From contig OY725495.1 of assembly GCA_963281255.1 (NCBI GenBank), forward strand, positions 4,650,001 through 4,714,000: a stretch of DNA of 64,000 nt, in the 5' to 3' direction. The stretch comes from Aphrocallistes beatrix. Taxonomy: Eukaryota > Porifera > Hexactinellida > Sceptrulophora > Aphrocallistidae. The first letter of the stretch is position 1. The number at the start of each line of letters is the position of its first letter. Positions 1-64,000 of this stretch are shown here, piece by piece. The notes below the pieces were generated by a model, which did no database searches, was not told where the DNA came from, and saw only the letters and a list, made by a program, of their open reading frames with translations. A program made the position numbers and the translations under genes.

Positions 1-385
1 TGGTTTTCTATGGGATACTGTAGTTTTCTATGGGATACTGTGGTTTTTTGTGGGATACTGTAGTTTTCTATGGGATACTGTGGTTTTCTATGGGATACTG
101 TGGGTTTTTGTGGGATACTGTGGTTTTCTATGGGATACTGTAGTTTTCTATGGGATACTGTGGTTTTTTGTGGGATACTGTAGTTTTCTATGGGATACTG
201 TGGTTTTCTATGGGATACTGTGGGTTTTTGTGGGATACTGTGGTTTTCTATGGGATACTGTGGGTTTTTGTGGGATACTGTGGTTTTCTATGGGATACTG
301 TGGGTTTTTGTGAGTATTCCCACAGAAATCCTGTGGGAATGGGATGGGTATTGAAATTCCATTCCCACGGCAACCCTGTTGATTT
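1..385. repeat. 20-bp minisatellite inside a GGGAATG-type repeat element (family G)
   Basis: Positions 1-312 are about fifteen tandem copies of a 20-bp unit (TATGGGATACTGTGGTTTTC and variants), with a higher-order pattern visible. The array runs off the left edge. It passes directly into CCCACAGAAATCCTGTGGGA and CATTCCCACGGCAACC, which also end the family G elements near 22300, 43750 and 58060, so the array is an expansion of an internal part of that element. Open frames across it are repeat artefacts. Confidence 0.9.
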
Positions 386-397
386 GCTTCATTCTAG

Positions 398-2976
398 GAT
401 CTCCTTTTCTGGTGAATGTGAGTGGAGAAGCAATAAATGATCTCTCCAAGTTAAAGGTAGAAGGAGAAGGTCTAAAAGGAGGAAATACCAATGAGCCATT
501 GCGTATCCAGGTTGTGCCTGAGACTGGAGCTGGTGCTGGACCGTTATCCATCAAAATAGCAGGTCCCACCAAACCCAGTATAGTGGCAGAGGAAGCAGAA
601 GACTCTAGCATCACAGTCACCTACACTTGCAGGTAGTATGAGGGATGATGGAGATTGTATAATACTCAAATTTCATTGGTCAATTACATGTTGTCTCCTT
701 TCTCGGAGAGGTGTGAGCTTTTTGTTTTATAAACAAATAAATCCTTCCCCCAGTCTAAAATTGGTTCAATTTTCGTCAATATGATTCCTACCATCGCGTC
801 CGTTTAATTCCAGACAAGCAGACAAACAAACAAACAAACAAACAAACAAAAATAAACAAACAAACAAGCCTTCGAGATTTAATTATATAGTCAATTATTT
901 ATTATTTAGTATTATTGAAAAATATATTCATGAAAAAGTGATTGATTCTCATTTCTATGCTATTTATAGAGACCCAGGACAGTATGACATCCATCTGAGA
1001 TGGGGCAACGATGACATTCCAGGCTTCCCAATGGGAGTTAAGGTGGTGGGGGAAGGGAGAGTGTCAGATGGCAGTTTATGTACCGCACACGGAGAAGGAA
1101 TGGTACAAGGAGAAGTGAACCATCCAGCTGAGTTTGAAGTGAGTGTGTCTCTAGCATTAAAAAATGTCAGTCGACAGAGTGATAGTGCAGCTCCATTAAG
1201 GAACTTGACTTGTAGGGCATTTGCATAATATAATCCTTAATTGAGTTTTAAACAGTTTCTCCATGTCAACCAATCAGATTTCAAGTTTAGAGAGTCATTG
1301 TAATTCATTTAATGCATTGAGTTAGGTATAATCAAATCCAACTGTAATGTTAAACCATGGATTCTGATTGGTGATACATTTTGACACCTTTTGTGAAAAT
1401 GTGTAAAGTTTTTCAGAGTTTGGACCCAGGTTCAAATCTCAACCAACCATATAAGGAATATATGGTCCAAATTTGGTGCAATTTGGTCCAATAGAATTTC
1501 CAGGAGCGAGCAGACGGAAGTACGTACGTACATGTGGACGTACGTCGCACGCCGATCATGACATAAGACATCTCCTATACTAGGAGCTGAAATAAAATTT
1601 GTGTTTCCATCCTCTATTTATACTCTGTCACTGAGCCTATGCAATAGCTATCATTATTCTTCCATACATGACAACTGTCCAGTTTTTGGCGAGACTTCCC
1701 ACTTTCCGCTTTTCTATTAATCTAATTTTCACAATGTCCCGGATTTTTCCATTCCATGGATAATACTTTCTATTGCATTCTGCCTTGTCCCGCGGAATTC
1801 AACTTCGTCTCGCTTTTATCATTGCTCAAGTTTGCATGTATGTCCATAGTTCAAATTTAAACCTTGTCTCTTAGACAAAGTGTTTACCTGAAAACTGTAA
1901 TTCCATGTAATCTTAAGGTCAAATGGAGTTAAAATTATAAGATTAACATTTTCGAGTCAGTCATAAGATACTCCAGTGTCCAACAATCAGTTTCTACCAC
2001 AGACAGCTCCTCCAATCAATTCATTACTTATTCCGGTTTAGGTTCATATCGATGAGAACGCAGGTCCCGGGCCATTAGCGGTCTCAGTTCTCGGTCCTTT
2101 TCCCGCCGGACCGGTACAGATAACCCCGCTGGAAGGAATGATGAGGATCCGGTACCACCCGGTAGCCCCTGGCGACTACCAGCTGCAGGTCACGTGGGGA
2201 GGTAAGCCAATCAGTGGCTCCCCTTTCATCGCGCACGTGACAGGGAAAGCGATTCGAGACTCAAGCAAGGTAGTCCTACAGGAATTCGAGGGAGAAATAA
2301 AAGCCAATCAGCTTGCTTGCTTCAAAGTTGTATCAGGTTTGTAAAACCAGTCTGCAATTTCCATTATTTACAACCATCACTATTATTATGTGGGACAAAT
2401 ACAAATATATTCGACTCCGCTTAATAGGGTCACATCGGTCAGAGGACATTTAGCCCGATTTAAGCTGAGAACCTTGTTAACCGGAAATATTTTGTGTTAG
2501 CTTATATGTGTGCTATTCCGGTCCTGCCAAAAGTGGGCCGATTAAAACCTGAGTCTGACTAGGAATTTTGCTAACTCATTTCCAGTTAAGTCAATTTGGG
2601 CGGGGAAACCCTAAAAGTGTGGATATATTCTATAAATAGAATTGGCCTCTAGGCTGAATCGGGTTTAAGCGGTTGGTCCGATTAAGCGGAGTTGAGTGTA
2701 GTAAGAAAAAACCGGTTTCGACTGTATTTAACTTTCGTGTAAACATAAATAACAACAACAAACAACTTAGGAGAAGGGGCAGGACCCGGACCGTTACGCG
2801 CCAAAATGTCCGGCCGTACGAAAGCAGAAATGTCTCTAATGAAGAATGAAGACGGAACAATGTCTGTTTCCTTCCTAGCAACGGAGAAAGGAAAGTACAT
2901 TCTTGAGTTGCTGTGGGGAGATGATGAGGAGTCAGGACACATTCAAGGGAGTCCTTTTGATATTGATGTTGTGTGA
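398..2976 (+). CDS. Filamin, C-terminal immunoglobulin-like repeats (3' part of gene)
   Basis: Filamins are actin cross-linkers built from long arrays of Ig-like repeats. Four exons join in phase: 398-632, 970-1138, 2042-2336 and 2771-2976, all with AG acceptors and GT donors. The product shows the filamin repeat signature several times: GSPFLVNV, an AGAGPLSI-type strand, PGQYDIHLRWG, GAGPGPL and GDYQLQVTWGG followed by GSPF. The last exon ends GSPFDIDVV and then TGA at 2974-2976, as expected for a terminal repeat. That TGA overlaps a possible donor (GTGAGT), so further exons cannot be fully excluded. The N-terminal actin-binding domain lies left of the window. Intron 2 carries family X and N repeats, intron 3 a family A element. 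The repeat pattern is unmistakable; the paralogue is not resolved. Confidence 0.9.
823..880. repeat. (CAAA)n microsatellite
   Basis: Imperfect CAAA tetranucleotide tract within filamin intron 1. Confidence 0.9.
1155..1592. repeat. Dispersed repeat, family X
   Basis: This stretch reappears inverted at about 31595-31945. Shared text includes CCAATCAGATTTCAAGTTTA, a GACACCTTTTGTGAAAA core and the CATATAAGGAATATATGGTCC block. It lies in filamin intron 2. Confidence 0.75.
1663..1842. repeat. TIR element, family N (CATACATG...CATGTATG)
   Basis: Begins CATACATGACAACTGTCC and ends GCTCAAGTTTGCATGTATG, with internal TGTCCCG words. Same architecture as the copies near 13.9, 36.4 and 61.7 kb. Confidence 0.75.
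2408..2699. repeat. TIR element family A carrying a nested ~130-bp element
   Basis: Begins TTCGACTCCGCTTAATAG and ends GATTAAGCGGAGTTGAGTG. It is interrupted at about 2534-2667 by a block starting AAAACCTGAGTCTGACTAG and ending CTGAATCGGGTTT, which occurs alone at 11165-11300. Lies in filamin intron 3. Confidence 0.8.
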
Positions 2977-3166
2977 GTTTGTTTTTGTTTATTTTCTTAT
3001 TTACATTGTGTGGATATTGTTTACAGACTCTATTTTCAATTCACTTCTAGTTTCTATTTGTATTTATTTCTCTATTGACAAATTGTAGGGTGTTTATTTA
3101 AATATTTACAAAATGGAATCACAATATTAAGGATAGGTGCAAACACAAATAATATCAAAGCATGTA

Positions 3167-3530
3167 CAGTCGAACTCGGATAAGACGTACCCCTTCGGGA
3201 AGGAATTATTAGCACTGTTGCGTGATATCCTAGTATTAAGTAACCATGGATGATTTAGTACCGTGATATCTTGAGATCGTAATATTTTGAGATATCGTAG
3301 CATTCTGAGATTTTGTTACTAAATCATAATAGATCATCCACGGTACTAAATCATCCATGGTTACTTAATACTAGGATCTCAAGATATCACGCAACAGTAC
3401 TATCCGTAAGTACGTACTAACCGAGTTGAAATTGCACAGGAATCTATATACTAAATGGATTTTGGTTCAGAGAAATGAGTACGTACTAAACCGAAGAACG
3501 TATTATCCGAGTACTAACCGAGTTCTACTG
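3167..3530. repeat. TIR element family D with nested palindromic family E element
   Basis: Outer element: CAGTCGAACTCGGATAAG ... ACCGAGTTCTACTG flanked by TA. Nested element at 3212-3400: CACTGTTGCGTGATATCC ... GATATCACGCAACAGTAC, a near-perfect palindrome containing ACCATGGATGAT. Confidence 0.85.
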
Positions 3531-3674
3531 TATCTTGAGGACAGCCAAAAACATTTATAGTAGGTTATAGTTAACTCTCCGAGAAGCGGACATCTCTCTA
3601 AAACGGACAATAAACATGGCCAATGTGTCCGCTATTCGGATACTCCACTGATGTGAAATGGAGGATAGGATATA

Positions 3675-3812
3675 CAGTAGAACTCGGTTAGTACGTACTC
3701 ATTTCTCTGAAACAAAATCCATTTAATATATAGACTCCTGTGTAATTTCAACTCTGTTAGTACGTACTATTTTCCGATTCCCGGAGGGGTACGTATTATC
3801 GGAGTTCTACTG
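3675..3812. repeat. TIR element family D
   Basis: CAGTAGAACTCGGTTAGTAC ... CGGAGTTCTACTG flanked by TA, with the GTTAGTACGTAC word repeated inside. Confidence 0.9.
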
Positions 3813-3944
3813 TATACCAGTAAGACTCAAAAGAAGGAAAATATGTTGATACTTGATCTTGAGATCAGTCGTGCAGTCTCTAGCGAACATCTTTAATAGT
3901 CAATCGAAAAGACAGAAAAAACGAGTATAGTATGCTTATCTCAG

Positions 3945-4420
3945 ACATTCCAACTGCCCCGTTTTGTTACGAGGACGTCCCTTACACTCTTCTATCGAGC
4001 TAATTTTCTCGAGTTTTTTAAATAAAACTTCTCCATTATGTCGCGGCTCAAGTTGGCACAGAGTTGCTCGCAGGCCGAAACTTGTAACCGCGGCCGGCAA
4101 TTTTAAGTTAACGCGGCCCGCAACTAAATTATTCGGCCCGCAAGAACCCGCATAAATATTTTTGGCCCACTTTGTAAGTTACTAACTATAGAGAGACACT
4201 TAGGGAATCCTTTTATGGGAGTGAGTTTCTGCAAACACAAATAAGTGGAAACTAACAAAGTTCCATTTACGTAAGTATTCCTTAATTGGTACCTCGTGAC
4301 AGTTAAAAATATCGTCTCGGTTGTCATCGCGGGGAGTTCTGCCAAGATTTCCGGCCCGCGGAGCCCACAACTATTATATTCGGCCCGCGGGCAACTCTGA
4401 GTTGGCATCGTGTATGTATA
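3945..4420. repeat. TIR element family N split by a hAT-type element
   Basis: The N-family ends (CATTCCAACTGCCCCG and GAGTTGGCATCGTGTATG) are separated by an insertion at 4059-4399, listed separately. Confidence 0.75.
4059..4399. mobile_element. Non-autonomous hAT-type element, 8-bp TSD AGTTGGCA
   Basis: 341 bp, from CAGAGTTGCTCGCAGGCC to GGCCCGCGGGCAACTCTG, flanked by an exact 8-bp duplication AGTTGGCA (4051-4058 and 4400-4407). The CAG start and 8-bp duplication fit hAT elements. No transposase coding is present. Confidence 0.88.
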
Positions 4421-4636
4421 CACTTACCCCATATTTCTAGTTCAGATATAATGTACTATAATTAGAATGTTACTATAATTAAACTAACAGCTGATAAGGG
4501 AGAGATTCACAAAACAAGAAACATCTAAAATAACGAAATAATCATATTTACAAGCTAAATTTAGTATAGAATATAAAAACGATGTTTATGTACATAGAGA
4601 GCTGTTGTGTTGTTGTTGTCGTTGTTGTTGTTTACT

Positions 4637-7600
4637 TTAGAAAACAGGACAGCGTCTATTCCTGTCTGCATTGTCCTCGTTCTCTTCATCACTGTCTGGT
4701 TCGTCCTGAAAATCGTGGAGGTCTCCACTTATCTTTTCTATATTTAACTCTCCTTGTTGCTTGTAGAAGAGGAGGTATGCTGGTTCGTTCATTACTCGAG
4801 CTTCAGTTGTTTGCTAGAAACAAAGGTAAATAAGAATAAACAGAAATAATGGAATTGTTGTTCCATCAATATCGGTCTTAAACTCAATGCGTTCCAATGC
4901 CCAATGAAAAATGATAATATAGGTGACTCCGCTTAATCGGGGCACTTTGGTCCCGGATATTTTGTCCCGATTAAGCGGAGTTCTCAATTAACCAATGGAA
5001 TTTAGTATTAGCTTCTATGTATGGGAACCATTCCGTTCCTGAAGACTTGTCCCGATTAAGCTGAGTTGACTGTATTTTCAGGCTATTTGGTTCTATTATG
5101 ATGAGAATTCCTGTTAAATGTTCCTTCAACCGAATTTAGATTGCGGCACAAATCTATTGTGTTGCCTCATGTACTAATTATATAATGTTAGTTTGTCCCT
5201 CCAATACAGATTCAAATATAAAGAAGATTTGGGAGAGATATATACAGTAGAACTCGGTTAGTACGTACTCATTTCTCTGAACCAGAATTCATTTATTACA
5301 TAGATTCCTATGTAATATCAACTCGGTTAGTACGTACTTTTTTCCTGTTCCCGGAGGGGTACGTACTAACCGAGTTGTACTGTATATTGGATGCCGGATA
5401 TAAGAACATTCTATTAGAAAAAGGTTGACATATACCCCATATAATTTATGCCGGTTATAAGAACATTATATGCTGTTCCCAACGATGTTCTTATAACCAA
5501 CATCCACTGTACGTATATTGAGTTATGGTTTGTTTAACATTGCTAATCCAAACAAGTAGCATTTCTAAACATTCCAATGTTAACAGTGCGTATCCAAGGG
5601 CAGCCAAACCTAATCATAATTAATTAACTTATTTGTAAACAAAATTAATTGATATATTCCGTCTACATTCGAATTTTTCACATTTTCACACTTTCCAGAA
5701 TCTAATAGTGTGGATGTCAAAAACACTGGCATACTCTATTCGTGTTACAAATCTTATTTTCTAATTATAACTCTTAGCACCTATAATTAGCTACTATTAA
5801 CATGTCACAAGACGTGCAGTGGAGTATTATGCGAAGGAACTCCTGTCATATCGTGCAAAGCGGGAAATTCCGATTCTCGAAAGAGCCGAACAATTTACTG
5901 AACAAACATTCTCGTAAATTCAGCGGTAGCATTCCGAGAAAGACAATTGGAATCACACCGCATTCTGAAGGGGGTGTCATCTTAACGTTGAAAAAGCCGA
6001 AGTACTCTCGCAAACCGAAAAAAATGTTCACTCGAATTCGGTTGAACAAGAACCGCAGAGCTGTCTACAAGTCGATCAGACGAATCATGAAGTCGCGTTT
6101 CTACCGTACTAGGCTCACTGAGTTAGCGGTAAGGCGAGCTTGCGTTCTGCTGACCAGTCAAAACCCGAAATTCTTGGAGAAAGTGAACAAGCGGAAACGG
6201 AAAGTGAAGTGATTCGAGATGAGAATTAGAGTTAGGCTAGATTAGTTGTTAGCTGATGTGATTAGTAGAATGCTAATTTAACTTTATGGAATAACGGATA
6301 CAGTTATATAAGGGGTTGCAACTATTTATGACTTTTTCACACGTTTTAGGTGAAGTAAATATAAATACAGTCAGGGTCGCTTATTATGAACCCGCTTAAT
6401 ATGAACATTCGTTTATTATGAACTAACCTCCTGGTCCCAATTTCATTTTTTTGATAGGATTTGTATTAAGTCAAGTTCGCTTAATATGAAGTATCTACGT
6501 ATATTATGAACAACTTTTTTGGTCCCCTGGTGGTTCACAATAAGCGACCCTGACTGTATATTTTTGTGAGGTAGTGCTCTTAAAAGCACAAAACTAAAAA
6601 TAAGCAAAATTTTCATATTAAACCGAAATTTCACACCTTTCCCCAATCGACTGTTTAAAACCTATTTATAGAAACTAGGTAAAATTGGATTATGCCTCAA
6701 GTGAGGCTAAGGCCGCCATCTCGAGATGAACAGCTGAAACTCAAAACGAACCCATTCGCACCTGTCGCGTACACAAAATATTCACACCTTCTCATCGACT
6801 CACATATGCACAACCACTCTAAGAGAATTTTAAGCGCCAAACCTAGGATCGATATGGGAACACCTGACTCAGCTGTGAAATGTGTGAAAACACGCGCCAA
6901 ATATTATTCCCCCGCCAGAATCGATCTAATTTTAGATACTTCAATATGTTCTGATTCTAGCATTGGTTCATTAGGAATGTCAGGGAATTGTGAGTTAGTT
7001 TCTATGTTCTAAATATACCCACATTCTGTACTATATATAGAGTAACATTCTATTTTAGTATACAAAGACTATGACGAGTTTAAGATGGGTGATTTTAACT
7101 GTTCCAAAGGATGTATCACGAAAACAGCGAAACAAACAAAATTTCGCAACAAAAAAGAAACAGACAAGTCAACACCTATTCCATGGAAACATACAACGAA
7201 ATCGGAATGTTTGGGACAAAAAACAAATTTCCCTTCTTTAGTATCCAGTGTATGTGCATCGCAACTAGTTACAAGAAGGGAGAAAAGGAATGTGAAGTAT
7301 AAACATGTAGAATCTAAAGTGAAGCAAATTTATTTTGATAAAAAAGATAATCCAGTTAAGTCAACACCGGAAATAAATGTAAGATTTAATCACTTCGAAA
7401 TGTGTATATAAATTTGTTAGTTTTTCATTGTTCCCATTTTGTGTTTTAGAAATCTAGTACTGAATCTGAGTACAGTTCAGATCCAGATCATCAATCTGAC
7501 CAATCAGATGAAGAACTAAATCTGTCCCACGTAGCAACCGGAGGTGAAGAAAGGAATGTAAATCTAGGAGGAACTTTTAATCTAGATGAGCTACATATAT

Positions 7601-10600
7601 CGAGGAATGATGATACTAAAATTATCACAGAAGTGACGTCACAGGAACTAAGCACTCAAGTCCCAACAGAAACGATGAGACTATCAGAATTGGAACCAGA
7701 ACCAATCTTAGATTTGGCGCCTGAAACTGAGTTCCAATTTGATCTCGATTTAGAATATCTGAAGTTGAAACGTTCTATCACAGAGGAATGTGTGAAATTA
7801 CAGATATTTACTTCCGCTGCTATTTTAAAAGTTTGTGAGAAGATGACGGAGAGTAGAAGTGGTCTGGATCCAGAACAAGTTAGCAAAATGATTGGTCAGA
7901 TCCTCAGGGAGTTAGAAATCGATTAATTTGACACCTTCACTCACTTATTTAAACATGGCCGTACCTATATTTATATTTTAACTTCAATCTGATATACAAG
8001 TTCTATTAATAGAATCGAAATAAATTTTAAAGCGCTACATCCATAGTCCAACTCCTGTTAATGTGAAAATTAGATTCTACATGTTGAAATGCATATACAA
8101 TCGACTCCGCTTAATAGGGTCACTGTTTAATCGGGTCAACCGCTTAATCGGGCCACTTTTGGCAGGACCGGAATAGTTCTCACACATAGAAGCTAATACA
8201 AAATATTTTCGGTTAATAGGGTTTTCCGCTTAATCGGGGCAAAATGTCCTCTGACCGATGTGACTCTATTAAGCGGAGTCGACTGTATTATCGTTGATAT
8301 CTCATTAATTTATTTCAGTTTACTCTTAAGTGTGAGAATATGAATACAATACACCCTCGCTATTCCGAACACCAATATATATCTTGTTATTCGCCTCTAC
8401 GTTATGAATCGACCTTATAATCTTATATCTTAACAATGAGATTGAGAAACATTATTACAAGCAATCATAACGAAAAATAATAGCCTTAATATTCTAATAT
8501 TAGAATTTATTATATTTAATTCTCCTTTGAATTAGTGTTATTTCACTAATCGGAACAAATTCACAAATACGAACGATGTTTTCGGTCATTGGTACAGAAC
8601 TGTTCGGATAGGCGAGGGTGTTAATCAGGGGCGGTTTGATTCTACGGCCCCGGATTTCATCGACCACCAAAGCCAAAATCATAGGAAAGCCCCGGTTTTT
8701 TTCTTTGGAAAATTCCTGTGACCATCCCTGGTGTTAACGTATATAGCTTATATAAACTGAGAAATTTGCGAAAATGATACCATTCACCATCTCACATATA
8801 TTATAATACTCAACTCACTTTACAGGAAGAATCGTTGTAGTAGTACCAGTTATCGTCCTCGTTGCTTTTCGCGAACGATACGTAATGTCCTCCTCCTAGG
8901 TAACCGTAGTGTGTCTAAGGAATGTAGAAGAAGCTGAAATATCTCAAAAAGATTTTAGTTAAATTAATTTTAATACTAACTGACCGTCATAGCGTATAGA
9001 TCATAGACTTTATTTCTAGAGGTGTGGTCCTCTATCGTATCATCTATCTGAGAATCTATAAATAGAATAAATAACTATGTAACATTAGCGTTGTTAGTCA
9101 GTGGAACGCCATTAGTTATACTTTGCATCTCTCATTTATAGATACAAATACAAATATAAATACAGTCGACTCCGCTTAATAGAGTCACATCGGTCAGAGG
9201 ACATTTTGCCCCGATTAAGTGGAGAACCCTATTAACCGAAAATAATTTGTATTAACTTCTATGTGTGAGAGCTATTCCGTCCTGCCAAAAGTGGCCCGAT
9301 TAAGCAGAGTCGACTGTATTTATATTGAGCCAGAAATGCCTAAAGTTTAATTTCATTTAATATCACTACGTCTTTGGAATACTCAGCTGTCTTTTTTTAA
9401 CGTATTTTCCAGTTTGAGGTACAGGTGACTCCGCTTAATTGGGACACTTTGGTCCCAGTTAAGCGGAGTTCCCAATTAACCGATGAAATTTGTATTAGCT
9501 TCTATGTCAGGGAACCATTCCGTTCCTGGAGACTTGTCCTGATTAAGCGGAGTCAAATGTACAGTCAACTCCGCTTAATCGGGACAAGTCTCCAGGAACG
9601 GAATGGTTCCCTGACATAGAAGCTAATACTGAATTTCATCGGTTAATTGGGAACTCCGATTAATCGGTACAAAATATCCGGGACCAAAGTGTCCCGATTA
9701 AGCTGAGTCACCTGTATTTACAATTTCACGATAAAAAAGGCTTAAAAAACTGGTGAATGTGATTGGTAGTCTCCTTTAATGTCCACTCCGAATAACTATA
9801 ATATTCCCTGCTTCTATTTCAGTATAACAAGTTCACATTCCATTCAGTACAGTTATAGCAACCAATTCATAATTACCTGTGTGAGCTGGCTGTATTTCAT
9901 GCAATTCAATGTTATTTGCACCTTCCATATGCGTTCTATCTTCACGTGGAGGTGAGGCTGGTTCGTGGGTTGTAGAGGTGTGAAGTGGTTCGCTTTTGGG
10001 GACAGGTTGTAGATCCTTGAAAGGGAAGTTGACTGGGACTTGTGACTTAGCCCAGCGTCCGTTAATAAATTGGAAGCGTTTCAAATGTATTATCTGTCAA
10101 TAAAAACACAAACAATCAATAAACATTAATACACAGGTCTGTTTCCTCGAGTTTAACTTGCCAGGAATGGAGGTAGTCTGAAAATTTCTAGTTTTTTTGT
10201 CGCCGATCTCAATTCTGCACATTTTTTACAATACCTACAAGGTGTGAAATGTATATATAGTCAAACCCCAATAGTGAACACTTTCTGGTCCCAAATATGT
10301 GAAATTTCAATCAAATAATATTAGAAGGTTATTTATATTTCACCAGTGAGCACAAAATTTGAAAATTGTAAAAAACAACATCTCCTCATGGGAGCTTTTA
10401 CCTAAAATCTCCCGTTTTGATCAATAAATTTTTTTGCAAAATTTCCAATTTCAAATCCTTTTTGCCATCATAAATAATATCCACCGGAGTTAACGTTATT
10501 TATGATGGAAATTGAAATTGAAAAAAGTTTATAAATATCGTTTCAAAATGTAGAGGCGAATAATATTATATTTTATTGGTGGTCGGATTAAAAGTGTCCT

Positions 10601-13600
10601 GTATTTACAAGTTTTATTACTAACTCTACCATTTTATATTTAATTTGTGTCATTGGCATTCCACTTACCACATTTCGTCTCCTCCCAACTCTTCTTCCTT
10701 AGAGAATGCCTCTAAACACTGGGCCAACTCTACTGGAGTCTCAGGAACTATTTGTTGATGTTGTTGTTGATCTCGGGGCGTCTTGTCAACAAGTGCCTAA
10801 ACAGCAACAAAATTTGAGATAATTTAGCATATTTCATACAGGTGACTCCGCTTAATCGGGACACTTTGGTCCCGGATATTTTGTCCCGATTAAGCGGAGT
10901 TCCCAATTAACCGATGGAATTTAGTATTAGCTTCTATGTATGGGAACCATTCCGTTCCTGGAGACTTGTCCCGATTAAGCTGAGTTTGACAGTATTTTTC
11001 AGAAAATCTTTTTTTTTTGTCTAAGCAACCTATCATTTAGGAGGTTTTTAGTTCATTAATTAAGCTATATTTAGTACAGAAAACCCCGTCAAAACTAAAT
11101 ATAGGCATCAGTACTAAAAATAAATGATATTCCCATCTAGCCTGAAATTATAATGTTCTTTAATAATAAACCCGAATCTGACTAGGAATTTTGCTAACTC
11201 ATTTCCGGTTAAGTCATTCTAGGCGGGGAAACCTAAAAGTGTGGGGTATATTCTATAAATAGAATTGACCGCTAGGCTAAATCGAGTTTTAATTAATCTA
11301 ACTATTCTGATCGAATCCAATTAGATGAGAAATTTGACTTGCAATATGGTTCCATTAGAAATGTATCACAACAGGATGTGAGAAAGAGAATTTTTATTAT
11401 TAATTCGAACCGATATTCAACAGTAGCTTCAACGTCAATTATTTCTGAACTAACATCCTCGCACTACTACGTGTAGACCTAATGCATCATTCTAGTTCAG
11501 AGAATTTCCCTAGAGACATGAAACCTGATCGCTAATAATAGATTAGGGATACTATAAATACACTATTCTGCAGAGTATTTCATTTTAGTTAGATAGATGA
11601 CGCAAATAGATGAACGTTTAACTTGGTCTAGATGTTAAAGACAAATGAAAAAGTATAAATGTTCTATAATTATTTGAGGGAAATATATTATATTATAAGC
11701 TCATCCTTGACTTAGTTTGTTATATAATTTATTCATTCATCCATTCAACTGTTTATCTAACTAGCTGACTAACTAGCTAACAAGATGAGTGGGGAATACG
11801 ACTATCTTTTCAAAGTCCTCCTCATTGGAGACTCTGGGGTCGGTAAGAGCAGCTTACTCTTGAGATTCGCGGATGACACCTTCTCCGATTCCTACATTTC
11901 AACAATCGGGGTGGACTTCAAGATCAAAACGCTCAGCCTCGACAACAAAATCGTGAAACTCCAGATTTGGGACACAGCGGGACAGGAAAGGTTTCGGACA
12001 ATAACCTCTTCGTACTATCGCGGCGCTCACGGGATTATTGTAGTGTATGACGTCACTGAACGAGAATCGTTCGACAATGTGAAGCACTGGCTACTAGAGA
12101 TAAACAAGTACGCCAGCAATCAGGTGCAGAGATTGCTGGTCGGGAACAAGAGCGATTTGGTGAACCAAAAAATTGTCGACTACACCACTTCCAAGGAGTA
12201 CGCCGAAAATTTGAAAATTCCTTTCCTTGAAACGAGCGCCAAGGGATCAACGAATGTTGAGCAGGCATTCGTGATGATGGCAAGCGAAATCAAAAGCCAC
12301 CTCGGGACAGAAAACACCCCAGCTCCCCCTAGGAAAGAGAACTTCAGAGACCACATTGATCCCGGGAAGAAGATTGGTATCGAGAAACAGAGTGGGTGCT
12401 GTTAGGATGCTAGAAGCTGGATTGAACTTGACTGTGCTTATCATGTGACTCATAAGTTTATGCAGATTTAAGTGTGAAATACTTGTTATTAGACTGGTAG
12501 TTATGTTAGTGATGATGTGAATATGTGGGCTAGGTATGGGTTGCGAAAGGTGTGAAAATATGAGTAACTAGGGTAGTACAGATTTAAGTGTGAAATACAG
12601 TGGAACCTGTATATAACGGCCACCCAAGGGACTGGACAAAATTGGCCGTTATACACAGGTGACCGTTATATACAGGTGAGTGTCTTAATCCCCAAAAGTA
12701 TCAACGTAGTGCAATAAATATAAGTTTTTAGAAATCCATTACTTGAAGTAATTACATGAAACTTGTTTATCATTCGTAACAGGTCCTGTAATAAACACAA
12801 AAAAAGGTGAAAAGGTTATGGCCGTTATACACAGTTTTTGGGTCAGTAAGGGACTACAAAAGGGTGGCCGCTGGCCGCGTTGAGCAGGTGACCGCTATAC
12901 ACAGGTTCAATATTATGGAATTTCGGACGGGACTGTTCATTAGTGGCCGCTATATAGAGTGGCCGTTATAGCAGGTTCGACTGTACTTGTTATTGGACTG
13001 GTAGTTATGTTAGTGATGATGTGAATATATGGGCTGGTATGGGTTGCGAAAGGTGTGAACATATTATTCATTAGGGTAGTATCATATTAGTAATTCAAAG
13101 TATAAATTAAGAATGAATGTTAAGAGTGGGATTCGATTTTGAAAGTCTTAATTTTTTGCTCGAAATGAATATTATTTTTAATAAAATATACAGTCGACTC
13201 CGCTTAATAGGGTCACTGTTTAATCGGGTCAACCGCTTAATCGGGCCACTTTTGGCAGAACCGGAATAGCACTCATACATAGAAGCCAATACAAAATATT
13301 TTCGGTTAATAGGGTTCGCTTAATCGGGGCAAAATGTCCTCTGACCGATGTGACCCTATTAAGCGGAGTCGACTGTATAATAAAAACATGCTCGTTCATC
13401 AGGTTCACATGTCTAAAAATAGCACACACCTTTTCTTCCGAGTATTGGTATCTGAGGTGGAGGATGGCGGGATCCCAGTCAATGCCACAGAACCCAACTG
13501 TCTCTTCCACCTTCTTCTCATCGCATGGCAACGCACAGCCTCTACAGAATGTGTACCATGGACATTTCGCGCATGTGAGTCCGTCTTTGTTCACTTGCTT

Positions 13601-14743
13601 CAGCTCGAACGGAAACTCACTCTTCGTCTCTACGCAAGCACCTTCTGGACTATAAATAGGATGGATATAAATAGGATGGACTATAAATAGAGTTGAATAC
13701 CTAAGTTGACTAATTCATTGAAAGATGATGAAGAATTATGAATTATTCAAAATCTCAAACATTAGTGCAGATTCTATGCCCAAAAGTGGTTAAAAGGTTA
13801 CTCATGTTTTATACCTCTAACATTGCTCAGTCCCTAAGCAGTTATTATTCTTGGATACCAGTCAACTCATCTCAAATACCAACTCCATACTTCCCGTTTT
13901 TTTCACTCTTCTATTGAGCTAATTTTCACGAGTGTCCCGCTTTTACATGGAATTCCCCATTTTGTCCCGCTTTTTTAATTCTATGTATAATACTTTTCTA
14001 TTGCGTCCCGCCATGTCCCACGAAATTCAACTCTGTGTCCCGCTTTTATAATGGCTCAGGTTGGCATGTATGCAACTTGCACCTATTTTTTAGCAATTCG
14101 TCCCTATTTTTGGGGATTCACAAAGTGGACTATTATAACCATCAATGGAATCAAAAACTGATACTAGTAGTTAAACTGGAATGTTGAAGTGAAAGTGAAA
14201 GTTAATTGAAAGTGAAAATGAAAGGGGGTCATTTCTATTTATACCTTTGACCCCAAGTATTTCTAGGGAAAAAATAACTTAGGACGAGTTGACTGGTATT
14301 CATTATTACTTGGTTCCATATCTTGATGAGGGTAAATTGTAGAGGTCGCTATAGGCTGAATATTTGTCACCAGCGTAAACGGTCCTTGGTTTCAAGTAGG
14401 CATTTAGTAACATTGAGACTATCTGCTATCCCCCCTTCCTTTGATCAGACTTAGATAGCTCTAGGCTAATATTCAGTTTAAGGGGGTGGAAAAAACTTCG
14501 CTTACACACCTGACAATCGTCATAACCTCCCTATGAATCCCTCACACACTATAGTACACATATCACTGACTTATCTTGGTTGCCAGGGGCAGCTTCTGCC
14601 AGGAGTCTCTTCGTGCTGTTCATCACACACTCATACAGGGACCGCCTAGTGTTGTTGCCAGGGGCGAATGGAATGCAGATCGGCTGACCGAATATCTGAG
14701 GCCTGTTCTTCTGTGACGTCACGAAGTAGGTGTCAGTGGGAAT
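4637..14743 (-). CDS. USP32: USP32 exons 20-27: second half of USP fold and C-terminus
   Basis: Exon 20 encodes [17 protein letters not shown]; exon 21 encodes [13 protein letters not shown] and [13 protein letters not shown]. Exon 23 supplies the second zinc pair, WYCKKC. Exon 24 encodes [18 protein letters not shown], nearly identical to human. Exon 26 contains the His box [11 protein letters not shown] and the third catalytic position in NDSS. Exon 27 encodes [10 protein letters not shown], an acidic tail, and ends RRCPVF with the stop at 4637-4639. Human USP32 also ends in a CaaX box, so prenylation is plausible but inferred. Confidence 0.93.
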
Positions 14744-17700
14744 CTATTTATAGTATCATTCTAAATACAGAATATATTAACCAATCTTCCTTGAAATGAG
14801 GAGTGTTAGAGAACACGTTCGATTCTAAGTTTTAAAAACTTGTATGCTTAACTTATGAGAGTTGGCTTCAAATTCTTCTGAGGTAAAGTTTAATATACGT
14901 ATTACGTACAGCAGGTATTGGATACACTGAGCGGACAAAAGTATTTGAACACTTGATTCTTTCGCACACAAATAATACTAAATCGGAGTATTTCATGAAG
15001 GGCAATACGTTCAAATTCAATGAGATACTAAAAATCTGATTTCAGATTCGAAATCTACACATTCGAATTAGTCATAGTTGAACATAACTAATAAATTACC
15101 CAATTCAATGAACAATCTTATCAGCCTGAGCCACCATAGGTAATTCGTATAGTGGTCAAAATGGGTGTATGTGGCATAAGGTGGCACTGATGGATGATTA
15201 CAAAAAGTTAGGAACGAATGATCAGTTAGAAAAATTAACCTGTGACTAATTTGAATGCGTATTATTCGAATCTGGAATCCAATTAGCTGTATCCCATACC
15301 GTTTAGAAGCAACCCTCTTCATGAATAGACCCATTTTAGTATTATAGTATGGGAAAGAATCAAGTGTTGAAATCCTTTTGTCCGCTTAGTGTATAGTGAT
15401 ATATTGGATACAGTGGTAATTTGACCAAAGATTATCTGTCCTCGGCACTATCACTATATCCAATATATACTGTATGTGTGTCTACTATATACTCTTTTAG
15501 TTTGGAGTGAAATAATAGCTCTTAATGCACTGCTAAATTCAATGCTTTATTATAGAATAATATTAACCTTTGAGATCCTAACTTCGAGTTTCTAACTAGG
15601 AACGTTGCAAACTCATTTCTGGTTATCTTAACCCATTAAAATGTGGGAGCTTTACTATTTATAGGCTACACCGCGCTTCGCTTGCTTGGGCTGCGCGACT
15701 GGCGGACACAAAGTGTCCGCCGGAGGCGTCCTTTGGGCGCCGAGGCTCACATTGATAAATATAAGGTAGATAACAGCCTTGCTTGCACGTCTGACTTACT
15801 GTTATAATCGATATCACTCGGGAAAAAAAAAATTTCTTGATGCGTAATGGTCAATGATCATCATTTTTTTATGATAGTTGTATCATGTGTGAAGAATATT
15901 AAGAGTCAACTCCACTTAATAGGGTCACATCGGTCAGAGGACATTTTGCCCCGATTAAGCGGAAAACCCTCTTAACCGAAAATATTTTGTATTAGCTTCT
16001 ATGTGAGAGCTATTCTGGTCCTGCCAAAAGTGACCCGATTAAACAATAACCATATTAAGCGGAGTCGACTGTATACACAGTCTATTAAAATTTCCTTCCT
16101 TCTATCACCTAAAATGCCTGAGTTATAGTCGAAAAACTGAAAATACTTCTAAGAATGAATAAAATGAGTTGAACACTTAACATTACAGAACACGTTTAAA
16201 TAGGTTAATACATATACATAGAGATGAAATAGAAAATTCAAACCAAGCGGAGATCTCCACATTCCTATGCGAACCTACACTGTCTAAGGGCCTTTCTAAC
16301 CACAAAGACTAAGCCTACCACCACTATTAGCATAACAAACACGAAGCTCGTGTTAAAATATCCATTGGCATTGATTTGATCGGAGTTAGGGAGTTTTATT
16401 CGTAGTTTCGTAGAATCGAGTTCGATTGGTTCCTCAGTTTCCTTAATTGCATCTGTTTGGTTAGTTGGAACAGTTTCTGTTGCTTCTCTTGCTTTTTCGG
16501 TGGTTACTTCTAAGTCCCCAGGAATGCTGTCCACAGCCCTCTGACGGGAATGATCCCACTCCACTCCTCTCTCCATTGCATCCACGTAGTAGCACACCCG
16601 ACAGAAATGATCCACTTCCCACAGAACTCGATTCACTGCCTCGAACTCCGCATCAAACGGTTTATGTTTCCACTCAAAGTAACTGTTGTACCTCGTCTCG
16701 TTTTCTAGGAGCTTTTTCAAATAATTGGCTACATCACGAGGTGTGTCGAAATCTGCCACATCGACATAGGAACCTTTAGGTACCACATCCGCTACGTCCA
16801 CTGTCCCCATCCAGACAGGAAGCACTCCAGCTTCCATTGGTTGGTATATCTTATCAGTTATAAACCCGGGAGAGTCTCCGTTTTCGAAAGAGAGGTGAAT
16901 TTTATAGTCTCTGATCGCTTCCACTTTGGTGCATTCCCTTTCATCGCACTTGGGCCAATCCATGTTGTGGAAACAAACGCTGGGAGCGAACACTCCGATC
17001 ACACTATCGATTGCCTTCACATAGTCGTTGCGGTTGTTCATTGGGTTACAGTTCCTAGCTACGAAAGTGGCGTGTGGTTTGGGATCTTTTGGCATTTCCA
17101 CTGTTTTAACTACATCCATGTTCGGCATCATCACCCATGGGATGTCTGAACGTCTGTCGAGTAGAGACGTGGCTTGAAAGTGCTGCTTCAGGAATTCGAT
17201 TTTGTGCAAATGGTAGTAATGCTGTGGCTCTAGAGACCCAAGAATCTTAATTTTAGTGTCTGAATTTGATCCAATAGCCCTTCTCACCCAGTCATCATTC
17301 ATCGATATATAAAATTCTGCTTCGGGGTTTTCAGGTTCGGCTGAAAACTCACAAGGAATGTCACACTTGGCCACTCTGCCAAGATGCGTATCCCAAATGT
17401 ATTCCGGAATTAGCTTCACATTAATAGTGTCGCAAACATGGCCGTAGAATGCAAAAAATAGGAAAACTAAATAGAATTTCAAGTAAACCATTATTTGTTA
17501 TCTATTAACAATGCAGAACTGCATATAGCTCTTCTTGAATAGGCTTTGGTTGCAGCACTAGCATGTCTATGTTACTTAGGTCATTTCAAAAGTACTGATC
17601 ACTATTGATTTTTGAGAGCTAGTGTACCAAGTGTTCAATAAGTTCGCGGAAAAATATGTTTTGACTACAGTGAACTAACAAATTAGTGTTCTAAATGTTC

Positions 17701-20700
17701 AAAATACTCCCCATTAGCATCAATACACCTTTGATAGCGGTGTAGCCACATGTCAAATAGCTTAGAATAGCTACTTGCTGGTATGCACTCGACTGCCTCT
17801 AAAAAAGCAGCGATTAGCTCGGATTCTGACTCAAACCGCCTGCCTTTTAGGTGTCTTTTTAGATCTGGGAACAGCCAAAAGTCACAGGGGGCAAGATCTG
17901 GGCTGTAGGGAGGATGTTCAATCATTTCTAACCCTGATTGCCTAAGAAACTCCTTGTCTTTCCTGCTGTGTGTGCTGGAGCATTATCATTATAACACTCG
18001 GTATATCGAATGTACCAATTAATATAAAATCCAGATACGTAGCATTACCCATTCTCTCCTATTATCTAAAAGAATTTTTAAGATAGCATAAGTATTTTTC
18101 TTATAATCATCATATCAATCTCGTCAGTTTTGGCTACTTATACATTTATGGCTTCAAAATCGTCAATTATTGAGCAAGAGCAAAGGGCGTATATCAAGTT
18201 TCGTTCACTGCTAAAAGATTCGAACAGGAACATCCACAATGATCTCGTGGAAGTTTGTGGAGATCAAGCACTTGCTTATTCCACGGTTAGAAGATGGGCT
18301 GGACTATTTCGAGAGTGAAGAGACAGCATTGAAGATGAGCCTCGGACTGGTAGGCCTAAACCTGCAACCGGTGAACCCTCAATTGAGTTGGTTGGTGAAT
18401 TTCTTCGAAATGACCCTTGCTGCTCTATTGAAGAGATTTCTTAGTATACGGATATCTCAACGGGAAGTATTTACCGCATTCTGAAGGAAGATCTCGGAGT
18501 AAGGAAGGTTTTCGCTCGGTGGGTGCCGTATTTGCTGTCAGAGGCCCGGATGAAACAGAGGGTAGAATGCTGTGAAAATCTTCTCTACATCACGAAAATT
18601 TTGATGCAAGGCGACTCTATGAGATAGTAACCATAGATTAAACTTGGATTTACTATTCACAACCTAAATCCAAGGAAAAATCTAAGTGTTGGCTGCATCC
18701 GGGCGAACCCCGACCTAAAAGACCGCGTCCAAATTTCCGTGCCAAGAAGGTAATGTACGCAATTGCATTTGACGCCTACGGCCCTGTTGCTCAGGTTTGC
18801 GTTCCGAAGGGCCAGAATGTTACTGGAGACTTTTATTGCACTCATGTGCTCGCAGAAGTCAGTAAACACTACACAGAGCGTCGGCCGAGAACTGGTCCTC
18901 GTGGAATAAAACTTCTACATGATAATGCCAGTAGCCATAAAACTAAACAATTCGCCGCATACATCAAGGATATAGGGATGAAAACACTGAATCACCCTCC
19001 CTATTCCCCTGACCTAAGTCCTTGTGACTTCTGGTTGTTTTCAAAGCTGAAAAGTCATCTCTCTGATAAGGAGTTCACTAGTCGAATGGAGATCGGAATC
19101 GCCGTTCATAAGTACCTAAAGTCGATCCCACAGACGGAGTATAAAAAGACATTTTGCTGCTGGGTAGACCGTCTAAAGGAGTGTATTCGCGTCAAGGGAG
19201 ACTATTTCGAGAATATGTAATTAAATAACACATCAGGCGTTGCTCAATATCAAATTGGTGGGGGGTGATCAGTACTTTTGAAATGGCCTAAGTAGGATCA
19301 TGTGTACAGTGGATATGTTACAGTTAATAGTTGATTAACAAGAGACAACTTAGGGTCTTCTAATTATAGCAATGACCCCTTTTCTATTTTTAGTTATTAA
19401 TGAATATATATATATATATCCCCACCTATACCAGGAATGTGTTGCGTTATTTCCTGTTTAAGCCATTTTGTTTATAAATTTGGGGTCCAGACTATAAAAT
19501 GTAGAATTCGATTAATTATGCTATACAGTGCAATGTTTACAAAACGTTTCAAAAATATCAGAATTTTTCACACCTCAAGAGGTGTTAAAATGGCATAACT
19601 TGAAAACGAGAAGAGAGAGAGATTAGGTTACTTGAGATGAATTGTTCTTTAGGCGTCACAACACCTTTCTATGTAAACATTTTGATGATCAGGACCAAAT
19701 TACTCATCAATAATTCTATCAAAAAATATCATAAAGATACCCCAGTTTCCCTCCACCTTTATTATGCAGTCGCAATCAGAAATTCCACAAAATCGCCGGA
19801 TCCCAAGTGGGTACAAAAGTGTTGTCACTCTAGATTATTCATCTTTATGCTTGATTGATATCGAACCAATAGAATCAAATACAAAACTCTTAGCCTGTCG
19901 TTTATTACGCATTACTATATTTTGTGACATCACAGCATTTGCGAAATACACTATTCCTTTCCCATTATCAAATTTTTGTTCACCTATTAATTAGAACTTG
20001 TATTCAAAGGTGACAACAGCTTTGTTACACCCTATACGCTTTGTGGCCATCGGTCCGGTTAGTCCAATTTCAACCTGGCCACTTTTGACAAATTTAGCCT
20101 CAAAAAGAACCATTCTGTATGGTCGAACGAGTTTAAACTGACCACTTTTAGTTGTTACAACCGGACCACTTCACACTTGGTGTCTACGGCCTTGAGTTAC
20201 GATGAAACCGATTGAACCACAAGGCCATTTGAATAGGCGAAACAAAATCTCAGAATACTACGATATCTCAAAATATCACGGTACTAATTAATCCATGGTT
20301 AGTTAATACTAGGATCTAAATACCACGCAACAGTACTTTATCTTGACAGTTAAAACGTCAAATCAGTTATTATGTAAAATGCCATAAAAACTCTGTGTTA
20401 TGCATTGCCTGAAATTATTAACTGTAAAATATCCACTGTACACATGATCCTAACATAGACATGCTAGTACTGCAACCAAAGCCTATTCAAGAAGAAGGCA
20501 AGTTATATGAAGTTCTGCATTGTTAATAGATATCAATAATGGTTTACTTGAAATTCTATTTAGTTTTCCTATTTTTTGCATTCTACGGCCATATTTGCGA
20601 CACTATTAATGTGAAGCTAATTCCAGAATACATTTGGGATACGCATCTTGGCAGAGTGGCCAAGTGTGACATTCCTTGTGAGTTTTCAGCCGAACCTGAA

Positions 20701-23700
20701 AACCCCGATGCTGAATTTTATATATCGATGGGTGATGACTGGGTGAGAAGGGCTATTGGATCAAATTCAGACACCAAAATTAAGATTCTTGGGTCTCTAG
20801 AGCCACAGCATTACTACCATTTGCACAAAATCGAATTCCTGAATCAGCACTTTCAAGCCACGTCTCTACTCGACAGACGTTCAGACATCCCATGGGTAAT
20901 GATGCCGAACATGGATGTAGTTAAAACAGTGGAAATGCCAAAAGATCCCAAACCACACGCCACTTTCGTAGCTAGGAACTGTCACCCAATGAACAACCGC
21001 AACGACTATGTGAAGGCAATCGATAGTGTGATCGGAGTGTTCGCTCCCAGCGTTTGTTTCCACAACATGGATTGGCCCAAGTGCGATGGAAGGGAATGCA
21101 CCAAAGTGGAAGCGATCAGAGACTATAAAATTCACCTCTCTTTCGAAAACGGAGACTCTCCCGGGTTTATAACCGATAAGATATACCAACCAATGCAAGC
21201 TGGAGTGCTTCCTGTCTGGATGGGGACAGTTGACGTAGCGGATGTGGTACCTAAAGGTTCCTATGTCGATGTGGCAGATTTCGACACACCTCGTGATGTA
21301 GCCAATTATTTGAAAAAGCTCCTAGAAAACGAGACGATGTACAACAGTTACTTTGAGTGGAAACATAAACCGTTTGATGCGGAGTTCGAGGCAGTGAATC
21401 GAGTTCTGTGGGAAGTGGATCATTTCTGTCGGGTGTGCTACTACGTGGATGCAATGAAGAGAGGAGTGGAGTGGGATCATTCCCGTCAGAGGGCTGTGGA
21501 CAGCATTCCTGGGGACTTAGAAGTAACCACCGAAAAAGCAACAGAAACTGTTCCAACTAAACAAACAGATGCAATTAAGGAAACTAGCTCAGAGAATGAA
21601 ACTGAAGAACCAATCGATCTCGATTCTACGAAACTACGAATAAAATTCCCTAACTCCGACCAAATCAATGCTAATGCTTATTTTTACTTGAGCTTCATAT
21701 TCGTAATGATAATAGTGGTGGTAGGCTTAGTGTTTACTTGCAAGAAAGTTTGTAACAAGTCTACATAGACTTGCATAAGGAAGTGTAGGTGTATTAATAT
21801 CTCTGTTGTTATTGGTGCTTGTAATAATACGTACTAAGTCATTTCATTCACTCGCTACTGTTTGCTGAAGTATTCTGTGCATAACTACAATACATAGCCT
21901 TAACACTTTTTATAAACTGTTTTACAGGTGACTCCGCTTAATCGGGACACTTTGGCCCCGGATATTTCGTCCCGATTAAGCGGAGTTCCCAATTAACCGA
22001 TGAAATTTAGTATTAGCTTCTATGTATGGGAATCATTCCGTTCCTGGAGACTTGTCTCAATTAAGCAGTTGTCCCGATTAAGCGGAGTTGACTGTAGTTA
22101 TATGGGCCATAAGTAGGGTTATCTTGGGAATGGGAATCTGTGGGATTACTCACAGATTCCCGTATGGGATGGGAATGACTTTAAGCCTATGGGCCATTCC
22201 CACATGTGGGAATCTATGGGGATTCTGTCTGAATTATTTGTGGATTATTATTCTGCAAATTCTATGGGTTTCTGTGGGATTCCCACAGAAATCTTGTGGG
22301 AATGGGATGAGATGATAATTAAAATTCCAAAATTAAAATATTTCCTCAAAAATCCTCACGAATGACACAGATGATCACTGTATAAGTATTTTCTATTGGA
22401 TATGATTTTTTTGTAATATTGAATAAGAACTCACATATTTTCTGTGAAATGCGAATATAAACTTCTCTCCTTGGGAGGTAACATCTTCCTCTTCTTGCTG
22501 GGAAGAACTGAGATTGATTGACCTTTCTCGTTTCTCTAAAACCTCTGTTCCCTCATCGCCTATAAACAGAAATAAATAAATGTCGGTAGAGACCGATACG
22601 GAATGGAAAACATGGAAACAAAACAAATTGGAAACTTTCAAACTACAGCTTTCTAAATGTGAAATTCTGAATCCATAAAAAGTGAAATATCTCGTTTTAG
22701 CCGCAAAACAAAAGGATAACATGAAAGGTGTGAAAATATAATTTCATTATTGGTAATAATGAACAAAGTATTGTACAAATATTTCTTCATTTCAACCAAT
22801 AAGATAATAGGTTCATATAAAACAAACAAACAAACAAATAAACAAACAAACAAACATAAACAAACAAACAAACAAATAAACAAACAAACACAAACAAACA
22901 AACAAACAAACAAACAAACAAACAAACAAACAAACAAACAAACAAACACAAACACAAACACAAACAAACAAACAAACAAACAAACACAAACAAACAAACA
23001 AACAAACAAATAAACAAACAAACAAACAAACAAACAAACACAAACAAACAAACAAACAAACAAACACAAACAAACAAACAAACCGTTTATAGCAATAGGC
23101 ACTGCAGTGATGTTATTCTCGATGGCGGGGGTTGGCTTCTTAGAGATTGATAATCTCTTTATTCTATTCATAGAATCAGGACTACCCTCTCTAGGTGTAG
23201 GCTGCACGGCAACACAAGGGGGGATTTGGAATGCATACAGTTGGCCTAATGGAGACAAAACGGAATTAGAGAATTTTATAAATCCAAAATCCACCAGATT
23301 GAACAATGGTGGACCAATCAAAATCAGGACTCATAAGGTGTGAATATATATTACCAGTGAGGACTGTCTTAATCTTCTGGTTCTCAAGCACCACACCCCT
23401 CACAGTCCCACCATACACATCCGTGAACAGAATCTCCTCCTTCTTCACACCTGATTCTTGCTCCAGACGCAGTTTGATTTCGCTATATTTAGACTCGATG
23501 TCTATTTTTAGCGAATACCTCTCCGGGATTTCACCGCCCAATCGGATCAGGAGGATGTCAATGTTGGTGTCTGAGTCAGCTGGTAGGGGTAAAGTGAGGA
23601 ATGTGAATGGATCAAACTTCACACTTGTGTGTTTGCAATGTTTACAACGAACGACAGATTTTAATTGGCCTTGAAAGAGCTGAACTACGATGGACCTATA

Positions 23701-26700
23701 AAGTAAACAACAACAACAACAACAACAACAAATCAACAAAAACCTTCTTATCATAATAACTCCCATCATAAATTAAAATAATGTGAGGTTAATACCGAAT
23801 CGGAGTGAAAAAGTTTTGTGCTAAATCTTGGCGTAAAAGTGAAGTTTATAATTTATGTTTTTGTAGATTTTTTAGTGACGTAATTATAAGCCTACTCTAA
23901 CTGTATAAACATGTTTGTAAGTCACTAACTTCGTAGCACCACCAATCAGACTCCAGTCTGAATTAAGTTCTGATGGAAACCTAAAATCTGATTGGTTAAA
24001 AAAATTGTCACAATTCTCGAAGAGGTGTGAAATTATAGTTCTTTTTCGCAGTTGAGTATTGGTTATTGCTGCGAATTTTTATACGTTCTTAATTAACCTC
24101 TTTTAAACAATTCTGGATAAACAAACAAACACAAAAATAACAATCAAGCTTTTTTTGTTTACCATTTGTGTATACATGTATATTTGTTTGTGTTTACGTA
24201 TATTGTTTATCGAGTTGTTTATTCACCTATTTCTTTTGAGGTGATAATCCCAGTGTTCTTGCGACACCTCAAAATCTGGTCTACCATCAGAATCAGGTAA
24301 CTCCTTATAAGGCTTGTTTATTACTAAATTTAGATCTTCATGCAGTCTATCCAATAACACTGACAGCAATTCCTGAGCATCTTGTTGGTTGAAGTTGTTG
24401 AATTGTGGTTCATACCTAAAAATAGAGTTGTGACACCTGATTTGTTATAAATTAGGAAATATTTTGAATATATTTGTCGAATTTTGCTGTTTTAACACTT
24501 TGTTTTGACTGTTTTAACACGATGTTTTAACACTTTATCCAATATCTTTAGTATGTGAGGGATACATTCATTTGGTCAAAATCAGTAACTATGGAGTGTT
24601 GGTGCAAGGATGAATCTTTATTAAACCAAGCTTAGTCCAAATTATCAATATGAAATGCACAAAATCTCTCAATCCATTGGTCCAGAGGGTTCAAAAGAAT
24701 TTAAATATTCACATGGAAAAGGGTATCCAAGCTAAAATAGGACAATTGTCAGAGACTACGGTCAAAAAGGGTCGAAAACTACTGGTCTAACCGCGCTAAA
24801 AATATACACAGTCGACTCCGCTTAATAGAGTCACATCGGTCAGAGGACATTTTGGCCCGATTAAGCGGAGAACCCTACTAACCGAAAATATTTTGTATTA
24901 GTTTCTATGTGTGAGAGCTATTCCGGTCCTGCCAAAAGTGGCTCATTAAGCGGTTGACCCGATTAAACAGTGACCCTATTAAGCGGAGTCGACTGTATTC
25001 ACACCTCACTCAATATAAAAATAGAAATTGGATACAAGCAATTAACCAATTTGTAAGTAAGCATTAACCAATCAAATCATATTAACCCAGCAGTTTTCAA
25101 CCTTTTTGGGCTGTGGACCTCCTATAAAAATTTTCCTATATTCTGTGGACCCCTCCTATTAACTGTAATACAAAATTTCGAATCCTGTGGACCCCTGATA
25201 TCTTCTGTGGACCACTAAGGGGTCCATGGACCCCAGTTGGGAACCACTATATTAACCAATCAAGTCTCCGTCTAATTTCACACTCACCTTCCAAGAGTCC
25301 ACTTGAACTTGAGTGGGGCGACTGCCCGATTATTCCCAGACCACAAATCATGCACCAACTCTCCATATCGCTTGGCCAACACTCCTTTGGTCCCGAGAGG
25401 GTTAGTTTTGTTCAGTTCCTTCAAATGCCTTCCAACCAGGAAGTACGTAGTGAATAGGTGAGTGTTGGATAGGCATTGGAAGGCTGAGTTCATGTAACAC
25501 GTGTTTCCAAGGTTATTGAGTCCAGTGCACCCCTTTAGGACTTTTCCGCTACCAGCGGATTGAGGGACGTTCCCCTTCTCACTCTCTTGTCTCTGCACCT
25601 TACGCATCACCTGGATAACCTATAAATAGAACGCTTAAAATAGCTGAGCCATGCCTCTAATTAAATTCAGTGTACGCTTTTATTCTAAATTTAGAACTCT
25701 ACTCTTGAGACATAACTCTAACGAATTAAATGAAATTGGCATGCGAAGAAAGCTAATTTTGGGTTTCGGGTCACTGTTTAATCGGGACACTTTTGGCAGG
25801 ACCGGAATAACTCTCACACATAGAAGCTAATACAACATATTTTCGGTTAATAGGGTTCTCCTCTTAATCGGGTCAAAATGTCCTCTGACCGATGTGACCC
25901 TATTAAGCGGAGTCGACTGTACTGTGAACAAGTTTGAGTCACGGAAAAATATTATCACAGAATTTGGGCGTCATTCTCATATGCATTTACACATTCTTCC
26001 GTACAAAGTAATAACGAAAATATTTCTGATGTCTTTAATGTCTGTTTATGTCATTTTGGGAAAAACAAGTGGATTGCACTTGAAAATATTCAGCCGAGAA
26101 AACGAATTATTTCAGATTCGAAATGAGTAATCTAGTGACAAAGGCCATGCCTAATTTACGGGACGGGACGGCATCCCGTCCCGTAAATTAGGCATCTTAA
26201 CTCGTCCGTCCCGTAAATTAGGCATCTTAACTCGTCCCGTCCCGTAAATTAGGCATCTTAACTCGTCCGGTCCCGTAAATTAGGCATCTTAACTCGTCCC
26301 GTCCCGTAAATTAGGCACCTTGACTCGTCCCGTCCCGTAAATTAGGTACCTAGATTTTCCGGGATGGTCCCGTCCCGTAAATTAGGCATCTTAACTCGTC
26401 CGGTCCCGTAAATTAGGCATCTTAACTCGTCCGGTCCCGTAAATTAGGCATCTTGACTCGTCCCGTCCCGTAAATTAGGCATGCCCAGTGACAATTATTT
26501 CTCTTACCTCTTCTGGCCATGAGTTATCCTTGTTCCTGATCTCAATGAGGACTTTCTTTCTGTCCGTGTATCCCAACTCTTCCAATGTCTTATCTTCCTC
26601 TTCCAGGAGAATCGGGGTTTCTTCATCTTCCAGGTCCCACAATCTCAGTTCCTCTGTCTTCAGTTTGAATATCACGAGGATGAAATCTTGAATCTGTTTG

Positions 26701-29700
26701 ATCGTTGCATATCTAAACAAGTGTATAGCATAGAATGAATGGATGAACAGGAAAATGAGATTATACACATGTATAAAGTTCTCAAATCATTAAATATCCA
26801 ACCCCCTTCCCCCCTATACAGTCGAATCCGCTTAATCGGGACACTTTTGGAAGGACCGGAATAGCTCTCACACATATAAGCTAATACAAAATATTTTCGG
26901 TTAATAGTGCAGTGTTCTCCGCTTAATCGGGGAAAAATGTATTCTGACCGATGTGACCCTATTAAGCGAAGTCAACTGTAAATATATCAACAATCCCTTA
27001 ATAAATTTAAAAATAATCCAATTTTAATGTTTCCCCTAAATCAGTGGCGGGAAACCTTAAATAATCCTTAAGCGAGCCCGAAAATCTGTCAGTTCTAGCC
27101 ACTGTCACAATACTATGGCCGCGTGGAACTGACAGATTTAAAAAATGATAAAGGAAAAATAACTAAGTAAATACATTGAATCGTTAGGCGCAATTATATG
27201 ATGATAGTGGAAAATATATTTATACAAAAATTAGGCAGGTCCAAATACAGTCTACTCCGCTTAATAGGGTCACATCGGTCAGAGGACATTTTGCCCTGAT
27301 TAAGCAGAGAACCCTATTAACCGAAAATATTTTGTATTAGCTTCTATGTGTGAGAGCTATTCCGGTCCTGCCAAAAGTGGTCCGATTAAGCAGTGACTCT
27401 ATTAAGCGGAGTTGACTGTATATAGTTTTTGAAGAGGTCGTAGAGTATGAAATTTAGTCTCGTAGGTCCCAGGTTTCCCACTCCTCCCTAACTATTTCAA
27501 AGTGTGAACTCTTATGACCCTAAAACAACCTTTCCGAACTGTGGCATCACAGTGGTATGTGGAGTCAACATCTCATTTTAAGTAAAAATATATCAAAATT
27601 TAAATATTATTAGAAGTTAGTCAAGTTCTATTTAATTTTTTAAAATTCGCAGTCAATTTGATTGTTAAAATAAGATATATACAGAGCAAGATTTAATAGA
27701 AAAATAAACAACTACAAAATTAAAATATAAATAAATAATAAAATCTAATATAAGTTTAATTTATGATTAGAAAAATCAACACAAATAATAATATTATCTT
27801 GAGTTACTGCTATTCCTGTAGGTTTATAATCACACTCAATACTATGAATTAACAGACCTTCTAATGTATATATTTGTATTATTTTACCTGACCAATCACT
27901 AATTAGAATATTATTAAACTTATCTAAACATAGAAATATCCTAACAGTTCCAACTCTCAAGTTTATAATACTATTCAGTAAATCTCCTAACTTAGAAAAT
28001 ATATGTATATTATGATGTTTACTATTATCAGCTACAAACACTTTATTATTATTTACTTTAACATATTGTGGCTTTACTAACTTCTTATTTCCTAATTCTC
28101 TAATTAATTTAAGATCTAAGTTTAACACTACTATTCTATTATTATCACAATCTGCTACAAACACTTCATTATTATCTACTGTTATACCTAATGGAAAATT
28201 AAGTTTTAACTCACTCTTACATTCTAATTTATAGTTTTGTCTTTTATATTTTATGACTTTATTCAGTTGAAAATCAGTTACAAACAACCAATCATTGTAT
28301 AGAGCTATGGAGTAAGGCCAACCAAACTCTCCCTTGCCAATTTCTTTATGAACTGACCCTCCAAGCTAATTAATTGAATTCTACTGTTCGACATGTCAGC
28401 TACGAATATATTTCCTTTCCCATCTATCGCTACACCACATGGACTATCTAGTTCTACTCTACCCTTCCCTTGCTTGCCTATAGACCTAATAGGATGTACT
28501 TTTGTGCGGTATATGGGAGCTACATCTTGTAGAGATCCAAACTTCTCTATCTTTTGTATAAGATCCTCCAGGAGAGATGCGTCGAAGTGAGGAAATGGGA
28601 TAGGAGTTGGTTGTTGAAATTCTTCTTTTTCTTTTTTCACTTTTTCGATATAACCTTCTTGTATGTTGACGATGCGATTCTGCTCAATAGTTGCATCTTG
28701 TATCTTTGCAATCAGCTGATCCAGATCCTTCATCTGTTTCTGTCTCGTCTCCTCTTTGCTGAAGTAGTTAGCACTCATCTCATGCAGCTCTACCAGCAGC
28801 TGGTCCCTCCTCTCTTCCAGTTTCTTCATCAGGGAGTTGAAGGTGGATTTGATGAGGAGTTCTGCTCTTTCAAATGGGTTGGAATGGAGGGAAGGTTCGC
28901 TATCAGGGAATCTTGAAGCCATTGGTTGTTTCTTTGTTTTATTTGAGTTAATAATGAATTGTTTACTGAGAGTATATTTATATCAGATGAGAAGTGTGTT
29001 GGTATCATGAGCTGATAGTGTGTGTTGTGTCGTAGAGAGAGGGAGAGACTGATTAGAGAATGACTGGTAGGTTTGTGGCTAGTTTCCTTGAAGCAGGAGT
29101 GTGCCGTGTTTCAGAAAGGATATCTCCTTGTGGAACTTTATCTACACTCAGAATTTACTTTCAATGTTCTCTACCATAATTTCATATTTTGACTATATTT
29201 AGAATAAATTAATGTTTGAAAAATTATGCAAATTTATAAGATCACATTCTCTTTAATCTTAGTCAACGATTAGAACAGTTGCATGCCATATTTACTCAAA
29301 TGTATTCCTGGACCATGGATGTTGTTATGACATGAGTCTTATAGACAGATTAATTCAATTATTATTTACGTCTTGCTCTTGACCTAACTACTAAATTTAT
29401 AGTTGAAAGAGTGAAAAGTTTGAGAAAAGCATTCACTGCAAACTGTGGCATGCAAGCCTATATTAATGGTACATGGAGGTATCTATTATCTTTACTCAAA
29501 TGTATTCCTGGACCATGGATATCAAAAATTATGTCTTAATACTCAAAGAAAATCAGAATTAGAACCTTAATTAATAGTAAGAAGCTACACCAACAAAAGA
29601 TAAATTATCAATCAGAGAACATTAAAATTATGACTCTAAAGTATCAGTAAACAACAATAACAACTAACCTACTAAACGCCCCATAATAGGAATGCTGTCT

Positions 29701-32700
29701 GTAAATAGGGTTAATCACTCCAGGAGCATTCAAGTTTTGTGGCTGTCCAGTGGGATGGCTAGAGGTACCACTGAGATTCATCAGATACTGAACTACGCTC
29801 TGGAAACTGACTCCCATGGAATCTCCTTGTTTTGAGGAGTGATGCTTGGATGGGAACGAAGTGTGTTTGTAGAATGAAAGATTGATTGGGTACAATTCTA
29901 ACTCAATCTTCTGTGTGTCTTTATTTAGATACGCCTAAAGGAAAGAAAATATCTTAAAATACAGTCGAAATCGTTTTATTAGTCCATTTGACTGAAAAGT
30001 AAAAGTTAAAAAACCGATAGACAAAGATATCTGAATATTTTACAATGAAATTACATGAATAAAACAGTTTATACTACAAAGATTTGGTAAAAAAACGATT
30101 TCAACTGTATCTCCAGTGGTTGAGTTATGGCAATACTCATTCGGAATCTAGTCACCAATTGTTGAGACCAGGGTTTCATCCAACTTTCCAAGGTCATACG
30201 CCTAAATGGACGTCACCATTTTTCTACGCGCCTAGACTCATTTTGATATAGCATTTTGATATATGTTTTATGCTACGCGCCTAATTCATACGCCTAATTA
30301 GGATCCATGGGATCAAATACGCGCCTCTAGGCGCGCCCAGTACGCCTGAATGAAAGCCTGGTTGAGACAATTTTGATTGAAAATATGGAATTTTGATTCT
30401 CAAAATATCTAGTCACAGTTGAGGCTATATTTAGTTTCAGTTTCAGTTTCAGTTCCAATTCCTTACAATTCGAGGCAGAGACTGGGTTCCGTCGTACCAA
30501 GAGGAGAGTGCCTTCCACACGGGTTCGGGCAGAGTCACGTAGTGAGTGTTCTCCTCCAAACTCGGAGTTCTCTTCAGAATCCCTCCTTCTCCCGTCAAGA
30601 CCGAGCAAGCCTAGGAATGGAATGTTAGTGCAAGAGATGTAAGGAATGTTAAGAATGTGCTATTCATTATGATTCCCTTTAGACAACAAAGTAACAAACA
30701 CAGTTGACTCAATCGGGTTAATCTCTTAATCGGGCCACTTTTGACAGGACCGGAATAGCTCTCACACATAGAAGCTAATACAAAATATTGGTTAATAGGG
30801 TTATCCGCTTAATCGGGGCAAAATGTCTTCTGACCGATGTGACCCTATTAAGCGGAGTCAACTGTATAATACTAGATTATCCGATTTGCCCAATCAATTA
30901 TTTGATTTCAAAATGTTACTAACCAATCAAACAATTAAAATCAGTTTATCAGTCAATCATTCGAAATAAACGATTCTATTATCCAATCTGTTTCCTTTCA
31001 AAAGTACAGTCGACTCCGCTTTATAGGATCAGATCGGTCAGAGGACATTTTGGCCCGATTAAGCGGAGAACTCTATTAACCAAAAATATTTTGTATTAGC
31101 TTCTATGTGTGAGAGCTATTCCAAAATATTTTTTGGGCCTATTAAACAGAGTTGATTGTAAATAATTTACATTGCCATCAGCTCTTACCTTATTCCTAGC
31201 ATCGAGTTGACAGAGATATCTATTCTCAATGTGTCCAGGTCCCTTGTACCTTCTCTCCTCGTTGTCTTCAGGAATCTCATAAGGTTCATACTCATCTAGA
31301 CAGTAGCCTCTATCTGTGTGTTTAGCTTTCTTAGATTTGTGGAGTTTGTAGAAGTTGTGCTTGGAATGTTTGTTGGAGTAAGGAACGTGAGTCGATGTGG
31401 GATCGTATGTCACAAATCTCTGCCAACTGACCCACCATTCATTCGCAAGCAGATACTTCATGTCGCCTTCTTTCAGCTTCTCTCGCATTCCCCTCAGCAT
31501 ATATCCTCTAAAACAGAATTGAGTGATTCTAGATCTGTTCTCAGTAAACGTGTCAAGTTAGCATGGATAGTGTGTATCTTCAGTTATTGTGTTTTAGTGC
31601 AGATCCTAGTATAGGAGATGTCTTATGTCATGATCGGGGTGCAACGTCTGTCCGTATGCCCGCTCTTGGAAATTCTATACCAAACTGCACGAAATTTGGG
31701 CCATATATTCCTTCTATGGTAGGGGTTTTAACCTCAAATCATGAATTTTTTCACACCTTTTTTAAAAAAGGTGTCAAAATGTATGACCAATCAGAATCCA
31801 AGAATTTAGTATTACAGTTGGCTTTCATTTTATTGACTAATAGGATTATACCTAACTCAATCCATGTAAATGAATTACATTAAACTCTCTAAACTTGAAA
31901 TCTGATTGGGAGCTGCACTATCAGTCTATTGACTGACAAGCAATGTTCACAAGGCGACGAAAAACGATGGATAAAAATTTAGACGTCCTTCCGTCTGCTC
32001 GCTCCTGGAGATTCCTTGGACCAAACTACACGGAATTTGGACCATATATTCCTTGTATGGTCGAAATTTGAACCTGGGTCCAAATTCACATTTTTCACAC
32101 CTTTTCATAAAAGGTGTCAAATTCAGATGTTCATATCTCGTTAAATTATATGCAAACATAAGAGAGAGTATGTTTGTCCATGTCCAGTTTTCAGAAATCC
32201 ATAAACAATTAGGTTTTGTTAGGAATTCTTCAGTTGAGATTATTGTCCAATAATATATGTGGGTAGAGATACTCCTAACCTGACATAACTACGCTTAGCT
32301 GCTTTAGGAATGTGACAGGTATCAACTTACTTAATAACATCCCTCTCATCCACTCTAGACTGAGGCCGGAGTCCGAATACAATATGACAGATCTGGAATA
32401 TAACTTTGAGCAACTCTTCTAGGAGAGAACGATCTTGAGAGCCCCAGTGGATGAACTCAGTCAGTGAGAGCTAGACATTCAATACAACCATAACGACAGG
32501 ATTGTTCAGGTTGAGACCTTGGTGGTTACAGGAATTTCGAGGTGGGGCTGTTGCGTAGAATTCTGAGATTATCCGTAGAATCTTTCTTCCGTTTACTCAG
32601 ATTACCTTATGGTCCAACCGTTTCATCATATATATACAGTATGATAAATATCGCCACTAAATAGTGTCACGCGGCACAATTTAGTGGCGGTGGATATCAA

Positions 32701-33340
32701 GTAACGATGAAACTGATTGAACCACAAGGCCAATTGAGTAGGCGAAACAAAAAAAGGTTCCAGGATTTCTTTCCTTCGGCCCCGCCTCGCCCTGGGTTTG
32801 GTAAATTCCTGCGACCCCTGAGTGAATCTAGGACCTTAATATTTCCTCTAAGCATTCCTGACAATTTTCAGGAATTTATAAATGAACTTCCATCATAATT
32901 TAGACCTGGATTCCATCTAGCGACATTATCAGAGAGTAACTCACGAATTCTTTGGAGCTAAGTTCGTCTTTTTCTTTGAATGAATCTAAAATCTTCTTTG
33001 TCTCCTGATCAAAATCGACTTCCTAAAGAGACACAAATGTATAAAGTCAGTCGACGCATCGAGAGTTCACATCTAGAATAACATAGAGGTGTGAAATTTA
33101 TGCATATTGATTTATAAGTATCCAATTTTAAATATAATCACAATTATGCAGATACAGAGAGCTTATCAACACCTTTATTGACAATATAGTAAAAGGTATG
33201 AAGATACATATACAGTCAAAATCATATTTTTTGTCCAATGATTTCATAGCGGAGGCGAAATAAAATGGAGAAAATAACCTGACTATTTCGTAATGGAGCT
33301 ACTACGAATAATTAAACAATGTTTACAGAGGCCTAACAAT

Positions 33341-33376
<36 letters not shown>

Positions 33377-36300
33377 AACAACGTTGGACAAAATCTGAAG
33401 TCGACTCCGCTTAATTGGGTCACATCGGTCAGAGGACATTTTTCCCCGATTAAGCGGAGAACCCTATTAACCGAAAATATTTTGTATTAGCTTCTATGTG
33501 TGAGAGCTATTCCGATCCTGCCAAAAGTGACCCGATTAAGCTGAGTCGACTGTATTCCTTTCCAACCACTCGCGTGGCTATATTCATTGAAAAGTCTAAT
33601 ACAGTCAACTCCGCTTAATCGGGACAAGTCTCCAGGAACGGAATGGTTCCCATACATAGAAGCTAATACTAAATTTAATCGGTTAATTGGGAACTCCGCT
33701 TAACGGGACAAAATAGGACTAAAGTGTCCCGATTAAGCGGAGTCACTGTATGTGAATATTATCTTTCCCTCAAGGGGTGAAATGGAGCTTAACATCTCCC
33801 CTGGTGATATTCTAGGCTATTAGGAATGCATTTATTCTATAATTAGAGTTTAAGACAGTGACCTTATTATCTGGATTGGCTTTATTCTCTGCTTGAATTC
33901 TGTACAAAATCTTCAGAGCATTCTTCAACTCAAGTTTACTCAGTTTTCCATCTTTATCTTTGTCAAACAATGTAAACATCGCTAAAAATACAGCATAAAT
34001 ATAAATATACACATTTTCACACCTCTGTTTCAGCATATGAATAATTACTTTCTATTCTATCGTTGTTAGGGAAGCGACAAAGGAATGCAATGCCTTTAGC
34101 CATCTCTACAATATCCAGAATTCCATCTTTATTCCGATCCAACCAAAGGAAAAGTTCTAAAAATAAATTCAACAATAATAACATAAAGAAAGGTGTGAAG
34201 AAGTTCTATAAATAGAATTCTCACCTTCTGACAGTTCGATGGGTAGAGGCGGTGAAGTGAGAGAACAGAAGAGATTTCGATCGAATTTAGAATGCTCAGA
34301 TTTGCTTTTGAGAAGATAGTATTTCTTCTCGAAATCCCAGACATCCTTCTTACTTACTATAAATAGAAATAAGCTAAATATAGTAACACATCTGTATATA
34401 ATTGTATGTACCAATCATTAACAACTCTCTCCACTCTCTAATCTCGTCGTGTGACACCATTTAGTTCTGTTGTGTAGATCTGTGAGATTATTATACTACA
34501 TAACCATGGATGGTTTTGTAGTGTAGAATTATGAGATTATCCGCAGAATCATGAGATTTAGTTTCGCTTACTCAAATGGTATTGTGGTTCAAACTGTTTC
34601 ATCGTACCTTGGTAACCATCGCGACACAATTCAGTAGTACGCGACACAATTTACAATGTTAAAACTCCATATGGACCATGGATGCAAAATAAATTCATAA
34701 TAATCTCACGGATCTACTCAAGATCTACTCAAGGACGTATATCCACTATTTTCTCTCCATTAATTTGAATGAAGTTTCACAGTAAATATTCCTGGCTTCT
34801 ATTTACCCAATCATTCGTGCGGTTATATTCATCCAAATTCTCTATTAAATCTGAATTATTTACACCTGCTGGTAATCGAGGATATACAGATTAGTTATTT
34901 GTATACTACAGTGGAGTCTCACAAAATGGACATCACGAAAAGCGGACAACTCCTCTACAACGGATAAACCTCGTGGAATGTATTGAATTTACCAAATTTA
35001 TATACTGTCAAGATCGCTTATTGTGAACCACCAGGGGACCAAAAAATCTGTTCATAATAGAGATACTTCATATTAAGCGAACTTCATTCAATACAAATCC
35101 TATCTAAAAATGAAATTGGGACCAGCAGGTTAGTTCATAATAAACGAATGTTCATAATAAACGACCCTGACTGTACGTATGTAATAGTTAAGGAATATCT
35201 GAGAAGACATCTCTCTACAACGGACAAAGCCATGTCCCCAAAGTGTCCGATATTCAGAGACTCCATATTACAGTCAGGGTCGCTTAATATGAACATTCGT
35301 TTATTATGAACTAACCTCCTGGTCCCAATTTCATTTTTAGATAGGATTTGTATTGAATCAAGTTCGCTTAATGTGAAGTATCTCTATTATGAACAGATTT
35401 TTGGTCCCCTGGTGGTTCACAATAAGCGACCCTGACTGTATAATAAATTATCATTTCAAACTGAATTCCTTTCTTCCAAGCGACTCATCACTCACGTTTA
35501 CAGAAGTCAGCTAGAGTTTCGTGGAATGTGGGTACGTAGATGTCGTCTGAAAGGTTGATAGACCTCAGTTCCTTCTTCAAGAGCCAGTTTGTGAAATCTG
35601 TGATACTCCGGTTCTCCTTGATCCATCTCTTAAAGTCCGTGAGACCCATTGGAAGTTCCTAAAATTAGAATACAAGAAAGTTTAAGAGACCACAATGTAA
35701 ACATTCCATACAACCACTGGTGTAACTAACGAATTCATTCTTGAAGTCTTCTGGTAACGGAGACGTGAAAGTAAAGTTCCAAAGTCTAATCATGTCCTCA
35801 ACTGTAATCTGGCTATGTCCCCCAGATATTACGGCGAATAGAACTAGAGGTGTGAAAATGTTAATACAGTCGACTCTGTTTAATAAGGTCACTGTTTAAT
35901 CGGGGCACTTTTGGCAGGACCGGAATAGCTCTCACACATAGAAAGCTAATACAAAATATTTTCGGTTAATAGGGTTCTCCGCTTAATCGGGAAAAATGTC
36001 CTCTGACCGATGTGACCCTATTAAGCGGAGTCGACTGTATTCACAAGCATGAAAATTGATTGGTTGATTTGAAAGTAAATATAAACAAGGTTACATTGAT
36101 ATTAGGTGTGAAAATATATGAAATTAGAAGTAAACAAACGTACATCTAACTTTTTCGTCTATAGTTCCATGGCTGAGAAGCACTAAACCACAGAAAAGAT
36201 CTTTGAATCCAATTCCTTTATTGGGGTGACCGCCAAATGCGAGGTAGAGTTCCTAAGTAAACACAAACAAACATAAAAGTAAACAACATCTCGCTTGTAA

Positions 36301-39300
36301 TTTCCAAACACAGCAGAACTCGGTTAGTTGTACAGTACAACCTCGCTAATCCGAACAGCTCTGTGCCAATGATCGAAAAAATCGTTCGGATTCGTGAATT
36401 TCATACTTGCCAACTGTCCCGTTTTTGGCGTGACGTCCCACTTGTTAAACTCTTCTATTGAGCTAATTTTATCGAGTGTCCCGCTTTTACATGAAATTTC
36501 CCTATTATGTCCCGCTTTTTTTGACTCTATGTATAATACTTTTCTATTGAGTCCCGCCATGTCCCGCGAAATTCAATTTAGCGTCCCGCTTTTATCATGA
36601 CTCAGGTTGGCATGTATGGAATTTGTTCCGATTAGTGAAATAACACTAATTTGGGAATTAACTACAATAAATGTCTATTGTTAGAAAATTAATTATAATA
36701 CTCTATTATAATTGCTTTTTAAAGAGGTTTCTCAATCAGATTCAAAGATATAAGAATATAAACGTTGATTTAAAGCATAGAGGCGAATAAGATTATATTT
36801 TGGGTGTTCGGATTGTAAGAATGAAGTGTTCGGATTAGCGGTTTAGTAAGTACTCATTTCTCTGAACCAAATTCATTTAATTGAAGATTCTATGCATGTC
36901 AACTTGAGCCATGATAAAAGCGGGACATGGCAGAACATAATAGAAAACTATTATACATAGAATACTAATAAGCGGGGTTAATGAGAAAGTCTCATTTAAA
37001 AGCGGGACACTCGTGAAATTAGCTCAATAGAAGAGCGAAATTAGCGGGACAGTAGGGAAGTATGAGAGTCATGTTGTGTAAATCTGAGAGATTCCAATAC
37101 TCCATAACCATGGATGGTTTTGTAGCGTAGAATTCTGAGAGTATCTATAGAATCGTGAGATTTTGTTTCGCTCACTCAAATGACCTTGTGGTTCGGTTTC
37201 ATCATAACTTGATAACCATCACCACTAAATAGTGGCACGCGACACAATTTAGTGGCGATAGTTCTCAAATTATAATGAAACCGGTTGAACCACAAGGTTG
37301 TTTAAGGAAGCGAAACAAAATCTCCCGATTCTACGGATAATCTCAGAAAATACGCTACAAAACCATCCATGGTTATGTAGTACAAGAATCTCACGGATCT
37401 ACGCAACAGTTCTATGTAATATAAACTCTGTTAGTTCCTCTTCTCAGAGGTTCACTTCTCATCCGAGTTCTGCTGTAATAGACATAACGCAATTAGAAAG
37501 CAAAACATATCACACAAGCTTGGACATAAATAAGTAATGAAGTGTCCTGAATAATCTCCCAAGCAAAGGTAAAGAGAACTTATAAATTCTGACACTCTTT
37601 GGAAACGAGAAAAGTGTCAGCAGGGCTAGTATATATGCCACTTTATGCCACTAATCTTACACCCACCAGGGCTGGGGTTGGTTAACCGATTTTATGGTTC
37701 GGTTATTTGGTTTCCCCCAGGGCGGTTAACCGGTTAACCGATACCAGTATTAATTGGTTGAAGTATGGATTTTGGACTAAGCTTTAACCTGATATTGAAA
37801 AAATTGATAATTTCAGTGATCTCGAAATATATTTTGTGTTTAGAAAATAGGAATTCTATTACATTTACAAATTTTTAGAAGTAACGTTCTTGAATCTCCT
37901 TCGAAAAACAAAGAAATTAGTGTGAATATTTAGAAAATAAAGCAGATCGGCTAACCGATCTAAGATTTCCTTAACCGTTCACCGAGATTGACGGCGGTTA
38001 GCCGGTTAACCGATTTTTGTTTCCAGGAACATAATTGTTCCTGTACATAGAAGCTAATACTAAATTTCATTGGTTAATTGGAAACTCCGCTTAATCGGGA
38101 CAAAATATCCAGGACCAAAGTGTCCCGATTAAGCGGAGTCACCTGTATGAAATATGCTAAATTAAAGTAAGGAGAACTTATAAATTCTGACACTCGTTGG
38201 AAACGAGAAAAGTGTCAAATTATGCAGTACAATTGAATGGAATGAAACGCATTGGAATAGAAACAATATCGAACTATAGAGTTATACTTTAACTCTAAAA
38301 ATAGCTACAAATATTCTTTCCGTTCATCCAATCAATCTTTTGCTTACATTCATTGAAAGCTCTTCTAAATCTCAAAGATTATTTTCATCAGGGAGAGCTA
38401 AAAATAGGTTCAATGCTACTATTTTAGGATATAGAGATTATATCCATGGTTTAGCTAATATAATCTAAAGTTCGGTCGACTTCCTCAAAGATAGGAATGT
38501 AATCTATATTTATACTATTCGAATACCTCAGCGATTTTAGGCGGGACTTCTGCGAATATGTCTCGAATGAAAGTGATCTGAGAGATGGACTCTTTGTGTC
38601 CTGCGTACCTCTTGAAAGTGGTTCTAATCCTCTCGTAGTCATCTCCTTCAACTATGAGACACACAGACAGTAAAGCATCCACCAAGCCATATTGAGCCAT
38701 TTTAAAAGTGGGACGTAGTGATGAATTTCGTGGGACATGACGGGACGCAATAGAAAGTATTATTATATGGAAAAAGCGGACATAATGGGGAAATGTAATG
38801 TAAAAATGGGACTCGTGAAAATTAAATAAATAGAAGAGTGAAAAAGCGAGACAGTTGCCATGAATGCTGTAGTAATTCCCAAAGGAATATGGCTTTCACT
38901 GAACAAGACAGAAAGGTGTGATGGAACAGTTCCTACACACTGGACATAGTCGCACTTATTGTGGAAATATATGGAAATATGCTTGGATTTTAGATGTACT
39001 GATTTACTAAATTCTGATTGTTAAGTTCATTCGAAATAAATTCTATTTCAAGTATTAGCAAGTTTTGAGGATAAAACAAGCGTTCATTCTCAGAAAATTA
39101 AATTCGATGGATTTGCTTCAAATCTCACAAAATTTGACAAAAGTTTTAAAACAATTGGGAAATGCATCCCCGAAATTGATTGGTCAAATACTCATCAGTA
39201 AATAGAACAGAGAATTGCAGAAGTTAGGTAGAAGAGAGGAGATTGATTGGCTCACCTCTCCGACAAGCTTCATCGAATGACAGAGTTGGTTTAGACTCTC

Positions 39301-39310
39301 TGAGTCCCAT
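4637..39310 (-). CDS. USP32: USP32-type ubiquitin carboxyl-terminal hydrolase (27 exons, 1455 aa)
   Basis: A cysteine protease that removes ubiquitin; human USP32 acts on endosomal and Golgi membranes. Exons in transcription order: 39256-39310, 38527-38651, 36144-36252, 35731-35843, 35496-35658, 34225-34356, 34049-34156, 33863-33981, 32945-33022, 32331-32470, 31189-31507, 30467-30610, 29669-29934, 26508-26712, 25288-25619, 24227-24415, 23355-23695, 23084-23245, 22435-22559, 14571-14743, 13430-13649, 10669-10796, 10162-10234, 9877-10093, 8985-9043, 8819-8914, 4637-4813. The exons total 4368 nt and every junction keeps phase, which strongly supports the model. Order of domains: EF-hands, DUSP, a ubiquitin-like stretch, catalytic Cys about 733, zinc-ribbon CxxC pairs, catalytic His about 1375, C-terminal CPVF. 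Human USP32 (about 1600 residues) has the same order. Intron 23 uses a GC donor; all others are GT-AG. The introns host six other genes. Confidence 0.93.
4920..5072. repeat. TIR element family B
   Basis: GGTGACTCCGCTTAATCGGG ... CCCGATTAAGCTGAGTTGACTG; in USP32 intron 26. Confidence 0.85.
5245..5382. repeat. TIR element family D
   Basis: CAGTAGAACTCGGTTAGTAC ... ACCGAGTTGTACTG flanked by TA. Confidence 0.9.
5802..6212 (+). CDS. RPL28: Ribosomal protein eL28 (RPL28-like), intronless
   Basis: eL28 is a protein of the cytosolic 60S subunit. The 136-residue product is very basic and starts [19 protein letters not shown], matching the family start (M-S-x-x-L/V-Q-W). It then shows [21 protein letters not shown], close to the EPNNL...RYNGLIHRKT segment of animal eL28, and later [18 protein letters not shown], matching the AAIRRASAILRSQKP region. 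Length is as expected (human 137). The gene has no introns and sits on the opposite strand inside USP32 intron 26. It is clearly divergent, so it is either an old retrocopy or a fast-evolving single gene. The frame is intact, which argues for function. Confidence 0.85.
   Translation: MSQDVQWSIMRRNSCHIVQSGKFRFSKEPNNLLNKHSRKFSGSIPRKTIGITPHSEGGVILTLKKPKYSRKPKKMFTRIRLNKNRRAVYKSIRRIMKSRFYRTRLTELAVRRACVLLTSQNPKFLEKVNKRKRKVK
6368..6556. repeat. TIR element family C
   Basis: CAGTCAGGGTCGCTTATTAT ... AATAAGCGACCCTGACTG flanked by TA; the GCTTATTATGAAC word recurs inside. Confidence 0.9.
6692..7926 (+). CDS. SPATA7: SPATA7-like protein (3 exons, 364 aa)
   Basis: In vertebrates SPATA7 works at the photoreceptor connecting cilium; its biochemical activity is not known. 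Exons 6692-6989, 7059-7378 and 7450-7926 join in phase with GT-AG introns of only about 70 nt. The first exon holds [24 protein letters not shown], which aligns with the N-terminal block of human SPATA7 (VKNHMAVHYNKILSAKAAVD). The last exon encodes a Ser/Asp-rich linker and then [20 protein letters not shown] and [12 protein letters not shown], matching the second conserved block (DEILKLGLFS and LLHVLKVDLG). Both blocks in the right order make the assignment fairly safe despite low overall identity. It lies antisense within USP32 intron 26, about 480 bp after the eL28 gene. Confidence 0.8.
8098..8285. repeat. TIR element family A
   Basis: TCGACTCCGCTTAATAGGG ... TTAAGCGGAGTCGACTG followed by TA; in USP32 intron 26. 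Confidence 0.9.
8351..8632. repeat. TIR element family M
   Basis: ACCCTCGCTATTCCGAACAC ... CTGTTCGGATAGGCGAGGGT. Related to 36333-36846, and supplies the empty site for the N element nested there. Confidence 0.8.
9163..9316. repeat. TIR element family A
   Basis: CAGTCGACTCCGCTTAATAG ... CGATTAAGCAGAGTCGACTG flanked by TA; USP32 intron 24. Confidence 0.9.
9422..9714. repeat. Two family B elements abutting in opposite orientation
   Basis: Copy 1 (9422-9559) starts CAGGTGACTCCGCTTAATTG. Copy 2 (9562-9714) starts CAGTCAACTCCGCTTAATCG and ends GAGTCACCTG. They are separated only by one shared TA, giving a ~290-bp inverted repeat. Confidence 0.88.
10259..10612. repeat. Degenerate TIR element (CAAACCCCAATAGTGAACAC type)
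   Basis: Starts AGTCAAACCCCAATAGTGAA and ends GGATTAAAAGTGTCCTGTA, with GAGGCGAATAATATTATATTTT near the right end as in family M. Lies in USP32 intron 22. Confidence 0.55.
10839..10992. repeat. TIR element family B
   Basis: CAGGTGACTCCGCTTAATCG ... CGATTAAGCTGAGTTTGACAG flanked by TA. The left flank TTTAGCATATTTCA also flanks the truncated B copy ending at 38145. Confidence 0.88.
11165..11300. repeat. Short repeat also found nested at 2534-2667
   Basis: AAACCCGAATCTGACTAGG ... GCTAAATCGAGTTT, with imperfect inverted ends and an internal TTCTATAAATAGAATTG. Confidence 0.75.
11785..12405 (+). CDS. RAB1: Rab1-type small GTPase, intronless (206 aa)
   Basis: Rab1 controls ER-to-Golgi vesicle tethering through GTP-dependent effector binding. 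All five G-box motifs are intact: [14 protein letters not shown] (P-loop), STIGVDFK (switch I Thr), [10 protein letters not shown] (switch II), VGNKSDL (NKxD) and ETSAKG. The C-terminus ends SGCC, a double-cysteine geranylgeranylation signal. The start [20 protein letters not shown] and length match Rab1/Rab8-type proteins; the effector region reads as Rab1. It has no introns and lies antisense in USP32 intron 21, suggesting an ancient retrocopy or a single-exon gene. The 3' flank contains a ~110-bp tandem duplication, one copy interrupted by an element at 12598. Confidence 0.93.
12462..13082. repeat. ~110-bp tandem duplication downstream of Rab1, second copy interrupted
   Basis: The block from CAGATTTAAGTGTGAAATA through GGGTTGCGAAAGGTGTGAA occurs at 12462-12578 and again from 12579, where a TIR element (12598-12983) splits it. 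The first copy shows the undisturbed AAATACTTGTTATT site. Confidence 0.85.
12598..12983. mobile_element. Non-autonomous TIR element (CAGTGGAACCTGTATATAAC)
   Basis: 386 bp, ends TATAGCAGGTTCGACTG. Flanked by TA at 12596-12597 and 12984-12985, while the upstream duplicate has a single TA. Internally the word GGCCGTTATA or its complement recurs. Confidence 0.92.
13191..13375. repeat. TIR element family A
   Basis: CAGTCGACTCCGCTTAATAG ... TTAAGCGGAGTCGACTG flanked by TA; ends 54 bp from USP32 exon 21. Confidence 0.92.
13880..14072. repeat. TIR element family N
   Basis: Contains the family blocks TATTGAGCTAATTTTCACG and GAGTGTCCCGCTTTTACATG, and ends GGCTCAGGTTGGCATGTATG. The left end is degraded. 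Confidence 0.75.
14925..15391. mobile_element. Non-autonomous Tc1-type element
   Basis: 467 bp: CACTGAGCGGACAAAAGTAT ... TTTTGTCCGCTTAGTG, flanked by TA on both sides. Inverted ends extend through AACACTTGATTCTTTC. No transposase motifs in the short internal frames. Confidence 0.85.
15663..16140. repeat. Repeat family I with a nested family A element
   Basis: Starts with a GC-rich block (CGCGCTTCGCTTGCTTGG, GGCGGACACAAAGTGTCC) shared with 45395-45745. A family A element occupies about 15903-16071 at a TA that is single in the 45.6-kb copy (GTGTTAGTATACAG). Confidence 0.75.
16265..17491 (-). CDS. GT10-family alpha-fucosyltransferase, copy 1 (408 aa)
   Basis: GT10 enzymes transfer fucose from GDP-fucose to GlcNAc of glycans. 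The family signature is present: [20 protein letters not shown] followed by AGVLPVWMG and [19 protein letters not shown] (about 199-258), with YFEWK later. This matches the FEN...TEK...AG.VPV..G core of fucosyltransferases. Topology is unusual. The N-terminus is a short hydrophobic leader ([20 protein letters not shown]) that could be a signal peptide, and a strong hydrophobic segment lies near the C-terminus ([15 protein letters not shown]) followed by basic residues. Most animal members are type II with an N-terminal anchor only. Single exon, on the host strand within USP32 intron 19, and the mirror partner of the copy at 20539. The acceptor is unknown. Confidence 0.88.
   Translation of the reverse strand: MVYLKFYLVFLFFAFYGHVCDTINVKLIPEYIWDTHLGRVAKCDIPCEFSAEPENPEAEFYISMNDDWVRRAIGSNSDTKIKILGSLEPQHYYHLHKIEFLKQHFQATSLLDRRSDIPWVMMPNMDVVKTVEMPKDPKPHATFVARNCNPMNNRNDYVKAIDSVIGVFAPSVCFHNMDWPKCDERECTKVEAIRDYKIHLSFENGDSPGFITDKIYQPMEAGVLPVWMGTVDVADVVPKGSYVDVADFDTPRDVANYLKKLLENETRYNSYFEWKHKPFDAEFEAVNRVLWEVDHFCRVCYYVDAMERGVEWDHSRQRAVDSIPGDLEVTTEKAREATETVPTNQTDAIKETEEPIELDSTKLRIKLPNSDQINANGYFNTSFVFVMLIVVVGLVFVVRKALRQCRFA
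17575..19292 (+). mobile_element. Mariner element with inactivated transposase, containing a second mariner fragment
   Basis: The ends CTTAGGTCATTTCAAAAG and CTTTTGAAATGGCCTAAG are inverted and flanked by TA (17573-17574, 19293-19294). The + strand transposase remnant runs 18130-19220 and is broken by stops and frameshifts. Recognisable parts are an N-terminal helix-turn-helix stretch, [24 protein letters not shown] (second Asp) and [16 protein letters not shown] (third Asp, D34D type). A stop sits next to the first catalytic Asp. The empty site in the mirror-image fucosyltransferase flank proves the insertion limits. Confidence 0.92.
17620..17995 (-). mobile_element. Mariner fragment (different subfamily), C-terminal transposase remnant
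   Basis: The - strand encodes a mariner C-terminus: [20 protein letters not shown], then a basic helix region ending FEHLEH. Upstream on the same strand a frameshifted [11 protein letters not shown] motif is visible. GTGTTCAATAAGTTCGCGG looks like a mariner end. It lies within the larger mariner in opposite orientation, so it is a nested truncated insertion. Confidence 0.85.
20196..20336. repeat. Partial palindromic family E element
   Basis: Contains GATGAAACCGATTGAACCAC, CACGGTACTAATTAATCCAT and ends ACCACGCAACAGTAC, as in the copies at 3212 and 32547. Confidence 0.75.
20539..21768 (+). CDS. GT10-family alpha-fucosyltransferase, copy 2 (409 aa)
   Basis: Nearly identical to the copy at 16265-17491 but on the other strand. 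The catalytic signature [20 protein letters not shown] lies at 199-218 and the GSYVDVADF segment at 240-248. The stem after residue 330 is Thr/Glu-rich and carries a small length change between copies (extra SSENE here). A hydrophobic segment at about 381-400 ([13 protein letters not shown]) precedes a Lys/Cys tail that differs entirely from copy 1 (KKVCNKST here, ALRQCRFA there). Divergence is thus concentrated at the extreme C-terminus, outside the enzyme. It lies antisense to USP32 in intron 19. The 5' flank retains the empty site for the mariner present in the other arm. Confidence 0.88.
   Translation: MVYLKFYLVFLFFAFYGHICDTINVKLIPEYIWDTHLGRVAKCDIPCEFSAEPENPDAEFYISMGDDWVRRAIGSNSDTKIKILGSLEPQHYYHLHKIEFLNQHFQATSLLDRRSDIPWVMMPNMDVVKTVEMPKDPKPHATFVARNCHPMNNRNDYVKAIDSVIGVFAPSVCFHNMDWPKCDGRECTKVEAIRDYKIHLSFENGDSPGFITDKIYQPMQAGVLPVWMGTVDVADVVPKGSYVDVADFDTPRDVANYLKKLLENETMYNSYFEWKHKPFDAEFEAVNRVLWEVDHFCRVCYYVDAMKRGVEWDHSRQRAVDSIPGDLEVTTEKATETVPTKQTDAIKETSSENETEEPIDLDSTKLRIKFPNSDQINANAYFYLSFIFVMIIVVVGLVFTCKKVCNKST
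21925..22094. repeat. TIR element family B
   Basis: CAGGTGACTCCGCTTAATCG ... GATTAAGCGGAGTTGACTG flanked by TA, with one extra internal repeat of the CCGATTAAGC word. Confidence 0.9.
22108..22330. repeat. Repeat family G (GGGAATG palindromes)
   Basis: GGGAATGGGAATCTGTGGG ... CCCACAGAAATCTTGTGGGA, with internal ATTCCCACATGTGGGAAT palindromes. Confidence 0.8.
22435..25619 (-). CDS. USP32: USP32 exons 15-19: catalytic Cys box and first half of USP fold
   Basis: Exon 15 contains the Cys box [20 protein letters not shown]; the nucleophile is the Cys after GNT, about residue 733. Exon 16 contains the [20 protein letters not shown] box and SDGRPDFEV. Exon 17 holds the first zinc-ribbon pair, CKHC. 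Exon 18 ends at 23084 with donor GTTTGT, which is the edge of a long (CAAA)n array, so the splice site is formed by the microsatellite. Exon 19 is short and acidic and resumes the fold at FAFHRKY. Confidence 0.92.
22816..23083. repeat. (CAAA)n microsatellite abutting a USP32 exon
   Basis: About 265 bp of CAAA with scattered CACAAA and TAAA variants. Its right edge forms the 5' splice site of USP32 exon 18 on the - strand. The long Phe/Val/Cys/Leu frames across it are artefacts. Confidence 0.95.
24809..24995. repeat. TIR element family A
   Basis: CAGTCGACTCCGCTTAATAG ... TTAAGCGGAGTCGACTG followed by TA; USP32 intron 15. Confidence 0.92.
25088..25249. mobile_element. Short hAT-type element, TSD TATTAACC
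   Basis: 162 bp: CAGCAGTTTTCAACCTTTTT ... CCCAGTTGGGAACCACTA, with exact 8-bp flanks TATTAACC at 25080-25087 and 25250-25257. The ends match the widespread hAT terminus CAGTGGTTCTCAACC. Confidence 0.92.
25768..25919. repeat. TIR element family A, 5' truncated
   Basis: Starts inside the element at GGGTCACTGTTTAATCGGG and ends TTAAGCGGAGTCGACTG followed by TA. Confidence 0.85.
26142..26486. mobile_element. hAT-type element made largely of a ~31-bp tandem array, TSD AGTGACAA
   Basis: The ends are inverted: GCCATGCCTAATTTACGGG on the left, CCCGTAAATTAGGCATGCC on the right. The interior is about ten tandem units of CCCGTAAATTAGGCATCTTA plus ACTCGTCCSGT. Exact 8-bp flanks AGTGACAA lie at 26134-26141 and 26487-26494. 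USP32 exon 14 begins at 26508. Confidence 0.9.
26508..33022 (-). CDS. USP32: USP32 exons 9-14: DUSP and ubiquitin-like region
   Basis: Exon 10 encodes a [14 protein letters not shown] helix, conserved in USP32. Exon 11 carries the DUSP signature around [14 protein letters not shown]. Exon 12 encodes [16 protein letters not shown]; its correct frame differs from the longest open frame there. Exon 14 encodes the ubiquitin-like stretch ending [13 protein letters not shown] hAT-type element (26142-26486) lies with its target duplication only 13 nt inside the 5' splice site of intron 14, without disrupting it. Confidence 0.9.
26819..26978. repeat. TIR element family A
   Basis: CAGTCGAATCCGCTTAATCG ... 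TTAAGCGAAGTCAACTG flanked by TA. Confidence 0.88.
27248..27418. repeat. TIR element family A
   Basis: CAGTCTACTCCGCTTAATAG ... TTAAGCGGAGTTGACTG flanked by TA. Confidence 0.9.
27745..28922 (-). pseudogene. Coiled-coil NHL beta-propeller gene, copy 1 (single frameshift)
   Basis: Same family as the genes at 41663, 49286 and 56042. NHL propellers of TRIM-NHL-type proteins bind RNA or protein through one face; RING and B-box are absent here. The N-terminal half (28922 down to about 28305) encodes [20 protein letters not shown], a long Lys/Glu-rich coiled coil and the first blade ([20 protein letters not shown]). Frame is lost near 28340: compared with the other copies one base is missing in the FIREFGKGEL region. 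The rest of the propeller continues in another frame from 28287 ([13 protein letters not shown]) to the usual end KLNLY at 27745. Outside that site the copy is as intact as its relatives, so inactivation is recent or the frameshift is a sequencing error. It lies within USP32 intron 13, same strand. Confidence 0.85.
28923..29160 (-). promoter_or_regulatory. Conserved upstream region of NHL copy 1
   Basis: About 200 bp directly upstream of the ATG is nearly identical in all four NHL copies (here, 42911-43140, 50465-50705, 57221-57450). It holds a TATA-like ATATAAATATACTCTCAGTA (- strand) and a stretch read on the + strand as GATAGTGTGTGTTGTGTCGT. Confidence 0.65.
30169..30360. mobile_element. 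Short hAT-type element, TSD GTTGAGAC
   Basis: 192 bp: CAGGGTTTCATCCAACTTTC ... GAATGAAAGCCTG, with exact 8-bp flanks GTTGAGAC at 30161-30168 and 30361-30368. The word TACGCGCCTA recurs inside. Confidence 0.9.
30701..30864. repeat. TIR element family A
   Basis: CAGTTGACTCAATCGGG ... TTAAGCGGAGTCAACTG followed by TA. Confidence 0.85.
31007..31158. repeat. TIR element family A
   Basis: CAGTCGACTCCGCTTTATAG ... AAACAGAGTTGATTG; ends 30 bp from USP32 exon 11. Confidence 0.85.
31595..32250. repeat. Two adjacent family X repeats
   Basis: The first block (31595-31945) is the inverse of 1155-1592. The second (about 31950-32250) is a diverged copy with the same CCATATATTCCTTGTATGG and TTTTTCACACCTTTT features. 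Confidence 0.7.
32547..32757. repeat. Palindromic family E element (variant)
   Basis: CTGTTGCGTAGAATTCTGAG ... GAACCACAAGGCCAATTGAG; related to the longer copy at 37068-37412. Confidence 0.7.
33337..33381. repeat. (AAC)n microsatellite
   Basis: Fifteen or so AAC/ACA trinucleotides, ending 18 bp before a family A element. Confidence 0.9.
33399..33552. repeat. TIR element family A
   Basis: AGTCGACTCCGCTTAATTGG ... CGATTAAGCTGAGTCGACTG followed by TA. Confidence 0.88.
33602..33748. repeat. TIR element family B
   Basis: CAGTCAACTCCGCTTAATCG ... GATTAAGCGGAGTCACTG flanked by TA. Confidence 0.9.
33863..39310 (-). CDS. USP32: USP32 exons 1-8: N-terminus and EF-hand region
   Basis: Exon 1 starts at the ATG ending at 39310 and encodes [18 protein letters not shown]. 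The Gly-2 fits an N-myristoylation site, and human USP32 also begins with MG. Exon 3 gives [20 protein letters not shown], matching the family pattern. Exons 7 and 8 hold two canonical calcium loops, [14 protein letters not shown] and [14 protein letters not shown]. Exon 5 joins exon 6 in phase 1 across a palindromic family E insertion, and the join has the same spacing as human USP32. Confidence 0.9.
34458..34660. repeat. Palindromic family E element (partial)
   Basis: CTGTTGTGTAGATCTGTGAG, ACATAACCATGGATGGTTTT ... GACACAATTCAGTAG; in USP32 intron 5. Confidence 0.75.
35005..35173. repeat. TIR element family C
   Basis: CTGTCAAGATCGCTTATTGT ... CGACCCTGACTG flanked by TA. Confidence 0.88.
35271..35438. 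repeat. TIR element family C
   Basis: CAGTCAGGGTCGCTTAATAT ... AATAAGCGACCCTGACTG followed by TA; opposite orientation to the copy 100 bp away. Confidence 0.9.
35867..36037. repeat. TIR element family A
   Basis: CAGTCGACTCTGTTTAATAA ... TTAAGCGGAGTCGACTG flanked by TA; starts 23 bp from the acceptor of USP32 exon 4. Confidence 0.9.
36402..36618. repeat. TIR element family N, 6-bp TSD GAATTT
   Basis: CATACTTGCCAACTGTCCCG ... GACTCAGGTTGGCATGTATG, flanked by GAATTT on both sides. The related M element at 8351-8632 shows this site unoccupied, with a single copy (read on the - strand: GTGAATTTGTTCC). Confidence 0.85.
37068..37412. repeat. Palindromic family E element, longest copy
   Basis: About 345 bp, foldable end to end: TGTTGTGTAAATCTGAGAG on the left pairs with TCACGGATCTACGCAACAG on the right; CCATGGATGGTTTTGTAGCG pairs with CGCTACAAAACCATCCATGG. 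Confidence 0.85.
37665..38145. repeat. GGTTAACCG-rich element joined to a truncated family B element
   Basis: The left part (37672-38020) begins CAGGGCTGGGGTTGGTTAAC and is rich in GGTTAACCG near both ends, hAT-like by its CAGGG start, with no clear right end. From 38021 it is fused to the right portion of a B element ending GCGGAGTCACCTG at 38145. A ~50-bp block (AGAACTTATAAATTCTGACA) occurs on both sides, near 37570 and 38168. Confidence 0.65.
38703..38867. repeat. TIR element family N (inverted, degraded)
   Basis: AAAAGTGGGACGTAGTGATG, GACATGACGGGACGCAATAG ... GCGAGACAGTTGCCATGAATG; just upstream of USP32 exon 2. Confidence 0.7.
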
Positions 39311-39633
39311 CTCTAACTCTAAACTCTAAAACTCAAAAACAAACAACAAACAAATAAAAACAATAATAACAGAATTCATTCAGCTCCCTTAGAAGCAAAC
39401 TAACTTCTTAGAAAGGAATAAATAGCAGAATAGATTCTCTGTAAGGAAGGACACTTTGTGATTTCCCAAATAAAAGTGGTTTAAATTTTTCAGATTATAG
39501 GTGGCGTATTTACGTACATGCAGATACACTAGCAAACTCAATCGGGAGAACTTGTAATCAAATTAATATTGAATAATTTAACTTGATTTACGCCAGTGAA
39601 AGAATATAACAATCTATTATTAAAACAACTGAT
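39311..39633. other. 5' flank of USP32
   Basis: AT-rich sequence upstream of the USP32 start; no further exon or clear core promoter motif seen. Confidence 0.5.
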
Positions 39634-39756
39634 ACAGTCAAGGTCGCTTAATATGAACATTCGTTTATTATGAACTAACCTCCTGGTCCCAATTTCATTT
39701 TTTAGATAGGATTTGTATTGAATCAAGTTCGCTTAATATGAAGTATCTCTATTATG
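39634..39756. repeat. TIR element family C, truncated
   Basis: CAGTCAAGGTCGCTTAATAT, then stops at GAAGTATCTCTATTATG where tandem unit 1 begins. Confidence 0.8.
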
Positions 39757-40051
39757 TTTATGATTTTCTTTGGGATATTTGTCATCCCACTTAGTGTCAG
39801 TATGGTTAGCATGACACCACTTATTGAAATTGAAAACAGCCACAGCTATAACCACTATTCACTTCTCAAAACTGTTTATTCCCAAATATTAATTCTTCTT
39901 CTTCCTTATCCATGGTTAGTGTCAATGCTCAACTAACTATTAGGACATTCAAAAAGTTTTAATCTCATATCTGTATCTCAAATGATAGTGAAAATAAGAT
40001 ATTTCGATATGTCCATTGTATTCCTTTGGGGATCAGCTTCCAATTTGTATA

Positions 40052-40327
40052 CAGTGGAACCTCCATAATCCGACATTCAATAGGAGACGAAAAAATGTCG
40101 GATTATCGAATAACCTCCATAATCCGACATTTGTAGAAAATCAGCAAAATGTCGGATTATAGAAGTAAAATAACCTCCACAATCCGACAATATTTGATAG
40201 ACGAATAATTTGTCGGATTATGGAATAGCGAGGTGACGGATTATAGAGGTTGTTTTCTATAGAAAAACGATCCGTAAACAGAAATAATGTCGGTTTAGAG
40301 AAATGTCGGATTACGGAGGTTCCACTG
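40052..40327. mobile_element. Non-autonomous TIR element (CAGTGGAACCTCCATAATCC)
   Basis: 276 bp, ends TACGGAGGTTCCACTG, flanked by TA. The matching place in unit 3 (near 54807, CAATTTGTAAATTGATTTA) has no insertion. The ATAATCCGACA word recurs inside. Confidence 0.93.
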
Positions 40328-40520
40328 TATTGGTTTATTTTAAGAGGAATTAGATAAATTTACACGAAACAACTTCTCCTTGTTAATCTTATGTGCATCA
40401 AGGAAGCAAGAATTGTTTTACTTTGATACTGTAAATAACCTACAATCACTGGAAGATTCAGACAATAGTTAGAATTATAATAGATCAATAACAACAATTT
40501 ACGACACAATACGACACTCT

Positions 40521-40784
40521 TCACTTAATCTTGTCTGCCTCCATTGCTTGCTTCAGAGTTTTCTTCTTGAGCTTGTCTAGCTTTCTTTTCTGTCTAACTC
40601 TGTCATAGTGGTCCTCTAGCTGGCAGTGGTCCAGTGCCTCTCTCTCCTCGTGGCAGTACCAAGGCAGAAAGAATGTCTCCCTGCGACACTGGATATATGG
40701 CACGAAGAAGTGGACACAGTGGTCTCGATTGGGCAGTGGGATGTAGAGTCTTTCTAGATCTTCCATTGAGTACTTGTCTGCCAT
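40521..40784 (-). CDS. NDUFB7: NDUFB7-like complex I subunit, copy a (87 aa)
   Basis: NDUFB7 is an accessory subunit of mitochondrial complex I on the intermembrane-space side, imported and folded through disulphides. The product has a perfect twin CX9C motif: C-VHFFVPYIQ-C and C-HEEREALDH-C, followed by a Lys/Arg-rich helix (YDRVRQKRKLDKLKKK). This matches the NDUFB7 arrangement, but the protein is shorter than human (87 against 137), mostly at the C-terminus, and begins MAD rather than the myristoylated MG. It differs from copies b and c by only one or two residues each. Single exon, about 1.2 kb upstream of the USP32 start and about 0.9 kb downstream of an NHL gene, all on the - strand. 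Confidence 0.82.
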   Translation of the reverse strand: MADKYSMEDLERLYIPLPNRDHCVHFFVPYIQCRRETFFLPWYCHEEREALDHCQLEDHYDRVRQKRKLDKLKKKTLKQAMEADKIK

Positions 40785-41129
40785 TATTCCGCTAGTTGAA
40801 AGCTAAAGTTGTAGTAAGAGTAATTATGTAAAGCGCATATACAGTAAATCTGATATAACTCTACAATATCAGTCAACTGTAATGTCAGGAATAATGTGTC
40901 GTAAATCTGAATGCCACCTTTCCTCTTGGGTCAAACCTGGAGAGAAGGGAACTCTCCTTACTACTGAGTACCGGATGGGTAGTGATAGCTATGGACAAGA
41001 AGAATTCCAATTCTTTTGTAGAGAATAATCAGACAATTTTCAACTGAGAAGATGCAAAGCGAACAGAAATTTCGCTCGACAAACTTCAAATGTTTATTCT
41101 GAAATTTCGGGTTTCTTTAAGGTAGCTAT

Positions 41130-41291
41130 CATACATTCCAAGCGCCCTTTTTGATCGAGACCTCCCGCTTTTTGCCTTTTATTGAAATAATTTCAGAGGA
41201 TTTATAGTCCATTTTACATAAATTTCGCCATTATGTCCGCTTTTTGAATTCCATGAAATATACTTTTCTAAATGGGTGGTTTGCATGTATG
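41130..41291. repeat. TIR element family N (degraded)
   Basis: CATACATTCCAAGCGCCC ... ATGGGTGGTTTGCATGTATG. In units 2 and 3 the left part is replaced by a family H element. Confidence 0.65.
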
Positions 41292-41298
41292 TTACGTA

Positions 41299-41436
41299 CA
41301 GTGGAACTCTCTTATTAGCAATATAGCTCTATTTACAACGAATTTTCAGATCCCAGGATTTTGTGTTAATTCTGTTCATTATTAGCAACCATTTTATGAG
41401 CAAAACTCGAGTTGCTAATAAGCGAATTGCACTTTA
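41299..41436. repeat. TIR element family K
   Basis: CAGTGGAACTCTCTTATTAG ... TAATAAGCGAATTGCACTT; the TTATTAGCAA word repeated. Confidence 0.85.
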
Positions 41437-41662
41437 GTTACTTTAAAAAGAGTCAAAACCTATGGCGGACAGAGGTACTATTTATATATTGAACAGTGAC
41501 CCTGTGAAGTCTGTGTCACACCCGTGATAGAACACTACCACCGTACCTGATTCCATTTTGTAAATTATTCTATAATTAGAGTTTAAATACGAAATAAATG
41601 TAATAGTTTATTTATTTAATATTATAATCACACAAATAAATAAAAAAAACATAAAATATAAT

Positions 41663-42910
41663 CTAATACAAGTTTAATTTACCATTCTTATAATCAACAC
41701 AAATAATAATATTATCTTGAGTCACTGCAATTCCTGTAGGTCTATAATCACACTCAATACTATGAATTAACAGACCTTCTAATGTGTATATTTGTATTAT
41801 TTGACCTGAAAAATCACTAATTAGAATATTATTAAACTTATCTAAACATAGAAATATATCACCAGTTCCAACTCTCAAGTTTATAATACTATTCAGTAAA
41901 TATCCTGACTTATAAAATATATGTACATTATGATGTTTACTATTATCAGTAACAAACACTTTATTATTATTTATTTTAACATCTAGTGGCTTTACTAACT
42001 TCTTATTTCCTAATTCTCTAATAAATTTAAGATCTAAGTTTAACATTACTATTCTATTATTATAACGATCTGCTACAAACACTTCATTATTATCTACTGT
42101 TATACCTAATGGACAATTAAGTTCTAACTCACTCTTACATTCTAATTTATAGTTTTGTGTTTTATATTTTAGGACTCTTTGCTGAAATGAATCAGTTACA
42201 AACAGCCAATCATTGTATAGAGCTATGGAGCGAGGACTCTTTAACTCTCCCTTACCAAATTCTCTAATTGAATGACCCTTCAAGCTAACTAATATAATTC
42301 TACTGTTCCCTGTGTTAGCTATGAATATATTCCCTTTCGCATCTATCACTATACCAAATGGCTCGTGTAGTTGTGCCTTACCTCTCCCATACGTGCATAT
42401 AGACCTAATAGAACTTAGTTTGGAGTTGTATATTTCAGTTGAATAGTTTTGTTCTACTCTACCCATCCCTTCCTTGCCTATAGACCTGATAGTGTCTAGT
42501 TTGGATTTGTATAAGTCTTGTTCTCCAAACCTCTCTATCTGATCTCGTAGCTCGTCAAGATGAGATGTGTCGAAGCGAGGAGGCGTTGGGATGGGATTCT
42601 GGTGTTCGTATTCTTCTCTCTGTGCCGTCCAGTCTTTAATCTTCTCTTCGTCAACTTTTGAAAAGGGGCGATCAGCGTTCTTCTCTTTCATCTCTCTGAT
42701 CTGTTTTTCAAGGCTTTCGAGATATTCGGTTCGCTCTGTTTTTATGAGGTTACATTCATTTCTTATCTCGTATATCTGCTCAATCAGCTGATCCCTCTTC
42801 TCTATCAGTTGCTGTATCAGAGAGTTGAAGGTCTTCCTTACTGATATTTCAACAGTATCCAATGATTCAGGTTCAAGTTCTGGTATTTCCTGTGGATATT
42901 TTGCTGCCAT
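41663..42910 (-). CDS. Coiled-coil NHL beta-propeller protein, copy 2 (415 aa)
   Basis: TRIM-NHL-like protein without RING or B-box. Residues 1 to about 130 form a Glu/Lys-rich coiled coil (VRKTFNSLIQQLIEKRDQL). The rest is a propeller with repeats of the form GI[16 protein letters not shown]. It shares its N-terminal type (MAAKYPQ...ELEPESLDTVEISV) with copy 3, not copies 1 and 4, while the propeller is close to all. It alone carries an internal duplication of about 23 residues ahead of the first blade (two YxSKLxxIRSI segments). Variable positions in this copy: blade-1 NTG, TD followed by SFQQR, AD followed by RY, SD followed by F, DY followed by R. Single exon, AT-rich toward the 3' end. 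Ligand unknown. Confidence 0.85.
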   Translation of the reverse strand: MAAKYPQEIPELEPESLDTVEISVRKTFNSLIQQLIEKRDQLIEQIYEIRNECNLIKTERTEYLESLEKQIREMKEKNADRPFSKVDEEKIKDWTAQREEYEHQNPIPTPPRFDTSHLDELRDQIERFGEQDLYKSKLDTIRSIGKEGMGRVEQNYSTEIYNSKLSSIRSICTYGRGKAQLHEPFGIVIDAKGNIFIANTGNSRIILVSLKGHSIREFGKGELKSPRSIALYNDWLFVTDSFQQRVLKYKTQNYKLECKSELELNCPLGITVDNNEVFVADRYNNRIVMLNLDLKFIRELGNKKLVKPLDVKINNNKVFVTDNSKHHNVHIFYKSGYLLNSIINLRVGTGDIFLCLDKFNNILISDFSGQIIQIYTLEGLLIHSIECDYRPTGIAVTQDNIIICVDYKNGKLNLY

Positions 42911-43140
42911 ATTGATTCGTACGCTTGTTTAATAAAATTGTTGAATTGTTTACTGAGAGTATATTTATATCAGATGAGAAGTGTGTTGGTATCATGAGCT
43001 GATAGTGTGTGTTGTGTCGTAGTGAGAGGGAGAGACTGATTAGAGAATGACTGGTAGGTTTGTGGCTAGTTTCTTTGAAGCAGGAGTGTGTCATGTTTCT
43101 GAAAGGATATCTCCTTGTGGAACTTTACACTAAGAAATAC
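42911..43140 (-). promoter_or_regulatory. Conserved upstream region of NHL copy 2
   Basis: Nearly identical to the block upstream of copies 1, 3 and 4 over about 200 bp, including the TATA-like ATATAAATATACTCTCAGTA on the gene strand. Confidence 0.65.
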
Positions 43141-43356
43141 TTTCAATGTTGTCTACTTTAAGTCAGATTTGACTATATTTGGAAGAAAAATGGTTCATAA
43201 GTGTTTTGCTAATTATGCAAAATCTGTAAATTTCCTAGACATTACATCTTCCCCAAAATAGTGCTGGATTTATTTGCTTTGTGAATTTTTTTATCAGGTA
43301 ATATTGTTGAATTCATCCATTCACAATCTCAATTTTTTTCTACAATTCCTCTTTCA

Positions 43357-43513
43357 GGAAATGTCCTATTCACCCATTACCATCTCACTTTTCTGTACAG
43401 TGCTGTGTGGTATTAGGCACTCTGAGAAGATGTGCTACATTACTGTCTCTATTGATATGGCAGATGTACGATGTTCTAATCTATATTCATTCATCAATGT
43501 GATCATTGGCTAA
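43357..43513 (+). other. Possible short reading frame conserved between units
   Basis: The frame starting MSYSPITISLFCTVLCG continues HSEKMCYITVSIDMADVRCS. Unit 3 (57667) keeps the frame with mainly conservative changes, and unit 2 (50908) keeps only the first part. A CTTTCAG precedes the ATG region in each. No family recognised; it may be only DNA-level conservation. Confidence 0.3.
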
Positions 43514-43574
43514 CACACTCGGAAGGTAGCACAGTGTAATATTATTATTTTGTAGGAAAATAATGAGAGAAATT

Positions 43575-43968
43575 CCAGGGTTTCAGCAGGACTGCAAATA
43601 TGTGGCATTCCCATATGGAATGGGAATGACTTTAAGTATAGGATATTCCCACATGTGGGATTCTGTGTGAATTTGTGGGTTTCTGTGGCTATTCTTTCAG
43701 AATTCCGGTGGGAATGGGATGGGAATTGTGTTGAAATTCCTTTTCCAAGGCAACCTTGGGAGTTTCTGATCAATTTATACACAGCTGAACGAGCATAAAA
43801 CGTACCTTCCGCGAAACGGAAAAAGTACGTACTAAACGAGTTGTGATATTACATAGGAATCTATATTACATAGGAATCTATATGACTTAATGCATTTTGA
43901 ATTAGAGAAATGACTATGTACTAACCAATCGTCTTATCCCGAGTACGTACTAGCTGAATTCTAGTCAG
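43575..43968. repeat. Family G element followed by a family D element
   Basis: G part 43575-43765 (ATTCCCATATGGAATGGGAA ... TTCCAAGGCAACCTTGGG); D part about 43786-43968 (CGAAACGGAAAAAGTACGTA ... GAGTACGTACTAGCTGAATT). The same pair is in unit 3 at 57875-58262. Confidence 0.75.
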
Positions 43969-44591
43969 GGTATTATACAGCTCTCCAGAGATACGCTCCT
44001 AATCCAAAATCCCTTTAACTTTCATATGCCTAAATCTATAAATAGCATTATAAAATAGGGTAAATTGAGTATTATTCTGGATTTTCACACTACTAAACAC
44101 TTTGAGGCTTAAAACCATACGTTTAAAGCAGCGTCTTGCACTCCTAGATAATCTCCTGGACTTCTAGTGTTATTCTAATACAAACTTGAAACAGAGAGGC
44201 ATGCTGTGGCATAATTTGACTAACATTCCTTCACAGGTCAATCCACCATAGTTCTAAATGTATGCAGCTACACATGAATTTAACAAAAGATATGAATATT
44301 TAATATAGATTTTGGGTTGAGAAGATTATCTATGTTTCAATGCATCTTTTCATACAATAAAGAGTATTATTGTCTGATTCGGACTAAAAAGTAAGTTAAT
44401 TTTATTTAAAAACTGAGTTTACGTAGATTATGTGTGGATTGTGATTACAATCTGAATTTCAAAACTTAGCTTCAAACGAATTTTATGTCTAGTTTTGGCT
44501 TAAAGTTACTAAACTTATTTATTAATAAACTAAGTTTGGATTGTTAAGTCTGAAAAGTTCAGAAAATGAGATTATATCCTCTTTCCACGTA

Positions 44592-45018
44592 CCGTATTGC
44601 TTCGAATAAGCGCCCGGGCGCTTATTTATTTCGTGCACCCTTTAGACCCGGCGCTTATTCAAACCGGCGCTTATTCAAGCCCCGGCGCTTATTTTTTTCA
44701 TTCGCTATTTTGACCCGGCGCTCTTTTTTATGTTTACTACATTGACTGGCACTTTTATTTTTGCCACAACTGAGATGTTAGTTCTATCAAAAAAGGATAA
44801 TGTAATGTTTCAAAAAGCACTTCTATCTATGCCACTACTGAGAATACTAGTTTGATATGATGTTCAGGGAACTAAAATGCCCTGGCGTCCGACGCTTATT
44901 CGAGCCCCGGCGCTTATTCAAGCCCCGGCGCTTATTTATTTCGTTCACCCTTTAGACCCGGCGCTTATTCAAACCGGCGCTTATTCAAGCCCCCGGCGCT
45001 TATTCAGGGAAATACGGT
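44592..45018. repeat. TIR element family H (GGCGCTTATT words)
   Basis: CCGTATTGCTTCGAATAAGC ... GCTTATTCAGGGAAATACGG, with the word CCCGGCGCTTATT repeated more than eight times. Shorter forms at 48659 and 55395. Confidence 0.85.
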
Positions 45019-45394
45019 ACTCTTGTTCTGCCATTGCTTTGTATTGAAACAAGAATAGAACCAATAGTATTAATGAAATACAACTTTGTTCTGTTACATT
45101 GACCTCACCGTTCATGAACCCGATAGCACTAAGGATACCATCCAGTATTACAATGGAGTATATCCTAGTTTTCTAGATAATATATTGCACCAATGAACTG
45201 TGAAACAATATTCCACACAATATTATTGCGACAAGGCATGTGAAAAGGTATATTCTTGTACGAAATTTGAAATATACACATTAAATATCCCAGAATTGAA
45301 ATTTCGTCCAATTGGACCATTTCTTTGAAAAGAAAATGATCAAAGCGGTTAAGTTGAAACAGAACCAACTGTAATGGTGGCTACGGCCCATATT

Positions 45395-45745
45395 ATGAAC
45401 AAGCGCGCTTCGCTTGCTTGCGCTGCTGGCGGACACTTTGTGTCCGCCGGAGGCTCCCTTCGGTCGCCTGGAGTCACATTGGTTAATTATAAGGGAGATA
45501 GCATCTCTAAATATGTCTGTCTTACTTTTAAATTCGATATATCACTTGAAAAATCACCAAATTTGTCAATTTTAAAATTTTGATTAGTAATGATGACGTC
45601 ATAGCGAAGTGATGAGTCATCATTTTTTGATGCTAGTTGCATCATATGTGAGACGTGTTAGTATACAGATTCTATTAAAATTTCAGCCTTCTATCTCCTA
45701 TAATGGCTGAGTTATGCCCGAATAACTGTGTTGCTTAACTTTTAA
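45395..45745. repeat. Repeat family I
   Basis: AAGCGCGCTTCGCTTGCTTG, then GGCGGACACTTTGTGTCCGC; runs through TTTCAGCCTTCTATCTCC to ATGGCTGAGTTATGCCCG. Homologous to 15663-16140 without the family A insertion. Confidence 0.75.
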
Positions 45746-45897
45746 AAATGTGACAATGACGTCATATTCCATGATGAGTGGACATTTTTCTCTGAGCTCA
45801 GAACTTACTGGAGCCATAGCCAAAAGACTCCCACATGCCAAAAATTAGCTTTCTACGCCCGGCAGTTTCTTCAATCAATTCGTTACATATATATATG

Positions 45898-46575
45898 TTA
45901 GGACAAATTTGCGAAATCAACAATTATGCATAATTGTTCATTTAATACGACAATTATGCATAATTGTTCATCTAATACGACAATTATGGATAATTGTTCA
46001 TCTAATGCGACAAGGTCCTATACTGAAAGTTTTGATCCTGCATGGACAAATTTTCCATGGAATATTGGTCCAGGGGACCATTTTTTCACAGTTAACCCGA
46101 TTTCTCCAATTGAGGATGCATGTATTGTATCAAAAAATTAGATAAGCTAGAAATGTAGTATATCTAATCAGAATTCTAATTAGATAGTCAATGAGAAACT
46201 CGGAATAAACATTCTGTTGATTTTCGATATTACTGGTAACATCTTCACCCAGAAGTTTTGGGTCTAAATGAATTTTAACCCTAGCATTTAGACCTGAATC
46301 TTCCTATAAGGATTTATAAAATAATTTGAAGAGACTTGGTTTGTAGGGCAGTTTTCACTCATTTTGTGGAATGTATTCGACGAACACACACACTCTAATA
46401 ATAAACTAGAGAGATGGCATAATAAATTAAAAAGAATGGCTCGAAAAGTGCAGTAAATATCTACGAAATTGTAAAAATATGCATAATTGTTGCATTAGAT
46501 GAACAATTATGCATAATTGTTGCGAAATGAACAATTATGCATAATTGTTGATTTCGCAAATTTGTCCTAACATAT
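45898..46575. mobile_element. Non-autonomous TIR element with subterminal ATTATGCATAAT palindromes
   Basis: Ends are inverted: GTTAGGACAAATTTGCGAAA on the left, TTTGCGAAATTTGTCCTAAC-type sequence on the right (45898 and about 46572). Each end carries three spaced copies of ACAATTATGCATAATTGTT or a near variant. No transposase motif inside. Flanked by TATATA-rich sequence. Confidence 0.85.
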
Positions 46576-46635
46576 ATACACAAACAAACAATAATCGAGT
46601 TTTAATAGTAAGGATATATATATATAATAAAATCA

Positions 46636-46835
46636 AGGTGTGAAAAAATGATAATATAAACATGACATAGAACTTAGATTCAAATATAAATCTCCATATA
46701 AGGAATATTTGTTCAAAATTAGTGCAATTTGATTCTGTAGATTTCCCATGAACGTGTAGACGGCAGGGTTTCCGCGTGAATGGGGATCCCCATACCCATG
46801 GGATGGGAATAGGAATGGGAATGGGAATGCTAGAC
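46636..46835. repeat. Family X fragment and family G fragment
   Basis: AGGTGTGAAAAAATGATAAT, ATCTCCATATAAGGAATATT (as at 59222-59350), then GGGATGGGAATAGGAATGGG. Confidence 0.65.
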
Positions 46836-47270
46836 AGCTGTCAACATAAATCACACTACTTCATGACTAAACTCGTGATAGTTAAGACACCAAATATGCA
46901 TTCTAACAAGCGATTTTCATTATTCACGTACTACTTGTAGTTTCTATACCAGTAAGAAAATAGACTCACGAATTACAAGTTTCTGAATTCATTCCTAATA
47001 CAGAGTTTATTATTAGTGATTTAGACCTGATTAACTCTAATCTTCTCAAAAGAAGGAACTCTCCTCCACACGCTAGGACAACAAGGCCACGAATTGGAAA
47101 TACCTCTAACCTTAATCTCAAATATTTGGTTGTACCCTGGAGATGATAATTATAATTTTAATATTTTCTTGTTTATAATTTATATTGAGTGAATATTTGT
47201 TGTTATTGTTGTTTACTAGTAAATTATTTATAATTTGTTTACGATGTTTCTGATAAATAAACGTAACACG

Positions 47271-47950
47271 GCTAATTTATATGTAGGAATTCGAACTGTT
47301 TCCATTTATGCAGCATCTCCCTTCTTTGTTTTACGCGGTTATAGAGATAGACATACAATGTTTCTATGAAATTCAACATTGTAACATTCAAAAGATTGAA
47401 GAAGGAATGTCTATGCTGTTTGGACTTGAAATGGGCTCACACTAGAAAATACTTCACTTGAGAATTTTTGAACAAAAAATGGAATTCTTACTAGGAACTG
47501 GATTAGACTCCTGGACCGGAGAGTTGTAATAATTGTTAGTTCAACTGATCTGTAGACTAGTCGACCTGACCGTTACTAGTGGGGTTTCGTCCCATTTCAG
47601 GGACTCATCAGGCGGTGACCCTCGACCCCATTATGAACTGTGAACCACCTTCGGATTGTTCACGCTTCCTTATTGCCACAGTCTTTGGCTCCTGCAGCTT
47701 CCCGGTAGTCCTTGGCTCTCCGCGGCCACGATACTACAAGCATATAGACCAAACGATTATTAGAACAACAGTAAAACAAAATAATATAAGAATTGGTACT
47801 GCAGTAGAATCGGCTTTTCCATACACCTGTTTGTGCCCTATTTTCTTGTATGAAGTTTCCCAGTAATCCTATTTTACGCGTTCTAACCATTTGTTTTCCA
47901 ATCACGAAAATATGCCTTCGCGATTTTCTCGAGTTTTTCCTCAATTTAGT
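47271..47950. other. Unit 1-2 junction, possible retroelement remnant around a ribozyme
   Basis: No supported gene. 47560-47760 is more GC-rich than its surroundings and includes a hammerhead core (listed separately). The adjoining - strand frame (AKDYREAAGAKDCGNKEA) resembles no family I can name. Confidence 0.4.
47580..47630 (-). ncRNA. Hammerhead ribozyme, type III topology
   Basis: On the - strand: stem III 5' arm TGGGGT, cleavage C, a short stem I hairpin of 12 nt (GAGG-GTCA-CCGC, one mismatch), the invariant CTGATGA, stem II GTCCC / GGGAC closed over TGAAAT, GAA, then the stem III 3' arm ACCCCA. Both invariant boxes (CUGAUGA and GAAA), the G-C pair closing stem II and the U before the cleavage C are present. 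Stems II (5 bp) and III (6 bp) are perfect. In animals such ribozymes usually belong to retroelements (Penelope-like or retrozymes). No tandem partner is visible here. Confidence 0.8.
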
Positions 47951-48321
47951 CAGTCTGTTTAGCTTGGTAGCACCAGAGAACTGCCACAGCTACAATCACT
48001 AATCACTAAATCCTTCCGAAAACTGATAATTCTCCAAATACAAATTCTTTTTCTTCGTTATTCATGGTTTAGTGTCGCATTATACATTACTGAGTATGTA
48101 GTTGCATTTATAAAAGCAACATCGACTTCTTCCTTATCCATGGTTAGTGCTCAATGCTCAAATAAATATTCAACTCTTCCTTGCTATTCTTCCGTGCATC
48201 AAGGAAGCAAATTTATTATTATTTAGATACTGTGAATAACGCACACTCACTGGAAGATTCAAACAATAGTTAGAATTATAATAGATCAGCAACAACAATT
48301 TACGACACAATACGACACTCT

Positions 48322-48585
48322 TCACTTATTCTTGTCTGCCTCCATTGCTTGCTTCAGAGTTTTCTTCTTGAGCTTGTCTAGCTTTCTTTTCTGTCTAACT
48401 CTGTCATAGTGGTCCTCTAGCTGGCAGTGGTCCAGTGCCTCTTTCTCCTCGTGGCAGTACCAAGGCAGAAAGAATGTCTCCCTGCGACACTGGATATATG
48501 GCACGAAGAAGTGGACACAGTGGTCTCGATTGGGCAGTGGGATGTAGAGTCTTTCTAGATCTTCCATTGAGTACTTGTCTGCCAT
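48322..48585 (-). CDS. NDUFB7: NDUFB7-like complex I subunit, copy b (87 aa)
   Basis: Differs from copy a by EEKEA for EEREA and ADKNK for ADKIK at the end. The four cysteines of the twin CX9C pair (CVHFFVPYIQC and CHEEKEALDHC) are kept, as is the 3' flank GACACAATACGACACTCTTC. It lies downstream of NHL copy 3 with the same spacing as in the other units. Confidence 0.82.
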   Translation of the reverse strand: MADKYSMEDLERLYIPLPNRDHCVHFFVPYIQCRRETFFLPWYCHEEKEALDHCQLEDHYDRVRQKRKLDKLKKKTLKQAMEADKNK

Positions 48586-48658
48586 TATTCCGCTAGTTGA
48601 AAGCTAAAGTTGTAGCAAGAGTAATTATGTAAAGCGCATATACAGTAAATCTGATATA

Positions 48659-48884
48659 CCGCATTTCCCTGAATAAGCGCCGGGGCTCGAATAAGCGTCG
48701 GACGCCGGGGCATTTTAGTTCTCAGAACATCACACAAGTGCTTTTTGAAACACTACATTATCCTTTTTCAATAGAACTAACATTCTCAGTTGTGGCAAAA
48801 ATAAAAGTGCCAGTCAATGTAGTAAACAAAAAAAAGAGCGCCGGGTCAAAATAGCGAATGAAAAAAATAAGCGCCGGTTTGACT
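48659..48884. repeat. TIR element family H, truncated
   Basis: CCGCATTTCCCTGAATAAGC ... AAATAAGCGCCGGTTTGAC. Confidence 0.8.
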
Positions 48885-48918
48885 TTTTTAAATGGGTGGT
48901 TAGCATGTATGTTACGTA

Positions 48919-49060
48919 CAGTAGAACTCCCTTATTAGCAATATTGCTCCATTTGCAACCAATCTTCAGGTCCCAGGTGAAGATTTTTTGTTAATTCTGT
49001 TCCCGTATTAGCAACCATTTTATGAGCAAAACTCGAGTTTCTAATAAGCGAATTCCACTG
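48919..49060. repeat. TIR element family K
   Basis: CAGTAGAACTCCCTTATTAG ... AATAAGCGAATTCCACTG flanked by TA. Confidence 0.9.
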
Positions 49061-49285
49061 TAGTTACTTCAAAAAGACTAAAAAGCTATGACGGACAGAT
49101 GTCTATTTATATATTGAACAGTGATCCTGTGAAGTATGTGCCACACCCGTGATAGAACACTACCACCGTCCCTGATTCGATTTTGTAAAGTTATTCTATA
49201 ATTAGAGTTTAAACAAGAAACAAATGTAATAGTTTATTTATTTAATATTATAATCATACAAATAAAAAAAAAAAGGAAATATAAT

Positions 49286-50464
49286 CTAATACAAGTTTAA
49301 TTTACTATTATCATTATTAGCACAAATAATAATATTATCTTGAGTTACTGCTATTCCCATAGGACTATAATCACACTCAATACTATGAATTAACAGACCT
49401 TCTAATGTGTATATTTGTATTGTTTTACCTGAACAATCACTAATTAGAATATTATTAAACTTATCTAAACATGGAAATATATCATCAGTTCCACCTCTCA
49501 AGTTTATAATACTATTCAGTAAATCTCCTAACTTAGAAAATACATGTACATTATGATGTTTACTTTTATCAGCTACAAACACTTTATTATTATTTACTTT
49601 AACATCTTTTGGTCTTAATAACTTATTATTTCCTAATTCTCTAATAAATTTTAGATCTAAGCTTAACACTACTATTCTATTATTAAGACTATCTGCTACA
49701 AACACTTCATTATTATCTACTGTTATACCTAATGGACATTTAAGTTTTAACTCACTCTTACATTCCAATTTATAGTTTTGTGTTGTATATTTTAGGACTT
49801 TATGCAGTTTATAATCAGTTACAAACAACCAATCATTGTATAGAGCTATGGAGTGAGGCCAACTTAACTCTCCCTTACCAAATTCTCTAATGAACTGACC
49901 CTCCAAGCTAACTAACTGAATTCTACTGTTCCCACCGTCAGCTATGAATATATTTCCTTTCCCATCTAACTCTACACCACGTGGATTATTTAGCTCACCC
50001 TCCCCTTTCCCTTCCTTACCTATAGTGCTGATAGGACTTAGTTTGGAGGTGTATATTTCAGCCGAGCAGTTTAGTTCTCCAAACCTCTCTATCTGATCTC
50101 GTAGGTCATCAAGATGAGATGTGTCGAGTTGAGGAGGAGGAGGAATGGGATTTGGGTGTTCGCATTCTTCTCTCTGTGCCCTCCAGTATTTAATCGTCTG
50201 TTCGTCTATTTTTGAAAAGGGGAGATCAGCGTTCTTCTCTTGCATCTCTCTGATCTGTTTTTCAAGGCTTTCGAGATATTCGGTTCGCTCTGTTTCTTTG
50301 AGGTTATATTCATTTCTTTTCTCGCAAATCTGTTTAATCAGTTGGTCCTTCTTCTCTATCAGTTGCTGTATCAGAGAGTTGAATGTCTTCCTTACTGATA
50401 TTTCAACAGTATCCAATGATTCAGGTTCAAGTTCTAGCATTCTCTGTGGATACTTTGCTGCCAT
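49286..50464 (-). CDS. Coiled-coil NHL beta-propeller protein, copy 3 (392 aa)
   Basis: Same architecture as copy 2 and the same N-terminal type (MAAKYPQRMLELEPESLDTV), so these two share a coiled-coil lineage. The propeller begins near residue 160 (GVELDGKGNIFIADGGNSRI) and ends SKLNLY. Variable positions in this copy: GG after the blade-1 Asp, YKLHK after VTD, SL after VAD, K after VAD in the KHH blade, C after ISD, S before P-M-G, and a last blade reading NNDNS where the others keep a VD. Single exon with an intact frame. The loss of that last Asp is unique among the copies. Confidence 0.85.
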   Translation of the reverse strand: MAAKYPQRMLELEPESLDTVEISVRKTFNSLIQQLIEKKDQLIKQICEKRNEYNLKETERTEYLESLEKQIREMQEKNADLPFSKIDEQTIKYWRAQREECEHPNPIPPPPQLDTSHLDDLRDQIERFGELNCSAEIYTSKLSPISTIGKEGKGEGELNNPRGVELDGKGNIFIADGGNSRIQLVSLEGQFIREFGKGELSWPHSIALYNDWLFVTDYKLHKVLKYTTQNYKLECKSELKLKCPLGITVDNNEVFVADSLNNRIVVLSLDLKFIRELGNNKLLRPKDVKVNNNKVFVADKSKHHNVHVFSKLGDLLNSIINLRGGTDDIFPCLDKFNNILISDCSGKTIQIYTLEGLLIHSIECDYSPMGIAVTQDNIIICANNDNSKLNLY

Positions 50465-50705
50465 CTTTATTCGTACGGTTGTTTGATAAAATTGTTGAAT
50501 TGTTTACTGAGAGTATATTTATATCAGATGAGAAGTGTGTTGGTATCATGAGCTGATAGTGTGTGTTGTGTTGTAGTGAGAGGGAGAGACTGATTAGAGA
50601 ATGACTGGTAGGTTTGTGGCTAGTTTCCTTGAAGCAGGAGTGTGTCATGTTTCTGAAAGGATATCTTGTGCAACTTGCTTTTGCACGAACCGAAATTACT
50701 TTCAA
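50465..50705 (-). promoter_or_regulatory. Conserved upstream region of NHL copy 3
   Basis: As in the other copies: TATA-like block on the gene strand, then the GAGAGGGAGAGACTGATTAG stretch (+ strand reading). Conservation fades near 50660. Confidence 0.65.
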
Positions 50706-52000
50706 TGTTCTCTTCTTTAAGCTAGATTTGACTATATTTGGGAGAAAATGGTGGAAAGTTGAATTGCTAATTATGCAAATTCAATGAACATTCAAGGCAC
50801 CTTACTCTAACACAGTGTTAGATGTAATTTGCATTGATGGATTTTTATTGGTTAATTTTGTTTAATTCATCTATTCACTTGAATTTTACTATAATTCTTC
50901 TTTCAGGAAATGTCCTATTCAGCCATTACCATCACACTTTTCTGTACAGCGCTGTGTGGTATGAGACTCTTTGAGAGGATGTATTACATTAACTATGTTC
51001 CAATGTTTCTTTTCAGACAGTTTAGATACTTTGACTGATTCGAGATAAAAACTAAAAAGAAACTTGGTTTTAGTTCAAAACTGAGTTTCAACCTACGAAA
51101 ATTCTGTTTAGTTTGTAATTACAATCTGAATTTCAATGACTTAGTTTCAAACAAATTTTATGCTTAGTTTTGACTTAAAGTTAGTCTAAACTTATTATTA
51201 ACAAACTAAGTTTGAATTGTTAAGTTTGAGAAGTTTAGCAAATAAGATTATCTCCTCTTTCCACATACTCTTGTCCTACTATTGCTTTGTTTTGAAACAA
51301 GTGTAGATAGAAGCATGAGTATTATTGAAATACTTAACTTTGTAAAAAGCTTCCTTCCACACTTTTCTTATATTTCGCCTTCAAAATGTTGACTTTAATC
51401 TCTCATTCATTCTAAATGAAATAAAATGCCACTCAACCACCTTCTCACGAAACTGAACTCCGAGACTATATTGCAAGATAGATTAATGTTAATGTAACGT
51501 ACGATTTATAGTCAAAACAGTTTGATTTTTATGGTTCTGAATCTTCTTTCATCAAAATACGACGTATCAGAAAATTTTGCATTTCCAAAGACGTTTATTC
51601 ATCCACATTGCAATGCTACAGCTGCTGTGATCAATTTAACATAACAACTCAACTGGGAAGATTAAGTTAAATAACGTCTACCCTACAGACCAGCATTGAT
51701 AAGAAGATTTCACCCCAAAACGTAAGAAATGCCAATAGAATGACTGTAGTCTTGAGCAACTCTCTGAACATTTCCTTGCAATTCTTTCAATATTAGTTAT
51801 TGGGTTTGGTCATCTTCCTAAAATTCCCTGAACACCTCAAGATATTGATGAGACCATCTACATCACTGATACGAGTAAAGCTCAAAATTTCCTCTGCTAT
51901 AAACTAGCCGGATTTACAGTATCGATGATAACCATTTCTCTATTTTATAATACGTTTCAATGATGCATGGTACAAATATAACTATATGCTACACCTAAGC
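50706..52000. other. Non-coding part of unit 2
   Basis: AT-rich. 50880-51000 and 51030-51300 match units 1 and 3; beyond that I see no gene and no clear element. Confidence 0.5.
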
Positions 52001-52299
52001 CAGTGTTTCCCAACCTTTCCCTTTATAATGCCCCCTAAGGTGCTTGCAACTTTCATAAGGCCCATACTTCATTATTCACTAAGCTAGTTTAATTATTGAT
52101 TATCATATGTTTACAAAGATTCTAAGAATGTACTTGTAGTAATGTAAGTTGGAACATGTGGTCCTTGACATTGGTGTGATTTCGCAATGTTTACATGTGT
52201 TACCTTACATTCTCATTTAACGCCCCCTTCCTCCACAGCGCCCCCTGAGGCAAGCAAACGCCCCCTGGGGGGCGGTAGAGCCCCCGTTGGGAACCGCTG
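52001..52299. mobile_element. Short hAT-type element, TSD ACCTAAGC
   Basis: 299 bp: CAGTGTTTCCCAACCTTTCC ... CCCGTTGGGAACCGCTG, with exact 8-bp flanks ACCTAAGC at 51993-52000 and 52300-52307. GCGCCCCCTG-type words recur near the right end. Confidence 0.93.
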
Positions 52300-53169
52300 A
52301 CCTAAGCTAACAGAATTGCGGAAAAGACTTCTTTACAAAAGTTAATACAGTTTTTATATTCTATATCCTGGCTTGTTAATTCATTTCTGTCTCCTCTCTT
52401 GATATATTCCTATGTTTTGTTGTTGCAGTTATTTAAACCAATCAATTGGTATTTCTACAAATCTATAATTATTGCGTAGTAAGCTAGAACAACTACGTAA
52501 TAGAAACTGTGACATTAGTGCTTCGTGGTTTAATAAGTGTAGTGTTATTAAAATTAGTTTGTAACTGTCATGCAATGATGACAATAATCAAGTCGCATCA
52601 ATGAAGTGAGAGCTCACTGATGTTGCAGAATTCAGCATAATTATCATTGAACATGATGAAGCTTAATAAAAGGTCATTATATAACGCAGCTCGTGTAGGA
52701 TAATGACCTCCCAGAGTATCCATGGTTCCTTATTTAAGTGGGGTCAATATCTCATGCAGTTGTACTAAGGAGATACCATCCAGTTTTACAATGGTGCACT
52801 ATAGCCTATTATTCTAGATAATATATTGCCCGAGGCAATGTGAAACAATATTCTACACAATATTGTGTGTGACAAGGTATGGCGATTCTTGTACGAGATT
52901 TGAAATCTACACAATTAAATAACCCAGAATTGAAACCCCGTCTAATTGGAACCAGTCTACAGAATGGAGTTTGGGAAGGAATTACACTAAACATATCGGC
53001 CTCATGTTAAAGGGATGAATGATGCTACAGGTGAGTAGAATGCTCATTCTCTGCGTAGAGGACAAATTGACTTTGACATTAAATAACCCACACTCACTGG
53101 ATTATTCGTACATTAACTATAATTACAATAGATCAGTAACAACAATTTACGACACAATACGACACAATA

Positions 53170-54514
53170 CAGGGTGTCTCAAAAGTTTTTTCCGGTTGTA
53201 CTAATATCCACAACTTGTAAACTATAGTATAGAAATCTTATATTATTTGCCAATATAATCTCCTCTAAGTTGGATACAAGAATTAATTCGAGCAGGCATC
53301 CCTGAGATTAAATTCTCCAAAATCGACGGTGTGAGTCCATTCCAGATATTTTTCAGGTAATTAGCGAGCTCTGACAAATTGGTGGCTGGTATCTTCTTGT
53401 CAAGCTCTGCTTGAATAATCGCCCAAAGATTTTCAATGGGATTTAAATCTGGTGAATTGCTAGGCCAAATTCCTTTAGCCCAGTACCCTGGAATATTATT
53501 GGAAAGCCAGGTTTGCGTCTTTTTGGCGGTATGGGCAGGAGCCCCATCCTGCATAAAAATGGCCTCGGACATCAAGCGACACATTTTCCGTTCTGTCACT
53601 GGGCCTGTAGTTTTCCTTCTCTTCAAGGTAGAAAGGCAGGACTTCTCCAAAATTTCTTTTATATAGTATTCTGCATTTACAGATTGTTTAGGAGGAAGAA
53701 CATGGAGTTCCGAGATCCCAGTGCCACTCATCATCCCCCAGACCATGATTTTAGGCGGGAATTTAACTGTCTGAATAGGCTCAATGTTTCGCGCATTCTG
53801 ACTCCAAACCCGATCGTTCTGCCGATTTGTTGGATGGAAAAGTTCAAAAGAACTCTCGTCACTAAAAAGAACCCTTTTCCAATCCTGTTGATCCCAAAAT
53901 TTATGACTAAGGCAGAATTGTAGCCTCTGTTCCTTCTGTTTTTCCGACAATTTTGGTTGCGAAGGTCTTTGTATGGCTTTGCTCCGATGGTATTCCTTAA
54001 ATAGCGATGTATAGTGTCTTTACTAACTCTCTGTGAATTTTTCGAAACGATACAAGCAAGTTTTCGCGTAGACTGCCAACGTTTGCCTAGAGATTTTCTA
54101 ATAATTATTTTAGGAACGCGAGAAAGCCGTGTTGGACGCCCAGACCGAGGTTTGTCCGCCATGGATTTGCCTGATAGAATCTTCGTTTTCCAATTCCAAA
54201 CAGTCTTAACTGTAACCCCTAAGGTCTGAGCAATCTGTTTCTGGCTAATACCAGATTCTAACATACCGATTGCACGTAATCTATGACCAATTCTGGAATT
54301 TTGGACATCCATTATATAAACTTTATATTGATGATGAAGTGAGGTCAAGAAAATCACAAGCTGCTAACAAATACAATTGATTTGTATTTCATTCAAACAT
54401 TATGACCGCTCAGGTTAAATATGATCAAAAAAGGGCGAGTTTAAATGCAAGTACTGATGTAAAAGGAATATTTTGATTAATTATAAAACCGGAAAAAACT
54501 TTTGAGACACCCTG
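53170..54514 (-). mobile_element. Tc1-type transposon with intact ends
   Basis: 1345 bp, near full size for Tc1 elements. The TIRs CAGGGTGTCTCAAAAGTTTT and AAAACTTTTGAGACACCCTG match over about 28 bp and are flanked by TA (53168-53169, 54515-54516). It sits at the unit 2-3 boundary, inside a fragment of the NDUFB7-like 3' flank (ACAATTTACGACACAATACG). Transposase remnant listed separately. Confidence 0.95.
53243..54357 (-). pseudogene. Tc1-like transposase with one apparent frameshift
   Basis: The N-terminal part (54357 to about 53950) has paired helix-turn-helix motifs (QKQIAQTLGVTVKTVWNWK) and GRPTRLS. The C-terminal part, in another frame from 53950 to 53243, has the DDE triad: VLFSDESSF, IFMQDGAPAHTA and NSPDLNPIENLW (D34E type). 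Only one frame change, around 53940-53960, separates them, and no other stop interrupts the frame. Together with the near-perfect ends this points to recent activity. Confidence 0.9.
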
Positions 54515-55000
54515 TACAATCATGGACAATATACTACAAGGATATATTTGTCACCTCACTTAGCGTCAGTATGCTTAGCATGACACCACTTATTGAAATT
54601 GAAACAGACACAGCTATAACCACTATTACTGTTTATTCCCCAAATATTAATTCTTCTTCTTCCTTATCCATGGTTCGTACTCAATGCTCAACTCACTATT
54701 AGGACATTCAAAAAGTTTTAATCTCATATCTGTATCTCAAATGATAGTGAAAATAAGATATTTTCGATTTGTCCATTGTATTCCTTTGGGGATCAGCTTC
54801 CAATTTGTAAATTGATTTATTTTAAGACGAATTAGAAAAATTTACAGAAGCAACTTCTCCTTGATAATCTTATGTGCATCAAGGGAGCAAGATTTTCGTA
54901 CTTTGATACTATAAATAACCCACAATAACTGGAAGATTCAGACAATAGTTAGAATTATAATAGATCAGTAACAACAATTTACGACACAATACGACACTCT

Positions 55001-55264
55001 TCACTTATTCTTGTCTGCCTCCATTGCCTGCTTCAGAGTTTTCTTCTTGAGCTTGTCTATCTTTCTTTTCTGTCTAACTCTGTCATAGTGGTCCTCTAGC
55101 TGGCAGTGGTCCAGTGCCTCTCTCTCCTCGTGGCAGTACCAAGGCAGAAAGAATGTCTCCCTGCGACACTGGATATATGGCACGAAGAAGTGGACACAGT
55201 GGTCTCGATTGGGCAGTGGGATGTAGAGTCTTTCTAGATCTTCCATTGAGTACTTGTCTGCCAT
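55001..55264 (-). CDS. NDUFB7: NDUFB7-like complex I subunit, copy c (87 aa)
   Basis: Differs from copy a by KRKIDK for KRKLDK and ADKNK for ADKIK. The twin CX9C cysteines are kept. All three copies have intact frames, the same length and almost no amino-acid change, in contrast to the flanking DNA, which carries unit-specific insertions. That suggests either purifying selection on each copy or recent homogenisation. Downstream of NHL copy 4 in the same order as in units 1 and 2. Confidence 0.82.
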   Translation of the reverse strand: MADKYSMEDLERLYIPLPNRDHCVHFFVPYIQCRRETFFLPWYCHEEREALDHCQLEDHYDRVRQKRKIDKLKKKTLKQAMEADKNK

Positions 55265-55394
55265 TATTCCGCTAGTTGAAAGCTAAAGTTGTAGCAAGAG
55301 TAATTATGTAAAGCGCATATACAGTAAATCTGATATAACTCTACAATATCAGTCCACTGTAATGTCAGGAATAATGTGTCGTAAATCTGATATA

Positions 55395-55632
55395 CCGCAT
55401 TTCCCTGAATAAGCGCCGGGGCTCGAATAAGCGTCGGACGCCGGGGCATTTTAGTTCTCAGAACATCACACAAGTGCCTTTTGAAACACTACATTATCCT
55501 TTTTCAATAGAACTAACATTCTCAGTTGTGGCAAAAATAAAAGTGCCAGTCAATGTAGTAAACAAAAAAAGAGCGCCGGGTCAAAATAGCGAATGAAAAA
55601 AATAAGCGCCGGGGGTTGAATAAGCGCCGGTT
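55395..55632. repeat. TIR element family H, truncated
   Basis: CCGCATTTCCCTGAATAAGC ... AATAAGCGCCGGTTTGAC. Confidence 0.8.
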
Positions 55633-55671
55633 TGACTTTTCTAAATGGGTGGTTCGCATGTATGTTACGTA

Positions 55672-55813
55672 CAGTGGAACTCCCTTATTAGCAATATTGC
55701 TCTATTTGCAACCAATCTTCAGGTCCCAGGTGAAGATTTTTTGTTAATTCTGTTCCCGTATTAGCAACCATTTTATGAGCAAAACTCGAGTTTCTAATAA
55801 GCGAATTCCACTG
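55672..55813. repeat. TIR element family K
   Basis: CAGTGGAACTCCCTTATTAG ... AATAAGCGAATTCCACTG followed by TA. Confidence 0.9.
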
Positions 55814-56041
55814 TAGTTACTTCCAAAAGACTAAAAAGCTATGGAGGACAGATGTCTATTTATATATTGAACAGTGATCCTGTGAAGTATGTGCCACACC
55901 CGTGATAGAACACTACCACCGTCCCTGATTAGATTTTGAAGTTATTCTATAATTAGAGTATAAATAAGAAACAAATGTAATAGTTTATTTATTTAATAAT
56001 ATAATCACAAAAACAAATAAATAAAAAAAAGGAAATATAAT

Positions 56042-57220
56042 CTAATACAAGTTTAATCTACCATTTAAATAATCAACACAAATAATAATATTATCTTGAG
56101 TTACTGCTATTCCTGTAGGATTATAATCACACTCAATACTATGAATTAACAGACCTTCTAATGTGTATATTTGTATTATTTTACCTGACTTATCACTAAT
56201 TAGAATATTATTAAACTTATCTAAACATAGAAATATAAGACCAGTTCCATCTCTCAAGTTTATAATACTATTCAGTAAATCTCCTAACTTAGAAAATACA
56301 TGTACATTATGATGTTTACTACTATCAGCTACAAACACTTTATTATTATTTACTTTAACATCACTTGGATTTACTAACTTCTTATTTCCTATTTCTCTAA
56401 TAAATTTAAGATCTAAGCTTAACACTGCTAGTCTATTATTCAAACAATCTGCTACAAACACTTCATTATTATCTACTGTTATACCTAATGGACGATTAAG
56501 TTCTAACTCACTCTTACATTCTAATTTATAGTTTTGTGTTTTATATTTTAGGATTTTATTCAGATTATAATCAGTTACAAACAACCAATCATTGTATAGA
56601 GCTATGGAGTAAGGACTACCTAACTCTCCCTTACCAAATTCTCTAATAAACTGACCCTCCAAGTTAACTAACTGAATTCTATTGTTCAACAGGTCAGCTA
56701 TGAATATATTACCTTTCCCATATATTGCTACACCATATGGACCATTTAGTTTCACTCTACCCATCCCTTCCTTGCCTATAGACCTAATTGGATGTAGTTT
56801 CGTGCGGTGTATGGGAGCTATATCTTGTAGAGATCCAAACTTCTCTATCTTTTGTAGTAGATCCTCCAGGAGAGATGTGTCGAAGTGGGGAAGTGGGATT
56901 GGAGTTGGTTGTTGAAATTGTTCCAGCTCATTTTTCATCTTTTGAATTTGTTGTTCTTGTAAGTCAACGATGCGATTCTGCTCAATAGTCGCCTCTTGAA
57001 TCTTTGCAATCAGCTGATCCAGATCTTTCATCTGTTTCTGTTTCGTTTCCTCTTTGCTGAAGTAGTTAGCACTCATCTCATGCAGCTCTACCAGCAGCTG
57101 GTCCCTCCTCTCTTCCAGTTTCTTCGTCAGGGAGTTGAAGGTGGATTTGATGAGGAGTTCTGCTCTTTCAAATGGGTTGGAATGGAGGGAAGGTTCACTC
57201 TCAGGGAATCTTGAAGCCAT
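56042..57220 (-). CDS. Coiled-coil NHL beta-propeller protein, copy 4 (392 aa)
   Basis: Shares its N-terminal coiled coil with copy 1 ([37 protein letters not shown]) and its propeller with all copies. No RING, B-box, signal peptide or membrane segment is visible. Variable positions: LL after the blade-1 Asp, YNLNK after VTD, CL after VAD, S after VAD in the KHH blade, K after ISD, N before P-T-G, YL in the last blade. The surrounding codons are almost the same at silent positions as in copies 1-3. Single exon and intact frame. The family may be cytoplasmic; that is an inference from the absence of targeting signals. Confidence 0.87.
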   Translation of the reverse strand: MASRFPESEPSLHSNPFERAELLIKSTFNSLTKKLEERRDQLLVELHEMSANYFSKEETKQKQMKDLDQLIAKIQEATIEQNRIVDLQEQQIQKMKNELEQFQQPTPIPLPHFDTSLLEDLLQKIEKFGSLQDIAPIHRTKLHPIRSIGKEGMGRVKLNGPYGVAIYGKGNIFIADLLNNRIQLVNLEGQFIREFGKGELGSPYSIALYNDWLFVTDYNLNKILKYKTQNYKLECKSELELNRPLGITVDNNEVFVADCLNNRLAVLSLDLKFIREIGNKKLVNPSDVKVNNNKVFVADSSKHHNVHVFSKLGDLLNSIINLRDGTGLIFLCLDKFNNILISDKSGKIIQIYTLEGLLIHSIECDYNPTGIAVTQDNIIICVDYLNGRLNLY

Positions 57221-57450
57221 TGATTGTTTCTTTGTTTTATTTGAGTTAATAATGAATTGTTTACTGAGAGTATATTTATATCAGATGAGAAGTGTGTTGG
57301 TATCATGAGCTGATATTGTGTGTTGTGTCGTAGTGAGAGGGAGAGACTGATTAGAGAATGACTGGTAGGCTTGTGGCTAGTTTCCATGAAGCAGGAGTGT
57401 GTCATGTTTCTGAAAGGATATATCCTTGTGGAACTTTACTCAGAAATACT
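57221..57450 (-). promoter_or_regulatory. Conserved upstream region of NHL copy 4
   Basis: Matches the ~200-bp blocks upstream of copies 1-3, although the coiled-coil coding just downstream is of the copy 1 type. Confidence 0.65.
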
Positions 57451-57666
57451 TTCAATGTTCTCTACTATGCTAGATTTGACTATATTTGGAATAAAAATGG
57501 TTTATAAATGTTTTGCTAATTATGCAAATTCAGCAATTTTCCTATACACTACATCTTCCCCAAAAATAATGCTAGATTTATTTACATTTATGAATATTTA
57601 GCTGTTAATATTGTTTAATTCATCCATTCACAATCGAATTTTTTATTACAATTCCTCTTTCAGGAA

Positions 57667-57820
57667 ATGTCCTATTCGGCCATTACCATCACACTTTTCT
57701 GTACAGTGCTGTGTGGTATGAGGCACTCTGAGAAGATGTGCTACATTACTGTCTCTATTGATATGGCAGATGTACGATGTTCAAATCTATATTCATTCTT
57801 CAATGTGATCCATTTGCTAA
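57667..57820 (+). other. Possible short reading frame conserved between units
   Basis: Counterpart of 43357-43513: MSYSAITITLFCTVLCG, then HSEKMCYITVSIDMADVRCS. The frame is kept in both copies; function unknown. Confidence 0.3.
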
Positions 57821-57874
57821 TTTGTACCACAATCAGAAGGTGGCAGAGTGTTATATTATTATTTTCTAGGAAAC

Positions 57875-58262
57875 CTTCCAGGGTTGCAACGGGAATGCGA
57901 ATCTGTGTATTCCCATATGGAATGGGAATGACTCTAAGTCTATGCGTATTCCCACATGTGGGATTCTGTGGGATTATGTGAGATTATGTGGGATTCTGTC
58001 GATATTCCCACAGAATTCCGGTAGGAGTAGGATAGGAATTGTGTTGAAATTCCATTACCACGGCAACCTTGGGAGTTTCTGACCAATTGATATACAGTCG
58101 AACTTAGATAAGACGCACCATCCGCGAAATGGAAAAATAATGTACTAAACGAGTTGTGATATTACATAGGAATATATATGATTTAATGCATTTTGGTTCA
58201 GAGAAATGAGTACGTACTAACCGTTCATTTTATCCCGAGTACGTACTAGCTGAATTCTAGTC
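57875..58262. repeat. Family G element followed by a family D element
   Basis: G: ATTCCCATATGGAATGGGAA ... TTACCACGGCAACCTTGGG. D: CAGTCGAACTTAGATAAGAC ... GAGTACGTACTAGCTGAATT. G contains the short GGGATTATGTGGGATTCTG repeats that resemble the minisatellite at 1-312. Confidence 0.75.
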
Positions 58263-60464
58263 AGGGTATTATACAGCCCTTCAGAGATGCGCTCCTAATC
58301 TAAAATCCCTTAAACTTCCATATGTCTAAATCTATAAATAAAATTATAAAAAAGGGTAAATTGTTATTATTCTGGATTTTGACGCTCCAATACACTTTGA
58401 GGCTTAAAACCATACGCCTAAAGGAGCGTATTGCGCTTCTAGATCATCTCCTGGTTCTAGTGTAATTGTGATACAAATTTGAAACAGAGAGAGGCATGCT
58501 GTGGCATAATTTGACTAACATTCCTTCACGGGTTAATCCACCATATTTCTAAATGTGTGCCGCTACACATGAAATTACCAAAAGATATGAATCTTTAAAA
58601 TAGTTTTTGGATTGTGGAGACTATCTACGTTTCAATGTGTCTTTTCAGACCATAAAGAGTATTTTTGTCTGATTCGAACTAAAAACTAAAAGCAAACTTA
58701 GTTTTAGTTCAAAACTGAGTTTCAACCTTGGTAGATTCTGTGTAGATTGTGATTACCATCTTAATTTCAAAACTTAGCTAAGTTAAGTTTAAGAAGTTTA
58801 ACAAATAAGATTATCTCCTCTTTCCACGTACTCTTGTTCTGCCATTGCTTTGTATTGAAACAAGAATAGAACCAAGAATATTACTGAAATACTAACTTTG
58901 TTCTATTACATTGACCTCACTGTTCATGAACCCGATAGCACTAAGGATACCATCCAGTATTACAATGGAGTATATCCTATTATTCTAGATAATATATTGA
59001 CCCAAGGAACTAAAACAGTATTCTACACAATATTGTGTGTGACAAGGAATGGGCAAACTCTATTCTTGGAAGATATTTGAAACCAGAATTGAAATTTCGT
59101 CTAATTGGAACCAGTCTAACCCTATAAAATGGAGTTTTGGAATGAGGTTGATTAAAATCGGTCAATTTGAAACGAGACCAACTGTACTGGTGGCTACGGA
59201 CCAGACTTTGAATCTAATAAAGTCAGAGGTGTGAAAATATGATCATACAAACATGACATAGAACTTGGAATCAGATACAAATCTCCATATAAGGAATATT
59301 TGTTTAAAATTAGTGCAATTTGCTCCAGTAGATTTCCCTGAACCTACAGACGGATGTCAACACCACTGTCAATTCCATAAAGGAATTTCTTGTGGTGGGA
59401 ATTGCACTAAACATGTCGGCCTCCATGTTAAAAGGATTTAATAATGCTAGAGGAGAGTAGAATTCATTTCTATGATAATAATTTGCCTGACATAGTTAAT
59501 ACAAGCTAGTTCAGTGATGAAACTCCTACAGCTACTGCCCATTGAATTCCATTGCGATGATGGTAACTTGATTCGATTGGCTAAATCCACCTTCTTAGAG
59601 TTAGCATGTATTCGTCAGTTACTGTGCAATTTGAGAAGAGAGCGCTTTGTGAGGTATTATTATGCAGACTTTATTTCAGTCTGAATTGTGCAATTATAGC
59701 AAGGCAGTCATAAGCATTTTGTAACAAGCTTTTAAATTGATTATCTTTAGCTGAGTATATCCATCATTCAGTGGCGTTGATTTCGAATTCCCCCATTCCT
59801 TAGAACCAGAAGCGTTGCGAGGATGTGTCACACGTGGTCAAGGCTTTATCACAATTACTCTGTGTCTCACTGTCACGGAGTAGCTTGCCCTCGGACACTT
59901 TACTTCGGGGCAAGCTACTTCTTGACAGCAGCTTACCGCATCCTAAAATTCAGTTTGCTAAAGGAGATGGAACCATGCATTGAAAAGGGTTTATTCACGA
60001 ATGATTTAGAGAAACTAGGCTCTATTTTGGGTCGAATAGGACCGTCGAAAAAATTATCCCATACAAAGCAATATTCGCAGGCGCTAGCAACGAGGAATTG
60101 AAAAGAAATCTAAACTCTGATTTGTGCCGAAAGTTGACAAGGATGGAAGGGATATCCTGCCTATGACTACCCTTTTCCCACTTCTGTTAAATTCCTAGAG
60201 ATCTTCCTAATCGCGTTCTCGCTTAGCATAATAACCCATGTATATAAAGTGGAGCAGTTTGTTTTCCATTTTTAAGTTGTGGTAAACACCAGTTTAGTCG
60301 CTAGGCTAGACTGGGAGAGATCTGGTATTGGACAGTTCAATATGCACAAATTGCTGTCTCTAGCAACAGAAATATCCTCGCCACTGATTCCCACAACCAT
60401 CGAATCCAAACCTCATCCACTACCCTCGACACATATCACACCACTTCATAACTAAACTCTGAAG
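58263..60464. other. Non-coding right part of unit 3
   Basis: 58263-59170 matches 43970-44580 and 45020-45180 of unit 1. 59222-59350 is a family X fragment. No supported gene; the frame at 59823-60101 shows no family features. Confidence 0.5.
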
Positions 60465-60707
60465 TTAAGACACTAAATATGCATTCAAGCAAGAGCGATT
60501 TTCCTTAGTTTCTATATCAGTAAGAATAGACTCACGAATTACAGGTTTGCTGAATTCATTTCTAATACAGAGTTCATTATTAGTGATTTTGGATCTCTGA
60601 TTAACTCCAATCTTCTCAGAAGAAGGAACTCTCCTCCACACGCTAGGACAACAAGGCCATGAATTGGAAATACCTCTAACATTCAATCTCAAATAGTTGG
60701 TTACCAT
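60465..60707 (-). other. Unrecognised frame, duplicated in degraded form in unit 1
   Basis: Encodes VRGISNSWPCCPSVWRRVPS and further text. The unit 1 counterpart near 46.9-47.1 kb reads the same through SVWRRVPS but then meets a stop. I cannot assign a family; it may be an exon remnant. Confidence 0.3.
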
Positions 60708-61018
60708 GGGGATGATAGTGATAGGTTTGATATTTTCTTGTTTATAAAGTTTATTGAGTGCATTTTTCTGTTGTTGTTTACTATTAAATTGTTCAAATTT
60801 TGTTTACGCTGTTTCTGATAAATAATAGTAGCACAGTTCAAAGGGGAAATATTCAATTATACTTTCCTAGAATGAACCATTCCTACATTTAAAAATTTGG
60901 AATCCTGTTTCCGTTTAGGCAGCATCTCCCTGCGTGTTTTTACGCGATGATAATAGATTAGATGTGTAATATACTGACAACCATGGATATAGCCAGGAAT
61001 TTTTGTCGGGGGCATATC

Positions 61019-61373
61019 CATAGGCGCCAAGTGTGGGTACCTGGGGGGGGGGGCAGGTTTGCAGCCTGTGGGGGCTGTGTTACTGGGAAATGGAGCAGTA
61101 GAGGAAGCTATGGTATGGCAGGACTCCACATAAACTTATAGGTTACAACCAAACCCAAAACTATGTTAATTGAGTCTAAATATATCCAATTACATTTTCT
61201 TCCACTATAGTCCGAGATTTTCTTTCCCTAGGTAACGTCAATAGCTGTATATCAATATTTGAGCATCGAAGATTTTTTAAAAATTTCTCTAGACAGACCC
61301 CTCCTTACCTTCCCTCGTTCTTGCCCCCCCCCCCCCCGGTTTTATTATACTTTCCAAAACTTGGCGCCTATGA
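61019..61373. repeat. TIR element with G and C homopolymers, 7-bp TSD GCATATC
   Basis: CATAGGCGCCAAGTGTGGG ... AACTTGGCGCCTATG, flanked by GCATATC on both sides. It contains a G run near 61040 and a C run of about 14 near 61330. Confidence 0.7.
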
Positions 61374-61629
61374 GCATATCAACCAGCTGAGGGGCTGAGA
61401 GTGCTGTAACCCCCCCCAGTGGGGTCCAAGGGATTTGCTACTGGAAGTTAACAACAATTTGTCCCACAATTTGGACAGATTAATCTAATTTTGAGGTTCT
61501 AGAAATACAAATTACTTCCGATAACACTCCCCTCTCACCAATTATTTTATAATTTACTAAATGAATATTCAAACTTTATCGAGCAAGGGGGGTGGCAGTT
61601 GACCCCTCCTACCTACGCCCTTGCCTCCA

Positions 61630-61815
61630 ACCATGTCGACCATCCTTTCCCATTTAGGCGGGGCATCCCGATTTTTCACTCTACTATTGAGCTAATTTTA
61701 ATGAGTGTCCCGTTTTTACATGAAATTTCTCAATTATGTCCCAGATTCCATATATAATACTTTTATATTTGTCCCACGAAATTCCCACTTTTATCATGGC
61801 TCAAGATGGCATGTT
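61630..61815. repeat. TIR element family N
   Basis: CCATTTAGGCGGGGCATCCC, TATTGAGCTAATTTTAATGA ... GGCTCAAGATGGCATGTTT. Confidence 0.7.
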
Positions 61816-62284
61816 TCTTATGAAATTCAACATTGGAACATTCCAAAGGTTGAAAACGGAGAGTCAATTTTATTTCGACAAAAACTGGACCTTTAAAGTT
61901 TTATAGGAATTAGATTAGACTCCTCGACAGCTAATTAGACTCCCAATGAATGGCCTATGTTTATCAAATTTTTTAGCTCTCGCAACATCCAGGAATTCCT
62001 GTTTAGGGCAGAGAGTTTCTTCCGGTCAGCCTATATAGGATGGTTTGATTGAAAAAATGAAAAAAGTGTTCCAGTTATTACAGCCTTTACTACCTCATTA
62101 CTCTGTACCTGGGTTGAATATATCGCCGAATTTCAAATGCAACCCTTGTACACATATCGCTCTTCCTGTTTCTTCCCTTTCGGGTTCTGTGAAAGAGAAG
62201 AAATAGAAAGAGAGATGTGTGTTCAAGGATTTCTGCCACTATCTCTACGGAAGTCAGCTTTAGTTCATATCTTTCTAAGAAATA

Positions 62285-62426
62285 CAGTGGAATTCGCTTA
62301 TTAGCAACTCGAGTTTTGCTCATAAAATGGTTGCTAATAAGGGAACAGAATTAACACAAAATCTTCACCTGGGACCTGAAGATTGGTTGCTAATAGAGCA
62401 ATATTGCTAATAAGGGAATTCCACTG
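62285..62426. repeat. TIR element family K
   Basis: CAGTGGAATTCGCTTATTAG ... TAATAAGGGAATTCCACTG flanked by TA. Confidence 0.92.
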
Positions 62427-62688
62427 TACTTCACTCAATGATTTCAAGCACTCATAAATCCGGTACCAGAAATTATAATGAAAGTGGTTACAATCTTATT
62501 TGGATATTTAACATCTTATAAATTTAGTTGTTATCCCTATCCCCCGGAAAAAGAATAAACGAGTTTCACATTCTTTTACCAATTTTGGTATCCTAGGTAA
62601 ATTCTATATAATCCCCCGAACACCTTCTGTAGTGTATATATGAAAATATTGAAACAATGACCAACCATATTCTAGCTTTAATTATACG

Positions 62689-63469
62689 ATGAATATTCCC
62701 GCCCTAAATCAAGAGGAAGTTATCCGTGAAGGCCTAATGACGAAAAGACCTCAAATGAAATCCAGAATCTCCCTATCAACTGGAATGCGCAAAAGGTATT
62801 TCTTTCTCACAACCAAACGTTTATACTACTACGAGAACAACCCAAAGAATTCAGAGGTATGTGCTATTTATATCACCAAGTGTTCTATTAATAGAAATTA
62901 TAGAACTTGTTTTATTTTTTAGAAAACTTCTTTGAAAGGCGTGGTTGAGTTGGCTATGGTTAGAATTATAGAGAGAGTCGTACATGACACTATGAAACAC
63001 GCATTCCAAGTGAGTGAATCGGTATCTAAGATATTCATAAATGGTTTCCACCTCTTTTCTAGTCTCGGGAAATTTGAAAATTTTCCACTTTACTATGAAG
63101 GATTGAATTTTTGAGATAGAAAAATGTTTTAATGAAAAACTTATTAATAGTCGACTCCGCTTAATAGGGTCACTGTTTAATCGGGCCACTTTTGGCAGGA
63201 CCGGAATAGTTCTCACACATAGAATCTAATATAAAATATTTTCGGTTAATAGGGTTCTCCACTTAATCGGGGCAAAATGTCCTCTGACCGATGTGGCCCT
63301 ATTAAGCGGAGTCGACTGTATTTTAATATAATAGTGAAAATATTGATACTATTTACCATTGTTTGTTTATTTGTTTGTTTATCTTAGATCAATCATGAAG
63401 CTTACTTCCTGTACATACTCGCAGATAGTGAGGAAATGTGTGATGATTGGGTGGCAGCTATACAGCAAG
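62689..63469 (+). CDS. PH-domain protein, first three exons (continues beyond window)
   Basis: Exons 62689-62856, 62923-63009 and 63388-63469 join in phase (0, 0, then 1) with GT-AG introns. The 112 or so residues form one pleckstrin-homology domain: IREGLMTKRPQMKSRISLST on strand 1, RKRYFFLTTKRLYYYENNP on strands 2-3, LKGVVELAMVRIIERVV, YFLYILADSEE, and the final helix with the invariant Trp in DDWVAAIQQ. PH domains bind phosphoinositides. An N-terminal PH with a KR-xQ-K pattern and a YYE strand is most like Tec/Btk kinases, with GAP1/RASA proteins the alternative; the decisive exons lie to the right. The 63-kb family A element lies in intron 2. Confidence 0.75.
63149..63318. repeat. TIR element family A
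   Basis: AGTCGACTCCGCTTAATAGG ... TTAAGCGGAGTCGACTG followed by TA; in intron 2 of the PH gene. Confidence 0.9.
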
Positions 63470-63881
63470 GTAACACTTCACTTTAGCGTTACAATGGACC
63501 ATGGATTTTAAACGAAAAGTTTTAATGCGAAATTCTCAGTCTCAAGCAAGCATAAGCTTATTCCTAATCCAGTTTTTCTGACGTCAAAAACTCACATAAG
63601 ATTTCTGTTAAATTTGAATTCAATTATAAATATTTTCAAGAGTAAATTTGTGCGGGAGAGTGGGAACATTTCTACCTTATAAAGAATTCAGTTCTTTTGC
63701 ACGAATGTAGAGATGAAAGATTATATCAATGTCTTCATGCTATTCAGAAGTTCATTTTTTTCTGGGGACGGGGAGTATATTGAAGAAGTTTTCCGGAAAA
63801 AAATTTATAAGGAGTTCTCGAGGTTCATTTTTTAAGAATATTCTTAGACGTCTATTTTCCTTCTCATAGGTTGTCCTTTCC

Positions 63882-63977
63882 CACTTGCCAACTGTCCCGC
63901 TTTTGGCGGGACGTCCAGCTTTCGCGGATATATATTGGAATGTCCCGCATAAAAGTTCCAAAAAGTTGGTATGTATG
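63882..63977. repeat. TIR element family N, short form
   Basis: CACTTGCCAACTGTCCCGC ... AAAAGTTGGTATGTATG. Confidence 0.75.
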
Positions 63978-64000
63978 TTTTCCTGAAATCCTGAAGTCGC

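Follow-up and report, generated by a model that had tools for sequence, protein, structure and literature searches.

TRIM5alpha and the fish finTRIM proteins are coiled-coil proteins in which a C-terminal binding domain has been diversified under pathogen-driven selection; they differ from the sponge family described here in that this domain is B30.2/SPRY and not NHL, and in the presence of RING and B-box domains. The HNWD family of Podospora anserina (het-d, het-e and het-r) consists of NACHT-WD40 heterokaryon-incompatibility genes, in which positive selection acts on paired positions of the d-a loop (7 and 9) and of the b-c turn (25 and 27), on the upper face (PMC1805685). The TRIM-NHL proteins, such as LIN41/TRIM71 and Brat, have a coiled coil followed by a six-bladed NHL propeller, as the sponge genes do, and the RNA contacts of DrLIN41 lie on the upper surface, at residues 564, 581, 611, 628, 629, 658, 676, 707, 752 and 770 (608 to 814 in human numbering) (Kumari et al. 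2018, PMC5908797). In sponges, the NLR repertoires represent a lineage-specific expansion of an intracellular candidate immune family (PMC12909245), and Aphrocallistes vastus has single-exon tandem AIG1 genes (PMC10282587); both expansions involve other domains, and loop-focused diversifying selection is not mentioned in the available text of these two papers. Glass sponges possess syncytial tissue (PMC10280926). NHL genes receive no mention in the available text of the glass-sponge genome papers PMC10280926 and PMC10282587 (count of the term 'nhl', 0), and we found no paper on a hypervariable NHL propeller repertoire under positive selection in the open-licence PMC literature.

The window, that is, the whole stretch of 64,000 nucleotides that was analysed (C9:4650001-4714000), belongs to a genome of 100.5 Mb in 28 contigs. 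An earlier note on this DNA had described four NHL genes that vary at equivalent positions of the blades on a near-identical scaffold, and had proposed a candidate diversified recognition family. The four copies were found on the minus strand at the places it gave (Table 1), and every residue string listed there is present in their translations; the ISD site has the codons TGG, TTT, TGT and AAG, while the six preceding codons are base-identical in all four copies. The window genes are intronless: about 140 N-terminal residues are predicted to form a coiled coil, followed by six NHL blades, and copies 2 to 4 are single open reading frames of 392-415 residues. Each propeller contains six Pro/Asp blade motifs, with Asn in place of the anchor Asp in two blades (blade 1 in copy 2, the last blade in copy 3). 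Pfam detected PF01436 above cut-off in copies 2 to 4 and in the C-terminal piece of copy 1; NHL repeats are present in both pieces of that broken copy, and comparison by eye identified P0006, from a second assembly, as its unbroken near-relative. Within the window copies, RING and B-box gave no match at E up to 1, NACHT and WD40 were not among the Pfam results, and the sole match to PF25600 (TRIM_CC) was a weak one in copy 3 (E 0.4). No signal peptide was apparent by eye in the open reading frames read. The best solved relative of copy 4 is the TRIM71 NHL domain, and the region upstream of copy 4 contains the TATA-like stretch GATATAAATATAC / TATAAATA. A bacterial promoter scan and a tRNA scan of parts of the window returned nothing useful.

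Table 1. Features of the NHL genes in the window; codon numbers refer to copy 4.
Feature	Location	Strand	Description
NHL copy 1	27745..28922	-	coiled coil and six blades, frameshift near 28290-28305; ORFs 28305-28922 and 27745-28287
NHL copy 2	41663..42910	-	intact 415-aa ORF; group-B coiled coil; extra stretch ahead of blade 1
NHL copy 3	49286..50464	-	intact 392-aa ORF; group-B coiled coil
NHL copy 4	56042..57220	-	intact 392-aa ORF; group-A coiled coil; reference for codon numbering
Copy 4 codons 1-140	56801..57220	-	predicted coiled-coil region; dN/dS 0.32 within group A
Copy 4 codons 146-392	56045..56785	-	NHL propeller
Copy 4 upstream region	57221..57460	-	conserved -180 to -60; TATA-like stretch
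Copy 4 hypervariable class, blades 1-3	codons 159,160,162; 177,178; 201,202,204; 218,219; 242,243,245; 259,260
Copy 4 hypervariable class, blades 4-6	codons 283,284,286; 300,301; 327,328,330; 344,345; 366,367,369; 384,385

Compared with copy 4, the propellers of copies 2 and 3 are 77% and 81% identical in amino acids, and their blades 3-6 reach 91-92% nucleotide identity. The coiled coils share only 28% (copy 2) and 32% (copy 3) of their residues with that of copy 4 (55% nucleotide identity), so that the near-identical scaffold noted earlier is that of the propeller only. By domain content the sponge family, which derives from or resembles the TRIM-NHL proteins, is not one of them: from what is described of these proteins, TRIM-NHL genes are single and conserved, whereas the sponge genes form an expanded and diversified repertoire whose window copies have neither RING nor B-box.

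This repertoire extends far beyond the window. Six protein searches located at least 419 coiled-coil-plus-NHL places on 19 contigs, counted among the matches listed once fragments had been merged at 1-kb resolution; the figure is therefore one of places and not of intact genes, some being fragments or containing stops. A neighbour lies within 15 kb for 309 of the 419, and seven further places of the focal subfamily are found just beyond the window, at C9:4613-4649 kb. Most copies among the matches listed have open frames, and some are broken, such as copy 1 and the matches with internal stops. Comparison of coordinates showed that none of the 24 B-box matches in the genome coincides with any of these places. 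Matches to NACHT (at least 94) and to AIG1 (at least 91) are likewise numerous in the genome, and large intracellular candidate immune families therefore coexist with the NHL repertoire. The nearest named full-length relatives are those of Oopsacas minuta: P0127 is 47% identical to L001, a member on contig C8, and P0252 is annotated 'Tripartite motif-containing protein 2'. A search for close relatives in a collection of genome contigs gave a single weak archaeal match.

Three sets of genes were used to locate the variable positions. For F1, 28 regions were fetched (L010-L037), from which L017, L024 and L034 were dropped for want of an ORF of 250 aa and L025 and L035 as partial, leaving 26 genes including the three intact window copies; 19 of these have at least 72% propeller identity, and F1 comprises the 18 that remain after removal of L022, which has a divergent C-terminus. 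F2 comprises all 20 regions fetched and F3 (the C3 array) 17 of 20, L108-L110 being excluded as belonging to other arrays. Twelve regions (L038-L049) stand outside all family tests, and copy 1 was excluded from every codon test. In 19 genes, replacement hot spots recur in every blade at the two positions before and the one after a conserved Pro, which mark the end of the strand d-a loop, and at the two positions after a conserved Asp, in the b-c loop; the same pattern is present in the C6 array, whose genes share about 34% identity with the focal ones. These five positions per blade make up a class of 30 codons (hereafter the class), which was defined after the variability of F1 and F2 had been seen, F3 being tested without a prior look; in copy 4, codons 283, 300, 301, 330, 345 and 366 are its less variable members. 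The claim that replacements concentrate at matching positions in each blade held in all three families: the proportion of replacement differences in the class (in F1, pN 0.423 compared with 0.077 elsewhere) was reached in 0 of 20000 random codon draws in each of F1, F2 and F3. The sets of ligand-face residues are all distinct (18/18 in F1, 20/20 in F2 and 17/17 in F3).

dN/dS exceeds 1 at the class in two of the three families. In F1, the class has pN 0.423, pS 0.236 and dN/dS 2.19, and the other 216 codons pN 0.077, pS 0.153 and dN/dS 0.48; in F2 the ratio is 1.88 at the class compared with 0.35 elsewhere. In F3, where replacement is equally focused, it is 1.03 compared with 0.37 elsewhere, because silent change is also raised there (class pS 0.349 compared with 0.155; 0 of 20000 draws). 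Diversifying selection, as proposed in the earlier note, was thus recovered in F1 and F2 and not in F3, and in the first two families variable codons scattered over the structure, or silent divergence equal to replacement divergence, did not appear. One-base class differences between nearest disjoint pairs gave the same division: 85 replacement and 7 silent in F1 (neutral expectation 4.74:1; p 0.0057), 88 and 5 in F2 (4.64:1; p 0.00041), and 70 and 14 in F3 (4.88 expected; ratio to neutral 1.03, p 0.54). A FUBAR-like grid model, run with our own script (a tree per blade, kappa fixed at 2.5) and not with a published program, assigned a posterior of at least 0.9 for beta>alpha to 26 codons in F1, 31 in F2 and 4 in F3, the last corresponding to 4 of the 30 class codons. 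These selected codons fall in the d-a and b-c loops in 26/26, 30/31 and 4/4 cases respectively, although the two loops account for 108 of 246-266 codons. The paired selection known from HNWD is therefore also found here in F1 and F2, and in F3 in four codons alone. In contrast to the propeller face, the coiled coil is under purifying selection (dN/dS 0.32, 0.35 and 0.67).

Recombination was examined along the genes and inside the propeller. The 5' and 3' flanks of copy 4 and its propeller are group-B-like, whereas its coiled coil is of group A, and nucleotide identity is about 50% inside the coiled coil compared with at least 90% around it; the -180 to -60 region of copy 4 is 92-98% identical in 14 of the 16 family genes compared. 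These data clearly indicate that the coiled-coil module was exchanged between copies. Inside the propeller, a conversion run test on sites outside the class was significant in 2/153 pairs of F1, 0/190 of F2 and 1/136 of F3, the F1 pairs being L011-L027 and L010-L027, with partners on different contigs. The gene conversion invoked in the earlier note thus applies to the exchange of the coiled-coil module, and at blade level it is weakly suggested.

A search of proteins with L001 gave 992 matches at E up to 0.001, and the best 120 of these 992 are mostly about 60-62% identical to it. Most such proteins are absent among the genome's own matches listed, which include a few at 57-64% and then fall to about 40%: they represent a separate expansion in another genome, which varies at the same places. 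For the 94 of 118 aligned proteins retained from the best 120 of the 992, the class has a mean entropy of 2.02 bits, the rest of the propeller one of 0.50 and the coiled coil one of 0.68. None of 20000 draws reached the class value, the two loops contain 26 of the 30 positions that vary most, and 90 of the 94 faces are distinct. In the second assembly, apparently of the same species, 24 of 45 proteins were paired with genes of the present genome at 88% identity or more, 14 pairs being identical and 10 differing. Among the propeller differences, which may be assembly artefacts, 16 of 58 fall in the class, where 12% are expected from its share of codons. The differences clump in blades 4-5 of several cluster genes and may reflect either alleles that carry conversion tracts or polishing errors between copies that are nearly identical.

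Alignment with LIN41/TRIM71 suggests where the variable codons lie and bears on what the propellers may bind. All ten of the LIN41 contacts mapped fall at P-1, P+1, D+1 or D+2, that is, at variable positions here, and on this alignment rather than on coordinates we place the variable codons on one upper ligand face. The loops that hold the selected codons form the ligand face in LIN41; the earlier note had placed them on the ligand face of known NHL structures. The coincidence shows the place and not the ligand. An RNA-binding repertoire, in which each propeller would bind a different RNA through the upper face, for example in virus or transposon restriction or in mRNA regulation, as LIN41 and Brat do, is nevertheless prompted by this overlap, by the TRIM71 NHL domains being the best solved relatives and by the mildly basic faces of F3 (K+R 15.3%, D+E 4.9%, mean net charge +3.1). 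However, propellers in general carry their ligands on the same face, so that the overlap is not specific to RNA, and a basic upper surface is absent in F1 and F2, in contrast to LIN41, in which Arg or Lys occupies 8 of the 10 contacts mapped: K+R makes up 10.6% of the F1 faces and 8.3% of the F2 faces, and the mean net charge is +1.1 in F1 and -0.2 in F2. Y, S, N, F and W are abundant on the faces, with Y/F/W/H at 24.7-26.1% across the three families; as those of F1 and F2 are aromatic, near neutral and not basic, protein ligands seem likelier for them than RNA. From face composition, F1 and F2 therefore lean to protein or mixed ligands and RNA would concern above all F3, and we regard RNA recognition as the general function of the repertoire as rather unlikely. 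A ligand-binding family outside immunity, serving environmental or metabolic sensing or supplying pairing partners in development or in the building of the syncytium, appears improbable: many-ligand families of other kinds would also fit diversification of a ligand face and no result here links the family to immunity, but diverse faces, all distinct, on near-identical neighbours are more typical of conflict or recognition, and the lack of an apparent signal peptide argues against environmental sensing outside the cell.

The pattern might also arise with little or no selection for change. If the ligand face had merely drifted after duplication while the fold was kept, the dN/dS near 1 of F3 and the broken copies would be accounted for; however, the ratio is close to 2 in F1 and F2, replacement between nearest pairs is in excess of neutral, class pN exceeds the pS of the other codons in every family (0.423/0.153 in F1, 0.393/0.173 in F2 and 0.358/0.155 in F3) and frames are open in most copies read, which makes relaxed constraint very improbable. 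Silent change at the class is somewhat raised in F1 as well (274 of 20000 draws) and slightly in F2 (1123 of 20000), and pS is high at the anchor Asp (0.417 in F2 and 0.293 in F3), values that fit either a certain local mutability or variants of greater age than the homogenised sequence around them. A process that rewrites the class codons, with little need of selection, as in the diversity-generating retroelements of prokaryotes, would be in line with the many class codons that differ at two or three bases even in nearest pairs (97/270 in F1, 98/299 in F2 and 55/240 in F3, none synonymous), with the prevalence of transversions at the F1 class (122 transitions and 181 transversions, compared with 299 and 201 elsewhere) and with the preference for T at third bases of class codons. 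Selection for replacement, on the other hand, raises transversions on its own, and the Pro codon lying between the hypervariable codons is conserved at silent sites (pS 0.075, 0.073 and 0.078 in F1, F2 and F3, below the rest), which argues against a purely local mutation hotspot. Retroelement-like targeting was rejected on base composition, since each of the three codon positions contains all four bases and an adenine-only signature is absent; targeted mutation at large is, if anything, a shade less credible than drift.

Taken together, these data confirm that the pattern of variation is real, strongly ordered and larger than first noted, and they support in part the interpretation first given to it. 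Two families give good support to a diversified recognition repertoire, and two more sets match it in pattern. The reading we favour, with a probability of about 0.55, is that of a germline-encoded intracellular recognition repertoire with a variable propeller face, probably for protein or peptide ligands, which would act in defence or in the discrimination of self from non-self. Its members would combine a constant N-terminal coiled coil with a six-bladed NHL propeller, every blade of which has two or three residues around the Pro and two after the Asp that are set free and differ between copies, the roughly 30 variable positions coming together on the upper, ligand-binding face. Replacement would be favoured at these positions while the scaffold is conserved, and recombination between copies would spread modules and homogenise the remainder. 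Each copy would most likely bind a different ligand, probably a protein or peptide, with its face, and we infer that the shared coiled coil signals or assembles, in a role directed against intruders or to self/non-self discrimination.

By analogy, a role as immune or self-recognition receptors is plausible. As far as they are described in PMC1805685, the HNWD proteins resemble the sponge family in being intracellular beta-propellers in which a few repeat positions around a conserved residue are selected, with repeats otherwise near-identical and exchange within the family. However, HNWD combines WD40 with a NACHT NTPase and the sponge family NHL with a coiled coil; HNWD counts about ten genes (PMC1805685), compared with at least 419 places in the sponge; and the HNWD repeats are near-identical within a gene, whereas sponge blades differ within a gene and are homogeneous between genes. 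Allorecognition has been shown for HNWD and would be a putative function in the sponge family. The sponge family would thus work like HNWD but, with neither NACHT nor WD40 in the window copies, is not a member of it. It is conceivable, although doubtful, that glass sponges police their shared syncytial cytoplasm by means of an anticipatory germline repertoire of hundreds of NHL binders, in which each receptor would have about 30 selectable positions. Such a system would be the counterpart, in animals, of heterokaryon incompatibility in fungi, of independent origin and on another propeller fold.

If the favoured reading is true, the NHL propeller would join the few scaffolds that carry large germline-diversified recognition repertoires, and would do so in an animal lineage that branched early and has syncytial tissue. 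Since the variable positions are those at which a solved family is known to contact its ligands, a direct search for ligands is feasible; a near-constant scaffold with about 30 variable positions would also be a natural library for how propellers gain specificity, and the distinction of self from non-self inside a syncytial cytoplasm would become a testable question.

Among codons for N, D, Y, H, C, F and S, those ending in T made up 76% at the hypervariable propeller sites versus 41% elsewhere in the 20-gene C6 array (F2), 86% versus 81% in the 18 focal-subfamily genes (F1), and 64% versus 58% in the 17-gene C3 array (F3).

Other features of the window are listed below. The two fucosyltransferase-family genes identified by Pfam on the window ORFs are mutually inverted and encode 408–409 aa each. 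The sub-threshold DUSP and UCH matches are possibly fragments of a deubiquitinase gene. The transposase pieces with DDE_3 and HTH domains sit in the interval separating NHL copies 3 and 4.

Non-NHL features of the window
Feature	Position	Strand	Source
Fucosyltransferase-family gene (PF00852), single-exon	16265-17491	-	Pfam
Fucosyltransferase-family gene (PF00852), single-exon	20539-21768	+	Pfam
DUSP / ubiquitin-hydrolase (UCH), weak, below cut-off	31096-31500 and 23266-23769	both -	domain matches
Tc1/mariner-like transposase pieces (DDE_3 + HTH)	53243-54357	-	domain matches
Further DDE_3 piece	18753-19220		domain match

Genome wide, the assembly holds at least 94 NACHT matches, many of them in open frames of about 1,100–1,200 codons, and at least 91 AIG1 matches. 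The N-terminal part of one NHL protein (L085:137-1591) resembles a B-box by eye, and Pfam reported no B-box in it; this protein is a possible link to the canonical TRIM-NHL genes. A protein search of the genome also located five NHL loci on contig C12 (G000:C12:4250346-4265104). As they are spaced by exactly 3,380 bases and four of the five have identical scores, this array is a very recent tandem amplification.
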